DNA of 64,000 nt from Amycolatopsis solani (GTDB lineage: Bacteria; Actinomycetota; Actinomycetes; Mycobacteriales; Pseudonocardiaceae). The stretch is from assembly GCF_033441515.1 (NCBI RefSeq), contig NZ_JAWQJT010000002.1, forward strand, positions 620,001-684,000, read 5' to 3'. A program made the translations under genes and the position numbers. Below are positions 1-64,000 of the stretch, piece after piece. Positions within the stretch are counted from its first letter, which is position 1; each line of letters starts with the position of its first letter. Below the pieces are notes generated by a model, which was given only the letters and a program-made list of their open reading frames with translations, did no database searches and was not told the DNA's origin.

Positions 1-297
1 CCAGTGCCCGCGGGCGCGCTGCGAAACCACTTCGACGAAGTAGAACGGCCGCAGCTGCGGAGAACTCGCGTAGGTGTGTCCCGCGCAGTACGCCGGATCG
101 GCGGGCAGCGGCAGCACCGTCTGCGTCGCGATCGCCAGCAGGTAGAAGAGGAACGTGTAAAAGACGAAAGTCTGCCAGCCGCCGGCGCGGCCGCGACGGC
201 GGTAGCTGACGAACGCGGCCGGCAACATCACGGCCAGCGCGAGGAGCGGGAAGAGGAGGAGGGCGGTGCGGACGGGGACGAGGTAGGTGGCGACCAC
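1..297 (-). CDS. VanZ-family membrane protein (3' end outside window)
   Basis: Reading the minus strand from a GTG at 295-297 gives 99 open codons running off the left edge, so the C-terminus is missing. The visible part has a hydrophobic segment, a basic YRRRGRAGGW turn and then a second hydrophobic segment ending TVLPLP. This arrangement is typical of actinobacterial VanZ-like proteins, whose namesake gives low-level teicoplanin resistance. The biochemical role of the family is unknown and it sits in the membrane. The start matches the family's usual short N-terminus (MVATYLVPVRTA). Family call is fairly sure; function is not. Confidence 0.75.
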   Translation of the reverse strand, partial: MVATYLVPVRTALLLFPLLALAVMLPAAFVSYRRRGRAGGWQTFVFYTFLFYLLAIATQTVLPLPADPAYCAGHTYASSPQLRPFYFVEVVSQRARGHW

Positions 298-371
298 GGA
301 GCCGGTGGTACCCAGCCGCGGGGGACGTGAAGCGTGCTTCCCCCGGACGGCTGGGTTTCCCCCGCGCAGGG

Positions 372-566
372 CTACTGCGGCGGCGCGTCCTGCTGCCCGC
401 CGCCCTGCTTGTGCAGGAAGTCCTTCACCTTGTCGGAGCCCTGGTCGATCTTGTCGGAGTGCTCGCCGAACCGCTGCTTGGCGGCGTCGGCGGCCTTGTC
501 GACACCCTGGTCGGCCTGCTCCGGGTTCTTCCCGAGCGCTTCCTTGGCCTTGTCGAACAGGTTCAT
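372..566 (-). CDS. MT0933-type antitoxin-like small protein
   Basis: This is a 64-residue, highly charged, Lys/Asp/Gln-rich protein beginning MNLFDKAKEALGKNPEQ and ending in a Gly/Gln-rich tail. It matches the short helical MT0933/Rv0909-like antitoxin family of actinobacteria. In mycobacteria some members are paired with a toxin, but no toxin gene is adjacent here, so it may simply be a stress-type orphan. The ATG at 566 was preferred over a longer reading because the family begins at this methionine and the upstream residues have no family character. Confidence 0.75.
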   Translation of the reverse strand: MNLFDKAKEALGKNPEQADQGVDKAADAAKQRFGEHSDKIDQGSDKVKDFLHKQGGGQQDAPPQ

Positions 567-846
567 CCGTCGTGCCTCCGTCCGGAATTCGATCTTCGGT
601 CGTCCTGAGGAGAACACCGGCTCCCGGAGCCCGCAACCACCAGGCACCCGTCGCGGGGATTTCCGGTGTTTTCGCGGGTGAAAGCCGGTGGACGGGGTTT
701 GACGCGGGGGGTTCGGGGTAGCGGCCGCGTCCTTCGCGGGTGGCGCGTGAACCGCGCGGGGCCGCGGCCCGTATACCGGGTGAGGATCGCCGGTCCCGCC
801 GCACGGGCCGGGTGGTCACCGCCGCGAACGACTACGTGAGGCTCGC

Positions 847-2511
847 ATGCTCGGAAGAACCGCCCCGGTCGCGCCCCTGCCGGACTTCGGCCTGCCCCGG
901 CCCGGCCGTCGGCACGCCGTCGCGAGCGGGGTGCTCACGGTGCTGGCCGCGGTGCTGGTGCTGTTCGGCCTCCTCGCTCCGGACGACCTCACCGCGTTCT
1001 CCGCCGAAGCGCTCGTGCGGGTGCCGGTGGAAGGGGTCGTCGTCGCCGCGTTCGTGCTGGTCCTGCCGCCGCGGGCGCGCCGCGTCGTCGCCGTCCTGTT
1101 CGGTCTGGTGCTGGGGCTCCTGACCTTGATGAAGGCGCTCGACACCGGGTTCTACGCCACCCTCGAGAAGCCGTTCGACCCCGTCTACGACTGGAGTTTC
1201 TTCCACGCCGGCGTCGAGTTCCTGGCCGGTCAGATCGGGGACGCGGCCACCATCGGCGCGCTCGCCGGGGCCGTCGTGCTCGCGGTGGCCGTCGTGGTGC
1301 TGATGGTGCTGGCGGTGCTGCGGCTCTCGCGGGTCGCCGCCGGGCGCCGGACCGCGGCGACGCGGGTCGTGGCGGTGCTCGGGGTCGTCTGGATCGTCTG
1401 CTCGGTGCTCGGCGTCGAGATCGCGCCGGGGCAGCCGGTGGCCGCCCAAAGCGCCGCCGCGCTGGCCTACGGCGATCTGCGGCAGGTGGGCGCCGACCTG
1501 CGGGAGCAGCGCCCGTTCGGCGAGGTGGCCGCGGCCGACGCGTTCCGCGGCACCCCCGGCGACCAGCTGCTGAACGGCCTGCGCGGCAAGGACGTCGTGC
1601 TCACGTTCGTCGAAAGCTACGGCCGCGTCGCGCTCGACGACCCGGCGTTCGGCCCGAAGATCGGCGCGACGCTCGACGCGGGCACCGCCGAGCTGCGCGC
1701 GGCGGGCATCGGCGCGAAGAGCGCGTTCCTGTCCTCCTCGACGTTTGGCGGTGGCAGCTGGCTGGCCCACTCGACGGTGCAGTCGGGCATGTGGATCGAC
1801 AACCAGCAGCGCTACAACGACCTCCTCGCCAGCGACCGGCTCACCCTCGGCGGGGCGTTCCAGCGCGCGGGCTGGCGGACCGTCTGGGACGTGCCCGCGC
1901 ACACCAAGGACTGGCCCGAGGGGCAGAAGTTCTACCACCCGGAGGCCTACTACGACGCCCGCGGCATCGGCTACCACGGCCCCGGTTTCGCCTACGCGAC
2001 CATGCCCGACCAGTTCACGCTGTCGATGCTGCAGCGCAAGGAACTCTCGAAGGCGGGCCCGGTGATGGCCGAAGTCGACCTCGTGTCCAGCCACGCCCCC
2101 TGGTCGCCCCGCCCCTGGCTGGTCGACTGGAACCAGGTCGGCGACGGCTCGGTCTTCGCCCCGATGCCGGCCGCGGGCGAGGCCCCGGAATCGGTCTGGA
2201 AGGACCCGGCGAAGATCCGCGACGCCTACCGCGACGCCACGGACTACTCGCTGAAGACGCTGATCTCGTTCGTCCAGCACTACGGCGGCGACGACCTGGT
2301 GCTGGTCTTCCTCGGTGACCACCAGCCGCCGGTGGTCACCCCGCAGGGCGCGGTGCACGACGTGCCGATCACCATCGTGGCGAAGGACCCGAAGGTGCTG
2401 GACCGGATCGCGGGCTGGGGCTGGACGGACGGCCTGCACCCGGCCGCGCAGGCCCCGGTGTGGAAGATGGATTCGTTCCGCGACCGCTTCCTGACGGCGT
2501 TCGCCCGCTGA
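847..2511 (+). CDS. LTA-synthase-like / sulfatase-superfamily membrane protein
   Basis: This 554-residue protein has about five N-terminal membrane helices (roughly residues 24-200) and a large extracytoplasmic alkaline-phosphatase-superfamily domain. Visible metal-site and catalytic elements are FVESYG (about 260), the SSSTFGGGSW stretch, which probably holds the nucleophilic Thr/Ser, and FLGDHQPP near residue 485. This is the architecture of lipoteichoic acid synthases and other phosphoglycerol or phosphoethanolamine transferases. Actinomycete members are largely uncharacterised, so the substrate is unknown. It stands alone with its own upstream region. Confidence 0.8.
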   Translation: MLGRTAPVAPLPDFGLPRPGRRHAVASGVLTVLAAVLVLFGLLAPDDLTAFSAEALVRVPVEGVVVAAFVLVLPPRARRVVAVLFGLVLGLLTLMKALDTGFYATLEKPFDPVYDWSFFHAGVEFLAGQIGDAATIGALAGAVVLAVAVVVLMVLAVLRLSRVAAGRRTAATRVVAVLGVVWIVCSVLGVEIAPGQPVAAQSAAALAYGDLRQVGADLREQRPFGEVAAADAFRGTPGDQLLNGLRGKDVVLTFVESYGRVALDDPAFGPKIGATLDAGTAELRAAGIGAKSAFLSSSTFGGGSWLAHSTVQSGMWIDNQQRYNDLLASDRLTLGGAFQRAGWRTVWDVPAHTKDWPEGQKFYHPEAYYDARGIGYHGPGFAYATMPDQFTLSMLQRKELSKAGPVMAEVDLVSSHAPWSPRPWLVDWNQVGDGSVFAPMPAAGEAPESVWKDPAKIRDAYRDATDYSLKTLISFVQHYGGDDLVLVFLGDHQPPVVTPQGAVHDVPITIVAKDPKVLDRIAGWGWTDGLHPAAQAPVWKMDSFRDRFLTAFAR

Positions 2512-2689
2512 TCGTCGTTTTCGGAGCCGCCGGGGTTTTCGCCATCCGTCCAGGGGCGCGGGCTAGCCCGGATGGAGCAGTGTCGTGACTTTCCGCTGCG
2601 CGCGGATTCACTGGCCCGATGAATTGCCGGTAATTCTTCCGCAGTTCTACGCTCATAAACGTCGGGTTTCTCCGCGTCGAGGAGTGTTC

Positions 2690-3019
2690 ATGCGAAGGAA
2701 ATTGGCGGTTCTCGGGGTCGCTTTGTTTTCGCTGTTCGGTTTGACGGTCGTGCCCGCGGCCGCGGCCGGCGGCGACTTCGCGCCACCCGGCTGCTTCGGG
2801 GAGCGGTACGGGCTCCTCTTCGGACAGGGCGTCTCGGTGAGCTGCTTCCCCGGTGAGGGGTACGGCTACCGCGTGATCGCCCACTGCGCCAGCGGCAACG
2901 CCTTCTGGTTCGTGGCCGGGGAATTCGTGCCCTACGGGTTCGGCCCGGCGGTCGCGGAATGTTCGGGTGCGCTGCTGGTGCCGGCGCGAGTGGTCACCTA
3001 CCAGGTCGACGAAATCTGA
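2690..3019 (+). CDS. Small secreted Cys-containing protein
   Basis: This is a 109-residue protein with a clear Sec signal peptide (MRRKLAVLGVALFSLFGL, cleavage near PAAAAGG). The mature part of about 85 residues has four cysteines that could form two disulfides. The ATG at 2690 follows a GAGGAG ribosome site, which decides it over the upstream in-frame ATG at 2585. I do not recognise the family. Size and composition resemble the many small secreted proteins of Pseudonocardiaceae. Confidence 0.7.
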   Translation: MRRKLAVLGVALFSLFGLTVVPAAAAGGDFAPPGCFGERYGLLFGQGVSVSCFPGEGYGYRVIAHCASGNAFWFVAGEFVPYGFGPAVAECSGALLVPARVVTYQVDEI

Positions 3020-3078
3020 TTCGGGCACGGAACCGTCCGGCCACCCATTTCCGGGGTGGCCGGGCGGTGTCGTGCTGT

Positions 3079-3150
3079 TCACAGAACGCGGCGGTCGTCC
3101 ATGGCGTCGCGGTCCCAGTCGATTCCGAGTCCGGGCGTTTCCGGCGCGGC
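3079..3150 (-). pseudogene. C-terminal remnant of an enolase-superfamily (mandelate racemase-like) gene
   Basis: On the minus strand the last codons before a TGA at 3079-3081 read PGLGIDWDRDAMDDRRVL. Many mandelate racemase / galactonate dehydratase enzymes end in exactly this style (PGLGI-x-WD-x-DAV). Upstream the same frame has no enolase barrel sequence, so only the tail survives. The fragment is short, so this rests on motif recognition alone and could be coincidence. Confidence 0.4.
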
Positions 3151-3190
3151 TGCCTCCGGTGCCGAACGTGGCGGAGTAGCAGGGTGCAGA

Positions 3191-3202
3191 ATCCTATAGG
3201 AT
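3191..3202. promoter_or_regulatory. Perfect palindrome ATCCTATAGGAT, GntR-like operator candidate
   Basis: ATCCTATAGGAT is a perfect 12-bp palindrome with low local GC. Sites of this shape are typical for GntR/FCD-type regulators of sugar-acid operons. It lies next to the enolase relic rather than next to an intact catabolic gene, so it may be an orphaned operator. Confidence 0.4.
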
Positions 3203-3538
3203 AGATGATCCTGGCCGGACGGGATGTGAGCTGTCAACGACGAGGGACGGTCGTGCACGTTCGCTGCCCCGCGGTCTCCGGTTCGGGCCGGTGCCCGTCG
3301 CGCCGTGCTGTACTTGGTCCAGACCTTCGTCGGCGCGGACGGGTGATCCCGGCTCGCGCTTCTTCGCGTGCCCGGAAACCCTTGGCCCGCAGGGGAACCA
3401 TCCATCCAGTCCGCAGTGGACAGTCGTTCGCTCCCGCGAATTCCGGACAGAAGACCGGACAAATCTGGACCCGCCGCGCACCGCCCCGCACACTCGGCGC
3501 ACGGTGAGTTTCTTTCCCCCGGTCCTGGAGGAGTCCCC

Positions 3539-4660
3539 ATGCGTCGAAGAATCGCCATCGCCCTCGGCGGCGCCGCCGTCCTGACGGCGTCCCTCGCTTC
3601 CGCCTCGCTGAGCCCGGCCGTCGCCTCGCCCGGGCTGATCTCCGCCATGCAGCGGGACTTCGGCCTGACCGCCGCCCAGGCCGAAACCCGGCTCGGGCAG
3701 GAAACGTCCGCCGCGCGGGTGATGCCGGCCGCGCAGCAGGCGGCGGGTGCCGCGTTCGGCGGCGCGTGGTTCGACCCCGCGCTCGGCAAGCTCGTCGTCG
3801 GCGTGACCGACCCGGCCGCCGCCGACGCCGTCCGGAAAACCGGCGCCGAACCCACCACCGCGCGGGTCAGCGCGGCGAAGCTCGACGCCGCCAAGGCCGC
3901 GATCGACGCCTCCGCCAAGGCCGACCCCGCCCCGGCCGCCGTCAGCGGCTGGCGCGTGGACCCGCGGGCCGGCAGCGTCGTGGTCACCCTGCAGCCAGGT
4001 GCGCGCGGGGCCGACGTCGACGCCTTCCTGGCCCGCGCCGCGAAGGCGGGCCCGGTCACCGTGGCGAGCGCGCCGGCCGCGCAGCCGTTCTCGGCGGGCA
4101 CCGTCGGCGGCGACCCCTACTACATCAACGGCAACACCCGCTGCTCGATCGGGTTCTCCGTGCAGGGCGGCTTCGTCAGCGCCGGCCACTGCGGCGGCGC
4201 GGGCAGCTCGGTCGTCGGCTGGGACGGCTCGGCGATGGGCAGCTTCGCCGGCTCGTCCTTCCCCGGCAACGACTACTCGTTCATCCGCATCGGCAACGGC
4301 TGGTGGACCGCGCCGGTCGTGCTCGGCTGGGGCACGGTCAGCGACGCGCTCGTCCGCGGCTCCTGGGTCGCGCCGGTCGGCACCTCGGTGTGCCGCTCGG
4401 GCTCGACGACGCACTGGCACTGCGGCACGGTGCTCGGCCTCAACGAGACCGTCAACTACTCCCAGGGCGCGGTCTACCAGATGACCCGGACCAACGTCTG
4501 CGCCGAGCCCGGCGACTCCGGCGGCTCGTTCATCACCGGTGACCAGGCACAGGGCGTCACCTCGGGCGGCTGGGGCAACTGCAGCTCGGGCGGCGAGACG
4601 TGGTTCCAGCCGGTGAACGAGATCCTGCAGACCTACGGCCTGTCGCTCGTCACGGCGTAG
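3539..4660 (+). CDS. Secreted streptogrisin-type serine protease (S1 family)
   Basis: This is a 373-residue preproprotein with signal peptide (1-32), an alpha-lytic-protease-type propeptide (about 33-190) and a chymotrypsin-fold domain. The catalytic triad is visible: His217 in SAGHCGG, Asp245 in NDYSF and Ser327 in GDSGGS. Cysteines next to the His, in the VCRSG...WHCG pair and near the active Ser are placed as in streptogrisins. The propeptide assists folding and is removed autocatalytically in this family. The ATG at 3539 follows GGAGGAG. It is monocistronic and probably scavenges extracellular protein. Confidence 0.93.
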   Translation: MRRRIAIALGGAAVLTASLASASLSPAVASPGLISAMQRDFGLTAAQAETRLGQETSAARVMPAAQQAAGAAFGGAWFDPALGKLVVGVTDPAAADAVRKTGAEPTTARVSAAKLDAAKAAIDASAKADPAPAAVSGWRVDPRAGSVVVTLQPGARGADVDAFLARAAKAGPVTVASAPAAQPFSAGTVGGDPYYINGNTRCSIGFSVQGGFVSAGHCGGAGSSVVGWDGSAMGSFAGSSFPGNDYSFIRIGNGWWTAPVVLGWGTVSDALVRGSWVAPVGTSVCRSGSTTHWHCGTVLGLNETVNYSQGAVYQMTRTNVCAEPGDSGGSFITGDQAQGVTSGGWGNCSSGGETWFQPVNEILQTYGLSLVTA

Positions 4661-4760
4661 GAAAAATCTCCGGCGGCGGCCGATGAATCCGTCGGCCGCC
4701 GCCGGTAGGTACCGGTGAGGCCGCGCCAAGGGGGCGCGGCGGGAACCACCGGGAGCAGTC

Positions 4761-5303
4761 ATGAGTGTGATCGTCACCGAGTTCGTCACCCTGGACGGCG
4801 TCGCGGAGGACCCGGACGGCTCGGGTGGCACGGCCACCGGAGGCTGGGCGTTCCGGCACGGGCCCGAGGCGGTGGCCGGGGACAAGTTCCGGCTCGGCAC
4901 CCTGCTCGAAACCGGCACCCTGCTGCTCGGCCGCACCACGTGGGAGCTCTTCTCGAAGCTCTGGCCCGGCCGCACGGACGAGTTCTCGGCCCGGCTCAAC
5001 GCGGCGCGGAAGCTGGTCGTCTCGCGGACGCTGACCGACGTGACGGCGTGGCAGAACTCCGCGCTGCTGCGGGGAGATCTCGCCGAGGCGGCCGAGCGGC
5101 ACGACGGCGACCTGATCGTCATCGGCTCGCTCGGGGTCGCGCAGGCGCTCGCGCGGCACGACCTGGTCGACGAGTACCGGCTGCTCGTGTTCCCGAGTGT
5201 GGCGGGGGAGGGCCGACGGCTCTTCGAAGCCGCCGTCGACCTGCGGCTGGTCTCCAGCACGCCGGTCGGTTCCGCGGTGCTGAGCACCTACCGGACGCGC
5301 TAG
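4761..5303 (+). CDS. Dihydrofolate reductase-like (RibD C-terminal domain) protein
   Basis: This 180-residue protein starts MSVIVTEFVTLDGVAEDP and contains GTLLLGRTTWELF and LIVIGSLGVAQAL. That is the hallmark order of the small DHFR/RibD-C family common in actinomycetes. These proteins bind NADPH in a DHFR fold, but their physiological substrates are mostly unknown and they do not replace folate DHFR. The gene ends in a CTAG shared with the convergent TetR gene, so the two stop codons overlap by 4 nt. Confidence 0.88.
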   Translation: MSVIVTEFVTLDGVAEDPDGSGGTATGGWAFRHGPEAVAGDKFRLGTLLETGTLLLGRTTWELFSKLWPGRTDEFSARLNAARKLVVSRTLTDVTAWQNSALLRGDLAEAAERHDGDLIVIGSLGVAQALARHDLVDEYRLLVFPSVAGEGRRLFEAAVDLRLVSSTPVGSAVLSTYRTR

Positions 5304-5890
5304 GTCCGCAGCAGGCTCCCGAGCCAGCCGCCCAGCACCTGCTGGACCTCGGCGCGCGTCCGCGCCGGGTCCTCGGCCGCGGCGATCATCCGCGCCGCTT
5401 CCATCACCGCGCTGAGCACGAGCTGGGCCAGTGCGTGGACGGGCTGGTCGACGATCAGCCCGTCCGCCCTGGCCTGCTCCAGCACCGACACGAGCAGGCC
5501 GAGCCCGTACTCCGCCTCGATTTCGCGCCAGACGTCCCACCCCAGCACGGCCGGGGCGTCGGTCAGCGAGATGCGGCGGACCTCCTCGCGCAGGCAGGCG
5601 TCGAGGAAGACGCCGAGGCCCTGCAGCAGGCCGCTCAGCGGGTCCGCGGCGCCGGCGAACGCGGCTTCGACCTCTGCGGTCAGCTCGCGCTCGAGCTCCT
5701 CGACGACGGCGCGGAACAGGCCCTGCTTGTCGGCGTAGTGGTGGTACAGCGCGCCCCGGGTGACCCCGGCCGCGCGGGTGATCTCGTCCGCCGGCACGGC
5801 CTGGTAGCCGCGGGTGGCGAACAGTTCGCGCGCGGCGGCGACCAAGGCGGCCTTCGTGCCGGCGGAACGGTCCTGCTGGGTACGTCGCAC
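5300..5890 (-). CDS. TetR-family transcriptional regulator
   Basis: This 196-residue protein has an N-terminal helix-turn-helix (about residues 12-58, with GYQAVPADEITRAAGVTRGALYHHY) and a C-terminal ligand-binding domain. The GTG start lies 4 nt downstream of the hydrolase stop, so hydrolase and regulator form one transcript. TetR repressors of this layout usually control their own operon. The imperfect palindrome at 6774-6798 upstream of the hydrolase is the likely operator. The inducer is unknown. Confidence 0.92.
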   Translation of the reverse strand: MRRTQQDRSAGTKAALVAAARELFATRGYQAVPADEITRAAGVTRGALYHHYADKQGLFRAVVEELERELTAEVEAAFAGAADPLSGLLQGLGVFLDACLREEVRRISLTDAPAVLGWDVWREIEAEYGLGLLVSVLEQARADGLIVDQPVHALAQLVLSAVMEAARMIAAAEDPARTRAEVQQVLGGWLGSLLRT

Positions 5891-5894
5891 CCGC

Positions 5895-6764
5895 CTAATC
5901 TGCCATGACGCCCGCGAACTCGACGACGTGACGGGCCAGCACGGCGGGCTGGTCCTCGGAGATGAACGTATAGGAGTCCGGCACCTCCACGAGTTTCGCG
6001 TCCGGCAGCAGCGCGGCGAGCCGGTGGGCCAGCCGGATCGGGAACAGCTTGTCCTCCGGCGCCCAGGCGAGCAGCACCGGCCGGTCGAAGGTCTTCAGCC
6101 GCTCCGCGGCGGCGAGCGTGTGCCGGGGGTGGACGTCCTCGAGCAGCTTGCGCAGGTCCCGCCGCACCCCGGCCGACTTCCGCAGCTGCCCGAGGTAGGA
6201 CTGCGCGACGGCGTCCGGCAGTGGCCGCTTGGTCACCCACCCGAACAGCAGCGGAAGCCGGTAGAGCGCGCGGATCCGCAGCAGCTGCCCGAGCACGGCC
6301 ATCGACCCGGGCACCCGCGCGATCGGCGGCAGCGCCTTGAAGATCGGTGGGAAGAAGTACTCGAAGCAGTCCGACGGCGTGAGCACCACCCGCCCGACCC
6401 GCTCCGGACGGCGGCTCAGCATGATCTGCGTCAGCGCGCCGCCGGTGTCGTTCGCGACGAGCGTGACGTCGCGGAGGTCGAGCGCCTCGAGGAAATCGGC
6501 GATGACGTCGGCGTTCCCGGTGGGGGAGAGGTCGGCGCCGGTGCGCATCGGCAGGTCGTGCGCGCCGAGCGGCAGGTCCGGCGCCAGGCACCGGAACCCC
6601 GCCGCGGCGACGTCGGGGACCACCTTCCGCCACAGTTCCGCGTTCGTCAGCACGCCGTGGACGAACACCACCGGGGCGCCCGAGCCCCGTTCGAAGTACC
6701 GCACTTCGCCGGCGGGCAGCCGGACGCGGTGCTCCTGGCCCAGGGATTCGCTGCGGTCCGTCAT
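5895..6764 (-). CDS. Alpha/beta-hydrolase fold protein with Asp nucleophile position
   Basis: This 289-residue protein has the alpha/beta-hydrolase core. The oxyanion strand is VVFVHGVLTN. The nucleophile elbow VANDTGG has Asp where esterases have Ser, as in haloalkane dehalogenases and epoxide hydrolases. The position usually held by the catalytic His reads VPDSYTFISEDQP with Thr instead of His, so a normal hydrolytic triad is doubtful. It is the first gene of a two-gene operon with a TetR regulator, suggesting induction by a small organic compound. Confidence 0.82.
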   Translation of the reverse strand: MTDRSESLGQEHRVRLPAGEVRYFERGSGAPVVFVHGVLTNAELWRKVVPDVAAAGFRCLAPDLPLGAHDLPMRTGADLSPTGNADVIADFLEALDLRDVTLVANDTGGALTQIMLSRRPERVGRVVLTPSDCFEYFFPPIFKALPPIARVPGSMAVLGQLLRIRALYRLPLLFGWVTKRPLPDAVAQSYLGQLRKSAGVRRDLRKLLEDVHPRHTLAAAERLKTFDRPVLLAWAPEDKLFPIRLAHRLAALLPDAKLVEVPDSYTFISEDQPAVLARHVVEFAGVMAD

Positions 6765-6773
6765 GAGGGCAGG

Positions 6774-6798
6774 TTACATGCGTGGTGTATGTATGTAA
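6774..6798. promoter_or_regulatory. Imperfect inverted repeat, likely TetR operator
   Basis: TTACAT and ATGTAA arms bracket this 25-bp site, which lies 9 nt before the hydrolase start codon on the minus strand. Its length and position fit an autoregulatory TetR operator for the hydrolase-tetR operon. Confidence 0.55.
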
Positions 6799-6853
6799 AT
6801 GAGTGCGACGACGAACTGATCGCGGATCGGCCAGGTGGGAAGTGATGCGGTGG

Positions 6854-6894
6854 GCCCCCGGACTTGGCTTCGGGGAAAGGTCGGATCCGGGGGC
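6854..6894. repeat. GC-rich hairpin (9-bp arms) in the divergent gap
   Basis: GCCCCCGGA and TCCGGGGGC form a perfect 9-bp stem with a 23-nt loop, lying between the hydrolase and the VOC gene. There is no poly-T tract and no convergent gene end, so a terminator role is not obvious. The rest of the 6799-7041 gap shows nothing recognisable. Confidence 0.4.
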
Positions 6895-7041
6895 ACCACC
6901 GCCCGCGGGACAGCTGACACGGTGTCCTGCGGTGGACTCACCCTACGAACCGCCGGCGCGTCTGACCAGGGCCTCGATGCGGTGTCGAAGGTTTGTCGCC
7001 CGGTCGGAGACCGGACCTACTGAGAGTGGTTCGTGGTAGCC

Positions 7042-7057
7042 TGAAGTTGAAACTTCA
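7042..7057. promoter_or_regulatory. Operator palindrome TGAAGTTGAAACTTCA before the VOC gene
   Basis: Two perfect 7-bp arms (TGAAGTT / AACTTCA) with a 2-nt spacer sit 17 nt upstream of the ATG and overlap a possible -10 element TAGCCT (7037-7042). The shape is like MarR-family operators that control aromatic or quinone-detoxification genes. No regulator gene is adjacent. Confidence 0.55.
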
Positions 7058-7074
7058 ATCGATTGCGAGTCCCG

Positions 7075-7587
7075 ATGTCGATCTTTCGCCTGAACCACGC
7101 CGTGCTCTACGTCCGGAGCCTGGCGGAAAGCGTCGCGTTCTACCGGGACGTGCTGGGTTTCGGTTACATCGACGGCGGCGACGCCCACCGCGGCGCCGCC
7201 TTCCTGCGGGCGCCCGGCTCGACCAACGACCACGACCTCGGGCTCTTCGAAATCGGCGCCCACGCCGAGGACTCCGGGGCGGGCCAGACGTCGGTGGGGC
7301 TCTACCACCTCGCGTGGGAGGTCGACACCCTCGGCGACCTCGAGCGGATCGCCGGCCGGCTCCGCGAGGCGGGCGCGCTGGTCGGGTCGTCGGACCACGG
7401 GACCACGAAGTCGTTGTACGCCAAGGATCCCAGCGGCATCGAGTTCGAGGTGGTCTGGATCATCCCGCGCGAGCTGCTGACCGACGACGACCGCGCGAAG
7501 AGCGCGGCCATCGGGCGGCTCGACCTGGCGGGGGAGCTGGCGAAGTACGGCCCGGACGCGCGCAGCGGCGTGGGCATCTCGCGCTGA
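7075..7587 (+). CDS. VOC-family (glyoxalase/extradiol dioxygenase fold) protein, CatE-like
   Basis: This 170-residue protein is made of two vicinal-oxygen-chelate repeats. Metal-ligand candidates are the His in LNHAVLYV near the N-terminus, the His in GLYHLAWEV and the Glu in GIEFEVVW, giving the usual H-H-E set. It resembles single-domain ring-cleaving dioxygenase relatives such as Bacillus CatE. The convergent neighbour is a DoxX protein, the same family as CatD, which supports a role in catechol/quinone or thiol-electrophile stress. The ATG at 7075 gives the family's usual N-terminus; a TTG 12 nt upstream is less likely. Confidence 0.85.
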   Translation: MSIFRLNHAVLYVRSLAESVAFYRDVLGFGYIDGGDAHRGAAFLRAPGSTNDHDLGLFEIGAHAEDSGAGQTSVGLYHLAWEVDTLGDLERIAGRLREAGALVGSSDHGTTKSLYAKDPSGIEFEVVWIIPRELLTDDDRAKSAAIGRLDLAGELAKYGPDARSGVGISR

Positions 7588-7593
7588 GGGGGA

Positions 7594-7619
7594 CCCGGCG
7601 GCGCGTGGGCGCCGCCGGG
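7594..7619. terminator. Bidirectional hairpin terminator
   Basis: Arms CCCGGCGGCGC / GCGCCGCCGGG form a perfect 11-bp stem with a 4-nt loop, exactly between the convergent VOC and DoxX stop codons. Confidence 0.75.
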
Positions 7620-7630
7620 CACTCCCCGCG

Positions 7631-8056
7631 TCAAGCCGTGACGCCGGCCCGTTCCGGCCGCGCTTCCCGCTGCCGGGTGGTGAGGTTGCCGAGCGCGAAG
7701 CGGCCGGGGCCGACGAACGCGACGACGAGCAGCGACCAGCAGAAGAGCGTCGCGGCCTCGCCGCCGTTCTGGATCGGGAACAGGCCGTCCGGGGCGTGCG
7801 AGGTGAAGTACGCGTAGGCCATCGAGCCGGAGCCCAGCACGGCGGCGACCCGCGTGCCGAAGCCGACGCAGACGAGCACGCCGCAGACGAGCTGGATCAG
7901 CGCGGCCCACCAGCCCGGCCAGGCGCCGACGGCCGTGGGGGCCTTCGCGCCGAACAGGCCGAACAGGGTCTTGAGGCCGTGGCAGGCGAACAAGAAGCCG
8001 ATGACGATGCGGTACAGCCCGATGATGTGCTCGCGGGCCGGGTCCAGGCGGTGCAT
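7631..8056 (-). CDS. DoxX-family membrane protein
   Basis: This 141-residue protein has four predicted membrane helices. It starts around the IGLYRIVIGFLFACHGLKTLFG signature region (residues about 12-33) typical of DoxX. DoxX proteins are membrane subunits or partners of oxidoreductases and are linked to thiol or quinone stress in several bacteria. The ATG at 8056 is preceded by GGAGGCA. It is convergent with the VOC gene, so the two are not one operon, though the pairing parallels catD-catE of Bacillus. Confidence 0.85.
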   Translation of the reverse strand: MHRLDPAREHIIGLYRIVIGFLFACHGLKTLFGLFGAKAPTAVGAWPGWWAALIQLVCGVLVCVGFGTRVAAVLGSGSMAYAYFTSHAPDGLFPIQNGGEAATLFCWSLLVVAFVGPGRFALGNLTTRQREARPERAGVTA

Positions 8057-8473
8057 GGTGCCTCCGATGTCGGTGCTGGCGGCATCGAACCGGCCGGGGG
8101 AGGGACCGGCCGCTGCGAATGAGGTGCCCAGAGATATACCGCTCGTGAGTGACCGACGACAAGGGTCTAAAGTCGGTTAAGCACATTTTAAGTAATGGTA
8201 TTCCCTGATTTTTCCCGCTGTACGCAGCGAAAACCGCCGTCCGGGTGATCTTGATCAGGTGGTCCAGACCAGTTTGGGGAGTGGTCCGGTTCCGTGTTTC
8301 GAGAATGTTTCGGAATATTGACCGGTCTCATTGTTCTGAGAAAATTCTGAGAAGTGACACTCCGCACCGCGGGTGACTCGGCTCGGCGTCGGCGCGGCCG
8401 GCTCCCGATGCACGTTCGACTTGATCGACGTGTTCGTTGAAGAGCTTGATCCACGACCCCGTAGAGTGGCTCC
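8057..8473. other. Divergent intergenic region with repeated operator-like motifs
   Basis: This 417-nt region separates the doxX and pucR starts and is noticeably AT-richer than its surroundings. No gene is seen. It holds the palindrome TGGTCCAGACCA (8260-8271), a direct repeat GTTTCGAGAAT / GTTTCGGAAT (8296-8316) and the TTCTGAGAA pair listed separately. Confidence 0.5.
8334..8353. promoter_or_regulatory. Two copies of TTCTGAGAA, one helical turn apart
   Basis: TTCTGAGAA occurs at 8334-8342 and 8345-8353, start to start 11 bp, and each copy is itself a small palindrome (TTCT-G-AGAA). This same-face arrangement suggests cooperative regulator binding about 120 nt upstream of the pucR-type gene. 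Confidence 0.4.
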
Positions 8474-9724
8474 ATGGTGGACGAAGAAGTCGTCTCGGAG
8501 CGCATCCGGCAGATCGCCGCCACCCTCGCGGACCGCGCGGGCGAGCTGACCGGTGAACTGGTGCAGCTGTACGCCGCCGACCTGCCGCAGCTGGTCAACG
8601 ACGACGAGCGCATGGTGAGCCTGCTGTCGGCGAGCGTCTACCAGAACATCGAGACCGCCCTGCAGATCTTCCGGCACGGCATCGACCCCGCGACCGTCGA
8701 GCCGCCGGCCGCGGCGATGGAGTACGCGCGGCGGCTGGCGCAGCGCGGCACGCCGGTGTTCGACCTGATCCGCGCGTACGACCTCGGCCAGGCCGCGATG
8801 CTCGACTTCGGGTTCCAGGAGTGCATCCGGGTGGTCGACGACGCGGCCCTGCTCGGCGCGATGATGCGCCGGCTGCTCAAGGTCGCCTACGAGTTCATCA
8901 CCCGGGTGGTCCGCCAGCTCGTCGGCGTCTACCAGGACGAACGCGACCGCTGGCTGCTCAACCGGAGCGCCGCGCGGGCGGCCAAGGTGCTGGACCTGCT
9001 CGGCGAGAACGGCGGGCCCGCGGACGTCGACGCGGCCGAGGCGGTGATCGGCTACCGGCTGCGCGGCACGCACGTCGGGCTGGTCGTCTGGCACGCGTCC
9101 GAGGCCCACGACGTGCTCTCGCACCTCGAGTCGGTCGCGGGCGCGGTGCTCCAGCGGGCCGGCGGCGAAGGCCGTCCCCTGTTCGTGCCCCGCGACGAAT
9201 CCGGAGCGTGGGCGTGGCTCCCGGTCGAGTCGGTCCGCCGCGAGCACCTCGACGCGGCGCTCGCGGACGCCGACCCGGGCGTGCGGGTGACCGTCGGCGA
9301 CCCGGGCACCGGCGTCGGCGGCTTCCGCGACACCCACCAGCAGGCCCGCCGGGTGCACGCGCTGGCGCTCGCCGCCGGTGAGCACTGCGACCGCGTCCTG
9401 ACCTTCCGGGACGTCGGCACGGTGGCGCTGATGACGAGCGACCTCAACGCGGCCCGCCTGTGGGTCGCGAGCACGCTCGGGCCGCTGTCGGCCGACGACG
9501 AGAACTGCGGACGGCTGCGCGAGACGCTGCGGGTGTTCCTCGCCTCCGGCGGCAGCTACACCGCGTCGGCCGCCGAGCTGACGATGCACAAGAACTCCGT
9601 CCAGTACCGCGTCCGCAAGGCGCAGGAGCTGCTGCCGCGCGGGCTCGGGGAGGGACGGCTCGACGTCGAGCTGGCGCTCAACCTCTGCCGGCGACTCGGC
9701 TCGGCGGTGCTGTCCGCGGTGTGA
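8474..9724 (+). CDS. PucR/CdaR-family transcriptional regulator
   Basis: This 416-residue protein has a long helical N-terminal sensor region (about 1-165, RsbRD-like), a central GGDEF-related CdaR region and a C-terminal PucR-type helix-turn-helix (about 350-405, with SGGSYTASAAELTMHKNSVQYRVRKA). Such regulators usually activate purine, polyamine or secondary-metabolite genes in response to small molecules. Neither flanking gene is an obvious catabolic target, so the regulon cannot be assigned. The AT-rich upstream region with paired motifs may be its own control region. Confidence 0.88.
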   Translation: MVDEEVVSERIRQIAATLADRAGELTGELVQLYAADLPQLVNDDERMVSLLSASVYQNIETALQIFRHGIDPATVEPPAAAMEYARRLAQRGTPVFDLIRAYDLGQAAMLDFGFQECIRVVDDAALLGAMMRRLLKVAYEFITRVVRQLVGVYQDERDRWLLNRSAARAAKVLDLLGENGGPADVDAAEAVIGYRLRGTHVGLVVWHASEAHDVLSHLESVAGAVLQRAGGEGRPLFVPRDESGAWAWLPVESVRREHLDAALADADPGVRVTVGDPGTGVGGFRDTHQQARRVHALALAAGEHCDRVLTFRDVGTVALMTSDLNAARLWVASTLGPLSADDENCGRLRETLRVFLASGGSYTASAAELTMHKNSVQYRVRKAQELLPRGLGEGRLDVELALNLCRRLGSAVLSAV

Positions 9725-9809
9725 GTTTGGTGTCGCGGACCACCGGTGGCGAAGATCGTTGGGTCGCGGGCACGAAGCCGTGATGGGCCGATCGGCCTAC
9801 CTTTCGGCT

Positions 9810-10058
9810 ATGGGTGAGAACAGTGGGATGCTCGCGCTGGTCCGGCTGCGCCGAGGCGTCGTCGGCGAAAGCAGACGCGTCTGCCACTTGATCCCCGTGC
9901 CCGCCGGCCCGGTCCCCGGGCACCTGACGGCACTGTGCGGCGAGTCGATCTTCCCCGGCGAGGCCGAGGTGCTCGACGGGCTGCGCGGCATGCCGTGCCA
10001 CACGTGCCTGATGGAGAGCGCCCCGGCGGGCGGGAACTTTTTGGCGAACGCGGGCTGA
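9810..10058 (+). CDS. Small Cys-rich protein with CH...LCG...PCxxC pattern
   Basis: This 82-residue protein starts MGENSGMLALVRLRRG. Three cysteine stations are visible (RVCHLIP, ALCGE, MPCHTC), spaced like a small zinc-binding module. Proteins of this pattern are common, uncharacterised and often lineage-specific in Pseudonocardiaceae. The ATG at 9810 was chosen because the conserved part begins there; upstream in-frame codons look non-coding. Function unknown. Confidence 0.65.
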   Translation: MGENSGMLALVRLRRGVVGESRRVCHLIPVPAGPVPGHLTALCGESIFPGEAEVLDGLRGMPCHTCLMESAPAGGNFLANAG

Positions 10059-10079
10059 GCCGCGCCGGCCCCGCGCACT

Positions 10080-10155
10080 GAAGGGGACTTTCCTGGCATC
10101 TGATGCCAGGAAAGTCCCCTTCGGTTCATCAGACGTACTGAACGTCCCCTTCAGG
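10080..10155. repeat. Long convergent hairpin plus companion repeat (AAGGGGAC type)
   Basis: A perfect inverted repeat with 21-bp arms (10080-10100 and 10102-10122, core AAGGGGACTTTCCTGGCAT) has a 1-nt spacer. It is followed by a second small palindrome CTGAACGTCCCCTTCAGG (10138-10155) that abuts the stop codon of the minus-strand LysR gene. The same pair of elements recurs at 40101-40149 and 40427-40445. Its tail-to-tail position suggests a bidirectional terminator or REP-like element. Confidence 0.75.
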
Positions 10156-11058
10156 TCAGAGCGAGCCCCAGGCCCGGGCGCGCTGGAGCAGGCGGTCGCG
10201 GACCAGGCTGACCGCCAGACGCGGCGGGGTGGCGCGGGTGACCAGGTACCAGGTGTTCAGGGGCGGCGTCTCGGGTTCGTGGACCAGTTCGACCGAACCC
10301 GCTTCCAGTGCGGCGGCCGCGAGGTAGCGGGGCAGGACCGTCGCGCCCGCGCCGGCGATCACCACGGCCAGGATCGCGCGCAGGTCCGGGACCACCACCG
10401 CGGCGCGGTTCGGCGGGCGCCTGCCGAACTCGCTGCGCCAGTAGCGGCGGATGATCGGCAGCTCGTCGGCGTACGCCACGAGGGGCAGCTGCGCCAGCGC
10501 GCCGACCGGGTCGGCCGCCAGCCGGGCCGGGTCCACGCCGCGGGCCAGTGCCGGGGCGGCTACCAGGACGAACTCCTCGTCGATCATCGGCGTCGCGGTC
10601 AGCGTGCGGTCGCGGGGCCGCACCGACGAGACGACCAGGTCGAGGCGGGCGGCGGTGAGCGCGGCCAGCAGTTCCTCGGCGAGGCCGAGCGTCACCGTGA
10701 GCTGGAGCCCGCGCGTGGTCAGCGGGGTGAGCGCGGGCAGCACCCTGGTCGCCATCGCGTCGCTCGCGCCGCCGAGCGCGACGCGGTCGAGCGGGACCGT
10801 GTCGTCCTGGCCCTCCGTGAGCGCCCCGCGCAGCTCGTCGATCCGGGTGCCGATGCGCGCGGCCAGCTCGGCCGCGCGGCCGGTCGGCGCGGCCCCGTGG
10901 CGGGACCGGGTGAACAGCGGCTCGCCCAGTTCCTTCTCCAGCCGGTTCAGCTGCCCGGTGACGGCGGGCTGGGTCAGCCCGAGCTCCGCCGCGGCGGCCG
11001 AGAGCGAGCCGCGGCGGTAGACCTCGAGGAACGTGCTGAGCAGATCCAGACTTGGCAC
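10156..11058 (-). CDS. LysR-family transcriptional regulator
   Basis: This 300-residue protein has an N-terminal winged HTH (about 1-60, LSTFLEVYRRGSLSAAAAELGLTQPAVTGQL) and a two-lobed periplasmic-binding-type effector domain. It is divergent from the DJ-1/PfpI gene at 11181, and the gap carries a LysR-type palindrome, so it very likely controls that gene and itself. The effector is unknown. Confidence 0.93.
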   Translation of the reverse strand: MPSLDLLSTFLEVYRRGSLSAAAAELGLTQPAVTGQLNRLEKELGEPLFTRSRHGAAPTGRAAELAARIGTRIDELRGALTEGQDDTVPLDRVALGGASDAMATRVLPALTPLTTRGLQLTVTLGLAEELLAALTAARLDLVVSSVRPRDRTLTATPMIDEEFVLVAAPALARGVDPARLAADPVGALAQLPLVAYADELPIIRRYWRSEFGRRPPNRAAVVVPDLRAILAVVIAGAGATVLPRYLAAAALEAGSVELVHEPETPPLNTWYLVTRATPPRLAVSLVRDRLLQRARAWGSL

Positions 11059-11069
11059 GCAAGCCGCCT

Positions 11070-11089
11070 TCCATAAGCAACGTTATGGA
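11070..11089. promoter_or_regulatory. LysR-type binding site TCCATAA-N6-TTATGGA
   Basis: Perfect 7-bp arms TCCATAA and TTATGGA flank a 6-nt spacer, 11 nt upstream of the lysR start and in the divergent promoter region. It contains the ATAA-N6-TTAT core common for LysR regulators. Confidence 0.7.
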
Positions 11090-11180
11090 TGGTACCGGCC
11101 GCCGCGGACTACCCGTCGGGCTCGCCCGGTTGAGCACGGCGTGCGGGGCACCTGGCCCCGCGGACAAGGAAAACCCCGAC

Positions 11181-11891
11181 ATGGCACGGATTCTCATGAT
11201 CGTTTCGGCCGCCGACCGGCTGCGCCTGGCCGACGGCACCGACCACCCGACCGGCTTCTGGGCCGAGGAGGTCGCCGAGTCGCACCGGGTGCTCACCGAG
11301 GCCGGGCACCGCGTCGACATCGCCACCCCGGACGGGCGGCGGCCGGTCGCCGACCCGGTCAGCTTCGACGAGCGCGGCGGCGTCGACCCCGTGACCGGCT
11401 CGAAGTACCGCGCCTACCTCGACGCGCTCGACGACTTGGCCGTGCCGCGGAAGCTGGCCGATGCGACGGCCGACGGCTACGACGCGCTCTACCTGCCCGG
11501 CGGCCACGGCCCGATGACCGACCTGGTGGCCGATCCCGCGCTCGGGCGGCTGCTGGCCGAGGCGGACGACGAAGGCAAGCTCGTCGCGGCGCTGTGCCAC
11601 GGCGTCGCCGGGCTCCTCGCCGCCCGCCGGGACGACGGGACGTTCGCCTTCGCCGGGCGCGCGATGACGTCCTTCAGCGACGAGGAAGAGCGCCAAGGCG
11701 GCTTGGGGGAGCGGACCCCGTTCTTCGTCGAGGCCCGGCTGCGCGAGCAGGGTGCCGAGGTGACGCCGGGCGCGCCGTGGTCGAGCACGGTCGTCGCCGA
11801 CCGGAACCTCGTCACGGGCCAGAACCCGCAGTCCAGTGTGGACACCGCGGTCCGCGTCGCGCGAATGCTCGATTCTGGATCGATTTCGTGA
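11181..11891 (+). CDS. DJ-1/PfpI-family type 1 amidotransferase-like protein
   Basis: This 236-residue protein has the Hsp31-like signature: Glu in HPTGFWAEEV, the LPGGHGPM loop and the nucleophile elbow AALCHGVAG with the reactive Cys. Members act as glyoxalase III, deglycase-like enzymes or chaperones; which applies here cannot be read from sequence. The ATG at 11181 gives the family N-terminus MARILMIVSAADRLRL. The gene is divergent from a LysR regulator and separated by an operator-like palindrome, suggesting induction by an electrophile or aldehyde. Confidence 0.88.
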   Translation: MARILMIVSAADRLRLADGTDHPTGFWAEEVAESHRVLTEAGHRVDIATPDGRRPVADPVSFDERGGVDPVTGSKYRAYLDALDDLAVPRKLADATADGYDALYLPGGHGPMTDLVADPALGRLLAEADDEGKLVAALCHGVAGLLAARRDDGTFAFAGRAMTSFSDEEERQGGLGERTPFFVEARLREQGAEVTPGAPWSSTVVADRNLVTGQNPQSSVDTAVRVARMLDSGSIS

Positions 11892-12136
11892 AATGACCTG
11901 TCGGTGAATATCCGACCGGCGAACTCCGCAATTCGGGAGCGTCACGGGCGGTAGCCGAGTGAGTGTCCACAGTGGTAACCGGGCGCACTTCGATCATGGA
12001 TCGCGTGGCGAACTGCTGCTTCTGGTCCAGGATCGATAGGTCATTCGGCTGAACTCTGCGGATTGCGTATCCCCACGCGGCGTCTTGAGCCTTAACCTTG
12101 CGTGATTCTTCGCCATGAATCGCACTGGGGAGTGAG

Positions 12137-12205
12137 ATGAAGTCGACGTCACCGCCGTGGTTTCCGCGCGCCCATTCGCCGTCGGGAGCCGACGCCGAGC
12201 GATGA
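12137..12205 (+). CDS. Short leader ORF (22 codons) overlapping the first synthetase
   Basis: An ATG at 12137 follows the strong ribosome site GGGGAG (12127-12132) and opens a 22-codon frame beginning MKSTSPPWFPRAH. Its TGA (12203-12205) overlaps the ATG of the A-PCP-KS gene (12202-12204) as ATGA. That ATG has no good ribosome site of its own, so translation of the giant operon may depend on coupling to this leader. Pro and Ser are frequent but there is no run of one amino acid, so classical attenuation is not evident. The peptide itself matches nothing I know. Confidence 0.55.
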   Translation: MKSTSPPWFPRAHSPSGADAER

Positions 12206-15200
12206 CGCAAGACGGCTGCATCACACGTTTCGCGGAAATCGCGCGGCAGTCGCCCGACCGGATCGCGGTCGTCGAGCACGACTCGGCGGTGCGCTACGCG
12301 CGGCTGGCCGGGCTGGCCGGCGGGCACGCCGCCCGGCTGCTCGACGCCGGGGTCCGGCCGGGCGAGTTCGTCGGCCTGCTCACCGGGCACGGGACCGCCG
12401 CCATCGCCGCGATCCTCGGCACGCTGGCCGCGGGCTGCGCGTACGTCCCGCTCGACCCGACGTTCCCGCGGGACCGGCTCGCCCACCAGGTCGCGACGGC
12501 CCGCGTGTCGGCGGTGCTCGCCGATCCCGAGCACGTCGTCCTCGCGGAAGCGTTGTGCCGCAGCACTTCCGCGCGGGTCGTCCGGTCCGGGACGGACACC
12601 GCGCCGCTGCCGGTGCCCGGCCCGGACCCGGACGCGCCGGCCTACGTGCTGTTCACCTCCGGCTCGACCGGCCCGCCCAAGGCGGTCGCGCAAACCCACC
12701 GCAACCTGATGCACGTGGTGGACAACCAGATCGCGACGCTCGGCATCACCGCCGCCGACCGGCTCAGCCTGCTGGCATCCTTCGGCTTCGACGCGGCGAT
12801 CCCGGACCTCTACCCGGCGCTGCTGACCGGTGCCGCGGTGGTTCCGGTGGACGTCCGCGCCCACGGCGTGGCCCACGCCGCGCGCGAACTCGCGCGGCAC
12901 CGGGTCACCGTCTACCACTCGACGCCGACGGTCTACCGCTACCTGCTGGACGCGCTCGACGGCACCCTGCCGTCGGTGCGGACCGTCCTGCTGGGCGGTG
13001 AACAGGCCACCTACGCCGACGTCCGCCGCGGTCGCTTCGCGCCCGATTGCGTCTACGTCAACGGGTACGGCGCGACCGAGGTGACCTTCGCCGCGCAGTA
13101 CCGGCTGACCGCCGCCGACGTCCCCGATGGCGCCACCGGCCCGCTGCCGATCGGCACCGCGCTGCCCGGCTACGCGCTCACCGTGCTCGACGGCGGCGAG
13201 CTCGAAGTCAGCGGCGAATACCTGGTCGACGGCTACTTCGACCAGCCGGGCCCGGCGTTCGGCACCACCGGCGGCGGCGTCCGCCGCTACCGCACCGGCG
13301 ACCTCGGCGAGGTCCGGCCGGACGGGCAGGTCGTCTGCCTCGGCCGCCTCGACCGGCAGGTGAAGGTGCGCGGGTTCCGGGTCGAGCTGACCGAGGTCGA
13401 AGCCCGCCTCGGCGAACAGCCCGGCGTCGCCGAAGCCCGTGCGATCGTGCGGGACGGCGAGCTGCTCGCCTACGTCGTCCCGGCCGGGGAACCGGACGTG
13501 CCGGCGTGGCGGGCCGCGCTGGCCGAGACCCTGCCCGGGCACTCGGTGCCCTCCGCGATCGTCGCCGTCCCGGCGTTCCCGCTCACCGTCACCGGGAAGC
13601 TAGACGAGGAAGCGCTTCCGGACCCCCGCCCGCCCGCCCCCGTCGCGGCCCCGCCGATGACCGAGGCGCAGCGGCGGGTGCACGCGATCTGGTCCGCGGT
13701 GCTGGGGCACGACGGCTTCGGCACCGACGACGCTTTCTTCGACGTCGGCGGGCACTCCCTGCTGCTGGGCCGGGTCCAGCAGCGGCTGGCCGCGGAATCC
13801 GGTGTGGACGTTCCGCTGCTCGGCCTGCTGGCCCACCCGACGGTCGCGGCGCAGGCCGCCTACCTGGAACCGGCCACTGCGGACGGTCCCGGCGCCGAGC
13901 CTGCCGAACCCGGCGACGACGAGCCCGGCAGCGACCTGATCGCCGTCGTCGGGCTGGCCTGCCGGTTCCCCGGCGCGCCGGACGCCGACGCGTTCTGGTG
14001 GAACCTCTGCGCGGGCGTCGACGCGATCCACGACTACACCGACGACGAGCTGGCCGCGCTCGGCATCGGGCCCGGCCTGCGCGCCGACCCCGCGCACGTG
14101 CGGGCTGGCGGCCGCCTGGACGGGGTCGAGGACTTCGACGCCGGGTTCTTCGGGTTCACCGCGGAGGAAGCGGCGCGCACCGACCCGCAGCACCGGCTGT
14201 TCCTGGAGACGGCGTGGCGGGCGCTGGAGGACGCGGGCCGCGACCCGGCGCGCGAAACCGGTCCGGTCGGGGTGTTCACCTCCGCCGGGGTCAACCGGTA
14301 CTTCCTCTTCCACCTCTTCGGGAACCCGGCGGTCACCGGCGACGTCGACCCGGACGACTGGGAGGGCAGGCTGCTCGGGCGCCAGCTCACCGACCACCTG
14401 CCCGGGCAGGTCGCCTACCGGCTGGGCCTGACCGGGCCCGCGGTCGCCGTCCAAAGTGCCTGTTCCAGCTCGCTCGCCGCGGTCGGCCTGGCCGCGCAGA
14501 GCCTCGCCGAATACCGCTGCGACCTGGCGATCGCCGGCGGCGTGAGCGTGACGTGGCCGCGATACCGCGCCGGCGGTCTCGCGTCGGCGGACGGGCGCTG
14601 CCGCTCGTTCGACGTCGCGGCGGACGGGGCCGGGTTCGGGTCCGGCGCCGGGGTCGTGGTGCTGCGGCGGCTGTCGGACGCGCTCGCCGACCGCGACCAC
14701 ATTCACGCCGTGCTGCCCGGCTGGGCGATGACCAACGACGGCGCCGACCGCGCGGGCTACGCCGTGCCGAGCCCGGCGGGCCAGGCGGCCGCGGTCGCCG
14801 AGGCGCTGGCCGTGGCCGAGGTCGACCCGGCCGAGGTGCGGCTGATCGAAGCGCACGGCAGCGGCACCCCGCTGGGCGACGCGATCGAAGTCGCCGCGCT
14901 CAACCGGGTGTACCGCGACGCCCCGCCCGGCACGTGCGCGCTCGGCTCGGTCAAGACGAACATCGGGCACCTCGACGCGGCCGCCGGGGTGGCCGGCCTG
15001 ATCAAGACCGTCCTTGCGGTGCGCCACGGCGTGATCCCGCCGAACCTGCACTTCACCGCACCGCACCCGGAGGTCGACCTGGCGGGCGGCCCGTGCTTCG
15101 TGCCGGTCAAGGCGACCGACTGGCCCGAGTCGCCCCGCCGGGTGGCCGGGGTCAGCGCGTTCGGCCTCGGCGGGACCAACGTCCACGTCGTCGTCGAAGA

Positions 15201-15633
15201 AGCGCCGGCCCCGGGCCCGCGCGTGACGGCCGAGGGGCCGCACGTCCTGCCGGTGTCGGCGCGCGACCCGGAAGCCCTGCGCCAAGCCCTTTCCGCGCTG
15301 CGGGACCGGCTCGCCGCCGATCCACCGGACCTCGCCGACGCCGCTTACACCCTCGCCGTCGGACGCCGGGAGTTCGCTTGCCGCGCGGCCGTGGTCGCTT
15401 CGACCGCCGGCGAAGCCGTCGCTGCTCTCGCCACCCTCCTGGCCGAGGGTGGCGAGGTCGCCGGGCCGCCCGGTGCGGCACGGGAGCTGGCGCTGCGCTG
15501 GGCCGGTGGCGCCGACGTCGACTGGACCGCCCGCCACGACGGCGCGGAGCCGGGCCGGGTGCCGCTGCCCGGCTACTCGTTCCAGCGCACCAGGTTCTGG
15601 ATCGACCCGCCGGTTCCGGGACACCACCCGTGA
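12202..15633 (+). CDS. Hybrid NRPS-PKS: A-PCP-KS lacking an AT
   Basis: This 1143-residue protein begins the assembly line. Order: adenylation domain (about 10-500; core LFTSGSTGPPKAV, NGYGATE and YRTGDLGEV), PCP (about 500-565; phosphopantetheine Ser in FFDVGGHSLL), then ketosynthase (about 575-1000; Cys in QSACSSSLAA, His in EAHGSGTPLGD and NIGHLDAAAG, all intact). After the KS comes the usual KS-AT linker, and this passes straight into the post-AT linker (LPGYSFQRTRFW) with no acyltransferase and no ACP. Pocket residues read by eye are D-A-P-H-L-G-G-F-A-K, a code I cannot assign. It probably loads an amino acid and needs an AT in trans, perhaps from the protein at 19122. The start is translationally coupled to the leader ORF. 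Confidence 0.9.
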   Translation: MTQDGCITRFAEIARQSPDRIAVVEHDSAVRYARLAGLAGGHAARLLDAGVRPGEFVGLLTGHGTAAIAAILGTLAAGCAYVPLDPTFPRDRLAHQVATARVSAVLADPEHVVLAEALCRSTSARVVRSGTDTAPLPVPGPDPDAPAYVLFTSGSTGPPKAVAQTHRNLMHVVDNQIATLGITAADRLSLLASFGFDAAIPDLYPALLTGAAVVPVDVRAHGVAHAARELARHRVTVYHSTPTVYRYLLDALDGTLPSVRTVLLGGEQATYADVRRGRFAPDCVYVNGYGATEVTFAAQYRLTAADVPDGATGPLPIGTALPGYALTVLDGGELEVSGEYLVDGYFDQPGPAFGTTGGGVRRYRTGDLGEVRPDGQVVCLGRLDRQVKVRGFRVELTEVEARLGEQPGVAEARAIVRDGELLAYVVPAGEPDVPAWRAALAETLPGHSVPSAIVAVPAFPLTVTGKLDEEALPDPRPPAPVAAPPMTEAQRRVHAIWSAVLGHDGFGTDDAFFDVGGHSLLLGRVQQRLAAESGVDVPLLGLLAHPTVAAQAAYLEPATADGPGAEPAEPGDDEPGSDLIAVVGLACRFPGAPDADAFWWNLCAGVDAIHDYTDDELAALGIGPGLRADPAHVRAGGRLDGVEDFDAGFFGFTAEEAARTDPQHRLFLETAWRALEDAGRDPARETGPVGVFTSAGVNRYFLFHLFGNPAVTGDVDPDDWEGRLLGRQLTDHLPGQVAYRLGLTGPAVAVQSACSSSLAAVGLAAQSLAEYRCDLAIAGGVSVTWPRYRAGGLASADGRCRSFDVAADGAGFGSGAGVVVLRRLSDALADRDHIHAVLPGWAMTNDGADRAGYAVPSPAGQAAAVAEALAVAEVDPAEVRLIEAHGSGTPLGDAIEVAALNRVYRDAPPGTCALGSVKTNIGHLDAAAGVAGLIKTVLAVRHGVIPPNLHFTAPHPEVDLAGGPCFVPVKATDWPESPRRVAGVSAFGLGGTNVHVVVEEAPAPGPRVTAEGPHVLPVSARDPEALRQALSALRDRLAADPPDLADAAYTLAVGRREFACRAAVVASTAGEAVAALATLLAEGGEVAGPPGAARELALRWAGGADVDWTARHDGAEPGRVPLPGYSFQRTRFWIDPPVPGHHP

Positions 15634-15690
15634 GCCGCACGCACGTCCACCCGGCCGCCACCGCGGCCGGGCCGAACTGGGGAGTTCACC

Positions 15691-18600
15691 GTGACCGACA
15701 CGCTGCCCGTCGTGGGTACGCACGGCCCGCCACTGTCCTTTCCGGACACCACGGTCGCCGGGCTCGTCCTGGCGCAGGCGGACCGGACGCCGGACGCGCT
15801 CGCCGTCCGGCAGGGCGCCACCCGGCTCACCTACGCTGAGCTCGTCGCCGCGGCCTGGGGCGTCGCGGCCGCGTTGCGCGAGCGCGGGACGGGCCCGGAA
15901 ACCCGCGTCGGGGTGTGCGCGCACCGGACGCCCGCGCTCGTGAGCACCGTGCTCGGCGTCCTGCTGTCCGGCGCCTGCTACGTCCCGCTCGACCCGGGCG
16001 GGCCGCGGGCCCGGCTGACCGCGATCGCCGCCGACGCCGGGGTTTCGCTCGTCGTCGGGGACGCCGCGGTCGCCGAATTCGGCTCGGGTCACGGGATCGG
16101 CGTCCCGCCGCCCGCCGCGCCCGGCAGCTGCCCGGCCACCCCGGACACCACCGCGCACGTGCTCTACACGTCCGGCTCGACCGGGCGGCCCAAAGGCGTG
16201 CTCACCCGGCACCGCAACATCGTCGCGTTCGTCACCGGGTTCGCCGGGCGGCTCGGCGTCGGCCCGGGCACCCGGACGCTCGGCATCTCCTCGCTCGGGT
16301 TCGACGCGTTCACCATGGACGTCTTCGTGCCGCTGTCGGTCGGCGGCTCGGTGCAGCTGGCCGGGACGGCCGACCGCGCCGACCCGGAACGGCTGCGCCG
16401 GTTCATCGTCGAGCACGACGTCGACTGGGGGTTCATCACCCCGACCCTGCTGTCCCTGGTGGACCCCGCCGAGGTGCCCGGCTGGCGGACCGTGGCCTGC
16501 GGCGGCGAGCCGGTGCCCGCCGAGCTGGCCGCGCGCTGGCTGCCGGGACGCCGGTTCTTCCACGTCTACGGCCCGACCGAAACCACCGTCGTGGTGGTCA
16601 CCGACGAGGTGACCGGGGTGCCCGCCGACCCGCTGCCGTTGGGCACGCCGACGCCGGGGCACCGCGCGCACGTCGTCGACGACGAGCTGCGGCCCGTCGC
16701 GGCGGGCGAGGTCGGCGAGCTGGTCATCGGCGGTCCCGGCGTCGCCGCGGGCTACCTCGGCAGCCCGGAGCTGACCGAGCGGAAGTTCGTCGCCGACCCG
16801 TTCACGCCGGGGGAGCGGCTCTACCGCACCGGCGACCGGGCCCGGCTCCGCCCCGACGGCAGGCTGGAGTTCGCCGGCCGCGCCGACCGGCAGGTCAAGA
16901 TCCGTGGCCAGCGCATCGAACTCGGCGAAGTCGAAGCGGCGCTGGGCGCTCATCCGGACGTCGGCGCGGTCGCCGTCGAGGCCGTGCCGGGGCCGGGTGG
17001 CACCCGGCTGGTCGCGTTCCTCAGCCCGATGGCGGCACCGTCCGATGAGGACATCCACGCCTGCGCGGGTGAACGGCTCACCGAGGCCATGCGCCCGGCC
17101 GCGATCCGCCGCCTGGCCGAGCTGCCGGTCAACCCCGTCACCGGGAAGGTCGACCGGCCCGCCTTGCGTGCCCTCGCCGAAACCGGGCCGGCGGAGGACC
17201 TGGGTGGCTCACCGGTCGCCGAGGTGTGGCGGCGGGTGCTCGGGGCCGCCGCGGGGCCCGACTTCCTGCGGTCCGGCGGCGACTCGATCGCGGCGATGCG
17301 CCTGGTCGCGGCGCTGCGGCAGGACCTCGCCGCCGACGTGTCCGTCGAGGACGTCTTCGCGGCCCGGACGCTCGACGAGCTGACGCGGCGGGTGGCCGCG
17401 GCCGCGCCGCTCACCGGCCCCGGCCTGACCACCGGGCACGCACCCGCGCTGTCGCCACCGCAGCGGCGGCTGTGGTTCCTCGACCAGCTCGCCCCGGACG
17501 CGGCGCCGTACAACATCGCGATGGCGTTCCGGCTGACCGGACCGCTCGACGTCGGCGCGCTGCGAGCCGCCCTCCGCGCGGTGGCCGAGCGGCACGACGT
17601 GCTGCGCTGGCGGATCCGGCCGGTCGACGGCGTCCCGCAGGCCGAGTGCCGGCCACCGGGTGACGTCGAGCTGCCGGTGCTCCCGCTGGCCGAAGCCGCG
17701 GTCCGCGAGCGGCTGGCCGCCGACGCGGCGGCACCGCTGCGGCTGGACCGCGAACCGCCGTGGCGCGTGCGGCTCTACGAGCTGGGGCCCGAGGACCACG
17801 TCCTCGGCTTCACGCTGCACCACGCCGTGTTCGACGGCTGGTCGCAGGAGCTGCTCTGCGCCGACCTGAGCGCGGCCTACCGCGGCGAAGCCCTGCCGCC
17901 GTTGCCGGTGTCCTATGCGGACTACGCGGTGTGGCGCGCCGACCGCGACCGCCGCCGCGAAGCCGTCGACCTCGCCTGGTGGACCGGGCACCTCGCGGGC
18001 GCGCCGTCCACAGTGGACCTGCCGCGGGACCGGCCGCGCCCGGCGGTGCAGACCTACCGCGGCGCGACCCACCACCAGGCCTTCCCCGAGGGCGTCGCCG
18101 AGGCCGCCGGCGCCCTCGCCACTCGCACCGGAACCACCCGCGCGGGCGTGGTGCTGGCCGCGTTCGGGCAGCTGCTGCACCGGCTGACCGGCGGGGACGA
18201 CCACCTGGTCGCCACCGTCGTCGCGGACCGCCAGCTGGCCGAAACCCAGGACGTCGCCGGGTTCTTCGTGGACATCGTCCCGGTGCGGCTGCGCGCCGGG
18301 GACGCGGACTTCGCCACGCTCGTCCGCCGCGGCGGCGCCGAGCTGCTGGCCGCCACCGCGCACCCGGCGGCCCCGATCGACCGGCTCGTGGGCGCGCTCG
18401 GCGTGCCGCGCGACCCCTCGCGGGCGCCGCTGGTGCAGGTGATGGTCAACGTCCTCGGCTTCACCGAACCCCGGCTCGGCCTGCCCGGCGTCCGGGGGAC
18501 GTGGCTGCCGGTCGAGAAGCCCGGTTCGCCGTTCGACCTGACGGTGTACGTCCTCGAGCACGGCGTCGAGCTGCTGTACAACCCGGACCTGTTCGACGCG

Positions 18601-19125
18601 GCCCGGATGGCCTCGCTGGCCGAGGACTTCACGGCGCTGCTCGCGGCGCTGGTCGCCGAGCCGGACCGGCCGGCCGGGGCGTGCGCGCCCGAGCTGCCGC
18701 GCGCGTCGGTCCGCACCGCCGCACCGGAAGCGGCCGCGCAGGCCAGGCCGGCGGCGGCGCCCGACGTCGACCCGGCCGCGCTCGCGGCGACCGAGGCCCT
18801 GATCGCCGCGACCTGGCGGGAAGTGCTCGGCCTCGACGCCGTCCGGGTGACCGACAACTTCTTCGACGTCGGCGGGCATTCCCTCGCACTGGCCAAGGTG
18901 CACGCCGAGGTCACCGCCCGGCTCGGCCGCCGCATCCCGATGGTCGACCTGTTCACCCACCCCACCGTCCGCGCCCTCGCCACCCACCTCCACGCGGGGG
19001 CCGCGCCGAGCCCGGAACTCGCCAGGGCCGCCGAGCGGGTCGCCGCCCGCCGCGGGCGCACCCCGTCCAGAAGACCCCGCCGCAGTGCCGGCACGACCGG
19101 CCACGAACAGGAGCGACCGCAGTGA
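15691..19125 (+). CDS. NRPS: A-PCP-C-PCP
   Basis: This 1144-residue NRPS has adenylation (about 20-495; LYTSGSTGRPKGV, VYGPTETT, NPVTGKVDRP), a first PCP (Ser near 532 in FLRSGGDSIAA), a condensation domain (about 590-1000; intact HHAVFDG) and a second PCP (Ser near 1064 in FFDVGGHSLAL). There is no condensation domain before the A domain and no second A domain, so the protein is a staggered module joining two carrier-bound units. The GGDS form of the first PCP is usual before epimerase domains, yet none is present. By-eye code D-A-M-F-A-G-V-V-V-K is unassigned. The GTG start follows GGGGAG, 57 nt after the previous gene; its stop overlaps the next start as GTGA. Confidence 0.9.
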   Translation: MTDTLPVVGTHGPPLSFPDTTVAGLVLAQADRTPDALAVRQGATRLTYAELVAAAWGVAAALRERGTGPETRVGVCAHRTPALVSTVLGVLLSGACYVPLDPGGPRARLTAIAADAGVSLVVGDAAVAEFGSGHGIGVPPPAAPGSCPATPDTTAHVLYTSGSTGRPKGVLTRHRNIVAFVTGFAGRLGVGPGTRTLGISSLGFDAFTMDVFVPLSVGGSVQLAGTADRADPERLRRFIVEHDVDWGFITPTLLSLVDPAEVPGWRTVACGGEPVPAELAARWLPGRRFFHVYGPTETTVVVVTDEVTGVPADPLPLGTPTPGHRAHVVDDELRPVAAGEVGELVIGGPGVAAGYLGSPELTERKFVADPFTPGERLYRTGDRARLRPDGRLEFAGRADRQVKIRGQRIELGEVEAALGAHPDVGAVAVEAVPGPGGTRLVAFLSPMAAPSDEDIHACAGERLTEAMRPAAIRRLAELPVNPVTGKVDRPALRALAETGPAEDLGGSPVAEVWRRVLGAAAGPDFLRSGGDSIAAMRLVAALRQDLAADVSVEDVFAARTLDELTRRVAAAAPLTGPGLTTGHAPALSPPQRRLWFLDQLAPDAAPYNIAMAFRLTGPLDVGALRAALRAVAERHDVLRWRIRPVDGVPQAECRPPGDVELPVLPLAEAAVRERLAADAAAPLRLDREPPWRVRLYELGPEDHVLGFTLHHAVFDGWSQELLCADLSAAYRGEALPPLPVSYADYAVWRADRDRRREAVDLAWWTGHLAGAPSTVDLPRDRPRPAVQTYRGATHHQAFPEGVAEAAGALATRTGTTRAGVVLAAFGQLLHRLTGGDDHLVATVVADRQLAETQDVAGFFVDIVPVRLRAGDADFATLVRRGGAELLAATAHPAAPIDRLVGALGVPRDPSRAPLVQVMVNVLGFTEPRLGLPGVRGTWLPVEKPGSPFDLTVYVLEHGVELLYNPDLFDAARMASLAEDFTALLAALVAEPDRPAGACAPELPRASVRTAAPEAAAQARPAAAPDVDPAALAATEALIAATWREVLGLDAVRVTDNFFDVGGHSLALAKVHAEVTARLGRRIPMVDLFTHPTVRALATHLHAGAAPSPELARAAERVAARRGRTPSRRPRRSAGTTGHEQERPQ

Positions 19126-22100
19126 CGAACGACCTCGAACCGGGCGCCGAACCCATCGCCATCGTCGGGATGGCCGCCCGCGTGCCCGGCGCCGGTGACC
19201 TCCGGCAGTTCTGGCGCAACCTCGTCGACGGCGTCGAATCCATCAAGCCCGCCACCCGCGAGGAGCTGCTGGCCCGCGGCGCCGATCCGGCCACATTGGA
19301 CGATCCCAGCTGGGTCAACGCGACCACGGTGGTCGACGGCTTCGACGAGTTCGACGCCGACCTGTTCGGCATGACCAGCCGCGAAGCCGAGATCACCGAC
19401 CCGCAGCACCGGGTCTTCCTCGAAGCGTGCCACGCGGCGCTGACCGACGGCGGCTACGACCCGGCCCGCTACGGCGGCGCGATCGGGGTCTACGGCGGCA
19501 CCGGGCGGACCGGCTACCTGGTGGAAAACCTGCTGCGCAACGAACGGGTGATGGCTTCGCAGCACGGCGGCATCGGGATGTCCACCGGCAACCAGCCCAG
19601 CTACCTGACGACTTCGGTGTCCTACAAGCTGAACCTGCGCGGCCCGAGCCTTGCGATCCACACGGCGTGCTCGACGTCGCTGGTCGCGGTGCACCTGGCG
19701 TGCGAGGCCCTGCGCAACGGCGAGTGCGACCTGGCGCTGGCCGGCGGGGTGAACCTGGAGATGCCGCACGGCATCGGGTACATGGGCGTCGAGGGTTTCA
19801 CCTCGCCCGACGGGCACGTGCGGGCGTTCGACGCCGGCGCCAACGGCACGGTGTGGAGCAGCGGCGTCGGCGTGGTCCTGGTCAAGCGGCTCTCGCAGGC
19901 GCTGGAAGACGGCGACCACATCCGCGCGGTCGTGCTCGGCAACGCGATCAACAACGACGGCGCCACCAAGGTCGGCTTCTCCGCGCCGAGCGTCGCCGGG
20001 CAGACCGAGGCCATCGCGCAGGCGGTCGGCATGGCCGGGGTGAACCCGCGCACGATCGGGTACGTCGAGGCGCACGGCACCGGAACCGCGCTGGGCGACC
20101 CGATCGAGATCACCTCGCTGTCCACTGTGTACGGCCACGGCGTCCCGGACACCGGCTGGTGCGCGATCGGCTCGGTGAAGTCGAACATCGGTCACCTGTC
20201 CCAGGCGGCCGGCGTCGTGGCGCTGATCAAGACCGTGCTGGCGATGGAACACGGGCTGATCCCGCCGACCATCAACTACGAAGAAGCCAACCCGGGCATC
20301 GACTTCCCGCGCAGCCCGTTCCACCCGGCCACCACGGTGACCAAGTGGGAGGCCGCGGACACCCCGCGCCGGGCGGGCGTGAGCTCGTTCGGCGTCGGCG
20401 GCACCAACGCCCACGTGGTGCTGGAGGAGGCACCCGCGCCGCGGCGGCACCGCCGGCCGCACCCGGCCCACCTGCTGCGGGTGTCGGCGAAGACGCCGGA
20501 GACCCTGGCCACCGCGGTCGAGCGGCTCGCCGACCGGCTGGCCGGGGACGTCGACCTCGACCTCGCCGACGTCGCGCACACCCTCGCCACCGGGCGGACC
20601 GAATACCCGCACCGCGCGGTCGTCGTCGCACGCGACTCCGAAGACGCGGTCGACGGGCTGCGCGATCCCCGCCGGCTCACCACCGCGCAGGCCGGTGAGC
20701 TGAAGGTGGCGTTCCTGTTCTCCGGGCAGGGTTCGCAGTACGCCGGGATGGGGGCCGAGCTGTACCGCAGCGAGCCCGTCTTCGCGACGGCGTTCGACGA
20801 GTGCTGCGAGCTTTCCGGGCTCCCCGGCCTGAAGGACCTGGTCCTCGGCCGCGGCGGGGACGCCGAGCTGCGGGAAACGCGGTACACCCAGCCCGCGCTG
20901 TTCGCCGTCGAATATGCGCTGGCCCGGCTGTGGCGGAGCTGGGGCGTGCGGCCGGGCGCGATGATCGGGCACTCGGTCGGCGAGTACGTCGCCGCGACCG
21001 TGGCCGGGGTGTTCACCCTCGCCGACGCCGTCCGGCTGGTCGTCCGGCGCGGTGAGCTGATGCAGGGCATGCCCGCCGGCGCGATGCTCGCCGTCCAGCT
21101 CGACGAAGAGTCCGTCGCGAAGCGGCTGCCGGCCGGGCTTTCGATCGCCGGGGTCAACGGGCCGGGGACGTGCGTCGTCGCCGGGCCGTCCGACGCCGTC
21201 GCGGACTTCGCGTCGCTGCTGAAGTCGAGTGACGTGCAGTGCCGGGAACTGGTGACCTCGCACGCCTTCCACTCGCCGATGCTGGACCCGATCCTGGCCG
21301 AGTTCACCGACGCCGTCGCCGCGGTGCCGCGGTCGGCGCCGTCACTGCCGTTCCTCTCGAACCTGACCGGCGGCTGGATCACCGCCGAGCAGGCGACCGA
21401 TCCGGCGTACTGGGCCGCGCACCTGCGCCAGGCCGTCCGGTTCGGCGACTGCGTGCGGACGCTGTTCGACGGCGGCGAGCGGTGGGCGCTCGTCGAGTGC
21501 GGCCCGGGCCACCAGCTGGCCGGCCTCGCCCGCGGCCAGGTGCCGAAGGGCTTGCCGGCGCCGCAGCCGAGCCTGCCCGGCCGCACCGAGCGCGAGGGCG
21601 ACGTCGAAACGCTGTACGCCGCCGCCGGTCTGCTGTGGACGCACGGGGTGTCCGTCGAGCCCACGACGTCCGGGCACCGCGTCCCGCTGCCCGGCTACCC
21701 CTACGCGCGCAAGCGGTACTGGGTCGACCCCGATCCGAAGGGGACGCTCGCCGAGCCGGCGCCGCCGAGCGGGCCGCTGCCCCTCGACGAGTGGTTCGCG
21801 GTGCCGTCCTGGCGGCAGGCCGGTCCGGAACTGCGGCGGGAGCCCTTCGCGTCCTGCCTCGCGTTCGTCGACGGCGACGTCCTGCCGGGCCTGCTGACGG
21901 CCGCCGGGGTCGCGGTTACGGAGGTCCGGCCGGGCTCCGGGTTCGCCGCCACCCCGGCGGGGTTCACCGTGCGGCCCGGGGTGGGCGAGGACTACGACGA
22001 ACTCGTCGCCGCCCTCGGCGAGCGGCCCGGGCGGGTGGTCCACGCGTGGGCCCTCGACGGCACCGAAACCGGGATGGCCGCCCAGGAACGCGGGTTCTTC

Positions 22101-24380
22101 AGCGTCCTGAACCTGGCCCAGGCCTGGGGCGAGCCGCTGCGGATCGACCTGCTGAGCACCGGCACCGCCGACGTCACCGGCACCGACCTGACCCGGCCCG
22201 AGCACGCGACGCTCGCGGGCATCGCCCGGGTGCTGCCGCTGGAGGTCCCCGGCACCGTCGTGCGGCGGATCGACGTCGAGGCCGTGACGGAGGAGGTCGT
22301 CGCCGAGCTGTTCCGCCCGGCTGAAGCCGAAGTCGCCTTGCGGCGGGGACGGCGGTGGGTCCTGGAGTACACGCAGGCCACCGTGCCCGAAGCGGCGCCG
22401 GTGCTGCGCGACGGCGGCCGGTACCTGATCACCGGCGGTACCGGGGGCATCGGCGTCACCCTCGCCGAGGACTTCGCCCTGCGGGTCCGCGCGAAGCTGA
22501 TCCTGCTGACCCGCAGCGGCCTGCCGCCGCGCGAAGAGTGGGACGCCTACGACGGAACCGACCGGACCGGGCGCGCGATCCGCGCGATCCGGCGGATGGA
22601 GGCCGCCGGTTCGGTCGTGCACGTGGTCGCCGCCGACGTCACCGATCCGGCGCGGCTGCGCGAGGTCCGTGAACTGGCCGAGCGCGAGTTCGGCGGGCTC
22701 GACGGCATCGTGCACGCGGCCGGGCTCCCCGGCGGCGGGGTCGCGGAGGTCAAGGAGCGCACAGCCGCGGAAGCCGTGCTGGCGCCGAAGATCGGCGGCA
22801 CGATCGCGCTGGCCTCGGCGTTCGCCGACCTGCCGATGGACTTCGTCGCGCTCTGCTCGTCGGTCACGGCGGTCTCCGGTGACTTCGGGCAGGTCGACTA
22901 CTGCGCGGCCAACAACTTCCTCGACGCCTACGCCCGCGGCGACCACGGCTGGCGGGCCCGGGTCGTCTCGCACAACTGGGGTGGTTGGGACGAGGTCGGC
23001 ATGGCCGCCGAGGTGGCCGCGCCGGCGACCATCCGGTCCACCCGCACGAAGACCGGCGGGCCGGTCGCGCACCCGGTGCTCACCACGCGCACCGGCGCGG
23101 ACTGCCACGGCCTGGTCTCGGCGGCCGCGCACTGGCTGCTCGACGAGCACCGGATCGCCGGCGTCCCGGTCGTGCCCGGCACCGGGCACCTCGAGACCGT
23201 GCGGGCGGCCGTCGAAGCGGCGGTGCCGAAGCCCGGTGACGGCCACGTCGTCGAACTGCGCGATGTCGCCTTCCTGGAGCCGTTCTCGGTGCCGGAAGGC
23301 ACGGTCGCGGAGTACCGGGTCGGCTTCGACGGCGACGGGTTCGCCGTGACCAGCCGCGCGGGCGGAGTGACGAAGACGCACGTCCGGGGCTCGGCGGCCT
23401 GGGTCCCGGCGCCCAGGGCGTCCACTGTGGACCTCGACGCGGTGCGAAGCCGGACGAGCGTGCTCGACGACGGCAACGCCTTCGGCACCGGCCGGACCAG
23501 CATGGTCACCTTCGGCCCGCGGTGGGCCGCGCTGCGCACCCACCACGTCGGCGCGCACGAGGAACTGGCCTCGCTCGTCGCGCCCGAATTCGACACCGGC
23601 TGGGGACTGCACCCGGCGCTGCTCGACGTCGCGACCGCGTTCGGCCGCGGCCGGGGGAGCGGCACGTACCTGCCGATGAGCTACGGCCGGGTGGTCGTGC
23701 ACGACGCGCTCCCGGCGAGCTTCCACAGCCACCTGCGCTACCGGGATTCCGGCGGCGACCAGGTCGTCGCCGCGGACCTGAAGCTGTGCGCCGACGACGG
23801 CCGCGTGCTCGTCGAGATCGAGGACTTCGTGCTCCGCCAGGTCGACGAGGGCGCGGTCAGCGGCGGGCTCACCGCACCCGTGCCCAAGTCCACTGTGGAC
23901 TCCAGTGGCATCCGGCCGGTCGACGGCGCCGAGGCGTTCCTCCGGGCACTGACCCCCGGGCTCGGCGGCCAGGTGGTGATCAGCACCCGCCCGGTGCGCG
24001 ACCTGTTCGCCCGCCGCGTCACCGCCGAAGCGCTGGAAGAGACCGAAGAGGTCGCCGACGTCGTCGAGGCGCCGGCCCAGGACGACTACGTCGCCCCGCG
24101 GACCGACCTCGAAGCCGAGATCGCCCGGCAGTGGGCCGAAGTGCTCGGGGTCGAGCGCATCGGCGTCCACGACGACTTCTTCGCCCTCGGCGGCAACTCG
24201 CTGGTCGCCATCCAGCTCATCGCCCAGGTCCGCAAGACCACCGGCGCCCGGCTGGCCATGAAGACGCTGTTCGAATCCTCCACGGTGGCCGCGCTGGTCG
24301 AGCGCATCGAAGAGCTGCGCGACGCCGCACTTTCACGTGAAAGTGCGGCCGAAACCACCATCCCCAAGCTCGAGCGCTGA
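19122..24380 (+). CDS. Type I PKS module: KS-AT-KR-DH-ACP
   Basis: This 1752-residue module contains KS (about 10-425; Cys in HTACSTSLVA, His in EAHGTGTALGD and NIGHLSQAAG), AT (about 528-830; nucleophile in GHSVGE, HAFH motif indicating malonyl-CoA), KR with its structural half (about 900-1280; TGGTGGIG, Ser in CSSVTA, Tyr and Asn in DYCAAN), DH (about 1315-1590; HRIAGVPVVPG and HPALLD) and ACP (Ser near 1693 in FFALGGNSL). All sites look active, so it should add a malonate unit and reduce it to an enoyl group. KR placed before DH is unusual for modular cis-AT enzymes. It holds the only AT in the cluster. GTG start inside a GTGA overlap. Confidence 0.92.
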   Translation: MTNDLEPGAEPIAIVGMAARVPGAGDLRQFWRNLVDGVESIKPATREELLARGADPATLDDPSWVNATTVVDGFDEFDADLFGMTSREAEITDPQHRVFLEACHAALTDGGYDPARYGGAIGVYGGTGRTGYLVENLLRNERVMASQHGGIGMSTGNQPSYLTTSVSYKLNLRGPSLAIHTACSTSLVAVHLACEALRNGECDLALAGGVNLEMPHGIGYMGVEGFTSPDGHVRAFDAGANGTVWSSGVGVVLVKRLSQALEDGDHIRAVVLGNAINNDGATKVGFSAPSVAGQTEAIAQAVGMAGVNPRTIGYVEAHGTGTALGDPIEITSLSTVYGHGVPDTGWCAIGSVKSNIGHLSQAAGVVALIKTVLAMEHGLIPPTINYEEANPGIDFPRSPFHPATTVTKWEAADTPRRAGVSSFGVGGTNAHVVLEEAPAPRRHRRPHPAHLLRVSAKTPETLATAVERLADRLAGDVDLDLADVAHTLATGRTEYPHRAVVVARDSEDAVDGLRDPRRLTTAQAGELKVAFLFSGQGSQYAGMGAELYRSEPVFATAFDECCELSGLPGLKDLVLGRGGDAELRETRYTQPALFAVEYALARLWRSWGVRPGAMIGHSVGEYVAATVAGVFTLADAVRLVVRRGELMQGMPAGAMLAVQLDEESVAKRLPAGLSIAGVNGPGTCVVAGPSDAVADFASLLKSSDVQCRELVTSHAFHSPMLDPILAEFTDAVAAVPRSAPSLPFLSNLTGGWITAEQATDPAYWAAHLRQAVRFGDCVRTLFDGGERWALVECGPGHQLAGLARGQVPKGLPAPQPSLPGRTEREGDVETLYAAAGLLWTHGVSVEPTTSGHRVPLPGYPYARKRYWVDPDPKGTLAEPAPPSGPLPLDEWFAVPSWRQAGPELRREPFASCLAFVDGDVLPGLLTAAGVAVTEVRPGSGFAATPAGFTVRPGVGEDYDELVAALGERPGRVVHAWALDGTETGMAAQERGFFSVLNLAQAWGEPLRIDLLSTGTADVTGTDLTRPEHATLAGIARVLPLEVPGTVVRRIDVEAVTEEVVAELFRPAEAEVALRRGRRWVLEYTQATVPEAAPVLRDGGRYLITGGTGGIGVTLAEDFALRVRAKLILLTRSGLPPREEWDAYDGTDRTGRAIRAIRRMEAAGSVVHVVAADVTDPARLREVRELAEREFGGLDGIVHAAGLPGGGVAEVKERTAAEAVLAPKIGGTIALASAFADLPMDFVALCSSVTAVSGDFGQVDYCAANNFLDAYARGDHGWRARVVSHNWGGWDEVGMAAEVAAPATIRSTRTKTGGPVAHPVLTTRTGADCHGLVSAAAHWLLDEHRIAGVPVVPGTGHLETVRAAVEAAVPKPGDGHVVELRDVAFLEPFSVPEGTVAEYRVGFDGDGFAVTSRAGGVTKTHVRGSAAWVPAPRASTVDLDAVRSRTSVLDDGNAFGTGRTSMVTFGPRWAALRTHHVGAHEELASLVAPEFDTGWGLHPALLDVATAFGRGRGSGTYLPMSYGRVVVHDALPASFHSHLRYRDSGGDQVVAADLKLCADDGRVLVEIEDFVLRQVDEGAVSGGLTAPVPKSTVDSSGIRPVDGAEAFLRALTPGLGGQVVISTRPVRDLFARRVTAEALEETEEVADVVEAPAQDDYVAPRTDLEAEIARQWAEVLGVERIGVHDDFFALGGNSLVAIQLIAQVRKTTGARLAMKTLFESSTVAALVERIEELRDAALSRESAAETTIPKLER

Positions 24381-24390
24381 AGCAGGAGAC

Positions 24391-27371
24391 ATGACCGACA
24401 CGAAGGAATGGACGTTCCCGGCCTCGTTCGGGCAGGAGCGGATCTGGCTGTCGAACCAGCTCGACCCGGCGTCCCCGGTGTACAACCTCCCCTGCCAGGT
24501 GCGGCAGGACCTGCCGCTCACCGCGGGGCAGTGGCGGGCCGCGCTCGGCGTCGTCGTCGGACGGCACGAGGCCCTGCGCACGGCGTTCCGGATGGACGGC
24601 GGCGAGCTCGTCCAGGTGGTGCACGCCGACGTCCCGATCGACCCCGAGGTGCACGACCTGCGAGACCTCCCGGACCGGGAAGCGCGCGCGGCCGAGCTGG
24701 CCGAAGCGATCGCCCGCCGCGCGATCCCGTTGGACTCGGCGCCGCCGTGGCGGGCCCAGCTGTGCCGGCTCGGCGACGCCGACTGGCTGCTCACCTTCGT
24801 CGTGCACCACACGGTGTTCGACGCCGGGTCCGTGCTGGTGCTGGCGAACGAGCTGAACGAGGCCTGCAACGCGGTCGTCGAAGGACGGCTCCCGAAGCTG
24901 CCCGAGCTGGCCATCCAGTACCCGGACTACTCGGCGTGGCAGCGCGGCCAGTTGCCGGTCGTGCGCGCGCAGCTGGACTACTGGCGCGAGCGGCTCGCCG
25001 GGCTCCCGCCGGTGCACAGCCTGCCCACCGACCGGCCGCGGCCCGCGGAGTTCGGGTTCGACGGCGGCCAGGTCGACTTCACCCTCCCGGACGGCCTGCT
25101 CGACCGGGTCGGCGTGGTCGGCCGCGAGCTGTCGGCGTCGCCGTTCATGGTGCTGCTGGCCGGGTACACCGCGCTGCTGTCGCGGCTGTCCGGGGTGGAC
25201 GACGTCGTGGTCGGGGTGCCGGTCGCCGGCCGCGATCTGCCCGAGCTGGCACCGCTGATCGGCATGTTCGTCAACCAGCTCGCGATCCGCGTCGACTGTG
25301 GGGGCGACCCGGCGTTCGCCGAGCTCGTGGGCCGGGTCCGCACCGCGGTGCTCGACGCCATCGAGCACGGCCGCGTGCCGTTCCAGCTGGTCGCCGAGGA
25401 GGTGCGCCCGGAGCGTGACGCGGGCGTGCAGGCGCTGTACCAGATCGGCTTCAACTTCATCCCCGACTCGGGCATCGAGCCGGTCCGCTACGCCACGGCC
25501 AAGGACGACGTCGCCATCGACCTCACCGCGACCGGTGGCCGGCTGCTCTACCGCACCGACCTGTTCGACCGCGAGACCGCCGAGTCGATGGCCGAGCGGT
25601 TCCTGCGGCTCCTCGTGGCCGCGGTCGAAGACCCGGCCGTCGCGGTCGCCGACCTGCCGCTGCTGTCGGACGCCGAACGCGCCCGGATCGACGCGTGGAG
25701 CGGTTCGTCCACCGAGGACGCCCCGCTGGTCGTGGCGCGCTTCGAAGCGCAGGTCCGGTCCACACCGGACGCGGTCGCGGTGGACCTCGGCGGCTCGGTC
25801 CTGACGTACGCCGAGCTGAACGCGCGGGCCAACCGGGTCGCGCACCGCGTCGGTGCCGGTGGCGTGGTCGGGGTGTGCGCGCCGAACTCAGCGGACCTCG
25901 TCGTGGGTATCCTCGGCGCGCTCAAGAGCGGTGCGGCCTACGTGCCGCTCGACCCGGCCAACCCGGCCGCGCGGCAGGAGCTGATCCTGGCCGACGCCGG
26001 TGCGCGGGTGGTGCTCACCGCGGGCGATGTGACCCTGGCCGCCGAGACCCTCGCCCTCGACGATCCGGCAGTGTGGGCGGAGTCGGCCGAAGAGGACCCC
26101 GTGCGGCCGGAGCCGGACGCGATCGCCTACGTCATCTACACCTCGGGCTCGACCGGGCGCCCCAAGGGCGTGCAGGTCGGCCACCGGGCACTCGCCACCT
26201 ACCTCGGCTGGGCGCGCGAGGCGTACCCGAGCCTGGCCGGGCGCGCGCTGCTGCACACGTCGGCGTCGTTCGACCTGACCGTCACGACGCTGCTCGGCCC
26301 GCTCACCGCCGGCGGGTCCATTGTGGACTCGGGGCGGCCGGACTTCGTCAAGGCCACCCCGACGCACCTCGCCGTGCTGCCGGAGGAGTCTTATCCGACC
26401 GGGGACCTGGTGCTCGGCGGCGAGGCGCTGATGGGCGAAGCCGTGCGGCCGTTCTCGGGGATTTCCGTCACCAACGAGTATGGGCCGACCGAGGTGACCG
26501 TCGGCTGCGTGGCCCACCGGCTCGACGGTCCGGTCGACGGACCGGTGCCGATCGGCCGCCCGATCCCCGGTACCCGCGCTTACGTCCTCGACGCGCGCTT
26601 GCGGCCGGTGCCGCCGGGCGTCGCCGGGCAGCTCCACCTGGCCGGCACGCAGCTCGCGCACGGCTACCTCGGGCTGCCCGAGCTGACCGCCGAGCGGTTC
26701 CCGGACGGCCCGTACGGGCGGATGTACGCGACCGGCGACCTCGCCCGGTGGCGCCGGGACGGCACCCTGGAGTACCTCGGCCGGACCGACGACCAGGTCA
26801 AGCTGCGCGGCTTCCGGATCGAGCCGGGTGAAGTGGAAGCCGCGCTGCGGGAGCTGCCGGAGATCCGGGACGCGGCGGTGGCGGTCCGCGAGGGGACCCT
26901 CGTCGGGTACGTCGTCGGCACCGCGGACGGCGCGGCCGACGCGCTGCGGGCGGTACTGCCGGAGTACCTGGTGCCGACCGTGTTCGTCACGCTGGAAGCA
27001 CTGCCGGTGGCGGCGAGCGGCAAGCTCGACCGGGCCGCGCTGCCCGATCCGCACCTCGGTGCCGCGACGGAGTACGTGGCCCCGAGCACCGCGGCCGAGG
27101 AGCTGGTCGCCGAGGTGCTGGGCGAGCTACTGGGCATCGAGAAGCTCGGCGTGCACGACGACTTCTTCGCCCACGGCGGCAATTCGCTGCTCGCGATCCG
27201 CGCGATGGCCCGGATCCGCAAGCAGGTCGGCGTCGAGCTGCCGGTCCGCGGCCTGTTCTCCTTCACCACGGTGGCCGGGCTCGCCGCCGAGGTCGAGCGG
27301 CGCCTGGAAGCGGACCTCGAGCAGCTCAGCGACGAAGAGGTCCGGGCCCAGCTGGCCGAAGGCGGGCAGGC

Positions 27372-27375
<4 letters not shown>
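24391..27375 (+). CDS. NRPS: C-A-PCP, adenylation code read as Asn
   Basis: This 994-residue single module has condensation (about 5-430; HHTVFDA in place of HHxxxDG), adenylation (about 455-895; YTSGSTGRPKGV, NEYGPTEVT) and PCP (about 920-980; FFAHGGNSLLA). Pocket residues aligned by eye to GrsA are D-L-T-K-V-G-E-V-G-K. This is one conservative change from the well-known Asn code DLTKLGEVGK, so L-Asn is the likely substrate. The final Gly to Ala change in the C motif is tolerated in active domains. The ATG follows AGGAG, 10 nt after the PKS stop; the stop overlaps the next GTG. Asn fits the AsnO/SyrP-like oxygenase encoded downstream. Confidence 0.92.
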
Positions 27376-32761
<5,386 letters not shown>

Positions 32762-32765
<4 letters not shown>

Positions 32766-34015
32766 CCGACGTCGTGCTGGTCAGGGAAGCCTGCGGCCAC
32801 TGGGTCGGCGAGGTCGCCGCGGCGGTGCACGCGGCCGGGCACCGCGCGGTGCTGCTCGCGCCGCCGGTCGACACGGCGTCGCTCGCCGGGGTGGTGGACG
32901 AGGTGATCGCGGTCGACGACGTCCACGACGCCGAGGCGGTCGCCGCTCGGATCCGCTCGGCGGTCGGGACGCCCGCCGCCGTGCTGACCGGCTCGGACGG
33001 GATCGTCGCGAGCACCGCCCGCGCCGCCGAACTGCTCGGCGTCGCGCGGTGCCCGGCGTCGGTGTTCGCCTTGTGCGCCGACAAGTTCGCGGTCCGGGAA
33101 GCACTGGCCGCCGCCGGGCTGCCGGGACCCGCGGCGGCGCTGATCTCGTCGGCCGCCTCGGCGGCGGAGGTGGCCGAGCGGGTCGGGCTGCCGGCGATCG
33201 TCAAGCCGGTCAACGGCGCCGGGAGCAACCTCGTGCGCACGGTGTCCACTGTGGACGAGCTGGCGGCGGCGTACTCGCTGCTGGCTGCGCGGCTGCCCGC
33301 GTCCGCGGACCCGCGCTACCACCGCCGGCTGGGGACGATCGACCCGGCGTCGACGTTCCTCGTCGAGAGTCTGTTGCGAGGCCCGGAGTACGCGGTGGAC
33401 GTGCTGATCCGCGACGGCGTCGCCGAGCCGGTCGAGATCCTCGACAAGCCGCTGATCGACGAGCGCAAGTTCGAGCTGGCGCTGTCCTGCCCGCCGGCCG
33501 GGTTGCCGCCCGAGCGGGCGGAGCTGGTCAGGTCGGCGGCGTCGGCCGCGGTGCTCGCGCTGGGCCTGGACAACACGGTCGCGCACGTCGAGGTGATCGA
33601 CGACGAGCGGCGCGGCCCGACGATCGTCGAGGTCAACGCGGGCCGCCCGGCGGGCTCGATCATGCCGTTGCTGGCCAAGCTGCGCACCGGAATCGACGTC
33701 TTCGCCGAGCTGACGGCCCTCGCCCTCGGCGCGCCGCCACCCGCGCGCGAGCCGGCGAAGCTGCCGATCCCGCTGGGCATGCTGATCCTCTACGCGGCCG
33801 GATCCGGCACGCTGACCGGCATCGGCGGCCTCGACGAGGTCGCGGCCCTGCCGGAAGTGGTCGACGTCGTCACGACGGTCTCGCCGGGCCAGGTGCTCAC
33901 CGACGAGCAGGAGACGTACGCGGTCAACCTGGTCGTCGCGGGCTTCGCCGACCACGACGACCTCACGGCCCTGCACGCCGAAGCCAGCAAGCTGATCCGC
34001 CTGGAGGTCGCGTGA
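32762..34015 (+). CDS. ATP-grasp carboxylate-amine ligase (first paralogue)
   Basis: This 417-residue protein has an N-terminal Rossmann-like preATP-grasp part (1-100) and an ATP-grasp domain (about 110-310). Visible are the Lys in PAIVKPVNGAGS, the hinge region FLVESLLRGPEYAVDV and the metal site THIVEVNAGRPAG-like PTIVEVNAGRP. A BL00235/BacD-type C-terminal part follows. Such enzymes join a carboxylate to an amine via an acylphosphate, as in bacilysin or dapdiamide biosynthesis. It starts with GTG inside GTGA overlaps on both sides, so it belongs to the NRPS operon. It may add or modify an amino acid on the product, or serve self-protection. Confidence 0.9.
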
Positions 34016-35274
34016 AGACCGCGTTCATCGTGCGGGAAACGCGCGGACAGTGGATCGCGGACTTCGCGGCCGCCGTCCGCGCGGCCGGGTGGCGGGCCGA
34101 GCTGGTCACCGAGCCCGTGGACGACGTCGAGCGGGCCGAGCTGGACACCCTGGTCGACGGGTTCGTCGTCGTCGACGACGTCCGGGACGCTCCCGCGGTG
34201 GCCGAGGCGCTCCGCGACCGGGCGCCCGCCGCGGTGCTGACCGCGGCCGAAGGGATCATCGCGAGCACCGCGCGGATCGCCGGGCTGCTCGGTGTCGCCC
34301 GCTGCGGGGCGGACGTGTTCACGCTGGCGCACAACAAGTTCGCCGTCCGCGAGGCGCTCGCCGCGGCCGGGCTGCCGGGGCCGCGGGCGGCGTTGTTCGC
34401 CGACCCGGTCGATGCGCCGCGGATCGCTCAGGAGGTCGGCTTCCCGGCGATCGTCAAGCCGGTCAACGGCGCCGCGAGCGCGCTCGTCCGCACGGTGTCC
34501 ACTGTGGACGAGCTGGTCGCGGCGCACCACCTGCTGGCCACCCGGCTGCCGGAGAACCCGGACGCGCGCTACCACCGCCCGCTGCCGGGAGGGCTCGACC
34601 CGCTGCGGGTGTTCCTCGTCGAGAGCCTGCTCGACGGCCCGGAGTACGCGGTGGACGTGCTCGTCCGCGACGGCGTGGCCGAACCGGTCACCGTGGTCGG
34701 CAAACCGCTGGTCGACGAGCGGAAGTTCGAGCTCGGCATGGTCTGCCCGCCGTTCGGGCTGTCCGGGGAGCGCGCGTCGGCCATCCGCGAGGCCGCGTCG
34801 GCCGCCGTGCTGGCCCTCGGCCTGGACCACACGGTCGCCCACGTCGAGGTGATCGACGACGCGCGGCTCGGCCCGGTGATCGTCGAGGTCAACGCGGGCC
34901 GCCCGGCCGGGGGAGCGCAACCGGCCCTGCTCAAGCTCGCCACCGGCGTCGACGTCATCGCCGAAGCCGTTTCCCTCGCCCTCGGTACGCCGCCGCCCGC
35001 GCGGGGCACCGGGCTGCCCGTGCCGGTCGGGTACCTCATCGTCTACGCGGAGGGCCGCGGACGGCTGGTGCGCGTCGAAGGCACCGAGGAGGTCGCGGAC
35101 CTGCCGGAGGTCCTCGACGTCGTCACCATCGTTTCCCCCGGCCAGGTGCTCAGCGACGACCAGGAGATCTACGCCGTCAACGTCCTCGTCGCCGGGTTCA
35201 CCGACCTCGACGACCTGGCCGCGCTGCACGCCGAGGCCGCCAAACTCGTGCGATTCGAACTGGAGGAGTCATGA
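34012..35274 (+). CDS. ATP-grasp carboxylate-amine ligase (second paralogue)
   Basis: This 420-residue protein closely parallels its upstream neighbour along the whole length (shared KFAVREALAAAGLPGP, KPVNGA, TVSTVDEL, EVNAGRPAG), so the pair arose by tandem duplication. ATP-grasp Lys and the acidic metal residues are kept, so both copies look active. Retention of two copies suggests two successive ligations or a heterodimer rather than redundancy. Start GTG (GTGA overlap with copy 1), stop overlapping the TauD ATG. No substrate can be deduced. Confidence 0.9.
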   Translation: MKTAFIVRETRGQWIADFAAAVRAAGWRAELVTEPVDDVERAELDTLVDGFVVVDDVRDAPAVAEALRDRAPAAVLTAAEGIIASTARIAGLLGVARCGADVFTLAHNKFAVREALAAAGLPGPRAALFADPVDAPRIAQEVGFPAIVKPVNGAASALVRTVSTVDELVAAHHLLATRLPENPDARYHRPLPGGLDPLRVFLVESLLDGPEYAVDVLVRDGVAEPVTVVGKPLVDERKFELGMVCPPFGLSGERASAIREAASAAVLALGLDHTVAHVEVIDDARLGPVIVEVNAGRPAGGAQPALLKLATGVDVIAEAVSLALGTPPPARGTGLPVPVGYLIVYAEGRGRLVRVEGTEEVADLPEVLDVVTIVSPGQVLSDDQEIYAVNVLVAGFTDLDDLAALHAEAAKLVRFELEES

Positions 35275-36209
35275 CCGCCGATCTCGCGGCGCCGCTGGGG
35301 CAGCTGCAGGGCAACGAGCACACCAGGATCGCCGTCTTCCCGGCCGCGGACTTCGCGGCGGTGGAGGCGCGGCTGCCGGCGTTGCGGAACCACCTGCGCG
35401 ACCACGGCGCGATCCTGCTGCGCGGCCTGCCCGCCGACCTCGACCTGTTCAACCGGGTCACCGAGGCGATCGGCGGGGCGCTGCTGACCTACACCGAGCG
35501 GTCGACGCCGCGCTCGAACGTGGCGGGCAACATCTACACCTCGACGGAGTACCCGCCCGCCGAGTCGATCCCGATGCACAACGAGAACTCCTACTCGGCG
35601 AGCTGGCCCGCGCGCCTGTTCTTCCTGTGCGACACCGCGGCGGAAACCGGCGGGGCCACGCCGATCGCGGACAGCCGGGCGCTGTACCGGCTGCTGCCGG
35701 CGGACCTCCGGGAGCGCTTCGCCGGCGGCGTCACCTACGCGCGCGCGTTCCGCGAAGGGCTCGGGCTGACCTGGCAGGAGGCGTTCCAGACCGAGGACCG
35801 CGCGGTCGTCGAGGACTACTGCGCGCGCAACGGCCAGACGTTCGAATGGACGGAGGAGGGCCTGCGCACCCGGCACGTCCGGCCGTCGTTCGTCACCGAG
35901 CCGCACACCGGGGACACCGTGTGGTTCAACCAGGCCAACCTGTTCCACGTCTCGAGCCTCGGCGAGGAGGTCAGCGAGGCGCTGCTGGAGCTGTACCCGG
36001 AGGCGGACCTGCCCCGCAACGCCTACTTCGCCGACGGCAGCCCCATCCCGGTCGAAGACCTGGTGAAGGTCCGCGAGGTCTACGACGAGGTCAGCTACGC
36101 GTTCCCGTGGCAGGCCGGGGACATCATGGTGATCAACAACATGCTGATGGCCCACGGCCGCGAGCCGTTCACCGGCAAGCGGCGCATCCTGGTGGCGATG
36201 ACGGGATGA
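35271..36209 (+). CDS. TauD-family Fe(II)/2-oxoglutarate oxygenase, SyrP/AsnO-like
   Basis: This 312-residue dioxygenase has the iron-binding facial triad H103-x-E105 (MHNENSY) and distal His295 (LMAHGRE), with the 2-oxoglutarate Arg in KRRILVAM. The HxE variant instead of HxD is the form found in amino-acid beta-hydroxylases such as AsnO and VioC. SyrP is a TauD relative acting on carrier-bound Asp. Together with an Asn-reading adenylation domain in the same operon, beta-hydroxylation of Asn (free or tethered) is the natural hypothesis. ATGA overlaps on both sides bind it to the operon. Confidence 0.9.
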   Translation: MTADLAAPLGQLQGNEHTRIAVFPAADFAAVEARLPALRNHLRDHGAILLRGLPADLDLFNRVTEAIGGALLTYTERSTPRSNVAGNIYTSTEYPPAESIPMHNENSYSASWPARLFFLCDTAAETGGATPIADSRALYRLLPADLRERFAGGVTYARAFREGLGLTWQEAFQTEDRAVVEDYCARNGQTFEWTEEGLRTRHVRPSFVTEPHTGDTVWFNQANLFHVSSLGEEVSEALLELYPEADLPRNAYFADGSPIPVEDLVKVREVYDEVSYAFPWQAGDIMVINNMLMAHGREPFTGKRRILVAMTG

Positions 36210-36826
36210 CCGCACCGGTGGTGGTGCTGCTCGCGCACCCGCGGCCCGGCAGCTTCAACCACGCGCTCGCCGGCCGGGTCGTCGTGGCGCTGGAGCGGGC
36301 CGGGGTGCCGGTGCGGTTCCACGACCTGTACGCCGAAGGCTTCGATCCGGTGCTGACCGCGGAAGAGGCCTACACCAGCGGAACCCGGGCGGAGGAGTTC
36401 CTCGCCGCCGAGCCGGATCCGCTGGTGCGGCGCCACCGCGAGGACCTGCGCGGGGCGGGCGGGCTCGTCGCGATCCACCCGAACTGGTGGGGCAAGCCGC
36501 CCGCCATCCTCAGCGGCTGGCTCGACCGGATCCTCGTCCCGGGCGTCGCCTACCGCCTCTCCTCCGCGGGTGGCGCGCCCGAGTCGCTGCTTTCCCTGCG
36601 GCGGCTGCTGGTGGTGAACACCTCCGACACCACCGAGGAGCGCGAGCGGACGCTGTTCGGCGACCCGCTCGACGCGATCTGGCGGCGCTGCCTGGCGCCG
36701 TACCTCGGCGAGCCGGAGGTCCGCCGACTGGTGCTGCGGGTGGTGGCCGACGCGGACTCGGCTCGCCGCACGGCGTGGCTCGACGACGTCGAGGCGGAGG
36801 CGGCGCGGTTCTTCGGCGCCCGCTGA
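36206..36826 (+). CDS. NAD(P)H-quinone-oxidoreductase-like flavodoxin-fold protein
   Basis: This 206-residue protein has a flavodoxin-like fold: phosphate-binding HPRPGSFNHALAG at the start and the HPNWWGKPPAILSGWLDR signature of NQO1/MdaB/KefF-type FMN- or FAD-dependent quinone reductases. It uses NAD(P)H for two-electron reductions. As the last gene of the operon (ATG overlapping the TauD stop, hairpin terminator 12 nt downstream) it could reduce a quinone, nitroso, imine or enone step in the product, or protect against redox stress. Role in the pathway is inferred from position only. Confidence 0.85.
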   Translation: MTAPVVVLLAHPRPGSFNHALAGRVVVALERAGVPVRFHDLYAEGFDPVLTAEEAYTSGTRAEEFLAAEPDPLVRRHREDLRGAGGLVAIHPNWWGKPPAILSGWLDRILVPGVAYRLSSAGGAPESLLSLRRLLVVNTSDTTEERERTLFGDPLDAIWRRCLAPYLGEPEVRRLVLRVVADADSARRTAWLDDVEAEAARFFGAR

Positions 36827-36838
36827 TCGGTGGCGCGT

Positions 36839-36891
36839 GTAGTGAATGACTCATTCCTGTCGTCCGACGACAGGAATGAGTCATTCACTAC
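36839..36891. terminator. 25-bp perfect hairpin ending the NRPS operon
   Basis: Arms 36839-36863 and 36867-36891 are perfect inverted repeats of 25 bp (core GAATGACTCATTCCTGTCGT) with a 3-nt loop CCG. It stands between the convergent stop codons of the oxidoreductase and the beta-lactamase, so it probably terminates both transcripts. Confidence 0.8.
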
Positions 36892-36906
36892 GTCCGGGCC
36901 GGGCGG

Positions 36907-37803
36907 TCAGCGGTAGGTGTCGAGGGTCAGCTTCGCCGCCTGGGCGATCAGCCGGTCGTCGTGCTCGGCGTTCTCGGTCTTGCGGTCGGACAGCACGGCC
37001 AGCACGATCGGCGCGCGGCCCGGCGGCCAGATCACCGCGATGTCGTTGCGCGTGGCGTATTCGCCGGTGCCGGTCTTGTCGGCGACGGTCCAGCCGGCGG
37101 GGGTGCCCGCGCGGATCACCGCGGCGCCGGTGAGGTTGGCGCGCATCGTGTCCGTGTAGAACGTCCGCTGCGCGGACGGTAGCGCCGTGCCGACGGCGAA
37201 CGCGCGCAGGTCGGCCGCCATCGCGCGCGGGGTGCTCGTGTCGCGGACGTCGCCCGGGGCCAGGTCGTTGAGGCCCGGCTCGATCCGGTCGACGTGCGTG
37301 GTCGTGTCGCCGATCCCGCGCAGCGCGGCGGCCAGCCCGGCCGGGCCGCCGAGCTCGCGGAACAGCAGGTTGGCGGCGGTGTTGTCGCTGTAGCGCAACG
37401 CCGCGTCGATCGCGTCACGCAGGGACAGCCCGGTCCCGGCGTGCTTTTCGCCGATCGGTGAGTTCTCCTGCACGTCGGCCCGGGTGTAGGGCAGCACCTT
37501 CGCCAGCCCGGCCATACTCGTCCGCTGGAGGACGGCCGCGGCGGAGAACGCCTTGTGCGTCGACGCGTAGCCGAAGCGCTCGTCGGCCCGGTGGGTGACC
37601 TCGCGGCCGGAACCGGTGTCGATCGCGTACACGCCGAGGCGGGCGTCGAAATCGCGTTCGAGCGGCGCGAAGTCCGGTTGCGGCGCGACCGAGGACGTCG
37701 ACGGCGGGGCCGCGGCCGGCGCCGGGGTTTCGGCGGCGCACGCGGTGAGCGGGACGAGGGCCAGCGCGGCGAGCGCGGCCCACCGGACGTGGGGGAACGG
37801 CAC
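36907..37803 (-). CDS. blaL: Class A beta-lactamase lipoprotein (BlaL-like)
   Basis: This 298-residue class A serine beta-lactamase shows all catalytic motifs: S-x-x-K in ASTHKAF, SDN in RYSDNTAA, the omega-loop Glu in RIEPGLNDL and KTG in DKTGTGEY. A lipobox (PLTAC) after a short hydrophobic signal indicates a membrane-anchored lipoprotein, and an Ala/Pro-rich linker follows. It hydrolyses penicillins outside the cell. It is divergent from a LysR gene that is followed by a BlaB-like gene, the arrangement described for Streptomyces cacaoi blaL-blaA-blaB, so it is probably beta-lactam inducible. Confidence 0.93.
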   Translation of the reverse strand: MPFPHVRWAALAALALVPLTACAAETPAPAAAPPSTSSVAPQPDFAPLERDFDARLGVYAIDTGSGREVTHRADERFGYASTHKAFSAAAVLQRTSMAGLAKVLPYTRADVQENSPIGEKHAGTGLSLRDAIDAALRYSDNTAANLLFRELGGPAGLAAALRGIGDTTTHVDRIEPGLNDLAPGDVRDTSTPRAMAADLRAFAVGTALPSAQRTFYTDTMRANLTGAAVIRAGTPAGWTVADKTGTGEYATRNDIAVIWPPGRAPIVLAVLSDRKTENAEHDDRLIAQAAKLTLDTYR

Positions 37804-37884
37804 GGTGCTTCCTTCCGGTCTTGATCGACATCCGCAGTCTCACCGCGTTCGCTCATGCTGTCCAAGACGGAAACCGGCGGTTCG

Positions 37885-37899
37885 ATGCCACAATCGCAT
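37885..37899. promoter_or_regulatory. LysR box ATGC-N7-GCAT in the bla divergent region
   Basis: ATGCCACAATCGCAT has 4-bp arms and satisfies the LysR T-N11-A rule exactly (T37886, A37898). It lies 11 nt before the LysR start and 82 nt before the beta-lactamase start, a position suited to autoregulation and activation of the divergent gene. Confidence 0.6.
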
Positions 37900-37910
37900 A
37901 GAGTGAGGTC

Positions 37911-38780
37911 GTGGACCTGGTCGGCGGCTGCAGAGCGTTCGTGAGCGTGAGCGAGACGGGGAGCTTCACAGCCGGTGCGGCGCTCGCGCGCATCCCCCAG
38001 CCGGTCGCGAGCCGGCGGATCGCCGCGCTCGAACGCCACTTCGGCGAACGGCTCTTCGACCGCTCCACCCGCCGGGCCCGGCTGACCGCGTTCGGGCGCG
38101 ACGTGCTCCCGTCCGCGCAGCGACTCGTCCGGCTGGCCGACTCGCTGGAGCACGACGCCCAGCGTGCGCGGCTGCGGCCGATGCGCGTGGCGGTGCCGGG
38201 CACCTGCGGGGTCCGCGAGCTCGCCGAACTGGCCGCCGAGGCCCGCGCGCTCGAAGTCCACCTGGAGTTCCGCGCGGCGGAGCCGGGGGAGCGGGCCGAA
38301 CTCGTCCGGACGAGCGAGGTGCGGGCCGCGCTCACCGCCGTCCCGGCCGAGGAGGGTGTGTGGTCGGTGCCGCTCGGCGTCGCCGGGGTGGCGCCGCCGC
38401 GAACGCGGGTCGTGCACCTGGAGACGTTGCGGGCGGGCCGCTCCGGAGGTCCGCGGCGGCGGGTCTGGATCCAGCCCGAGGACGACGTTCCGCACGTCCG
38501 CGACCGGGTGCTGCGGGTCCGCGACGCCGTCGGGCTGCCACCGGCGCAGGTCGCGGTGGCCGGCTCGCTGACCGCGGCGGCCGCGGAGGTGTTCGCCTCG
38601 GCGGACCTGCTGGTCTGCTCGGTCGCGCAGGCCGGCGAGCTCGGCCTGCACTGGCGGCCGATCGGCGAACTCGACCTCGCGCGCGGCTTCGGTGTCGCGG
38701 CCACGCTCGGCGAAGACGCCGAGCGGCTGCGCACGGTGCTGCGCGAAGCCGTCGGACGCTGTCTCGGAGCGGTCTCGTGA
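37911..38780 (+). CDS. blaA: LysR-family beta-lactamase regulator (BlaA-like)
   Basis: This 289-residue regulator has an N-terminal winged HTH (CRAFVSVSETGSFTAGAALARIPQPVASRRIAALERHF) and a shortened effector domain. In S. cacaoi the LysR protein BlaA activates the divergent beta-lactamase gene and its own operon together with BlaB. Start GTG at 37911; its stop overlaps the next GTG as GTGA, so regulator and blaB-like gene are co-translated. Confidence 0.88.
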   Translation: MDLVGGCRAFVSVSETGSFTAGAALARIPQPVASRRIAALERHFGERLFDRSTRRARLTAFGRDVLPSAQRLVRLADSLEHDAQRARLRPMRVAVPGTCGVRELAELAAEARALEVHLEFRAAEPGERAELVRTSEVRAALTAVPAEEGVWSVPLGVAGVAPPRTRVVHLETLRAGRSGGPRRRVWIQPEDDVPHVRDRVLRVRDAVGLPPAQVAVAGSLTAAAAEVFASADLLVCSVAQAGELGLHWRPIGELDLARGFGVAATLGEDAERLRTVLREAVGRCLGAVS

Positions 38781-39679
38781 GCACCGAAGCGCTGGTCCGC
38801 GACCTGCGGGCGGAGCTGGACGACGGCGGCCTGCGCGGCTCGTTCCTGGTGCGCGACCTGCGTTCGGGTGCGGAAGCAGGGATCGACCCGGACCGCGAGT
38901 ACCCGATCGCGTCCCTGGTCAAGGTCCCGCTGGCGGCGGCGACCCTGGAGCGCATCCGCCGCGGCGAGCTCGACGGCGCGACGCAGCTGGAGGTCCCGCC
39001 CGGCCGTGTCACCACTCCCGGCCCGATCGGCGTGACCCGGTTCCGGCACCCGGCCCGGATCGCCGTCGAGGACCTGCTGTACCTGAGCACGTGCCTCAGC
39101 GACGGCCAGGCGGCCGACGTCCTGTTCGGCCTGACGCCCCCGGCGGCGGTGGCGGCGCTGCTGACCGGCTGGGGCCTGACCGGGATCGCGCTGCGGCACG
39201 AGCTGCGCGACCTGGTGGACACCCCGGCCGAGCGCTTCGACGCCGGCGAGGCCGACCTGGCCCACGCACTGGCGATCGGCGCGGGAACGGCGGGCCAGGG
39301 CCACCGCCTGCCCCAGCTCGACGTGTCCCGCGCGAACGCGGCGTCCGCCCGCGCGCTGCTGGAGCTGCTGCAGGCACTGTGGACCCCGTCGAAGATCGAC
39401 CCGCCCGTGGCAGCGGCGGTGCGCGAGCTGATGGCGAACAACGTGATCCGCCACCGGCTGACCCCGGACTTCGCCTCGGACGCGGCGAAGTGGTCGTCGA
39501 AAACGGGCACGCTGCTGAACCTGCGCCACGAGGCGGGCGTGGTGGAGCACGCGGACGGCGGCGTGTTCGCGGTGGTGGCGCTGACGGAGTCCCGGGTACC
39601 GGCGGCCGTCCAGCCGGAGGCGGACGTGCTGATGTCCCGCGTCGCCCGAGCCCTGCGCGACCACCTGCGCGGCACGTGA
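38777..39679 (+). CDS. blaB: BlaB-like penicillin-recognising serine hydrolase homologue
   Basis: This 300-residue protein has the serine beta-lactamase fold motifs SLVK (S-x-x-K), LSDG in the SDN position and KTG in SSKTGTL, but no signal peptide, so it should stay in the cytosol. S. cacaoi BlaB has the same properties, does not measurably hydrolyse penicillin and is needed for induction. Its location behind the LysR gene supports the same signalling role here. The Asn to Gly change in SDN argues against ordinary beta-lactamase activity. Confidence 0.85.
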   Translation: MSTEALVRDLRAELDDGGLRGSFLVRDLRSGAEAGIDPDREYPIASLVKVPLAAATLERIRRGELDGATQLEVPPGRVTTPGPIGVTRFRHPARIAVEDLLYLSTCLSDGQAADVLFGLTPPAAVAALLTGWGLTGIALRHELRDLVDTPAERFDAGEADLAHALAIGAGTAGQGHRLPQLDVSRANAASARALLELLQALWTPSKIDPPVAAAVRELMANNVIRHRLTPDFASDAAKWSSKTGTLLNLRHEAGVVEHADGGVFAVVALTESRVPAAVQPEADVLMSRVARALRDHLRGT

Positions 39680-39723
39680 GAAAACCGCTTGGGGCGCCGG
39701 TTTCCCCGGCTTAGGCTCCGGCG

Positions 39724-40056
39724 GTGTCCTTCACGAGACCGGAACCGCCGTACTACGCGGTGATCATCACGAGCGCCCTCGACGAATCCAGCCTCGACGG
39801 CTACGCGGCGATGGACGAGCGCATGGCCGAGCTGGGCCGCGCCCAGCCGGGGTACCTGGGCCGCGAGTCGAAGACCGGTCCGGACGGCCGCGACCTGACG
39901 GTGCTGTACTACCGGGACGCCGCGGCGATCACGGCTTGGCAGCAGCACCCGGAGCACCTCGAGGCGCAGCGCCGCGGGCGGGAGCAGTGGTACGCGGACT
40001 ACCACATCGAGGTCGCCAAGGTGGAACGCGCTTACGGCTTCACGCGGCAGCGCTAG
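39724..40056 (+). CDS. Antibiotic biosynthesis monooxygenase (ABM) domain protein
   Basis: This 110-residue ferredoxin-like ABM protein starts with GTG (SFTRPEPPYYAVIITSAL) and contains the family's QPGYLGRES and HPEHLEAQRRGREQWYADY stretches. ABM proteins act without cofactors as quinone-forming oxygenases or simply bind heme or small aromatics; many are housekeeping. The name does not place it in the upstream biosynthetic operon, from which it is separated by the bla genes. The visible part matches the usual full length of about 100 residues. Confidence 0.85.
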   Translation: MSFTRPEPPYYAVIITSALDESSLDGYAAMDERMAELGRAQPGYLGRESKTGPDGRDLTVLYYRDAAAITAWQQHPEHLEAQRRGREQWYADYHIEVAKVERAYGFTRQR

Positions 40057-40100
40057 CCGGGCACACCCGACGTCACCGCGTCCCGCATTCGGACCGGCGC

Positions 40101-40149
40101 CCTGAAGGGGACGTTCCTGGCATCACATGACAGCAAAGTCCCCTTCAGG
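40101..40149. repeat. AAGGGGAC-type imperfect hairpin
   Basis: CCTGAAGGGGACGTTC (40101-40116) and AAAGTCCCCTTCAGG (40135-40149) form an imperfect stem. It is the same element as at 10080-10122 but has diverged inside the loop. It follows the ABM gene. Confidence 0.7.
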
Positions 40150-40194
40150 GCACCCGCATCGCCCTGTCGCGGGGGAACATCCTCGGCAGCATGT

Positions 40195-40418
40195 CAGCTT
40201 GTGTGGTCTGGGCCAGGCGGCCCGCCGGCGGGCCGCCCGCTCGGCGCGATCGCGGCGGGGCCGGCCCGACGTGTGCACCGCCGGTCGTCAGCATCGGGGG
40301 CCGCCGCGGCGGCCCTCGCGGGACACCGCGGCCGGTGACCTGCCGAGGACCGCCGCGATCGTGACTGGGGTCAGTCCGGCTTCCAGGCCGTGCCGGATTT
40401 CTGCCGTTCCTCCGGGCA
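40195..40418 (-). pseudogene. IS30-family transposase N-terminal remnant
   Basis: On the minus strand the frame reads EIRHGLEAGLTPVTIAAVLG then RSPAAVSRE, a close match to the IS30 transposase helix-turn-helix. It is followed by an in-frame TGA (40288-40290) and then, in the same frame, RAERAARRRAAWPRPHKL, resembling the next conserved IS30 stretch (A-x-RARRPKP-x-KL). The start, the DDE core and the terminal repeats are missing, so this is a dead fragment. It is bracketed by copies of the AAGGGGAC repeat in opposite orientation. Confidence 0.55.
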
Positions 40419-40426
40419 CCCCATGC

Positions 40427-40445
40427 CCTGAACGTCCCCTTCAGG
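40427..40445. repeat. AAGGGGAC-type small palindrome at the isochorismatase stop
   Basis: CCTGAACGTCCCCTTCAGG overlaps the last codon of the minus-strand hydrolase gene. The same small palindrome abuts the lysR stop at 10138-10155, in the same orientation relative to its gene. Confidence 0.65.
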
Positions 40446-41007
40446 CCGGGACCGTCACCCCGAACTCGACCTCCTCCGTGGTCATCGTGCCCGCCGTCCG
40501 GCCCGGTGCCGTCTGGTACTGCCAGTACATGTTCGTGTGCGCGATCACCTGCCCGGGCGGCGGAGCGCCGTAGGCCGACAGGTCCTCGGTCGTGTGCGCG
40601 TCCGACACCAGCGCCGTGTCGTACCCCCGGGTGAACGCGCCGTGCAGCGTCGACCGGATGCACGCGTCCGTCTGCGCGCCCGCCACCACCAGCGAACCCA
40701 CGCCCCGCTCGGCCAGCACCGCCTCCAGGTCCGTCGCCTCGAACGAGTCGCCGTACTCCTTGTGCACCAGCGGTTCCGAATCCCGCCGCACGAGTTCGGG
40801 TACGTACGCCCAGGGTTCGCTGTCCCGGGGCAGCTCCTCGCTGGTGTGCTGCACCCACACCACCTCCGTCCCGGCCGCGCGGGCCTTGTCCACCAAGGCG
40901 ACGATGTTGGCGAGGACCGGTGCGCGGTCGTGGGCCGAGGACATCACCCCGTTCTGGACGTCGATGACGAGCAAGGCGGTCTTGGGCCGGCCGATCAGTG
41001 TGGTCAT
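40441..41007 (-). CDS. Isochorismatase-family cysteine hydrolase
   Basis: This 188-residue cysteine hydrolase starts MTTLIGRPKTALLVIDVQNG. The catalytic set is visible: Asp in VIDVQ, Lys in VHKEYGDSF and nucleophilic Cys in GAQTDACIRST with the preceding cis-peptide region. Family members are nicotinamidases, isochorismatases or N-carbamoyl hydrolases; the substrate cannot be fixed here. The N-terminal ATG at 41005-41007 fits the family and is divergent from the L7/L12-like gene with a 54-nt gap. Confidence 0.88.
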   Translation of the reverse strand: MTTLIGRPKTALLVIDVQNGVMSSAHDRAPVLANIVALVDKARAAGTEVVWVQHTSEELPRDSEPWAYVPELVRRDSEPLVHKEYGDSFEATDLEAVLAERGVGSLVVAGAQTDACIRSTLHGAFTRGYDTALVSDAHTTEDLSAYGAPPPGQVIAHTNMYWQYQTAPGRTAGTMTTEEVEFGVTVPA

Positions 41008-41061
41008 GCGCGAAACCCTAGCCACCGCCACCGACAATTTCCGGAAGTAGCATGGCCCGCC

Positions 41062-41352
41062 ATGGACTACGGGATGCTGTTGCTGGGTGTCGTCGTGCTG
41101 GTCGCGGTCGTCGCGCTGGGGTCGTCGGCCACCGATCGCCGGCTGACGCGGGTCGATCGGCGGCTCGCGCGGGTGGAGCGGAAGCTCGACGCCATCGCCG
41201 AGAAGCTCGGGGTGGCCGTCGAGGAGCCCGGGCTGGCCGAGGTCGCCGCGCTGGTGCGCGAGGGCAAGAAGATCCAGGCGATCAAGGTCTACCGCGAACG
41301 CACCGGCGTCGACCTCAAGGACGCCCGCGACGCCGTCGAACGGCTCACCTGA
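41062..41352 (+). CDS. Membrane-anchored ribosomal L7/L12 C-terminal-like protein
   Basis: This 96-residue protein has one N-terminal membrane helix (MDYGMLLLGVVVLVAVVAL), a charged coiled-coil-like linker and a C-terminal module (LVREGKKIQAIKVYRERTG, then LKDARDAVERL) matching the L7/L12 C-terminal domain. Such proteins are widespread in actinomycetes and are not ribosomal; their function is unknown. The ATG at 41062 is used because it starts the hydrophobic helix. Confidence 0.75.
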   Translation: MDYGMLLLGVVVLVAVVALGSSATDRRLTRVDRRLARVERKLDAIAEKLGVAVEEPGLAEVAALVREGKKIQAIKVYRERTGVDLKDARDAVERLT

Positions 41353-41357
41353 TCGGG

Positions 41358-41570
41358 CTAAGGCGCCCCGCCGATGTGCTTGGCCGACACCGCCTCCCAG
41401 ACGGCGTCGAAGTTCTCGTACCGGTCGTCGCCGGGCAGGCCGCCGAGCGAGCCGAGCACCGAGTCGCCGCCGCCGGCCGCCGCCGCGCGGCGCAGGAGCT
41501 CGTCGCGGCCGCACGGGTACTCCGTCTCGGCCAGGTGCTGTTCGAGGCTGGTTCGGTCCGCTGCAGACAT
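41358..41570 (-). CDS. DUF2795-family protein
   Basis: This 70-residue protein contains the LEQHLAETEYPCGRDELLRRA motif of the small helical DUF2795 family, often found in actinobacteria and annotated without function. It ends 5 nt from the convergent L7/L12-like gene, and its start is 34 nt from the end of selD, also on the minus strand. The selD stop lies further upstream, so co-transcription with selD is possible. Confidence 0.8.
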   Translation of the reverse strand: MSAADRTSLEQHLAETEYPCGRDELLRRAAAAGGGDSVLGSLGGLPGDDRYENFDAVWEAVSAKHIGGAP

Positions 41571-41604
41571 GCTCGTCGCGTACCCGCCGCACCCCGCGCG
41601 AAAC

Positions 41605-42597
41605 TCAGCCGACGACGATCGTGTGCTCCCCGCGCGGTACGAGCTCCCCGATCACCGGGTGCCCCGGCAGCTCGCCGGCGACCAGCAGCCCGCCGGACGT
41701 CTGCGCGTCCGCCAGCAGCAAAGCCTCATCCGGAGAAATCCGCGAGAGGTCGGTGTGCGGCGCGACCCAGTCGAGGTTGCGCCGGGTGCCGCCGCTGACG
41801 TACCCGTCGCGCAACGCCGAGCGCGCGCCGTCGAGGTACGGCACCGCCGCCGGGTCCAGCCGGGCCGTGACGCCGCTGGCCCGCGCCAATTTGTGCAGGT
41901 GGCCGAGCAGGCCGAACCCCGTGACGTCGGTGGCGCACACGGCTCCCGCGGCCAGCGCCGCGCGGGACGCCGGGGCGTTCAGCGTGGTCATGACGTCGAT
42001 CGCCTGCTCGAACCGTTCCCCGGTGGCCTTGTGCCGCGAGTTCAGCACACCGATGCCCAGCGGCTTCGTGAGCGTCAGCGGCAGCCCGGCACGGCCGGCG
42101 TCGTTGCGCAGCAGCCGCGAAGGGTCCGCGACGCCGGTGACGGCCAGGCCGTACTTCGGTTCCGGGTCGTCGACGCTGTGCCCGCCGGCCAGGTGGCAGC
42201 CGGCCTCGCCGCAGATGTCGAGGCCGCCGCGCAGCACTTCCGCGGCCAGCTCGAACGGCAGCGTCTCCCGCGGCCAGCCCAGCAGGTTGAGCGCCACCAC
42301 CGGCGTGCCGCCCATGGCGTAGACGTCGGAAAGCGCGTTGGCCGCGGCGATCCGGCCCCAGTCGTAGGCGTCGTCGACCACCGGGGTGAAGAAGTCCGTC
42401 GTCGCGATGAGCGCGGTGTCGCCGGAGATCCGGACCGCGGCGGCGTCGTCGCCGGTGTCGAGCCCGACGAGCAGCTCGCCCGGTGGATCGACGGGAGACG
42501 CGCCGGTGAGGCCGCGAACGGCCGCTTCGAGTTCTCCGGGCGGGATCTTGCACGCGCAGCCGCCGCCGTGCGCGTACTGCGTCAGTCGGTAACCCAC
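41605..42597 (-). CDS. selD: Selenide, water dikinase (selenophosphate synthetase)
   Basis: This 330-residue enzyme makes monoselenophosphate from selenide and ATP, the selenium donor for selenocysteine. The N-terminal catalytic segment LTQYAHGGGCACKIPP has Cys at the essential position (Cys17 in E. coli), not selenocysteine. The AIRS-type ATP-binding region DTGDDAAAV and ATTDFFTPVVDDAYDWG follow. GTG start at 42595-42597, divergent from the tRNA-Sec gene. Together with selA, selB and tRNA-Sec it makes the locus a complete Sec machinery. Confidence 0.95.
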   Translation of the reverse strand: MGYRLTQYAHGGGCACKIPPGELEAAVRGLTGASPVDPPGELLVGLDTGDDAAAVRISGDTALIATTDFFTPVVDDAYDWGRIAAANALSDVYAMGGTPVVALNLLGWPRETLPFELAAEVLRGGLDICGEAGCHLAGGHSVDDPEPKYGLAVTGVADPSRLLRNDAGRAGLPLTLTKPLGIGVLNSRHKATGERFEQAIDVMTTLNAPASRAALAAGAVCATDVTGFGLLGHLHKLARASGVTARLDPAAVPYLDGARSALRDGYVSGGTRRNLDWVAPHTDLSRISPDEALLLADAQTSGGLLVAGELPGHPVIGELVPRGEHTIVVG

Positions 42598-42651
42598 GGG
42601 TTCATCCTGCCCGCCCGCCGCTTCGTTGGCAGGATGGCGGTCATGGTGCAG

Positions 42652-42746
42652 GGAGGCGTATCCGGCCTGGTGACCGGCGCGATCTTCAAAATCGTCGAAC
42701 GGCAGGTACTGCCGTTGGCGGGTTCGATTCCCGTCCGCCTCCGCCA
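42652..42746 (+). tRNA. selC: tRNA-Sec (anticodon TCA)
   Basis: This roughly 95-nt tRNA has acceptor GGAGGCG pairing with CGCCTCC, a short D-arm CCGG...CCGG, anticodon loop CTTCAAA with TCA at 42686-42688, a long variable stem ACGGCAG...CTGCCGT and T-loop GGGTTCGATTCCC, followed by discriminator G and an encoded CCA (42744-42746). The long variable arm and UGA-reading anticodon identify tRNA-Sec. The final A of CCA is also the first base of the selA start codon. Confidence 0.93.
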
Positions 42747-44029
42747 TGCCTGATCCCCGCCGCGCGATCCCGCGCACCGACGCGCTCCTGGCCGACCCCG
42801 GGATCGCGAAAGCCGCCGTGGACCTGGGCCGTGACCTGGTCAAGTCCGTGGTCCAGGACGTCCAGCGGGCGGCCCGCGCCGGGGAGGTCGCCCCGGCCGA
42901 CGTCGCCGCCACCGTGCTCGCGCGCCTCCCCGGCAACGCGTCTTCGCTGCGGCCGGTGATCAACGCGACCGGCGTCGTCGTGCACACCAACCTCGGCCGC
43001 GCCCCGCTCTCGGCCGCCGCACTGGACGCCCTCGTCGCGGCCGGCGGTGCCACCGACGTCGAATTCGACCTCGCGACCGGCGACCGGGCCCGCCGCGGCC
43101 GCAGCGCGCTCGCCGCGCTGGCCGCCGCCGTGCCGGACGCGGGCGCGGTGCACGTCGTCAACAACAACGCGGCCGCGCTCCTGCTCTGCGCGCTCGCCAT
43201 GGCACCCGGGCGCGAGATCGTCGTCGGCCGCGGCGAACTGGTCGAGATCGGCGACGGTTTCCGCATCCCGGACCTGCTGGAATCGGCGGGTTCCCGGCTG
43301 CGTGAGGTCGGCACCACGAACCGGACGTCGGTCCGGGACTACGCCGCCGCGCTCGGCCCGGACACCGGGTTCGTGCTCAAGGTCCACCCGTCGAACTACC
43401 GGGTCACCGGGTTCACGGCGGAGGCGTCGCTCGGCGAGCTCACGCAGCTCGGTGTGCCGGTCGTCGCCGACATCGGGTCCGGGCTGCTCGCCCCGCACCC
43501 CCTCCTGCCGGACGAACCGGACGCGGCGACCGCGCTGCGGGCGGGCGCCACCGTCGTCACCGCCAGCGGGGACAAGCTGCTGGGCGGCCCCCAGGCCGGG
43601 CTGCTCTTCGGTGACGAAGACGTCGTCGAGCGGCTGCGGCGGCACCCCGCCGCCCGGGCCCTGCGCGTCGACAAGCTCACCCTCGCCGCGCTCGAAGCGA
43701 CCCTGCGCGGCCCGGCGCCCCCGGTGCGCGCCGCCCTCGAAGCGTCCGTCGAGGACCTGTGGCGCCGGGCCGAAAACCTCGCCGGCAGCCTGCGGGACGT
43801 CGGGGCCGAAGCGGTCGGCTCGGTCGCGGCGGTCGGCGGCGGGGGCGCGCCCGGCGTCGAACTGCCCAGCGCCGCGGTCAGCCTGCCCGCGCGGTACGCG
43901 GCGGCGCTGCGCACCGGCGAGCCGGCGGTCGTCGGCCGGGTCGTGCGCGACCGCTGCCTGCTCGACCTGCGGACCGTGCGCCCGGACGAAGACGCGAAGC
44001 TGCGGGAAGCCGTCCGCCGATGCGGGTGA
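42746..44029 (+). CDS. selA: L-seryl-tRNA(Sec) selenium transferase
   Basis: This 427-residue PLP enzyme converts Ser-tRNA-Sec to Sec-tRNA-Sec using selenophosphate. It contains VINATGVVVHTNLGRAPLS and the PLP-binding Lys in ASGDKLLGGPQAG, and has near-normal family length. The ATG at 42746 gives the expected N-terminus (RRAIPRTDALLADPG) but overlaps the 3' CCA end of tRNA-Sec by one base and has no ribosome site, so tRNA processing and selA translation compete or are coupled. It overlaps selB by 10 nt. Confidence 0.95.
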   Translation: MPDPRRAIPRTDALLADPGIAKAAVDLGRDLVKSVVQDVQRAARAGEVAPADVAATVLARLPGNASSLRPVINATGVVVHTNLGRAPLSAAALDALVAAGGATDVEFDLATGDRARRGRSALAALAAAVPDAGAVHVVNNNAAALLLCALAMAPGREIVVGRGELVEIGDGFRIPDLLESAGSRLREVGTTNRTSVRDYAAALGPDTGFVLKVHPSNYRVTGFTAEASLGELTQLGVPVVADIGSGLLAPHPLLPDEPDAATALRAGATVVTASGDKLLGGPQAGLLFGDEDVVERLRRHPAARALRVDKLTLAALEATLRGPAPPVRAALEASVEDLWRRAENLAGSLRDVGAEAVGSVAAVGGGGAPGVELPSAAVSLPARYAAALRTGEPAVVGRVVRDRCLLDLRTVRPDEDAKLREAVRRCG

Positions 44030-45741
44030 TCGTCACCGCCGGCCACGTCGACCACGGGAAGTCCACCCTGGTCCGGCGGCTGACCGGGATGGAACCGGAC
44101 CGGTGGGCCGAGGAACGCCGCCGCGGCCTCACCATCGACCTCGGGTTCGCCTGGACGCGGATCGGCGGGGAAGAGGTCGCGTTCGTGGACGTGCCGGGCC
44201 ACGAACGGTTCGTGCCGAACATGCTCGCCGGCGCCGGGCCCGCGCCGGCCGTGCTGTTCGTCGTGGCCGCGGACGAGGGCTGGATGCCGCAGTCGGCCGA
44301 GCACCTCGCCGCGCTGGACGCCTTCGGCGTCCGCCGCGGCCTGCTGGTCGTCACCAAGGCCGACCGGGCCGAGCCGGCCGCGGCGACCCGGGCCGCCCTC
44401 GAGGAGATCGCGCGGACGTCGCTGGGCACCGTGCCGAGCATCGCCGTCAGCGGCCGGACCGGCGCGGGCTTCGACGAGCTGCGCACGGCGATCGCCGAGC
44501 TGACCGGCGGCCTGCCCGCGCCCGACCAGGACGCCGACGTCCGGTTGTGGATCGACCGCGCCTTCACCGTGTCCGGGGCGGGCACGGTCGTCACCGGCAC
44601 CCTGGCCGCCGGGACCATCGCCGTGGGGGACGAGCTGCGGCTGGGCCCGGCGCCGGTGAAGGTCCGCGGCCTGCAGGCGCTCGGCGAGCCCCGTGACCGG
44701 GTCGGCGCGGTGGCCAGGGTGGCGGTGAACCTCCGCGGCACCCCGCGGGGCGACGTCGGCCGCGGCGACGTCCTGCTCACGCCCGATCGGTGGCGCACCA
44801 CGGCCGAGTTCGACGTCCGGCTGCGCGGCGCGGCCGCCGCCGACCTGCACCGGAACCTCGTGCTGCACCTGGGCACGGTGGCGCTTCCGGTGCGCGTTCG
44901 TCCACTGGGGACGGACACCGCGCGGCTCACGACGGGCACCGCGCTGCCGTTGCGCGTCGGGGACCGGGGTCTGGTGCGCGACCCGGGGGAGCACCGGATC
45001 GCCGCGGGCTTCGACGTCCTGGACGTCCACCCGCCTTCGCTGGCCCGCCGCGGTGCGGCGCGGGACCGCGGCCGAGAGCTGGCGGACCCCGATCTCGCCC
45101 GGACCTACCTGCGCCGCCACGGTTTCGTCCGCGCGGCGGACTTCGCCGCGATGGGCCTGCCCGAGGCGGGGGAGCGCCTGGGCGGCTGGTGCGCGGACGA
45201 GGAGCGCTTCGCCGCCCTGCGCGCGGAGGCGGCCGCGATCGTGGGCGGGTGGGACCGGACCGCCGCGGGCGTGCCGGTGGAGGCGCTGCGGCAGCGGCTC
45301 GGCCTGCCCGCGCCGGAGCTGGTCGTCCCCGTGCTGCGGGGCACCGGGTTCGAGGTGGCGGGCGGGCTCGTCCGCCGTCCCGGCGCCGGCCTGGCCCCGG
45401 CCGTCGAGGAGGCGCTGGAGAAGGTGGCGAAGCGGCTCGCGGAGCACCCGTTCCGCGCGCCGGAGGCGGACGAACTGCGGGCGCTGGGCCTCGGCAGGCG
45501 GGAACTGGCGGCGGCGGTCCGGCTCGGGCGGTTGACGGCGCTCGCCGAAGGGGTCGTGCTCGGCCCGGACGCGGAGGACCGCGCGGTGTCCGGACTGGGC
45601 GAGTTGCCCCAGCCGTTCACGGTTTCCGAGGCCCGCAAGGCCTTGGACAGCACGCGGCGCGTGATGATCCCCCTGCTGGAACGGCTCGACGCGGCGGGCC
45701 GCACCGAACCGCTCGGTGACGGAACCCGCCGCGTGCGCTAG
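44020..45741 (+). CDS. selB: Selenocysteine-specific elongation factor
   Basis: This 573-residue EF-Tu-like GTPase delivers Sec-tRNA-Sec to UGA codons carrying a SECIS hairpin. Visible are G1 GHVDHGKST, G3 DVPGHERF and G4 TKAD, then two beta-barrel domains and C-terminal winged-helix repeats that bind SECIS RNA. Slightly shorter than E. coli SelB (614). The ATG at 44020 overlaps the selA end; GTG at 44026 is an alternative. Its stop shares a CTAG with the convergent hydrolase gene. Confidence 0.95.
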   Translation: MRVIVTAGHVDHGKSTLVRRLTGMEPDRWAEERRRGLTIDLGFAWTRIGGEEVAFVDVPGHERFVPNMLAGAGPAPAVLFVVAADEGWMPQSAEHLAALDAFGVRRGLLVVTKADRAEPAAATRAALEEIARTSLGTVPSIAVSGRTGAGFDELRTAIAELTGGLPAPDQDADVRLWIDRAFTVSGAGTVVTGTLAAGTIAVGDELRLGPAPVKVRGLQALGEPRDRVGAVARVAVNLRGTPRGDVGRGDVLLTPDRWRTTAEFDVRLRGAAAADLHRNLVLHLGTVALPVRVRPLGTDTARLTTGTALPLRVGDRGLVRDPGEHRIAAGFDVLDVHPPSLARRGAARDRGRELADPDLARTYLRRHGFVRAADFAAMGLPEAGERLGGWCADEERFAALRAEAAAIVGGWDRTAAGVPVEALRQRLGLPAPELVVPVLRGTGFEVAGGLVRRPGAGLAPAVEEALEKVAKRLAEHPFRAPEADELRALGLGRRELAAAVRLGRLTALAEGVVLGPDAEDRAVSGLGELPQPFTVSEARKALDSTRRVMIPLLERLDAAGRTEPLGDGTRRVR

Positions 45742-46610
45742 ATCCCGCCGAAGAAGTCGCCGAGCGCGGTGGCCAGCGCTTCGGGGTTTTCCTCGGCCAT
45801 GTGGTGCCCGGACGCGATCGAGTGCCCGCGCAGGTCCGTCGTCCAGGGGCGCCAGACGGCCAGGACGTCGCCGTAGAGGTCCTCGAGGTCGTCGTCGCTC
45901 GACCACAACACCATGGCGGGACAGGTGATCCGCCGTCCGGCGGCGCGGTCCGCGTCGTCGTGGGCGCGGTCGACGCCCAGGCCCGCGCGGTAGTCCTCGA
46001 GCATCGCGGTGACCGTCGCGGGGTCGTGGATCGCGCGGTGGAAGTCGGCGAAGTTCTCTTCGCCGAGGCGTTCGGGCGTGTTCTTGGTGCCGACGTTGTA
46101 CCAGGCGTCGGGGTCGGCGGTGATCACCCGTTCGGGCTTTTCCGGCTGGGCGAAGAAGAACCAGTGGAACCACTCCTGCGCGAACCGCGCGTCGCAGCGG
46201 GCGAGGGCCTCACCGATCGGGACGGCGTCGAGGATGGCCGCGCCGCGGATCACCTCCGGGTGGTCGAGCGCCAGGCGCGTCGCGACGTACGCGCCGCGGT
46301 CGTGACCGGCCACGAAGAACCGGGAATGCCCGAAGTGCGCCATCAAGGCGACGCAGTCGGCCGCCATGACGCGTTTGCTGTACGGCGTGTGCTCGGCGTC
46401 CGTCGGGGGCTTCGCCGACATGCCATAGCCGCGCGTGTCCGGGCACACCACCGTGAACCGCTCCGCGAGCCGCGGGGCGACGCGGTGCCAGGTCGTGTGC
46501 GTGCGCGGGTGGCCGTGCAGCAGCAGGACCGGCGGGCCCGACCCGCCGTGGCGCACGCGCAGTGTGACGTCGCCGACATCGACGTGGTCGAGGGTGAAGC
46601 CGTCGAACAT
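45738..46610 (-). CDS. Alpha/beta hydrolase, fluoroacetate dehalogenase/epoxide hydrolase type
   Basis: This 290-residue hydrolase has LLLHGHPRTHTTWHRVAP (oxyanion strand), the elbow VAGHDRGAYVA with Asp nucleophile, and a typical catalytic His in IASGHHMAEENP. The GHDRG elbow is the hallmark of haloacetate dehalogenases and epoxide hydrolases, so ester-covalent Asp chemistry is likely. Unlike the hydrolase at 5895, its His is present. The ATG at 46610 fixes the family N-terminus MFDGFTLDHVDVGDV. It is a separate unit from the sel genes. Confidence 0.9.
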   Translation of the reverse strand: MFDGFTLDHVDVGDVTLRVRHGGSGPPVLLLHGHPRTHTTWHRVAPRLAERFTVVCPDTRGYGMSAKPPTDAEHTPYSKRVMAADCVALMAHFGHSRFFVAGHDRGAYVATRLALDHPEVIRGAAILDAVPIGEALARCDARFAQEWFHWFFFAQPEKPERVITADPDAWYNVGTKNTPERLGEENFADFHRAIHDPATVTAMLEDYRAGLGVDRAHDDADRAAGRRITCPAMVLWSSDDDLEDLYGDVLAVWRPWTTDLRGHSIASGHHMAEENPEALATALGDFFGGI

Positions 46611-46631
46611 GTGCCGCCCCCAGGCGTGAGT

Positions 46632-46665
46632 CGCGGCCGCACCCCGGGAACGGGGTGCGGCCGCG
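46632..46665. terminator. 15-bp hairpin terminator after csbD-like gene
   Basis: CGCGGCCGCACCCCG (46632-46646) and CGGGGTGCGGCCGCG (46651-46665) are perfect arms with the tetraloop GGAA. It lies directly downstream of the minus-strand CsbD gene and before the hydrolase start. Confidence 0.8.
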
Positions 46666-46675
46666 GAAGTACGGG

Positions 46676-46858
46676 TCAGTCCTTGTTCGTGACGCCCTTC
46701 ACGGCGTCCTTGATCTTCTCGCCCGCCTGCTTGAGCGAGCCCTTGGCCTGCTCGGACTTGCCTTCGGCCTGCCACTGCTCGTTGCCCGTGGCGTCGCCGA
46801 CGGCCTCCTTGGCCCGGCCCTTGAGCTCTTCGCCCTTGTTCTCGATCTTGTCGTTCAT
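46676..46858 (-). CDS. CsbD-family stress protein
   Basis: This 60-residue hydrophilic protein starts MNDKIENKGEELKGRAKEAVG and matches the CsbD family, small general-stress proteins with unknown mechanism. The ATG at 46858 gives the conserved N-terminus; a longer in-frame start adds ten residues without family character. A strong hairpin terminator follows, so it is a single transcription unit. Confidence 0.88.
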   Translation of the reverse strand: MNDKIENKGEELKGRAKEAVGDATGNEQWQAEGKSEQAKGSLKQAGEKIKDAVKGVTNKD

Positions 46859-46954
46859 CGGGGTGCACCTTCCGTCGCGCGGCGACATTTCCGGATCGGC
46901 CAGTCGCCAAAAGGGCCTTGGCCTTCGGTTACCCCGCCGCCGCGGGTCTACACA

Positions 46955-48214
46955 TCAGGTCGACGGCAAGTGGCCGCCCATCCGTTCGATCCGCTGGATC
47001 GCCGGCTCGGCGACGATGCCGTGCACCAGCACCGACACCGCGACGGCGAGCGCGCCGACCCGCCACAGCACGTCCTGCTGCGGCACCGGAAGCCGGTTGA
47101 GCGCGTAGGCCAGGTAGTAGAGCGTGCCGATGCCGCGGACGCCGAAGAACGCGATCGCCGCGGTGGCCGGGCGCCCGGCGGAGCCGCCGAGCAGCGAGAG
47201 CCAGCCGATCACGGGCCGCACGACCAGCACCGCGACGACGGCGATCACCACTTCGAGCACGCGCAGGCCGCGCAGCAGCCCGTCGCCGATGGCGAGCCCG
47301 AGCCCCAGCAGGGCGAGCGGCACGAACAGCCGTTCCAGCTGGCGGCCGAAGGCGTGCAGGACGCCGTGGTAGTCGTGCTCCCGCTCGAGCTTGCGGACGA
47401 CCACCGCCGCGACGAACACCGCGGCGAACCCGTTGCCGTGGGCCAGTTCCGCGAGCGCGTACGGCAGGAAGGCCAGCGCCAGCAGGACCAGGCCGTCCCC
47501 GTATTCGGCCAGCCGCAGCCGGTCCGACGACGTGCGGAAGATCGCCCAGCCGAGCCCGCGCCCGACCACCAGGCCGACCAGCACGCCGAGCACGACGGGC
47601 AGCAGGAGGTCCACGAGCACCCACGAGACGTCGAGGTGCGGCTCGCTGCCGGCCATCGCGAGGCCGAGCAGGACGAACGGCATGGTCAGGCCGTCGTTGA
47701 GCCCGGCCTCCGTGGTCAGCGTGAAGCGGATCTCGTTGTTCCTGGCCAGGTCCGGATCGACGTCGGGGTGCGGCACGCCGACGTCGCCCGCCAGCACCGG
47801 GTCGGTCGGCGCCAGCGCCGCGGCCAGCAGCAGCGCCACGCCGGGGGCGAGGGCGAGCCACCAGTGCCCGAGCACGGCGATCACCAGGATCGACAGCGGC
47901 ATGGTCAGGGCCAGCAGTCGCCACGTCGAGCCCCAGCGCTTCAGGCCGAACGCGCGGTCGACGGACAGGCCTGCCCCGGCGAGCGCGACGAGAATACCCA
48001 GCTGGGTGAAGGATTCGACGCCCTGCAGGTGGGCGGTGGGGTCGCTCCAGCCGTTGCCGTAGGGCGCGGGCAGCGGCAGCAGGCCCAGGACGATCCCGGC
48101 GAGCAGCATCACCAGCGGCACCGAGAACGGCCGGTCGGCGACCAGTTTCGGGACGATCGCCGCGGCGAGGGCGAGCAGTCCGGCCACGCCGAACAGCACC
48201 GTCAACGACGACAA
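46955..48214 (-). CDS. Cation:proton antiporter (CPA1-like)
   Basis: This 419-residue protein has about 12 membrane helices. It contains ALAPTDPVLAGD and EAGLNDGLTMP, ion-site motifs of CPA-type Na+/H+ or K+/H+ exchangers, and a C-terminal VRGIGTLYYLAYAL helix. It exchanges a monovalent cation for protons across the cytoplasmic membrane. It starts with TTG, supported by a strong upstream GGAGGAA ribosome site. No regulator or accessory subunit is adjacent. Confidence 0.9.
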   Translation of the reverse strand: MSSLTVLFGVAGLLALAAAIVPKLVADRPFSVPLVMLLAGIVLGLLPLPAPYGNGWSDPTAHLQGVESFTQLGILVALAGAGLSVDRAFGLKRWGSTWRLLALTMPLSILVIAVLGHWWLALAPGVALLLAAALAPTDPVLAGDVGVPHPDVDPDLARNNEIRFTLTTEAGLNDGLTMPFVLLGLAMAGSEPHLDVSWVLVDLLLPVVLGVLVGLVVGRGLGWAIFRTSSDRLRLAEYGDGLVLLALAFLPYALAELAHGNGFAAVFVAAVVVRKLEREHDYHGVLHAFGRQLERLFVPLALLGLGLAIGDGLLRGLRVLEVVIAVVAVLVVRPVIGWLSLLGGSAGRPATAAIAFFGVRGIGTLYYLAYALNRLPVPQQDVLWRVGALAVAVSVLVHGIVAEPAIQRIERMGGHLPST

Positions 48215-48395
48215 GGGTTCCTCCTGCCCGCTCGTGCCGTGCCACCCGGGCGGGAGGTCCGTGCCCGGACCCGGCCGAGCGTGAGCCGGGTCCGCCGTCG
48301 CCCCGGATCGGCCGCGCGGGAGTAGCGTGGGCCGTCAGGGTGCGCCGCGCCCGGGGTTCCCGGTGTGCGCGCGGCGAAACCGGTGAGGAGGCGCC

Positions 48396-48740
48396 GTGAC
48401 GGCGAGCAACGGTGCCGGCCGGCCGTGCCGCTTCTGCGGCCGGTCCCGCGACCCGCGGGTCCCGGGCCGGTCGGGCCCGATCTGCCTGGACTGCGTCCGG
48501 GCCGGCCTGCGGGTGATCCGCGACGGCGCGGACCGCGAAACCCAGGCGGGCGACGTACTGGCCGCGGTGACCTCGCCCCTGGCGGCGGTTTGCGACTTCT
48601 GCGGCCGCCGCGAGCGCCGGACGTTCCTGGGTTTGCGGCGCCCGCTCCTGCGCGTGGACTGCGCCGCGCGCGACGCGGTGATCTGCGCGGACTGCCTCGA
48701 CCACGCCGGCGACGTGCTCAACGTGGCGCTGCGCCGCTGA
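48396..48740 (+). CDS. Small protein with two ClpX-type C4 zinc-finger-like modules
   Basis: This 114-residue protein starts with GTG after GAGGAG. It has two Cys clusters, CRFCG...ICLDC and CDFCG...ICADC, each spaced like the ClpX zinc-binding domain (zf-C4). Both probably bind one zinc. ClpX itself uses this module for substrate and adaptor binding, but there is no AAA+ domain, so this may be an adaptor or a nucleic-acid-binding protein. Function unknown. Confidence 0.7.
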   Translation: MTASNGAGRPCRFCGRSRDPRVPGRSGPICLDCVRAGLRVIRDGADRETQAGDVLAAVTSPLAAVCDFCGRRERRTFLGLRRPLLRVDCAARDAVICADCLDHAGDVLNVALRR

Positions 48741-48751
48741 CACCCTGGCTC

Positions 48752-48840
48752 AAGCGCCCCAATGTGGCGTTCGGTGCGTCCAACGCACCGAACGCCACAT
48801 TGGGTGCGTTGGACGCAACCAACGCCACATTGGGGCGCTT
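48752..48840. repeat. Long nested hairpin (20-bp outer arms) between convergent genes
   Basis: Outer arms 48752-48771 and 48821-48840 are perfect 20-bp inverted repeats (start AAGCGCCCCAATGTGGCG). Inside lie an alternative hairpin sharing the left arm (CGGTGCG...CGCACCG) and a GCGTCCAACGCA / TGCGTTGGACGC pair. The element therefore can fold in two mutually exclusive ways. It ends 8 nt from the rhamnosidase stop and is a probable bidirectional terminator. Confidence 0.75.
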
Positions 48841-48848
48841 TCAGCCGG

Positions 48849-51800
48849 TCACGCCGGAGCCGTGAACACGTACGAACCCGCGGGCACGAAGTACGTCCCC
48901 GCCGCCGACGGGACCGCCTCCGCCGGGGCCGTGACCGCGCCCGGGGCCGAGGTCGGGACCTTCACCGTCGCCGATGAGCCGGGCGGGACCGTCACCCGCA
49001 GCGTCAGCTTGCCCGCCGACACCGACCAGTCGCTGACCGCGCCGCCGTACGGGGTCTCGTACGCCGACTTCGCCGACGTCAGCCCGCCGCCCGGCCTCGG
49101 CGCCACCAGCAGCGACGCGTAACCCGGGGACGCCGGTGCGAGCCCGCCGACCGAGCGGTACAGGAAGTCGCCCACCGAGCCGAGGCCGTAGTGGTTGAAC
49201 GAGTTCATCCCCGGGTCGTTGAACGTCCCATCCGGCTTGATGCCGTCCCAGCGCTCCCAGATCGTCGTCGCGCCGTGGCCGATCATGTAGCCCCAGCCGG
49301 GGAAGCCCGGCTGCAGCAGCACCTGGTACGCGACGTCCGCGTGCCCGTGCGCGGCCAGCACCGGCAGCAGGTTCTCCACGCCGAGGAAGCCGACGCTCAG
49401 GTGCCCGCCCGCCGCCGCCACGCGGGCGGCCAGCTGGTCCGCCGCCGGCTGGACGCGCGACGCCGGGAGCAGCCCGAACGCCAGCGCCAGGACGTGCCCT
49501 GCCTGGGAGCCGGAGCCCACCGTGCCGTCGGCCTGCGAGAAGCGCGCGGTGAACGCCGCCCCGACCTGGTCGGCCAGCGTCCCGTACTCCGTCGCCTCCG
49601 CCGTCCGCCCGGTGGCCGCCGCCATCCGCGACACCAGCCGGGACGACCACGCGAAGAACGCCGTCGAAATCAGGTCCTGCGCGGTGTTGTCGTTGACGTT
49701 GAGCCAGTCCCCGTACGTCTGGTGGTCGCGGATGAGGTCCGCGCCGGACGTCGAGCGCAGGTACTCGACCCACTTGACCATCGCGGCGAAGTGCTCGTCG
49801 ATCACGCCGGTGTCGCCGTACCGCTGCCACAGGGTGTAGGGCACGATGACGCCCGCGTCGCCCCAGCCGGCCGTGCCCGAGCCGCCCAGCACGCCCGGGG
49901 CGACGTCGGTGAACGAACCGTCGTCGTGCTGGGCGTCGACCAGGTCGTCGCTGAACTTGCCGAGGAAGTTCGCCACGTCGAGGTTGAACGTCGACGTGCC
50001 GGCGAAGATCCCGATGTCGCCGGTCCAGCCGAGCCGCTCGTCGCGCTGCGGGCAGTCGCTCGGCACGGACAGCATGTTCGAGCGCTCACCCCACAGGATG
50101 TTGTGCTGCAGCTGGTTCACGAGCGCGTTCGACGTCGTGAACGTGCCGGTCTGCGCGCCGGCCGTCCACATCGCTCGGCCGGTCAACGTCGACGCCGTCG
50201 GGGCCGCAGGCAGGCCGGTCAGCTCGACGTACCGGTAGCCGTGCACGGTGAACCGCGGCTCGTACGTTTCGGCGGATCCGGTGCCCGCCAGGGTGAACCG
50301 GTCGGTCGCCTGCGCCGCGCGGAGGTTCGTCGTGTAGATCGTGCCGTCCGGGTTGAGCACCTCGGCGTGCCGCACGGTCACCGTGGTACCCACCGGCCCG
50401 GTCACCGAAAGCCGGTTCCAGCCGCTGAAGTTCTGGCCGAGGTCGGCCACCCACACGCCGGGCTTCGGCTGCGTCCACGCGACGGGTTTGAACTCCTGCT
50501 GCACCGTGACGCCGTTGTCCACTTGGGACACCAGGGTCGGCTTCGCGCCGGAGCGCACGCGGGGTGCCGCCCAGCCGCGGTCGTCGAACCCGGGCCGGTC
50601 CCAGCCCGGCGGCGCGAGCCGGGCGTCGTAGGTCTCGCCCTGGTAGAGGTCGTCGGCGCGGATCGGGCCGTCGGCGGTCTTCCAGGTGCCGTCGGACGCG
50701 ATGGTCGTGCTGGTCCCGTCGGTGAACGTCAGCTCGAGCTGCGCCGAGTACCACGGCTCGGTGCCGTACTTCTGGCTGCCGGCGATGCCGACGCTGCCGG
50801 AGTACCAGCCGTTGCCCAGCATCGCGCCGAGCGCGTTCTCGCCCTGGCGGATCTGCGCGGTCACGTCGGAAACGCGGTACTGGACGCGTTTCGCGTAGTC
50901 CGTCCAGCCGGGCGCGAGCACCTCGGCGCCGACCTTGGCGCCGTTGAGGTGGGTCTCCTGCAGCCCGAGCGCGGTGGTCAGCAGCCGCGCGCTCGCCACC
51001 GGCTTCGAGACGGTGAAGCTCTTGCGCAGCAGGGGAGAGGGCGCGGACACGGCGACGTTCGCGCCCCACGGGCCGGTGCCGTACGCGGTCAGCGCGCGGG
51101 CGCCCGCCCAGGAGCTGTCGTCGAACCCGCGCTGCTGCCAGCCGTCCGGGCCGCTCTGGCTCGCCTTCCACGAGCCGTCGGTAACGGTCGGTCCACTCGG
51201 GACGGTCAGCTTGGCGATCAGCCCGGCCGGGCTCTGCGTCGTGTTCTCGGCCCTGATCGCGATCGTGTTGGCCCCCGCCGTCAGCAGGCTGCCGACGTCG
51301 ACGACGGCGGCCGTCTTCCACGAGTCGGTGACCCGCGGGGAGTCGCTCACCTCGGTGCCGTTGACCCACACGGTCGCGGTGTCGTCGCCGGTGACGACCA
51401 GCGTCGCCTTGCCGGGCGCCGCGGCCAGGTCGACGGTCTTGCGGAAGAACCGGGTGGCCGGGGGGACGCCGCCGAGCGGATCGCCCTCCGGGTACCAGAT
51501 CCAGTTCGCCCCGGCCAGGTCCGGGCCCGCGGTCGCGCGGCCGACGAACGCGCCGGTCCACTCGGTCGCCGGGGCGCGCAACGCGGTTTCGAAGCGCTGC
51601 ACGGCACTCCAGCCGCTCTGCCTGCCCTGCCCGTCCCAGACGCGGACCCGCCAGGTGTACGCCGTGAGCGAGCCGAGCGCCGGGCCGCCGTAAGCGACGT
51701 CGGCCTGCTGAACCGAAGCGACGCGGCCGCTGTCCCAGACGTCCTGCCCGCCGGTGGACACCACGATCTGGTACGCGGACTGCCGTTGCTGCGGGGCGGC

Positions 51801-52502
51801 CGAGCCCAGCTTCCAGCCGAACCGCGCTTGGGCGGGGTCGACGCCGAGGGGGTTCACCCGCTGCCCGACCGTGGCGGTCGCGACCGACAGCGGCGTCGGG
51901 TCGGACGCGTTCGGCGTGCTGACGCCGGAGCCCCACGGGCCGGTGCCGTAGGCGCCGAGGTCCTGGGCCGCGGCCCAGCCGCCGTCGGCGAAACCGGGCT
52001 GTTCCCAGCCTTCCGCCGCGGTGGTCGCGCTCTTCCAGGTGCCGCCGGTGGTCACGTCCGTGGTGCCGGAGCCGGTGGTGACCCGCAGCCGGCCGAGCAG
52101 GCCCGCCGGTCCGCCGGCGTTGCGGGCGGCGACGGCGAGGGTGTTGACGCCGGGCTTGAGCGCCGCCTTCAGGTCCACCGCCAGTGCCGTCCGCCAGGAA
52201 TCGGTGGTGCGGGCGGAAGAAGCCAGCGGCGTGCCGTTGAGCCAGACGTCGGCGGTGTCGTCGCCGGTGACGGCGAACCGGGCGTCGGAGACCGCGCCGC
52301 CGGGGACGGTGAACGTCGTGCGGAAGTAGCGGGTGGCGGCGGGCGCGGAGACGCGGGCGTCGCCTTCGGGGTACCAGATCCAGTGCGCTCCGGCGAGGTC
52401 GACGGGTGGGGCGGCGCCGGCCGGTGGAGCCGCGGCGGCCGCGAGGGTCAGGATCGCGGCGAGCGTGGTGGTGGTCGCGCGCCAAAGCTTGGAGGGCAGC
52501 AT
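48849..52502 (-). CDS. Secreted GH78 alpha-L-rhamnosidase with duplicated N-terminal module
   Basis: This 1217-residue secreted enzyme has a signal peptide (about 1-35). A jelly-roll module beginning HWIWYPEGD (about 45-205) is followed by the Fn3-like rhamnosidase N domain (about 215-310). A second copy of the jelly-roll module beginning NWIWYPEGD (about 325-480) comes next, then the concanavalin-like domain, the (alpha/alpha)6 barrel and a C-terminal beta domain. GH78 catalytic-region motifs DCPQRDERLGWTGD and TTIWERWDG are present, so the enzyme should release L-rhamnose by inversion. It is divergent from a GH54 arabinofuranosidase, suggesting joint use of plant pectic side chains. Confidence 0.92.
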   Translation of the reverse strand: MLPSKLWRATTTTLAAILTLAAAAAPPAGAAPPVDLAGAHWIWYPEGDARVSAPAATRYFRTTFTVPGGAVSDARFAVTGDDTADVWLNGTPLASSARTTDSWRTALAVDLKAALKPGVNTLAVAARNAGGPAGLLGRLRVTTGSGTTDVTTGGTWKSATTAAEGWEQPGFADGGWAAAQDLGAYGTGPWGSGVSTPNASDPTPLSVATATVGQRVNPLGVDPAQARFGWKLGSAAPQQRQSAYQIVVSTGGQDVWDSGRVASVQQADVAYGGPALGSLTAYTWRVRVWDGQGRQSGWSAVQRFETALRAPATEWTGAFVGRATAGPDLAGANWIWYPEGDPLGGVPPATRFFRKTVDLAAAPGKATLVVTGDDTATVWVNGTEVSDSPRVTDSWKTAAVVDVGSLLTAGANTIAIRAENTTQSPAGLIAKLTVPSGPTVTDGSWKASQSGPDGWQQRGFDDSSWAGARALTAYGTGPWGANVAVSAPSPLLRKSFTVSKPVASARLLTTALGLQETHLNGAKVGAEVLAPGWTDYAKRVQYRVSDVTAQIRQGENALGAMLGNGWYSGSVGIAGSQKYGTEPWYSAQLELTFTDGTSTTIASDGTWKTADGPIRADDLYQGETYDARLAPPGWDRPGFDDRGWAAPRVRSGAKPTLVSQVDNGVTVQQEFKPVAWTQPKPGVWVADLGQNFSGWNRLSVTGPVGTTVTVRHAEVLNPDGTIYTTNLRAAQATDRFTLAGTGSAETYEPRFTVHGYRYVELTGLPAAPTASTLTGRAMWTAGAQTGTFTTSNALVNQLQHNILWGERSNMLSVPSDCPQRDERLGWTGDIGIFAGTSTFNLDVANFLGKFSDDLVDAQHDDGSFTDVAPGVLGGSGTAGWGDAGVIVPYTLWQRYGDTGVIDEHFAAMVKWVEYLRSTSGADLIRDHQTYGDWLNVNDNTAQDLISTAFFAWSSRLVSRMAAATGRTAEATEYGTLADQVGAAFTARFSQADGTVGSGSQAGHVLALAFGLLPASRVQPAADQLAARVAAAGGHLSVGFLGVENLLPVLAAHGHADVAYQVLLQPGFPGWGYMIGHGATTIWERWDGIKPDGTFNDPGMNSFNHYGLGSVGDFLYRSVGGLAPASPGYASLLVAPRPGGGLTSAKSAYETPYGGAVSDWSVSAGKLTLRVTVPPGSSATVKVPTSAPGAVTAPAEAVPSAAGTYFVPAGSYVFTAPA

Positions 52503-52537
52503 TACGGGCTCCCTGGTGGCGGGGATGGGCGACGAAT

Positions 52538-52550
52538 TTGAACGTTTCAA
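52538..52550. promoter_or_regulatory. LacI-like palindrome TTGAACGTTTCAA
   Basis: 5-bp arms TTGAA/TTCAA with central CGT lie 36 nt upstream of the rhamnosidase start. The shape is close to the TGAAACGTTTCA class of LacI/CcpA-like sugar operators. Confidence 0.5.
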
Positions 52551-52636
52551 TCTGACGTGATACGTGACTGTAATCACGAACTCACACGTTGGCAATACTC
52601 CACCGGGACGCCCGACCTTCGTCGGTACGAACCCCG

Positions 52637-52652
52637 CCTAAATCGTTTTAGG
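52637..52652. promoter_or_regulatory. Palindrome CCTAAATCGTTTTAGG
   Basis: Perfect 6-bp arms (CCTAAA/TTTAGG) around TCGT lie in the middle of the divergent GH78-GH54 region. The central CG is typical of LacI-family operators. Confidence 0.45.
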
Positions 52653-52687
52653 TCCGGCGGACGTCCGTTTTGCGCCCGATGGGAGCG

Positions 52688-52716
52688 TTGACGAAACGGG
52701 GGCCGGACTGGATAGT
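52688..52716 (+). promoter_or_regulatory. Sigma-70-like promoter for the GH54 gene
   Basis: TTGACG (52688-52693), a 17-nt spacer and GATAGT (52711-52716) form a near-consensus housekeeping promoter about 47 nt upstream of the arabinofuranosidase start codon. Confidence 0.5.
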
Positions 52717-52763
52717 GCTCGCTGGTAACGCTCACATAATTCGGCCAAGCCCTGGAGGCTTTT

Positions 52764-54320
52764 ATGTCTCAACGTCGAGACGGCAAGAATGTTAGCGCTA
52801 ACAATCGGCGCGGGTTTTGGCTCGCGCTGACCGGCGCCGTGGTGCTGGCGCTCGCGAGCCTCGTGTCCGCGTCGACGGCTTCGGCCGCCGCGTCGCTGCC
52901 GTGCGACATCTACGGGTCGGCGGGTACGCCGTGCGTCGCCGCGCACAGCACCACCCGCGCCCTCTACGCCGCCTACAACGGCCCGCTCTACCAGGTCCAG
53001 CGCGCGTCCGACGGCGCCAAGGCGAACATCGGCCTGCTGGCCGCGGGCGGTTACGCCAACGCCGCCGCGCAGGATTCCTTCTGCGCCGGGACGACCTGCC
53101 TGATCACCGAGCTCTACGACCAGTCCCCGCGCCACAACGACCTGACGATCGAAGGCCCCGGCGGCGCGGGCGGGCAGGACACCGGCGTGCCGGCGGACGC
53201 CCTGCCGGTGACCGCGGGCGGCCACCAGGTCTACGGCGCATCCTTCTCCGGCCGGATGGGCTACCGCGACAACTCGACGTCCGGTGTCGCGAAGAACGGC
53301 CAGCCCGAAGGCATGTACATGATCACCTCCGGCACCCACGTCAACGGCGCCTGCTGCTTCGACTACGGCAACGCCGAAACGAACAACCAGGACACCGGCA
53401 ACGGCCACATGGACGCGCTCAACTTCGGTACGGAGTGCTGGTTCCAGCCCTGCTACGGCGCCGGTCCGTGGGTGCAGGCCGACCTCGAGAACGGGCTGTT
53501 CGAGTCGAGCGCGGGCGGCAGCCAGAACACCGCGAACACCGGGATCACCGCGCCGTTCGTCACCGCCCTGCTGAAGAACAACGGCCAGAACTTCTTCGCG
53601 CTCAAGGACGGCAACGCCCAGTCCGGCGGGCTGCGCACGACGTACTCCGGGCCCGAGCCGACGCGCGCCGGGTATTCGCCGATGCACCAGGAAGGTGCGA
53701 TCGTGCTGGGGACGGGCGGAGACAACAGCAACGGCTCGATCGGCTCGTTCTTCGAAGGCGTGATGACCGCCGGGCTGCCCACCGACGCGGCGGACAACGC
53801 GGTCCAGGCCAACGTCGTCTCCGTCGGCTACGGCGGCCCGACCGGCTCCACCGGGACCCTGAACCCGGCCTCGGAGATCTCCTTGCGCGCGACCACCGCG
53901 TGCTGCACCGGTGACTACATCCGCCACCGCAACGACAACGCGGTGATCTCGCCGGTCAGCTCCACTTTGGACAAGAACGACGCCACCTGGATCGTCCGCC
54001 GGGGACTCGCCAGCGCGTCCTGCGTGTCGTTCGAATCCCGCAACTACCCCGGGGACTTCCTGCGCCACTTCGATTTCCAGGTGTACCGGCAGCCGATGGA
54101 CGGCAGCGCGGCCTTCCGCGCCGACGCCACGTTCTGCCCGGTCGCCGGCAAGAACGGGCAGGGCTCGTCGTTCCGGTCCTACAACTACTCCGGCAAGTAC
54201 CTGCGCCACTACGCCAACACGCTCTACATCGCCGACACCAGCGGCGCCCACGCCTGGGACGCCGCCGGGTCGTACAACGACGACGTCAGCTGGGTCGTGG
54301 CCCAGCCCTGGGCGCCCTGA
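52764..54320 (+). CDS. Secreted GH54 alpha-L-arabinofuranosidase with CBM42
   Basis: This 518-residue enzyme has a Sec signal peptide with an unusually long hydrophilic N-region (about 1-42). The GH54 catalytic domain (about 45-375) starts SLPCDIYGSAGTPCVAAH and carries GACCFDYGNAETN and the EcWFQPCYG-like TECWFQPCYG stretch. A CBM42 arabinose-binding domain (about 380-515; ISLRATTACCTGDYIRHRN) follows. It retains configuration while trimming arabinose from arabinan or arabinoxylan. A perfect LacI-type palindrome lies inside codons 9-14. The 3' end overlaps the convergent DJ-1-like gene by 35 nt. Confidence 0.93.
   Translation: MSQRRDGKNVSANNRRGFWLALTGAVVLALASLVSASTASAAASLPCDIYGSAGTPCVAAHSTTRALYAAYNGPLYQVQRASDGAKANIGLLAAGGYANAAAQDSFCAGTTCLITELYDQSPRHNDLTIEGPGGAGGQDTGVPADALPVTAGGHQVYGASFSGRMGYRDNSTSGVAKNGQPEGMYMITSGTHVNGACCFDYGNAETNNQDTGNGHMDALNFGTECWFQPCYGAGPWVQADLENGLFESSAGGSQNTANTGITAPFVTALLKNNGQNFFALKDGNAQSGGLRTTYSGPEPTRAGYSPMHQEGAIVLGTGGDNSNGSIGSFFEGVMTAGLPTDAADNAVQANVVSVGYGGPTGSTGTLNPASEISLRATTACCTGDYIRHRNDNAVISPVSSTLDKNDATWIVRRGLASASCVSFESRNYPGDFLRHFDFQVYRQPMDGSAAFRADATFCPVAGKNGQGSSFRSYNYSGKYLRHYANTLYIADTSGAHAWDAAGSYNDDVSWVVAQPWAP
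52790..52803. promoter_or_regulatory. Perfect LacI-type operator TGTTAGCGCTAACA inside the GH54 reading frame
   Basis: This 14-bp palindrome has perfect symmetry with central GC and lies 26 nt after the GH54 start codon, in the hydrophilic part of the signal peptide. Its form is that of LacI-family operators near arabinose/xylose genes; repression would work as a roadblock. Confidence 0.7.
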
Positions 54321-55596
54321 CCCGGCGCACCACCGCGAGCACCGCCGCGCCGAGCAGGATCAGCGCGATCGGCACGGCGGTGGGCAGCCACGGCCAGGCC
54401 CGGCCTTCGAACACCACCCCGTCGGTGGGCAGCTCCAGCACCTTGGCCGTCCACCGGGCGGTCGCGACGTCGGTGCGGCGCGCGAGCCCGCTCACCGCGG
54501 TGTCGTAGGCGAAGCCGGGCCGGTCGTGGACGTACTCGGGCGACGGGCCGCCGGGTGGCGGCGTGATCCCGCGCGCCGCGCCCGGCACGAGCAGCCGGTC
54601 CAGGCTCGCCGCGCCGAGGGCGGCCCGCGGCAGGAAGGTCAGCCCGTGCCGCGACCGGATCGGGCCGCCGTCGGCGCTGACGGCGAGTGTGCGCGAGGAC
54701 AGCGACTGGCCTTCGGTGTCGAAGACCGAGGACAGCTCGATCTCGCCGACGCCGTTCGTGAGCAGCACGCCGAGGTCGTCGGGGTTCCAGCGGAAGGCCG
54801 CGTTGACGATCGCGGCCGCGTCGGGCACCCCGGCCGGCGGGGTCACCGGCACGTTCGTGCCGTAGTGCCGCCAGCCGATCGCGGCCGCGGCGCGGGCGGC
54901 CACATCCGGCCCGGCCAGCCGTTCGACCCAGTGCAGGGTCCCGTCGATGCCGGAGAGGATCCCGGCGGTGGTGACGACGTCGCCGTCGTCGACGAACCGC
55001 TGCCCACGCACCCACTTCACGGCCGGGTACTCCTTCGCCCAGGTGTCGACCTTGAGCCAGTGCGCGGTGGCCGGCCGCCCGTCGAGCAGCCCGGCCGAGG
55101 CGAGCACGCCGCCGCCGTTGCAGACGCTCAGCAGCTTCGCGCCGCGGGCGGACTGGGCGCGCAGCCACGCCGTGACGACGTCGCTGCTCGGCTCGCCGAC
55201 GTCCGGCAGGGCGGGCACGACCACGAGGTCGGGCGCCTTCGGCCCGAGCCGCGCGGCGAGGTCGTCGAAGCCGAAGTCCGGCACCAGGTCCAGGCCGCCG
55301 GTGAGCGGTTTCGGCTCGCGGTGCGGCGTGACCGTGTAGACGTTGAACCGGCCGGTCGCGGCCAGGATCTCGTACGGCGCCAGCGCGTCGGAGACGACGG
55401 CGCCCCGGTCGCCGACGACGATCACCGCGGTCGGCTTGGCCGGGTCGTGGGGGACCGGCGCCGCGGCCGGGAGGGCCCGCGGCGGCCCGGGGGCGTAGAG
55501 GGCGTCGAACACCGAGAGGGCGGAGACGGTCGCCCCGATGGCCGGGACGGCGAGCACGGCGACGACGAGCGCGCACCACTTCAGGAAGGCCCGCAC
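54286..55596 (-). CDS. Membrane-anchored DJ-1/PfpI-domain protein
   Basis: This 436-residue protein has an N-terminal hydrophobic anchor (about 5-30), a DJ-1/PfpI-like domain (about 55-240) with Cys in LLSVCNGGGVLAS at the nucleophile position, a second region of unclear fold (about 240-395) and a C-terminal helix (about 398-420). The layout resembles amidotransferase-like AraC/GlxA sensor domains placed outside the membrane. The GTG start follows the stop of the membrane gene at 55598 after 1 nt, so the two are co-expressed. Function unknown. Confidence 0.75.
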   Translation of the reverse strand: MRAFLKWCALVVAVLAVPAIGATVSALSVFDALYAPGPPRALPAAAPVPHDPAKPTAVIVVGDRGAVVSDALAPYEILAATGRFNVYTVTPHREPKPLTGGLDLVPDFGFDDLAARLGPKAPDLVVVPALPDVGEPSSDVVTAWLRAQSARGAKLLSVCNGGGVLASAGLLDGRPATAHWLKVDTWAKEYPAVKWVRGQRFVDDGDVVTTAGILSGIDGTLHWVERLAGPDVAARAAAAIGWRHYGTNVPVTPPAGVPDAAAIVNAAFRWNPDDLGVLLTNGVGEIELSSVFDTEGQSLSSRTLAVSADGGPIRSRHGLTFLPRAALGAASLDRLLVPGAARGITPPPGGPSPEYVHDRPGFAYDTAVSGLARRTDVATARWTAKVLELPTDGVVFEGRAWPWLPTAVPIALILLGAAVLAVVRRVRAPRAGPRPS

Positions 55597-55597
55597 G

Positions 55598-55987
55598 TCA
55601 GTGCCAGTACTCGGCGCGGCGCCACACCATGGCGGCGAGCATCAGCGGGAACATGATCACGTGCCCGGCGACCATCAGCGCCGTGCCGGACAGCGCGCCG
55701 AGCCAGTACGGCACGAGCAGCGCCACGAACGGCAGGTACATCACGGCGGCCATCTCGGCGATCCGCGGCCACGAGTGCCGGCGCAGGGCCATGGCGGCCA
55801 CCATCGCGACGGTCATGTCCGTGGCCATCACGAGCGCGCCGGCGTCGGCCCGCTCGAGCCAGGCCGACGGCCACAGCGGGCCCAGCGCGACCATGCCGAT
55901 GAGCATGGCGGCGACCATTTCGGCGTAGTGCCCGGCGAACCGGGCGAGTTTCCGGGCGGTGGAGCGGGGTGTCTCGGTGGTGGTCAT
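55598..55987 (-). CDS. Small four-helix membrane protein
   Basis: This 129-residue protein has four predicted membrane helices and several Met-rich stretches (MVAAMLIGMVALG, MATDMTVAMVAAMAL). I do not recognise a characterised family; similar actinomycete proteins are hypothetical. It is the first gene of a pair with the DJ-1-like protein. The two-component genes upstream on the same strand (56083-57815) may regulate it, but this is only positional. Confidence 0.65.
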   Translation of the reverse strand: MTTTETPRSTARKLARFAGHYAEMVAAMLIGMVALGPLWPSAWLERADAGALVMATDMTVAMVAAMALRRHSWPRIAEMAAVMYLPFVALLVPYWLGALSGTALMVAGHVIMFPLMLAAMVWRRAEYWH

Positions 55988-56082
55988 CTCGGGTCCCTCC
56001 AGGGTGTGTCCTGGACGAGAATCCCGGTCCGGGGCCGTGCTGCCAGGTGCCGGAAGTCATGACCGGGGTCAGGTGACCACCG

Positions 56083-56736
56083 TCAGAGCAGGCCGAGGTC
56101 CCGCGCGCGCAGCGCGGCCTGCGTGCGGTCGCGGGCGCCGAGCTTGCCCAGCAGGTTCGTCACGTGGTTCTTCACCGTGCCCTCGGCGAGGAACAGCGTC
56201 GTGGCGATCTCCCGGTTGCTGCGGCCGCCGGCGAGCAGGCGCAGCACTTCGAGTTCGCGCTCCGACAGCGGCACGACCAGCGGCTGCGGCCGGGGCTCCG
56301 GCGTGGCCGGCAGCTCGGCGAACCGCGCGACGACCTTCGCGGCGACCGACGGCTGCAGCACGGATTCCCCGCGGGCGGCAGCCAGCACCGCCTCCACCAG
56401 GCGCGCCGACGAGACGTCCTTCAGCAGGTACCCGACGGCGCCCGCGCGCAGGGCGGCGAAGACGTCTTCGTCGTCGTCGAAGGTGGTCAGCGCGATGACC
56501 CGGACGCCGGGGTGCGCCAACCGCAGCCGCCGGGTCGCGCCCACGCCGTCGAGAACCGGCATGCGCAGGTCCATCAGGACGACGTCCGGGTTCAGCTCGG
56601 CGGCCCGGCTCAGCGCTTCGTCGCCGTTGCCCGCTTCGCCGATGACGTCGATGCCGTCGTGGGTGGCCAGGAGGGTCGCGAGGGCCTCGCGGAAGAGCGC
56701 CTGGTCGTCGACCAGCAGGACGCGGACCGGCGTCAT
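56083..56736 (-). CDS. NarL/LuxR-type response regulator
   Basis: This 217-residue regulator has an N-terminal receiver (acidic DDQALF, phospho-Asp in VVLMDLRMP, Lys in LLKDVSSA) and a C-terminal LuxR-type HTH (LSERELEVLRLLAGGRSNREIA). Its start overlaps the histidine kinase stop by 4 nt, so they form a two-component system. Like DesR/LiaR relatives it probably senses envelope or redox state; nearest targets would be the membrane gene pair downstream. Confidence 0.95.
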   Translation of the reverse strand: MTPVRVLLVDDQALFREALATLLATHDGIDVIGEAGNGDEALSRAAELNPDVVLMDLRMPVLDGVGATRRLRLAHPGVRVIALTTFDDDEDVFAALRAGAVGYLLKDVSSARLVEAVLAAARGESVLQPSVAAKVVARFAELPATPEPRPQPLVVPLSERELEVLRLLAGGRSNREIATTLFLAEGTVKNHVTNLLGKLGARDRTQAALRARDLGLL

Positions 56737-57815
56737 CCCGGCACCTCCATGCTCAGCGCGCTGCCCTCGCCCGGCGCCGAGGTGAAGTCGAGCTTGCCAC
56801 CCAGGTGATCGGCGCGTTCCCGCAGCCCCAGCAGGCCGAAACCGGAGCCGGCCGCGCCGTCGGTGCCGACGCCGTCGTCGCGCACCGAGACCCGCACCGA
56901 CGACTCGGCGTAGTCCAGCCGAAGATCCACTTTCGCGGCGGACGCGTGCTTCCGGACGTTCGTCAAGCCCTCCTGCGCGGCCCGGAACAACGCCTCCCGG
57001 TGCTCGTCCGGCAGCGGTCGCTCGGCGCCGGACACGGTCAGCCGGGCCGGCACACCGGCCTCGGACGCCAGTGCCTCGAGCGCCGCGGGCAGCGGCGCCG
57101 GCCGCGGTTCACGCAGGGCCTTCACCGACCGGCGGACTTCCGCGAGCGCGTTCTCGGCCTGCTCCTGGGCCTTGGCCAGGACTTCGTCGGCCTTGCCGGG
57201 ATCGGTCGGCAGCACCGCCCGCGCGGCCTTGACCTGCATCTGCACGACGGTGAGCGAATGCCCGAGCCCGTCGTGGATGTCGCGGGCGACGCGGTTGCGC
57301 TCCTGCGCCGTCGCCAGCCGTTCCGCTTGGGTGGCGTAGTCGCGCAGCTTCGCGTGCGCTTCGGCGAGTCCGGCACGGGACCGCTGCTCGCGCACCAGCA
57401 ACTCGGTGATGACGGCCGCGAACAGCACCGAAACCAGCGTGCCGAGCCCTTCGCGCAGGCCTTCGCCGAGCGACATCCCGAGGTGCACGAGCGGCACCAC
57501 GGCGATCACCAGCGCGACGACCGGGAGCGGTATCCGCAGCAGCACGCACTGGCTGACCAGCACGACGAGGAACAACGTCGCGCCGACCCCGGCGTTGATC
57601 GTGAAGATGACGAAGGCGAGCGGGAGCTGCACGGCGACGTAACCGGCCGCCCAGGCGAGCCGGCCGCGGTCCTGCACCCAGCCGAAGCCCAGCGTGGCGA
57701 GCCCGGTGAAGACGGCGCCCAGCACGAGCGAGAGCACGGGCTCCCCGGAACCGAGGACCCCGAGCACGACGGAGAGGAAGGCGCCGCAGGTCAGCACCCC
57801 GAGGGCCCGGTTCAT
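56733..57815 (-). CDS. NarL-partner sensor histidine kinase (HisKA_3)
   Basis: This 360-residue kinase has about five to six N-terminal membrane helices (10-165), a coiled-coil linker, the HisKA_3 phospho-His motif ARDIHDGLGHSLT and an HATPase domain ending DDGVGTD...GFGLLGLRERADHLGG. It is DesK-like, with a membrane-embedded sensor and almost no extracellular loop. The ATG at 57815 gives the first helix directly; upstream in-frame codons lack signal character. It is translationally coupled to its response regulator. Confidence 0.93.
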   Translation of the reverse strand: MNRALGVLTCGAFLSVVLGVLGSGEPVLSLVLGAVFTGLATLGFGWVQDRGRLAWAAGYVAVQLPLAFVIFTINAGVGATLFLVVLVSQCVLLRIPLPVVALVIAVVPLVHLGMSLGEGLREGLGTLVSVLFAAVITELLVREQRSRAGLAEAHAKLRDYATQAERLATAQERNRVARDIHDGLGHSLTVVQMQVKAARAVLPTDPGKADEVLAKAQEQAENALAEVRRSVKALREPRPAPLPAALEALASEAGVPARLTVSGAERPLPDEHREALFRAAQEGLTNVRKHASAAKVDLRLDYAESSVRVSVRDDGVGTDGAAGSGFGLLGLRERADHLGGKLDFTSAPGEGSALSMEVPG

Positions 57816-57952
57816 GGAGCCACTCTGGGGCGTCGGTGCGCCGTGGTCAACCACGCGGGAGAACGGAAAGCGCTCTCTGCTCGCGCGGCCTCCCGCCGCG
57901 ACAGCCCGTAGGCTGGCGGTGACGGCGAAGCCGAGACGGGAGTCCGACATCG

Positions 57953-60526
57953 ATGTCAGTCCTCTGGGGCGTGTCCTTCGACGCCACCCCGCTTTCCGGG
58001 GTCGTGGTCGAGTTCCTCAAAACGGCGGGCCGGCTGCGCGGGCGCCGGGTGCACCTCGACCTCGGCTACGACATCAAGGCCGACAAGGGTGCCTTCTTCC
58101 GGCCCTACCGCGGCGAAGCGGGCCTGCTGCCCGGCTGGGTCACGCTCGACCGGGTCGAGGGCGTCGAAGAGATCCGCGGCTACGACGGCGAATTCGTCGA
58201 ACGGGTGCTCCGGGATGTGGTCCAGCGCGGGGACGAGACGCTGCGCCCGGAGATCGACCGGATCGCCGGTGAGCTGGCCACGCGGATCGTGGCCACGTGG
58301 GAACGCCTCGGCGTGACCATGGTCATGGTCGAGAACGGGACCCTGCCCGAGAACCTGGCCTACACCGAAGCGCTGTACCGGGCGATCGACCGCTACGGCG
58401 CCCGCCACCGGCTCGGCCGGTTCGTCTTCTGGCGCGACCACGACCTGATGTGGCAGAGCGAACCGGGGATCGCCAAGTACGGGCGGTTCCCGTACCCCGG
58501 CGTCCCCGCGCCGCGGAACTCGCCGCACATCCACTACTTCGCCCTGCACGAGCAGGCGAAGGCCCGGACGCTGGAGTGGGTTCCCGGCCTGCGGAACATC
58601 GACGTTCTGCCGAACGCCTTCGCCATCGCGCCCGCGCGGATCGACGAGCGCAACGCCGGCTTCCGGCGCGACCACGGCATTCCCGGTGACGTCCCGCTGC
58701 TGGCCCGGATCACGCGGATCATCCCGCAGAAGCGCCTGGACCGGGACCTGCACCTGCTGGCGCTGCTGCCGGACGCCTGGCTGTTCGTCGCCGGCGACGT
58801 CGAAGAGGCACCCGCCGAGCACACCCGGCTCGTCGCGCTGGCGGACCGCCTCGGCGTGCGCGACCGGGTCGTGTTCGGCGGCTGGCTGACGCCGTACGAC
58901 ACCGCCGTGCCCGGCCGCTATTCGGTGCGCGACCTCCTGGCGCACGCGACGGTCGTGTCGTTCCTGACCTCCTACGACTACGAAAGCTACGGCAACCCGG
59001 TCAGCGAAGCCGTCGCCTCCGGGACGCCGTACATCACGAGCGGGTACGAGCTGTACGACGTCGTCTACGGCGGGTTCCGGGCCCCGGTGCTGGACATCCG
59101 GGCCCGCGACCTGCCGGACGCGGCGTTCGCCCGCGAGGTGGCCGAGCTGATCACCGACGAAGGGAAACGGGCGGAAGTGGTGCGGGCGAACTCGGAACTC
59201 GGGCGGGCGCGGTTCGGCGCACCGGTCGTCGACGACCTCGTCGACCGGCTCTACCCGCCGCCGATGGGGCCGGACACGCGGATCTCCGTCGTGCTGCCGG
59301 TGTACAACGAAGCCGCGAACCTGCCGGAGGTGCTGCGGACGCTGCACGACCAGCGTGACGGCGAGGGGCCGCTCGAGAAGGCGCGGTACGAGGTCGTGCT
59401 GGTCGACAACAACTCGACCGACGACACCGTCGCGATCGCGCGGGACTTCGCGGCGGCCCACCCGGACCTGGCGCTGCACGTCATCCACGAGTCCGAGCAG
59501 GGGGTTTCGTGCGCGAGGCGCGCCGGGATGGACTTCGCCGCGGCGCGCAGCCGCAACCGGCCCGACACCGACCCGGCGGAGCGGTTCTACCTCGTGTCGG
59601 CCGACGCCGACTGCCGCGTCGACGCGCACTGGCTCGCCGAACTCTTCACCGCGATGGAGACCTCCAAGGCCGCGATCGGCGTCTGCGACTACTACTACGA
59701 ACCCGCGCACTTCACCGGGCGGCCGCGGCTGTGGGACGCGATCCAGCGGACGCTGCGGTGCCGCGCGGTGACGTTCTCGCTGTTCGGCGGCTTCCCGGAC
59801 GGCAAGGGGTTCGCCGTCGAGCGCGACGCCTACGAGCGCGCGGGCGGCATCGAGATCTTCTACCAGCTGCAGGACGGGAAGTTCGTCAACCACCTCTCCG
59901 ACGACTGGGACTTCGGCATCAAGGTGGCCAGCGGCGGCGACGCGATCACGTACGCGCCGCGCTCGCGCGTCGAGATCAACCCGCGGCGCGTCGACCACGC
60001 CATCGACGAGGTCATCGCGGGCCGGGCCTACGGCTCGGACGGCATCATCGTCATGCGCGACATCCGGCCTGACGTCCCGGCGACCGCCGCGGACCTGACC
60101 GAGGCCGAAGCTCGGCAGGCGTGGGAGTTCTCGATCAAGGACTTCACGCCGAAGAACACCATCCTGCCGGTGCTGCTGACCCCCGCGCTGCTCGAAGACG
60201 ACGCCGTGATCGCGTTCTTCGGCGCGGACTTCGCCGCCCGGCTGGCCCGGCGGATCGCCGAGATCCGCGACGAGATGCGCGTCGTCGACTTCACGCCGAT
60301 CCACGCCTACAAGACGCCGTCGTACCGGCTGTATTTCGAGTTCGCCGACGAGCTGTTCGCGTGCCTGCGGCAGCACGTCGGCGAAGACATCGGCTTCCCG
60401 CCGCCGTTGCCGCCGTGCCTGGCGGAGATCCCTCCCGGACGCTTCGCGGAGTTCGTCCACTACTACTGCGAGGACCGCGAGTCGGGGGAAGCCCACAACT
60501 ACTTCGGCAACGGAGGGGTGTTCTGA
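57953..60526 (+). CDS. Bifunctional glycosyltransferase (GT4-like plus GT2)
   Basis: This 857-residue protein joins two glycosyltransferase parts. The first (about 1-440) has the GT4 pattern: ARITRIIPQKRLDRDLHLL and the donor-site ESYGNPVSEAVASGTP. The second (about 440-745) is a GT2 domain with SVVLPVYNEAANLPEV, VDNNSTDDT and the DxD-like SADADCRVDAHW. A C-terminal extension of unknown fold follows. No signal or membrane helix is seen, so it acts in the cytosol. The stop overlaps the start of a radical SAM gene by 1 nt, so the two must serve one pathway, which I cannot name. Confidence 0.85.
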   Translation: MSVLWGVSFDATPLSGVVVEFLKTAGRLRGRRVHLDLGYDIKADKGAFFRPYRGEAGLLPGWVTLDRVEGVEEIRGYDGEFVERVLRDVVQRGDETLRPEIDRIAGELATRIVATWERLGVTMVMVENGTLPENLAYTEALYRAIDRYGARHRLGRFVFWRDHDLMWQSEPGIAKYGRFPYPGVPAPRNSPHIHYFALHEQAKARTLEWVPGLRNIDVLPNAFAIAPARIDERNAGFRRDHGIPGDVPLLARITRIIPQKRLDRDLHLLALLPDAWLFVAGDVEEAPAEHTRLVALADRLGVRDRVVFGGWLTPYDTAVPGRYSVRDLLAHATVVSFLTSYDYESYGNPVSEAVASGTPYITSGYELYDVVYGGFRAPVLDIRARDLPDAAFAREVAELITDEGKRAEVVRANSELGRARFGAPVVDDLVDRLYPPPMGPDTRISVVLPVYNEAANLPEVLRTLHDQRDGEGPLEKARYEVVLVDNNSTDDTVAIARDFAAAHPDLALHVIHESEQGVSCARRAGMDFAAARSRNRPDTDPAERFYLVSADADCRVDAHWLAELFTAMETSKAAIGVCDYYYEPAHFTGRPRLWDAIQRTLRCRAVTFSLFGGFPDGKGFAVERDAYERAGGIEIFYQLQDGKFVNHLSDDWDFGIKVASGGDAITYAPRSRVEINPRRVDHAIDEVIAGRAYGSDGIIVMRDIRPDVPATAADLTEAEARQAWEFSIKDFTPKNTILPVLLTPALLEDDAVIAFFGADFAARLARRIAEIRDEMRVVDFTPIHAYKTPSYRLYFEFADELFACLRQHVGEDIGFPPPLPPCLAEIPPGRFAEFVHYYCEDRESGEAHNYFGNGGVF

Positions 60527-61974
60527 TGACGCTCGCCTACGAAGACGCGATCGGCTCGCTGCACGGCCTCGACCCGGCGTGGCCCCGGCCCGCCGTGCTC
60601 GACGTCCTGGAAGCGCCGGAGAACCGGCACCTGCTGGAGTTCGTCCGCGAGGACCCGTTCGGGGCGCACGTGTTCCCCGGCAACGTCCCCGGCACGGCGC
60701 CGGAGTTCCTGCGGGACCTGGACGCGCAGCTGGCGTCGGCCGGTCCGATCCACCTCTGGTCCTACATCCCGACTTGCGCCTACCGCTGCCGGTTCTGCCA
60801 GTACCCCGTGGTGCTGGTGAAGGGGAAACCCGAGGTGCAGTACGAGAAAGCGAAGCACTGGGTCGACCTCAACATCGCCGAAGCCCGCTTGTGGCTCGAG
60901 GCCGTGCCGCACCTGGCCGGCGCCGAGGTGGGGGAGTTCAACGTCTTCGGCGGCACGCCGTCGCTGCTGCCGGAACCGGAAATCCGCCGGCTGCTGGAGT
61001 TCTACCGGTCGGAGTTCGGGTTCACCGCGGACACGACGATCCGGTTCGAGGGTGATCCGAGCACGTTCACCCCGGCGAAGCTGGAACTGCTGCGGGAACT
61101 GGGCTGCACCAAGCTGTCCAGCGGTGTCCAGTCGTTCGACGACCACGTGCTGGAGCTGTGCGGCCGCGAGCACAGCGCCGAGATGTGCGTCGACTTCGTG
61201 CGCAACGCCCGGTCGCTGGGGTTCGAGTGGGTCAGCATCGACCTGATGTACGGCCTGCTCGACCAGACCCTCGACAGCGTCCGGCGCGACCTGGACGTGG
61301 TGCTGGAAAACGAAGTCACGGCCGTGGTGTGCACGAAGCTGCACCTGGCGTCCTACAGTGACACCCGCACCGGCGTCACGGGGGAGAAACCGGCGGCGTG
61401 GCAGCTGCCGTCCTACCGGGACAAGCTGGTGCGCGACGGTCACCGGTGGCCGACGCTCGGCGAGCAGTACCAGATGCGGGAGCTGCTGACCGAAGGCCTG
61501 CGCGGCGCGGGGTACACCGAACACCCGACGATGTACTTCGCGCGTGACGGACTCGGGCCGGAGAAGTGGAAGGCCATCATGGTCGACCAGGACAAGCAGG
61601 AGGCCGAGGTCGCGATCGGGCTGGGCGGCTCGTCGAGCTGCCGCGCGTCGGAGGCGATCACCGACGTGAACTCGAAGCGGTACATCGAAACGGTCGAGTC
61701 CGGGCGGATCCCGCTGGGGTCGGCTACGCGGTTCACGCCCGAAGCGCAGGAGGCGCGGGCGGTCAAGATGGCGCTGACGACGTTGCAGCCGCTGCGGGAC
61801 TCGCTGCACCGCTCGCGGTTCCCCGGCCGGTCGTTGTTCGCGGAGCCGTGGCTGGGGAAGTTCCGCTCGCTGGCCGCGCGCGGGCTGGTCCGGCTCCACC
61901 CCGACGACGGCGTCGTCGAACTCACCCCGGTGGGGGAGGTTCTGGTGGAGGCGATCATCACGACCGAGCTGTGA
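60526..61974 (+). CDS. HemN/HemW-like radical SAM protein
   Basis: This 482-residue radical SAM enzyme binds its [4Fe-4S] cluster through Cys84, Cys88 and Cys91 (CAYRCRFC). The NVFGGTPSLL motif and SSGVQSFDDHVL segment mark the HemN/HemW group, and a HemN_C-like region follows. The group includes coproporphyrinogen dehydrogenase, heme chaperones and class C methylases or cyclopropanases in natural-product clusters. Linkage to a dual glycosyltransferase rather than heme genes argues for a modifying role on a glycan or glycosylated product. ATG inside the preceding stop (TGATG). Confidence 0.88.
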   Translation: MTLAYEDAIGSLHGLDPAWPRPAVLDVLEAPENRHLLEFVREDPFGAHVFPGNVPGTAPEFLRDLDAQLASAGPIHLWSYIPTCAYRCRFCQYPVVLVKGKPEVQYEKAKHWVDLNIAEARLWLEAVPHLAGAEVGEFNVFGGTPSLLPEPEIRRLLEFYRSEFGFTADTTIRFEGDPSTFTPAKLELLRELGCTKLSSGVQSFDDHVLELCGREHSAEMCVDFVRNARSLGFEWVSIDLMYGLLDQTLDSVRRDLDVVLENEVTAVVCTKLHLASYSDTRTGVTGEKPAAWQLPSYRDKLVRDGHRWPTLGEQYQMRELLTEGLRGAGYTEHPTMYFARDGLGPEKWKAIMVDQDKQEAEVAIGLGGSSSCRASEAITDVNSKRYIETVESGRIPLGSATRFTPEAQEARAVKMALTTLQPLRDSLHRSRFPGRSLFAEPWLGKFRSLAARGLVRLHPDDGVVELTPVGEVLVEAIITTEL

Positions 61975-62065
61975 GTCACTACATCGAGTGACCCAAGTGT
62001 CGCGAAGAGCGACACGGGCAGGCAGCATGGGCTCCGGACGTGCCAGTACCGAGATCGGAGCCCGG

Positions 62066-62908
62066 ATGAGCCGAAGCCTGGCCGAACAACCGAAGTGGCG
62101 GGCACGGCTCGCGGGAGCGGGCGCGCTGGCCGCGCTCGCGGCGGTCGTCACCGCCCCGCCCGCGGCCGCCGCCCCCGACTACTCGCGGGCGGACGCGAAC
62201 TACGCCGGCACGCAGATCGCCTTGCACGAAGGCGTGCAAGGCACCCCGCGCGTGGACGACCTGGGGCAGACGCTCGGCCACGACGTCAGCGGGCACCAGG
62301 GCCCGGTCGACTGGGCCGCCGCGGCCGGGGCCGGCGCGCAGTTCACCTACGTCAAGGCGACCGAAGGCACCGGGTTCGTCAACCCGCAGTACGCGCAGCA
62401 GTACGACGGCGCGCACGCGGCGGGCATCATCCGCGGCGCCTACCACTTCGCCCGCCCGGACGTCTCCGGCGGCGCCGCGCAGGCGGAGTACTTCATCGCC
62501 CACGGCGGCGGCTGGCGCGCCGACGGCACGACGCTGCCGGGCGCGCTGGACATCGAGTACAACCCGTACGGCGAAACCTGCTACGGCAAGAACGCGGCGG
62601 ACATGACGGCGTGGATCGCGGACTTCACCCGCACGTACCTCGCGAAGGTGAAGCGCAGCGCGGTGATCTACACCAGCACGGCGTGGTGGAAGCGCTGCAC
62701 CGGCAACGCGTCCGGGTTCGGGAACACGAACCCGCTGTGGCTCGCGCGCTACGGCCCGGACGTCGGCGAACTGCCCGCGGGCTGGGACAAGCAGAGCATC
62801 TGGCAGTTCGCCCGCGGCGGCGGCCTGCCGGGGGACCAGAACTACTACAACGGCCCCTTCGGCCGGGTCCAGGCGCTCGCCAAGGGCGCGGCGACCGGCG
62901 GCGCCTAG
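62066..62908 (+). CDS. Secreted GH25 lysozyme (N-acetylmuramidase)
   Basis: This 280-residue preprotein has a signal peptide with an extended N-region (MSRSLAEQPKWRARLAGAG, cleavage near PAAAAPD) and a GH25 domain. Catalytic carboxylates are seen in GHDVSGHQGPVDW and ALDIEYNPYG (D-x-E). GH25 enzymes cleave the beta-1,4 bond between MurNAc and GlcNAc in peptidoglycan. There is no wall-binding domain. The ATG at 62066 follows GGAG. It ends in a CTAG shared with the convergent GerW-like gene. Confidence 0.92.
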   Translation: MSRSLAEQPKWRARLAGAGALAALAAVVTAPPAAAAPDYSRADANYAGTQIALHEGVQGTPRVDDLGQTLGHDVSGHQGPVDWAAAAGAGAQFTYVKATEGTGFVNPQYAQQYDGAHAAGIIRGAYHFARPDVSGGAAQAEYFIAHGGGWRADGTTLPGALDIEYNPYGETCYGKNAADMTAWIADFTRTYLAKVKRSAVIYTSTAWWKRCTGNASGFGNTNPLWLARYGPDVGELPAGWDKQSIWQFARGGGLPGDQNYYNGPFGRVQALAKGAATGGA

Positions 62909-63186
62909 CGGCTTCGGCGGAACCGGAACCGGGCCCGCTGCGGCAGCTCGACGGTCCGCTCGGCGAGGTCCGGCCACGGCGGCCGGCGCAGCACCGCGAG
63001 CGTGCCCAGCGTCGCGGCCACCAGGCCGGTCGTCACCGCCAGCAGCGCGACGCGGGAGGCGTCGACGGCCGGTTCCCACTTCACCTGGCCGTCGCGGACG
63101 ACGAACACCCCGACCGGGCGGCTGAGCGGGATGACCGTGGTGCCGTCCGGGGTTTCGACGGGCTCGCCGAAGAGTGGTTGCTCCAT
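62905..63186 (-). CDS. GerW/YtfJ-related small membrane protein
   Basis: This 93-residue protein starts MEQPLFGEPVETPDGTTVIPLSRPVGVFVVRDGQVKW. Both halves match the conserved parts of GerW (sporulation protein YtfJ), but the usual Gly-rich middle segment is absent, so it is a shortened version. A hydrophobic helix (ALLAVTTGLVAATLGTLAV) follows and the C-terminus is basic. In Bacillus GerW affects spore lysozyme sensitivity; proximity to a lysozyme gene is suggestive but the genes are convergent. Confidence 0.65.
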   Translation of the reverse strand: MEQPLFGEPVETPDGTTVIPLSRPVGVFVVRDGQVKWEPAVDASRVALLAVTTGLVAATLGTLAVLRRPPWPDLAERTVELPQRARFRFRRSR

Positions 63187-63227
63187 GCCGCCATCGAACT
63201 GCACACCCGCCGCCGTTGACAAGATCG

Positions 63228-63241
63228 GACAGGATCCTGTC
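63228..63241. promoter_or_regulatory. Perfect palindrome GACAGGATCCTGTC
   Basis: This 14-bp perfect palindrome lies 7 nt after a TTGACA box (63216-63221) in the divergent gap between the GerW-like and SGNH genes. It is a candidate operator. Confidence 0.45.
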
Positions 63242-63291
63242 GTTCCGGTGATCGGCTGCTTACGATCGGCTGCGGGGCCGTCGCCGTCGAC

Positions 63292-63306
63292 TGTCCTCAA
63301 AGGACA
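63292..63306. promoter_or_regulatory. Inverted repeat TGTCCT-CAA-AGGACA before the SGNH gene
   Basis: Perfect 6-bp arms lie directly upstream of the AAAGGAGG ribosome site of the SGNH gene, and the right arm touches it. It could be an operator or a translational control hairpin. Confidence 0.4.
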
Positions 63307-63317
63307 AAGGAGGCGCC

Positions 63318-64000
63318 GTGCGCAGGATCGCCCTTCTGACCGCGTTTTCCGTGGCCGCGGCCGTCGTCGCCTCGGCGCCGGGTGCCGCCGGGGCCGGGCC
63401 GGCCTGGTTCACGTCGTGGGCCCAGTCGCAGGACGGGCGGGCCGACGCGCCGGTGTCCGCGCAGTCGCTGCGGATGATCACCCACCTCAGCCAGGGCGGG
63501 GACGCGGTCCGCGTCCGGTTCCAGAACACCTTCGGCACCACGCCGCTGACCATCGGGCACGCGACCGCGGGCCCGAGCGCGGGCGGCGCCGCCGTGACGG
63601 CCCCGCGGCCGCTGACGTTCGCCGGCCGCGCGGGCGTCACGATCCCGGTGGGCGGCGAAGTCTGGAGCGACGAGACGAAGCTCGTCACGCGGCCGGACAC
63701 CAACCTCGCGGTGAGCATGTCCGTCGAGGGCACGGCCGTCCCCGGCCGCCACGGCGCGGCCCTGCGCGACAACTACCTCACCGAACCGGGCGCGGGCGAC
63801 CACGCGGCGGACCCCGGCGGCGCGGCCTACACGCGCACGGTCGGCACCACCTACGTCGTGAGCGCGGTCGACGTGCACAACACGGCGTTGAAGGGCACCG
63901 TCGTCCCGTTCGGCAGCTCGGTCGTCGACGGCATCGGCAGCACGAACTGCGGTCCGGGCTGCACGCAGCTCGGCGCCGACCGGCGGTGGACCGACGACCT
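63318..64000 (+). CDS. Secreted SGNH/GDSL-type hydrolase (3' end outside window)
   Basis: From a GTG at 63318, preceded by AAAGGAGG, 227 codons are visible before the right edge. A signal peptide (about 1-30) is followed by a beta-rich N-terminal part and then VVPFGSSVVDGIGSTN, where Ser201 sits at the nucleophile position of the GDSL motif. The preceding Asp is replaced by Ser200. Actinomycete relatives are secreted esterases or sialate-O-acetylesterase-like enzymes. The catalytic Asp-His block lies outside the window, so activity cannot be judged. Confidence 0.8.
   Translation, partial: MRRIALLTAFSVAAAVVASAPGAAGAGPAWFTSWAQSQDGRADAPVSAQSLRMITHLSQGGDAVRVRFQNTFGTTPLTIGHATAGPSAGGAAVTAPRPLTFAGRAGVTIPVGGEVWSDETKLVTRPDTNLAVSMSVEGTAVPGRHGAALRDNYLTEPGAGDHAADPGGAAYTRTVGTTYVVSAVDVHNTALKGTVVPFGSSVVDGIGSTNCGPGCTQLGADRRWTDD

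What the first reader, a model, noticed from the sequence alone, without database searches (positions are those of the whole stretch)
12137..36826. Apparently undescribed NRPS-PKS operon ending in (hydroxy)Asn-Ser with two ATP-grasp ligases
The sequence shows one continuous plus-strand operon: leader ORF, A-PCP-KS, A-PCP-C-PCP, KS-AT-KR-DH-ACP, C-A(Asn)-PCP, C-A(Ser)-PCP-TE-MFS, ATP-grasp, ATP-grasp, TauD, quinone-reductase-like. Most junctions overlap by 4 nt. Known family rules predict two amino-acid starters or extenders, at least one dehydrated malonate unit, then Asn and Ser. I cannot match this order to any cluster I know. The cluster lacks its own regulator, MbtH protein and phosphopantetheinyl transferase.
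Basis: partly seen in the sequence, partly recalled or inferred. Interest (0 to 1): 0.82.

Follow-up and report, generated by a model that had tools for sequence, protein, structure and literature searches.

The report
Peptide-polyketide operon predicted to make beta-lactone
A gene cluster shared by many Amycolatopsis soil bacteria encodes an assembly line that probably makes a small, exported peptide ending in a reactive four-membered ring, and it appears to use two stand-alone amino-acid ligases where related clusters use a tRNA-type enzyme.

Summary
A plus-strand operon (leader ORF 12137-12205, genes 12202-36826) encodes A-PCP-KS, A-PCP-C-PCP, KS-AT-KR-DH-ACP, C-A(Asn)-PCP, C-A(Ser)-PCP-TE-MFS, two ATP-grasp ligases and a TauD oxygenase. 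Genes D-H are present in 20 of 20 named Amycolatopsis/Labedaea loci found by an ATP-grasp search. Ten paper searches gave no characterised product. With a terminal Ser this predicts a peptidyl serine beta-lactone. (2) Related Micromonospora-type clusters carry two LanB/PEARL-like proteins where the window's clade has two ATP-grasp ligases, suggesting a non-homologous swap of amide-forming machinery. (3) TauD tracks an Asn-type A domain (20 of 22 contexts, 0 of 8 others), supporting 3-hydroxy-Asn. Open: A1 and A2 substrates, what the ligases act on, and whether the ring forms; distant TE-MFS relatives often do not end in Ser. New variant of a known kind, with a testable product prediction.

The parts
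12092..12111 (+). conserved upstream box TTAACCTTGCGTGATTCTTC (promoter or operator candidate)
   Evidence: alignment of 14 sequences, diverged in G030 and G111; function not tested
12137..12205 (+). leader ORF, 22 codons, stop overlaps start of gene A (ATGA)
   Evidence: sequence; equivalent ORF in 13 of 14 placed sequences
12202..15633 (+). gene A: A1-PCP-KS-linker, no AT; code DAPHLGGFAK (substrate unknown)
   Evidence: Pfam; KS catalytic residues; code
15691..19125 (+). gene B: A2-PCP-C-PCP; code DAMFAGVVVK (hydrophobic, variable among relatives)
   Evidence: Pfam; C motif LHHAVFDG, not the ureido motif
19122..24380 (+). gene C: KS-AT(malonyl-type HAFH)-KR-DH-ACP
   Evidence: Pfam; motifs
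24391..27375 (+). gene D: C-A(Asn)-PCP
   Evidence: Pfam; code DLTKVGEVGK
27372..32765 (+). gene E: C-A(Ser)-PCP-TE-MFS, one open frame
   Evidence: Pfam; fusion conserved in relatives
30576..31346 (+). TE domain, Cys nucleophile (GHCGVG), ObiF1-like
   Evidence: sequence; triad; fold
31434..32762 (+). MFS transporter domain fused to the TE
   Evidence: Pfam
32762..34015 (+). gene F: ATP-grasp ligase with LAL_C2 domain
   Evidence: Pfam; nearest solved structure L-amino acid ligase BL00235
34012..35274 (+). gene G: second ATP-grasp ligase, paralogue of F
   Evidence: Pfam; 67% identical to F
35271..36209 (+). gene H: TauD-type Fe(II)/2-oxoglutarate oxygenase, HxE motif; probable Asn 3-hydroxylase
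   Evidence: Pfam; PDB relatives; co-occurrence with Asn-type code
36218..36826 (+). gene I: flavodoxin_2/NAD(P)H oxidoreductase, peripheral
   Evidence: Pfam; 8 of 20 named relatives

Best explanation
The operon makes a short exported peptide-polyketide with an electrophilic end. Shown by sequence: module order, Asn and Ser codes, malonyl-type AT with intact KR and DH, Cys-type TE fused to an MFS exporter, two ATP-grasp ligases, TauD. Inferred: aa1 (A1) is extended with malonate by the AT-less KS, using the second carrier of gene B and the AT of gene C in trans; the A2-PCP-C part adds a hydrophobic amino acid; gene C adds a C2 unit that is reduced and dehydrated to an alkene; Asn (3-hydroxylated by H) and Ser follow. 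The TE Cys takes the chain and the Ser hydroxyl closes on it, releasing a serine beta-lactone that the fused MFS exports. F and G each form one amide bond off the assembly line, as PEARL-like proteins are thought to do in sister clusters.
Against: Of 72 TE homologues the terminal code is Ser in 41, Thr in 1, something else in 27, not called in 3, so the Cys-TE-MFS type is not tied to a beta-hydroxy residue. A Cys TE can do other hard chemistry: BulbE-TE closes an indolylamide macrocycle (PMC11536411, passages). ObiF1 has Gly at position I; the window has Ala (64 of 73 Ala, 9 Gly). The 0+2 and 1+1 contexts were found by searching with F, so ligase counts are biased, and the swap rests on about two events (tree). 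G1449 has only one ligase. No ureido-type C domain, so the free carboxylate the ligases would need is not identified. G111 and G372 have an Asn-type code without TauD in the stretch read.
Confidence: 0.5

Rival explanations
1. The TE hydrolyses the chain or closes a larger ring (through the hydroxy-Asn hydroxyl, the N-terminal amine or a ligase-added residue); the Cys only reflects a difficult cyclisation.
For: BulbE-TE precedent. Terminal codes vary in distant TE-MFS relatives: 27 of 72 neither Ser nor Thr.
Against: Window TE is closest to ObiF1 in sequence and fold, SulM second in fold; Ser invariant in the near clade.
Confidence: 0.3
2. F and G do not replace PEARL-like enzymes; they make a dipeptide precursor or put a protecting amino acid on the N-terminus, and the LanB proteins of sister clusters do something else.
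For: LAL-type ATP-grasp enzymes usually join free amino acids (recalled); no acceptor carboxylate was identified; no UreaC motif.
Against: Ligase number is two in 20 of 21 contexts with the AT-less KS; of 9 TE-MFS contexts without it, 8 have none. No PF14028 elimination domain lies among the core genes of 14 sister clusters.
Confidence: 0.4
3. The product is a beta-lactam rather than a beta-lactone, with Ser converted to a diamino acid; the neighbouring beta-lactamases serve self-protection.
For: SulM is the second fold match; class A beta-lactamase genes lie downstream.
Against: A code reads Ser; SulM's Gln-Cys-Asn motif is absent (window His-Cys-Gly); no sulfotransferase among the Pfam matches of the operon proteins; beta-lactamase adjacent in only 9 of 20 named relatives.
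Confidence: 0.05
4. An ordinary NRPS-PKS cluster whose linear product has no special chemistry.
For: Standard modules; no experiment exists.
Against: Cys TE, TE-MFS fusion and AT-less KS are conserved.
Confidence: 0.15

Closest known systems
Obafluorin synthetase ObiF/ObiF1 (beta-lactone-forming TE)
   Same: Cys-His-Asp triad with Asp at position II; top sequence and fold match of the window TE; terminal beta-hydroxy residue predicted
   Different: No MFS fusion mentioned in the passages seen; ObiF1 carries an MLP domain; position I is Gly, here Ala
Sulfazecin SulM TE (beta-lactam-forming)
   Same: Cys nucleophile, relocated Asp, second fold match
   Different: Gln-Cys-Asn motif, diaminopropionate terminal residue and sulfotransferase not found here
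Threopeptin (sna) cluster of Stackebrandtia nassauensis (PMC11212132)
   Same: NRPS-PKS hybrid with a stand-alone amide-forming enzyme beside the assembly line
   Different: SnaE is LanB/PEARL-like, here ATP-grasp; sna has a ureido-forming C domain and a stand-alone thioesterase; different modules
L-amino acid ligase BL00235 / BacD (ATP-grasp)
   Same: Sequence family; LAL_C2 domain in F and G
   Different: Embedded as a pair in an NRPS-PKS operon; substrates unknown
Uncharacterised Micromonospora-type clusters (G348, G340, G501 and others)
   Same: Same A-B-C-D-E core, TauD, TE-MFS; own leader ORF in 5 of 8 contexts examined
   Different: Two LanB-like proteins, a type II TE and MbtH; no ATP-grasp pair

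Membership tests
Four-membered-ring-forming TE (ObiF1/SulM type) | Cys nucleophile | tested here: met
   73 of 73 TE-MFS rows including window, 70 distinct
Four-membered-ring-forming TE (ObiF1/SulM type) | Catalytic Asp at position II and catalytic His | tested here: met
   73 of 73; criterion from PMC11298585, section 10 and passages. Type II TEs share the Asp position
Four-membered-ring-forming TE (ObiF1/SulM type) | Nearest solved structures are ObiF1/SulM | tested here: met
   fold: ObiF1 first, SulM second; sequence: ObiF1 first, SulM behind BorB and SrfD-type TEs
Four-membered-ring-forming TE (ObiF1/SulM type) | Terminal residue with a beta nucleophile | tested here: met
   Ser code by signature; activity not assayed
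Four-membered-ring-forming TE (ObiF1/SulM type) | Makes a beta-lactone or beta-lactam | not testable with these tools
   needs biochemistry
[quoted passage not shown]
   window His-Cys-Gly
PEARL-containing NRP cluster (threopeptin type) | PF04738 protein in the cluster | tested here: not met
   no match in genome G000; 17 of 21 genomes in the same search have one
PEARL-containing NRP cluster (threopeptin type) | Ureido C-domain motif EHHxxHDG | tested here: not met
   LHHAVFDG, VHHTVFDA, THHIVGDG
L-amino acid ligase (ATP-grasp) | ATP-grasp_4 plus LAL_C2 domains | tested here: met
L-amino acid ligase (ATP-grasp) | Forms an alpha-peptide bond between amino acids | not testable with these tools
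   needs assay
TauD-type Asn 3-hydroxylase | HxE...H iron site | tested here: met
   HNE and distal His conserved
TauD-type Asn 3-hydroxylase | Hydroxylates Asn | not testable with these tools
   association with an Asn-type code only

The most novel reading that the evidence does not exclude
The cluster makes an NRPS-derived peptidyl serine beta-lactone, released by a Cys TE straight into its own fused MFS exporter, and it has replaced a pair of tRNA-dependent PEARL-like ligases by a pair of ATP-grasp ligases: a non-homologous swap of the amide-forming machinery within one biosynthetic family.
Probability: 0.3. Interest if true: 0.75.

Novelty: new variant of a known kind. Interest (0 to 1): 0.6.

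Why it matters
Beta-lactones are rare, reactive warheads, and few TEs are known to build them. This predicts a large uncharacterised family with such a TE fused to an exporter. The LanB/ATP-grasp exchange would help show what LanB-like proteins do in the roughly two thousand NRPS/PKS clusters that hold them (number from PMC11212132) and offers a tRNA-independent system in which to test it.

Tried and rejected
Considered and dropped: siderophore product (no siderophore gene seen among the proteins scanned); ureido chain reversal (motif absent); beta-lactamase as part of the cluster (9 of 20 named relatives); gene I as core (8 of 20). The A1 code DAPHLGGFAK has His at position 278, as I recall for some Glu codes, but no substrate was assigned. 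A phylum-wide TE-MFS search of 396 genomes at a strict cut-off found only the own genome. Searches for DUF6002 and for LanB with Micromonospora and PKS terms found no paper; other paper searches were unhelpful. In one search the phrase 'serine beta-lactone' has zero occurrences in each of the 9 papers listed; that search asked for any 4 of 6 terms, so it does not show absence from print. The statement that no product is in print rests on the ten searches only. The Foldseek 'pdb' search did not run; VIA-align 2 did.

Weak points. Codes were read by motif and alignment, and code-to-substrate names are recalled. Contexts were chosen by me from hits to F or to TE-MFS, not at random; those found through F (8 with 0+2, Catenulispora, G031) carry an ATP-grasp by construction. 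Two contexts read (G372, G205) were left out; one search put them back: neither has LanB, ATP-grasp or TauD, G372 has an Asn-type code, and the counts here include them. G031's code (DFTKLGHVGK) is counted as Asn-type; if it is not, the TauD counts are 19 of 21 and 1 of 9. In G031 the ATP-grasp lies about 13 kb from the nearest cluster gene and 16-38 kb from the others, beside another NRPS-PKS, and TE-MFS is not the same there; a PF14028 match lies about 19 kb beyond that ATP-grasp. LanB matches outside the cluster exist in four ATP-grasp genomes (G085, G183, G295, G030). Four contexts (G348, G340, G501a, G100) begin inside gene A. TE alignments shorter than 150 residues and frames under 400 aa were dropped; 3 of 73 TE rows are copies. 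The Fisher value ignores relatedness, uses the older counts and is not used.
Full report
The window lies in an Amycolatopsis-like genome (G000 contig 2, 620001-684000, 10.28 Mb); the nearest homologues of gene F are in Amycolatopsis. The reported operon is present as described: A-PCP-KS, A-PCP-C-PCP, KS-AT-KR-DH-ACP, C-A-PCP, C-A-PCP-TE-MFS, two ATP-grasp ligases, TauD and a flavodoxin-like oxidoreductase. Six of nine junctions overlap by 4 nt. Gene A carries a KS with intact Cys and His residues and what I recall as a post-AT linker, but no AT.

Leader. The 22-codon ORF at 12137-12205 overlaps the start of gene A by ATGA. Of 15 sequences given to the script 14 could be placed, and 13 of those (window included) have an ATG ORF of 21-23 codons with the same overlap, with gaps in multiples of three; a box TTAACCTTGCGTGATTCTTC upstream is conserved but diverged in G030 and G111. 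G111 has only GTG-start frames without the overlap, and G283 gave no match. In 5 of 8 Micromonospora-type and other contexts a different short ORF sits in that place. It probably couples translation; a peptide function is not tested.

Distribution. In 297 genomes of the family, 13 of 26 same-genus genomes (own included) and 2 of other genera carry the ATP-grasp pair at high identity. In 20 named Amycolatopsis/Labedaea loci genes D to H are present in all; gene I in 8, the downstream beta-lactamase in 9. Genes A to G were seen in the 7 relatives read upstream, H in 6 of them, not G111. The core is therefore A to H.

Specificity. Signature residues read DAPHLGGFAK (A1), DAMFAGVVVK (A2), DLTKVGEVGK (Asn) and DVWHVSLIDK (Ser). 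A1, Asn and Ser change little among the near relatives; A2 varies but stays mostly hydrophobic; Catenulispora has another code in place of Asn. The AT has the malonyl-type HAFH motif, and the KR and DH residues are intact.

Limits of that reading. Of 72 TE homologues, 41 end in a Ser code, 1 in Thr, 27 in other codes and 3 were not called. All 37 called homologues with TE identity of 57% or more end in Ser; in two of them (G309, G501b) the upstream modules differ. Below that the terminal residue varies, and BulbE-TE shows that a Cys TE may close other difficult rings (PMC11536411 passages). Type II TEs share the Asp position.

The ligases. F and G have ATP-grasp and LAL_C2 domains; the nearest solved structure to F is the L-amino acid ligase BL00235. 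Micromonospora-type clusters with the same core carry two proteins with the PF04738 LanB domain between A and B, one fused to a type II TE. In 14 genomes with LanB-bearing clusters no PF14028 elimination domain lies among the core genes (the nearest, in G031, is about 19 kb beyond its ATP-grasp). By the criterion of PMC11212132 (passages) that fits PEARL-like enzymes. Of 21 contexts with the AT-less KS, LanB plus ATP-grasp totals two in 20: 8 with 0+2, 10 with 2+0, 2 with 1+1; G1449 has one. Of 9 TE-MFS contexts without that KS, 8 have none and G1301 has one. G111 and G295, in the ATP-grasp clade, keep the type II TE at the A/B junction. A KS-AT tree makes the ATP-grasp clade one group (100/100) among lineages that mostly bear LanB. 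The own genome has no PF04738 match; 17 of 21 genomes in that search do, four of the ATP-grasp genomes outside the cluster. The ATP-grasp contexts were found by searching with F, so the count is biased and about two events underlie it.

What the ligases act on is open. In threopeptin biosynthesis SnaE extends a free carboxylate created by a ureido-forming C domain (PMC10769383 parts 1-2 of 4). None of the window's C domains has that motif.

TauD. H has an HxE iron motif; its PDB relatives are TauD or clavaminate-synthase-like. It occurs in 20 of 22 contexts with an Asn-type code and 0 of 8 without, supporting 3-hydroxylation of Asn. The exceptions are G111 and the more distant G372. Counting G031's code as not Asn would give 19 of 21 and 1 of 9.

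Overall: a real, conserved, uncharacterised operon; not a new kind of machine, but a variant with a specific product prediction and an unusual exchange of ligases.

Noticed in passing
window 41605-45741: Selenocysteine island: SelD (-), tRNA-SeC 42652-42746, SelA, SelB.
   Followed up: partly
window 36907-39679: Class A beta-lactamase, LysR regulator and a second beta-lactamase-family protein next to the operon; the first is adjacent in 9 of 20 named relatives.
   Followed up: partly
window 12092-12111: Box TTAACCTTGCGTGATTCTTC conserved upstream of the leader ORF.
   Followed up: partly
G030 contig 5, 480-484 kb: Tandem LanB-domain matches in the Labedaea genome that also has the ATP-grasp cluster; a second LanB-type cluster may coexist.
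   Followed up: no
L083:2037-3425 and L104:6344-7699: DUF6002 proteins in two related clusters; no paper in the library holds the term.
   Followed up: no
window 48849-54320: Alpha-L-rhamnosidase and arabinofuranosidase genes side by side, divergent.
   Followed up: no
G501, G309, G043, G1384 contexts: TE-MFS fused to quite different NRPS modules, some ending in Ser, some in Cys-like codes.
   Followed up: partly
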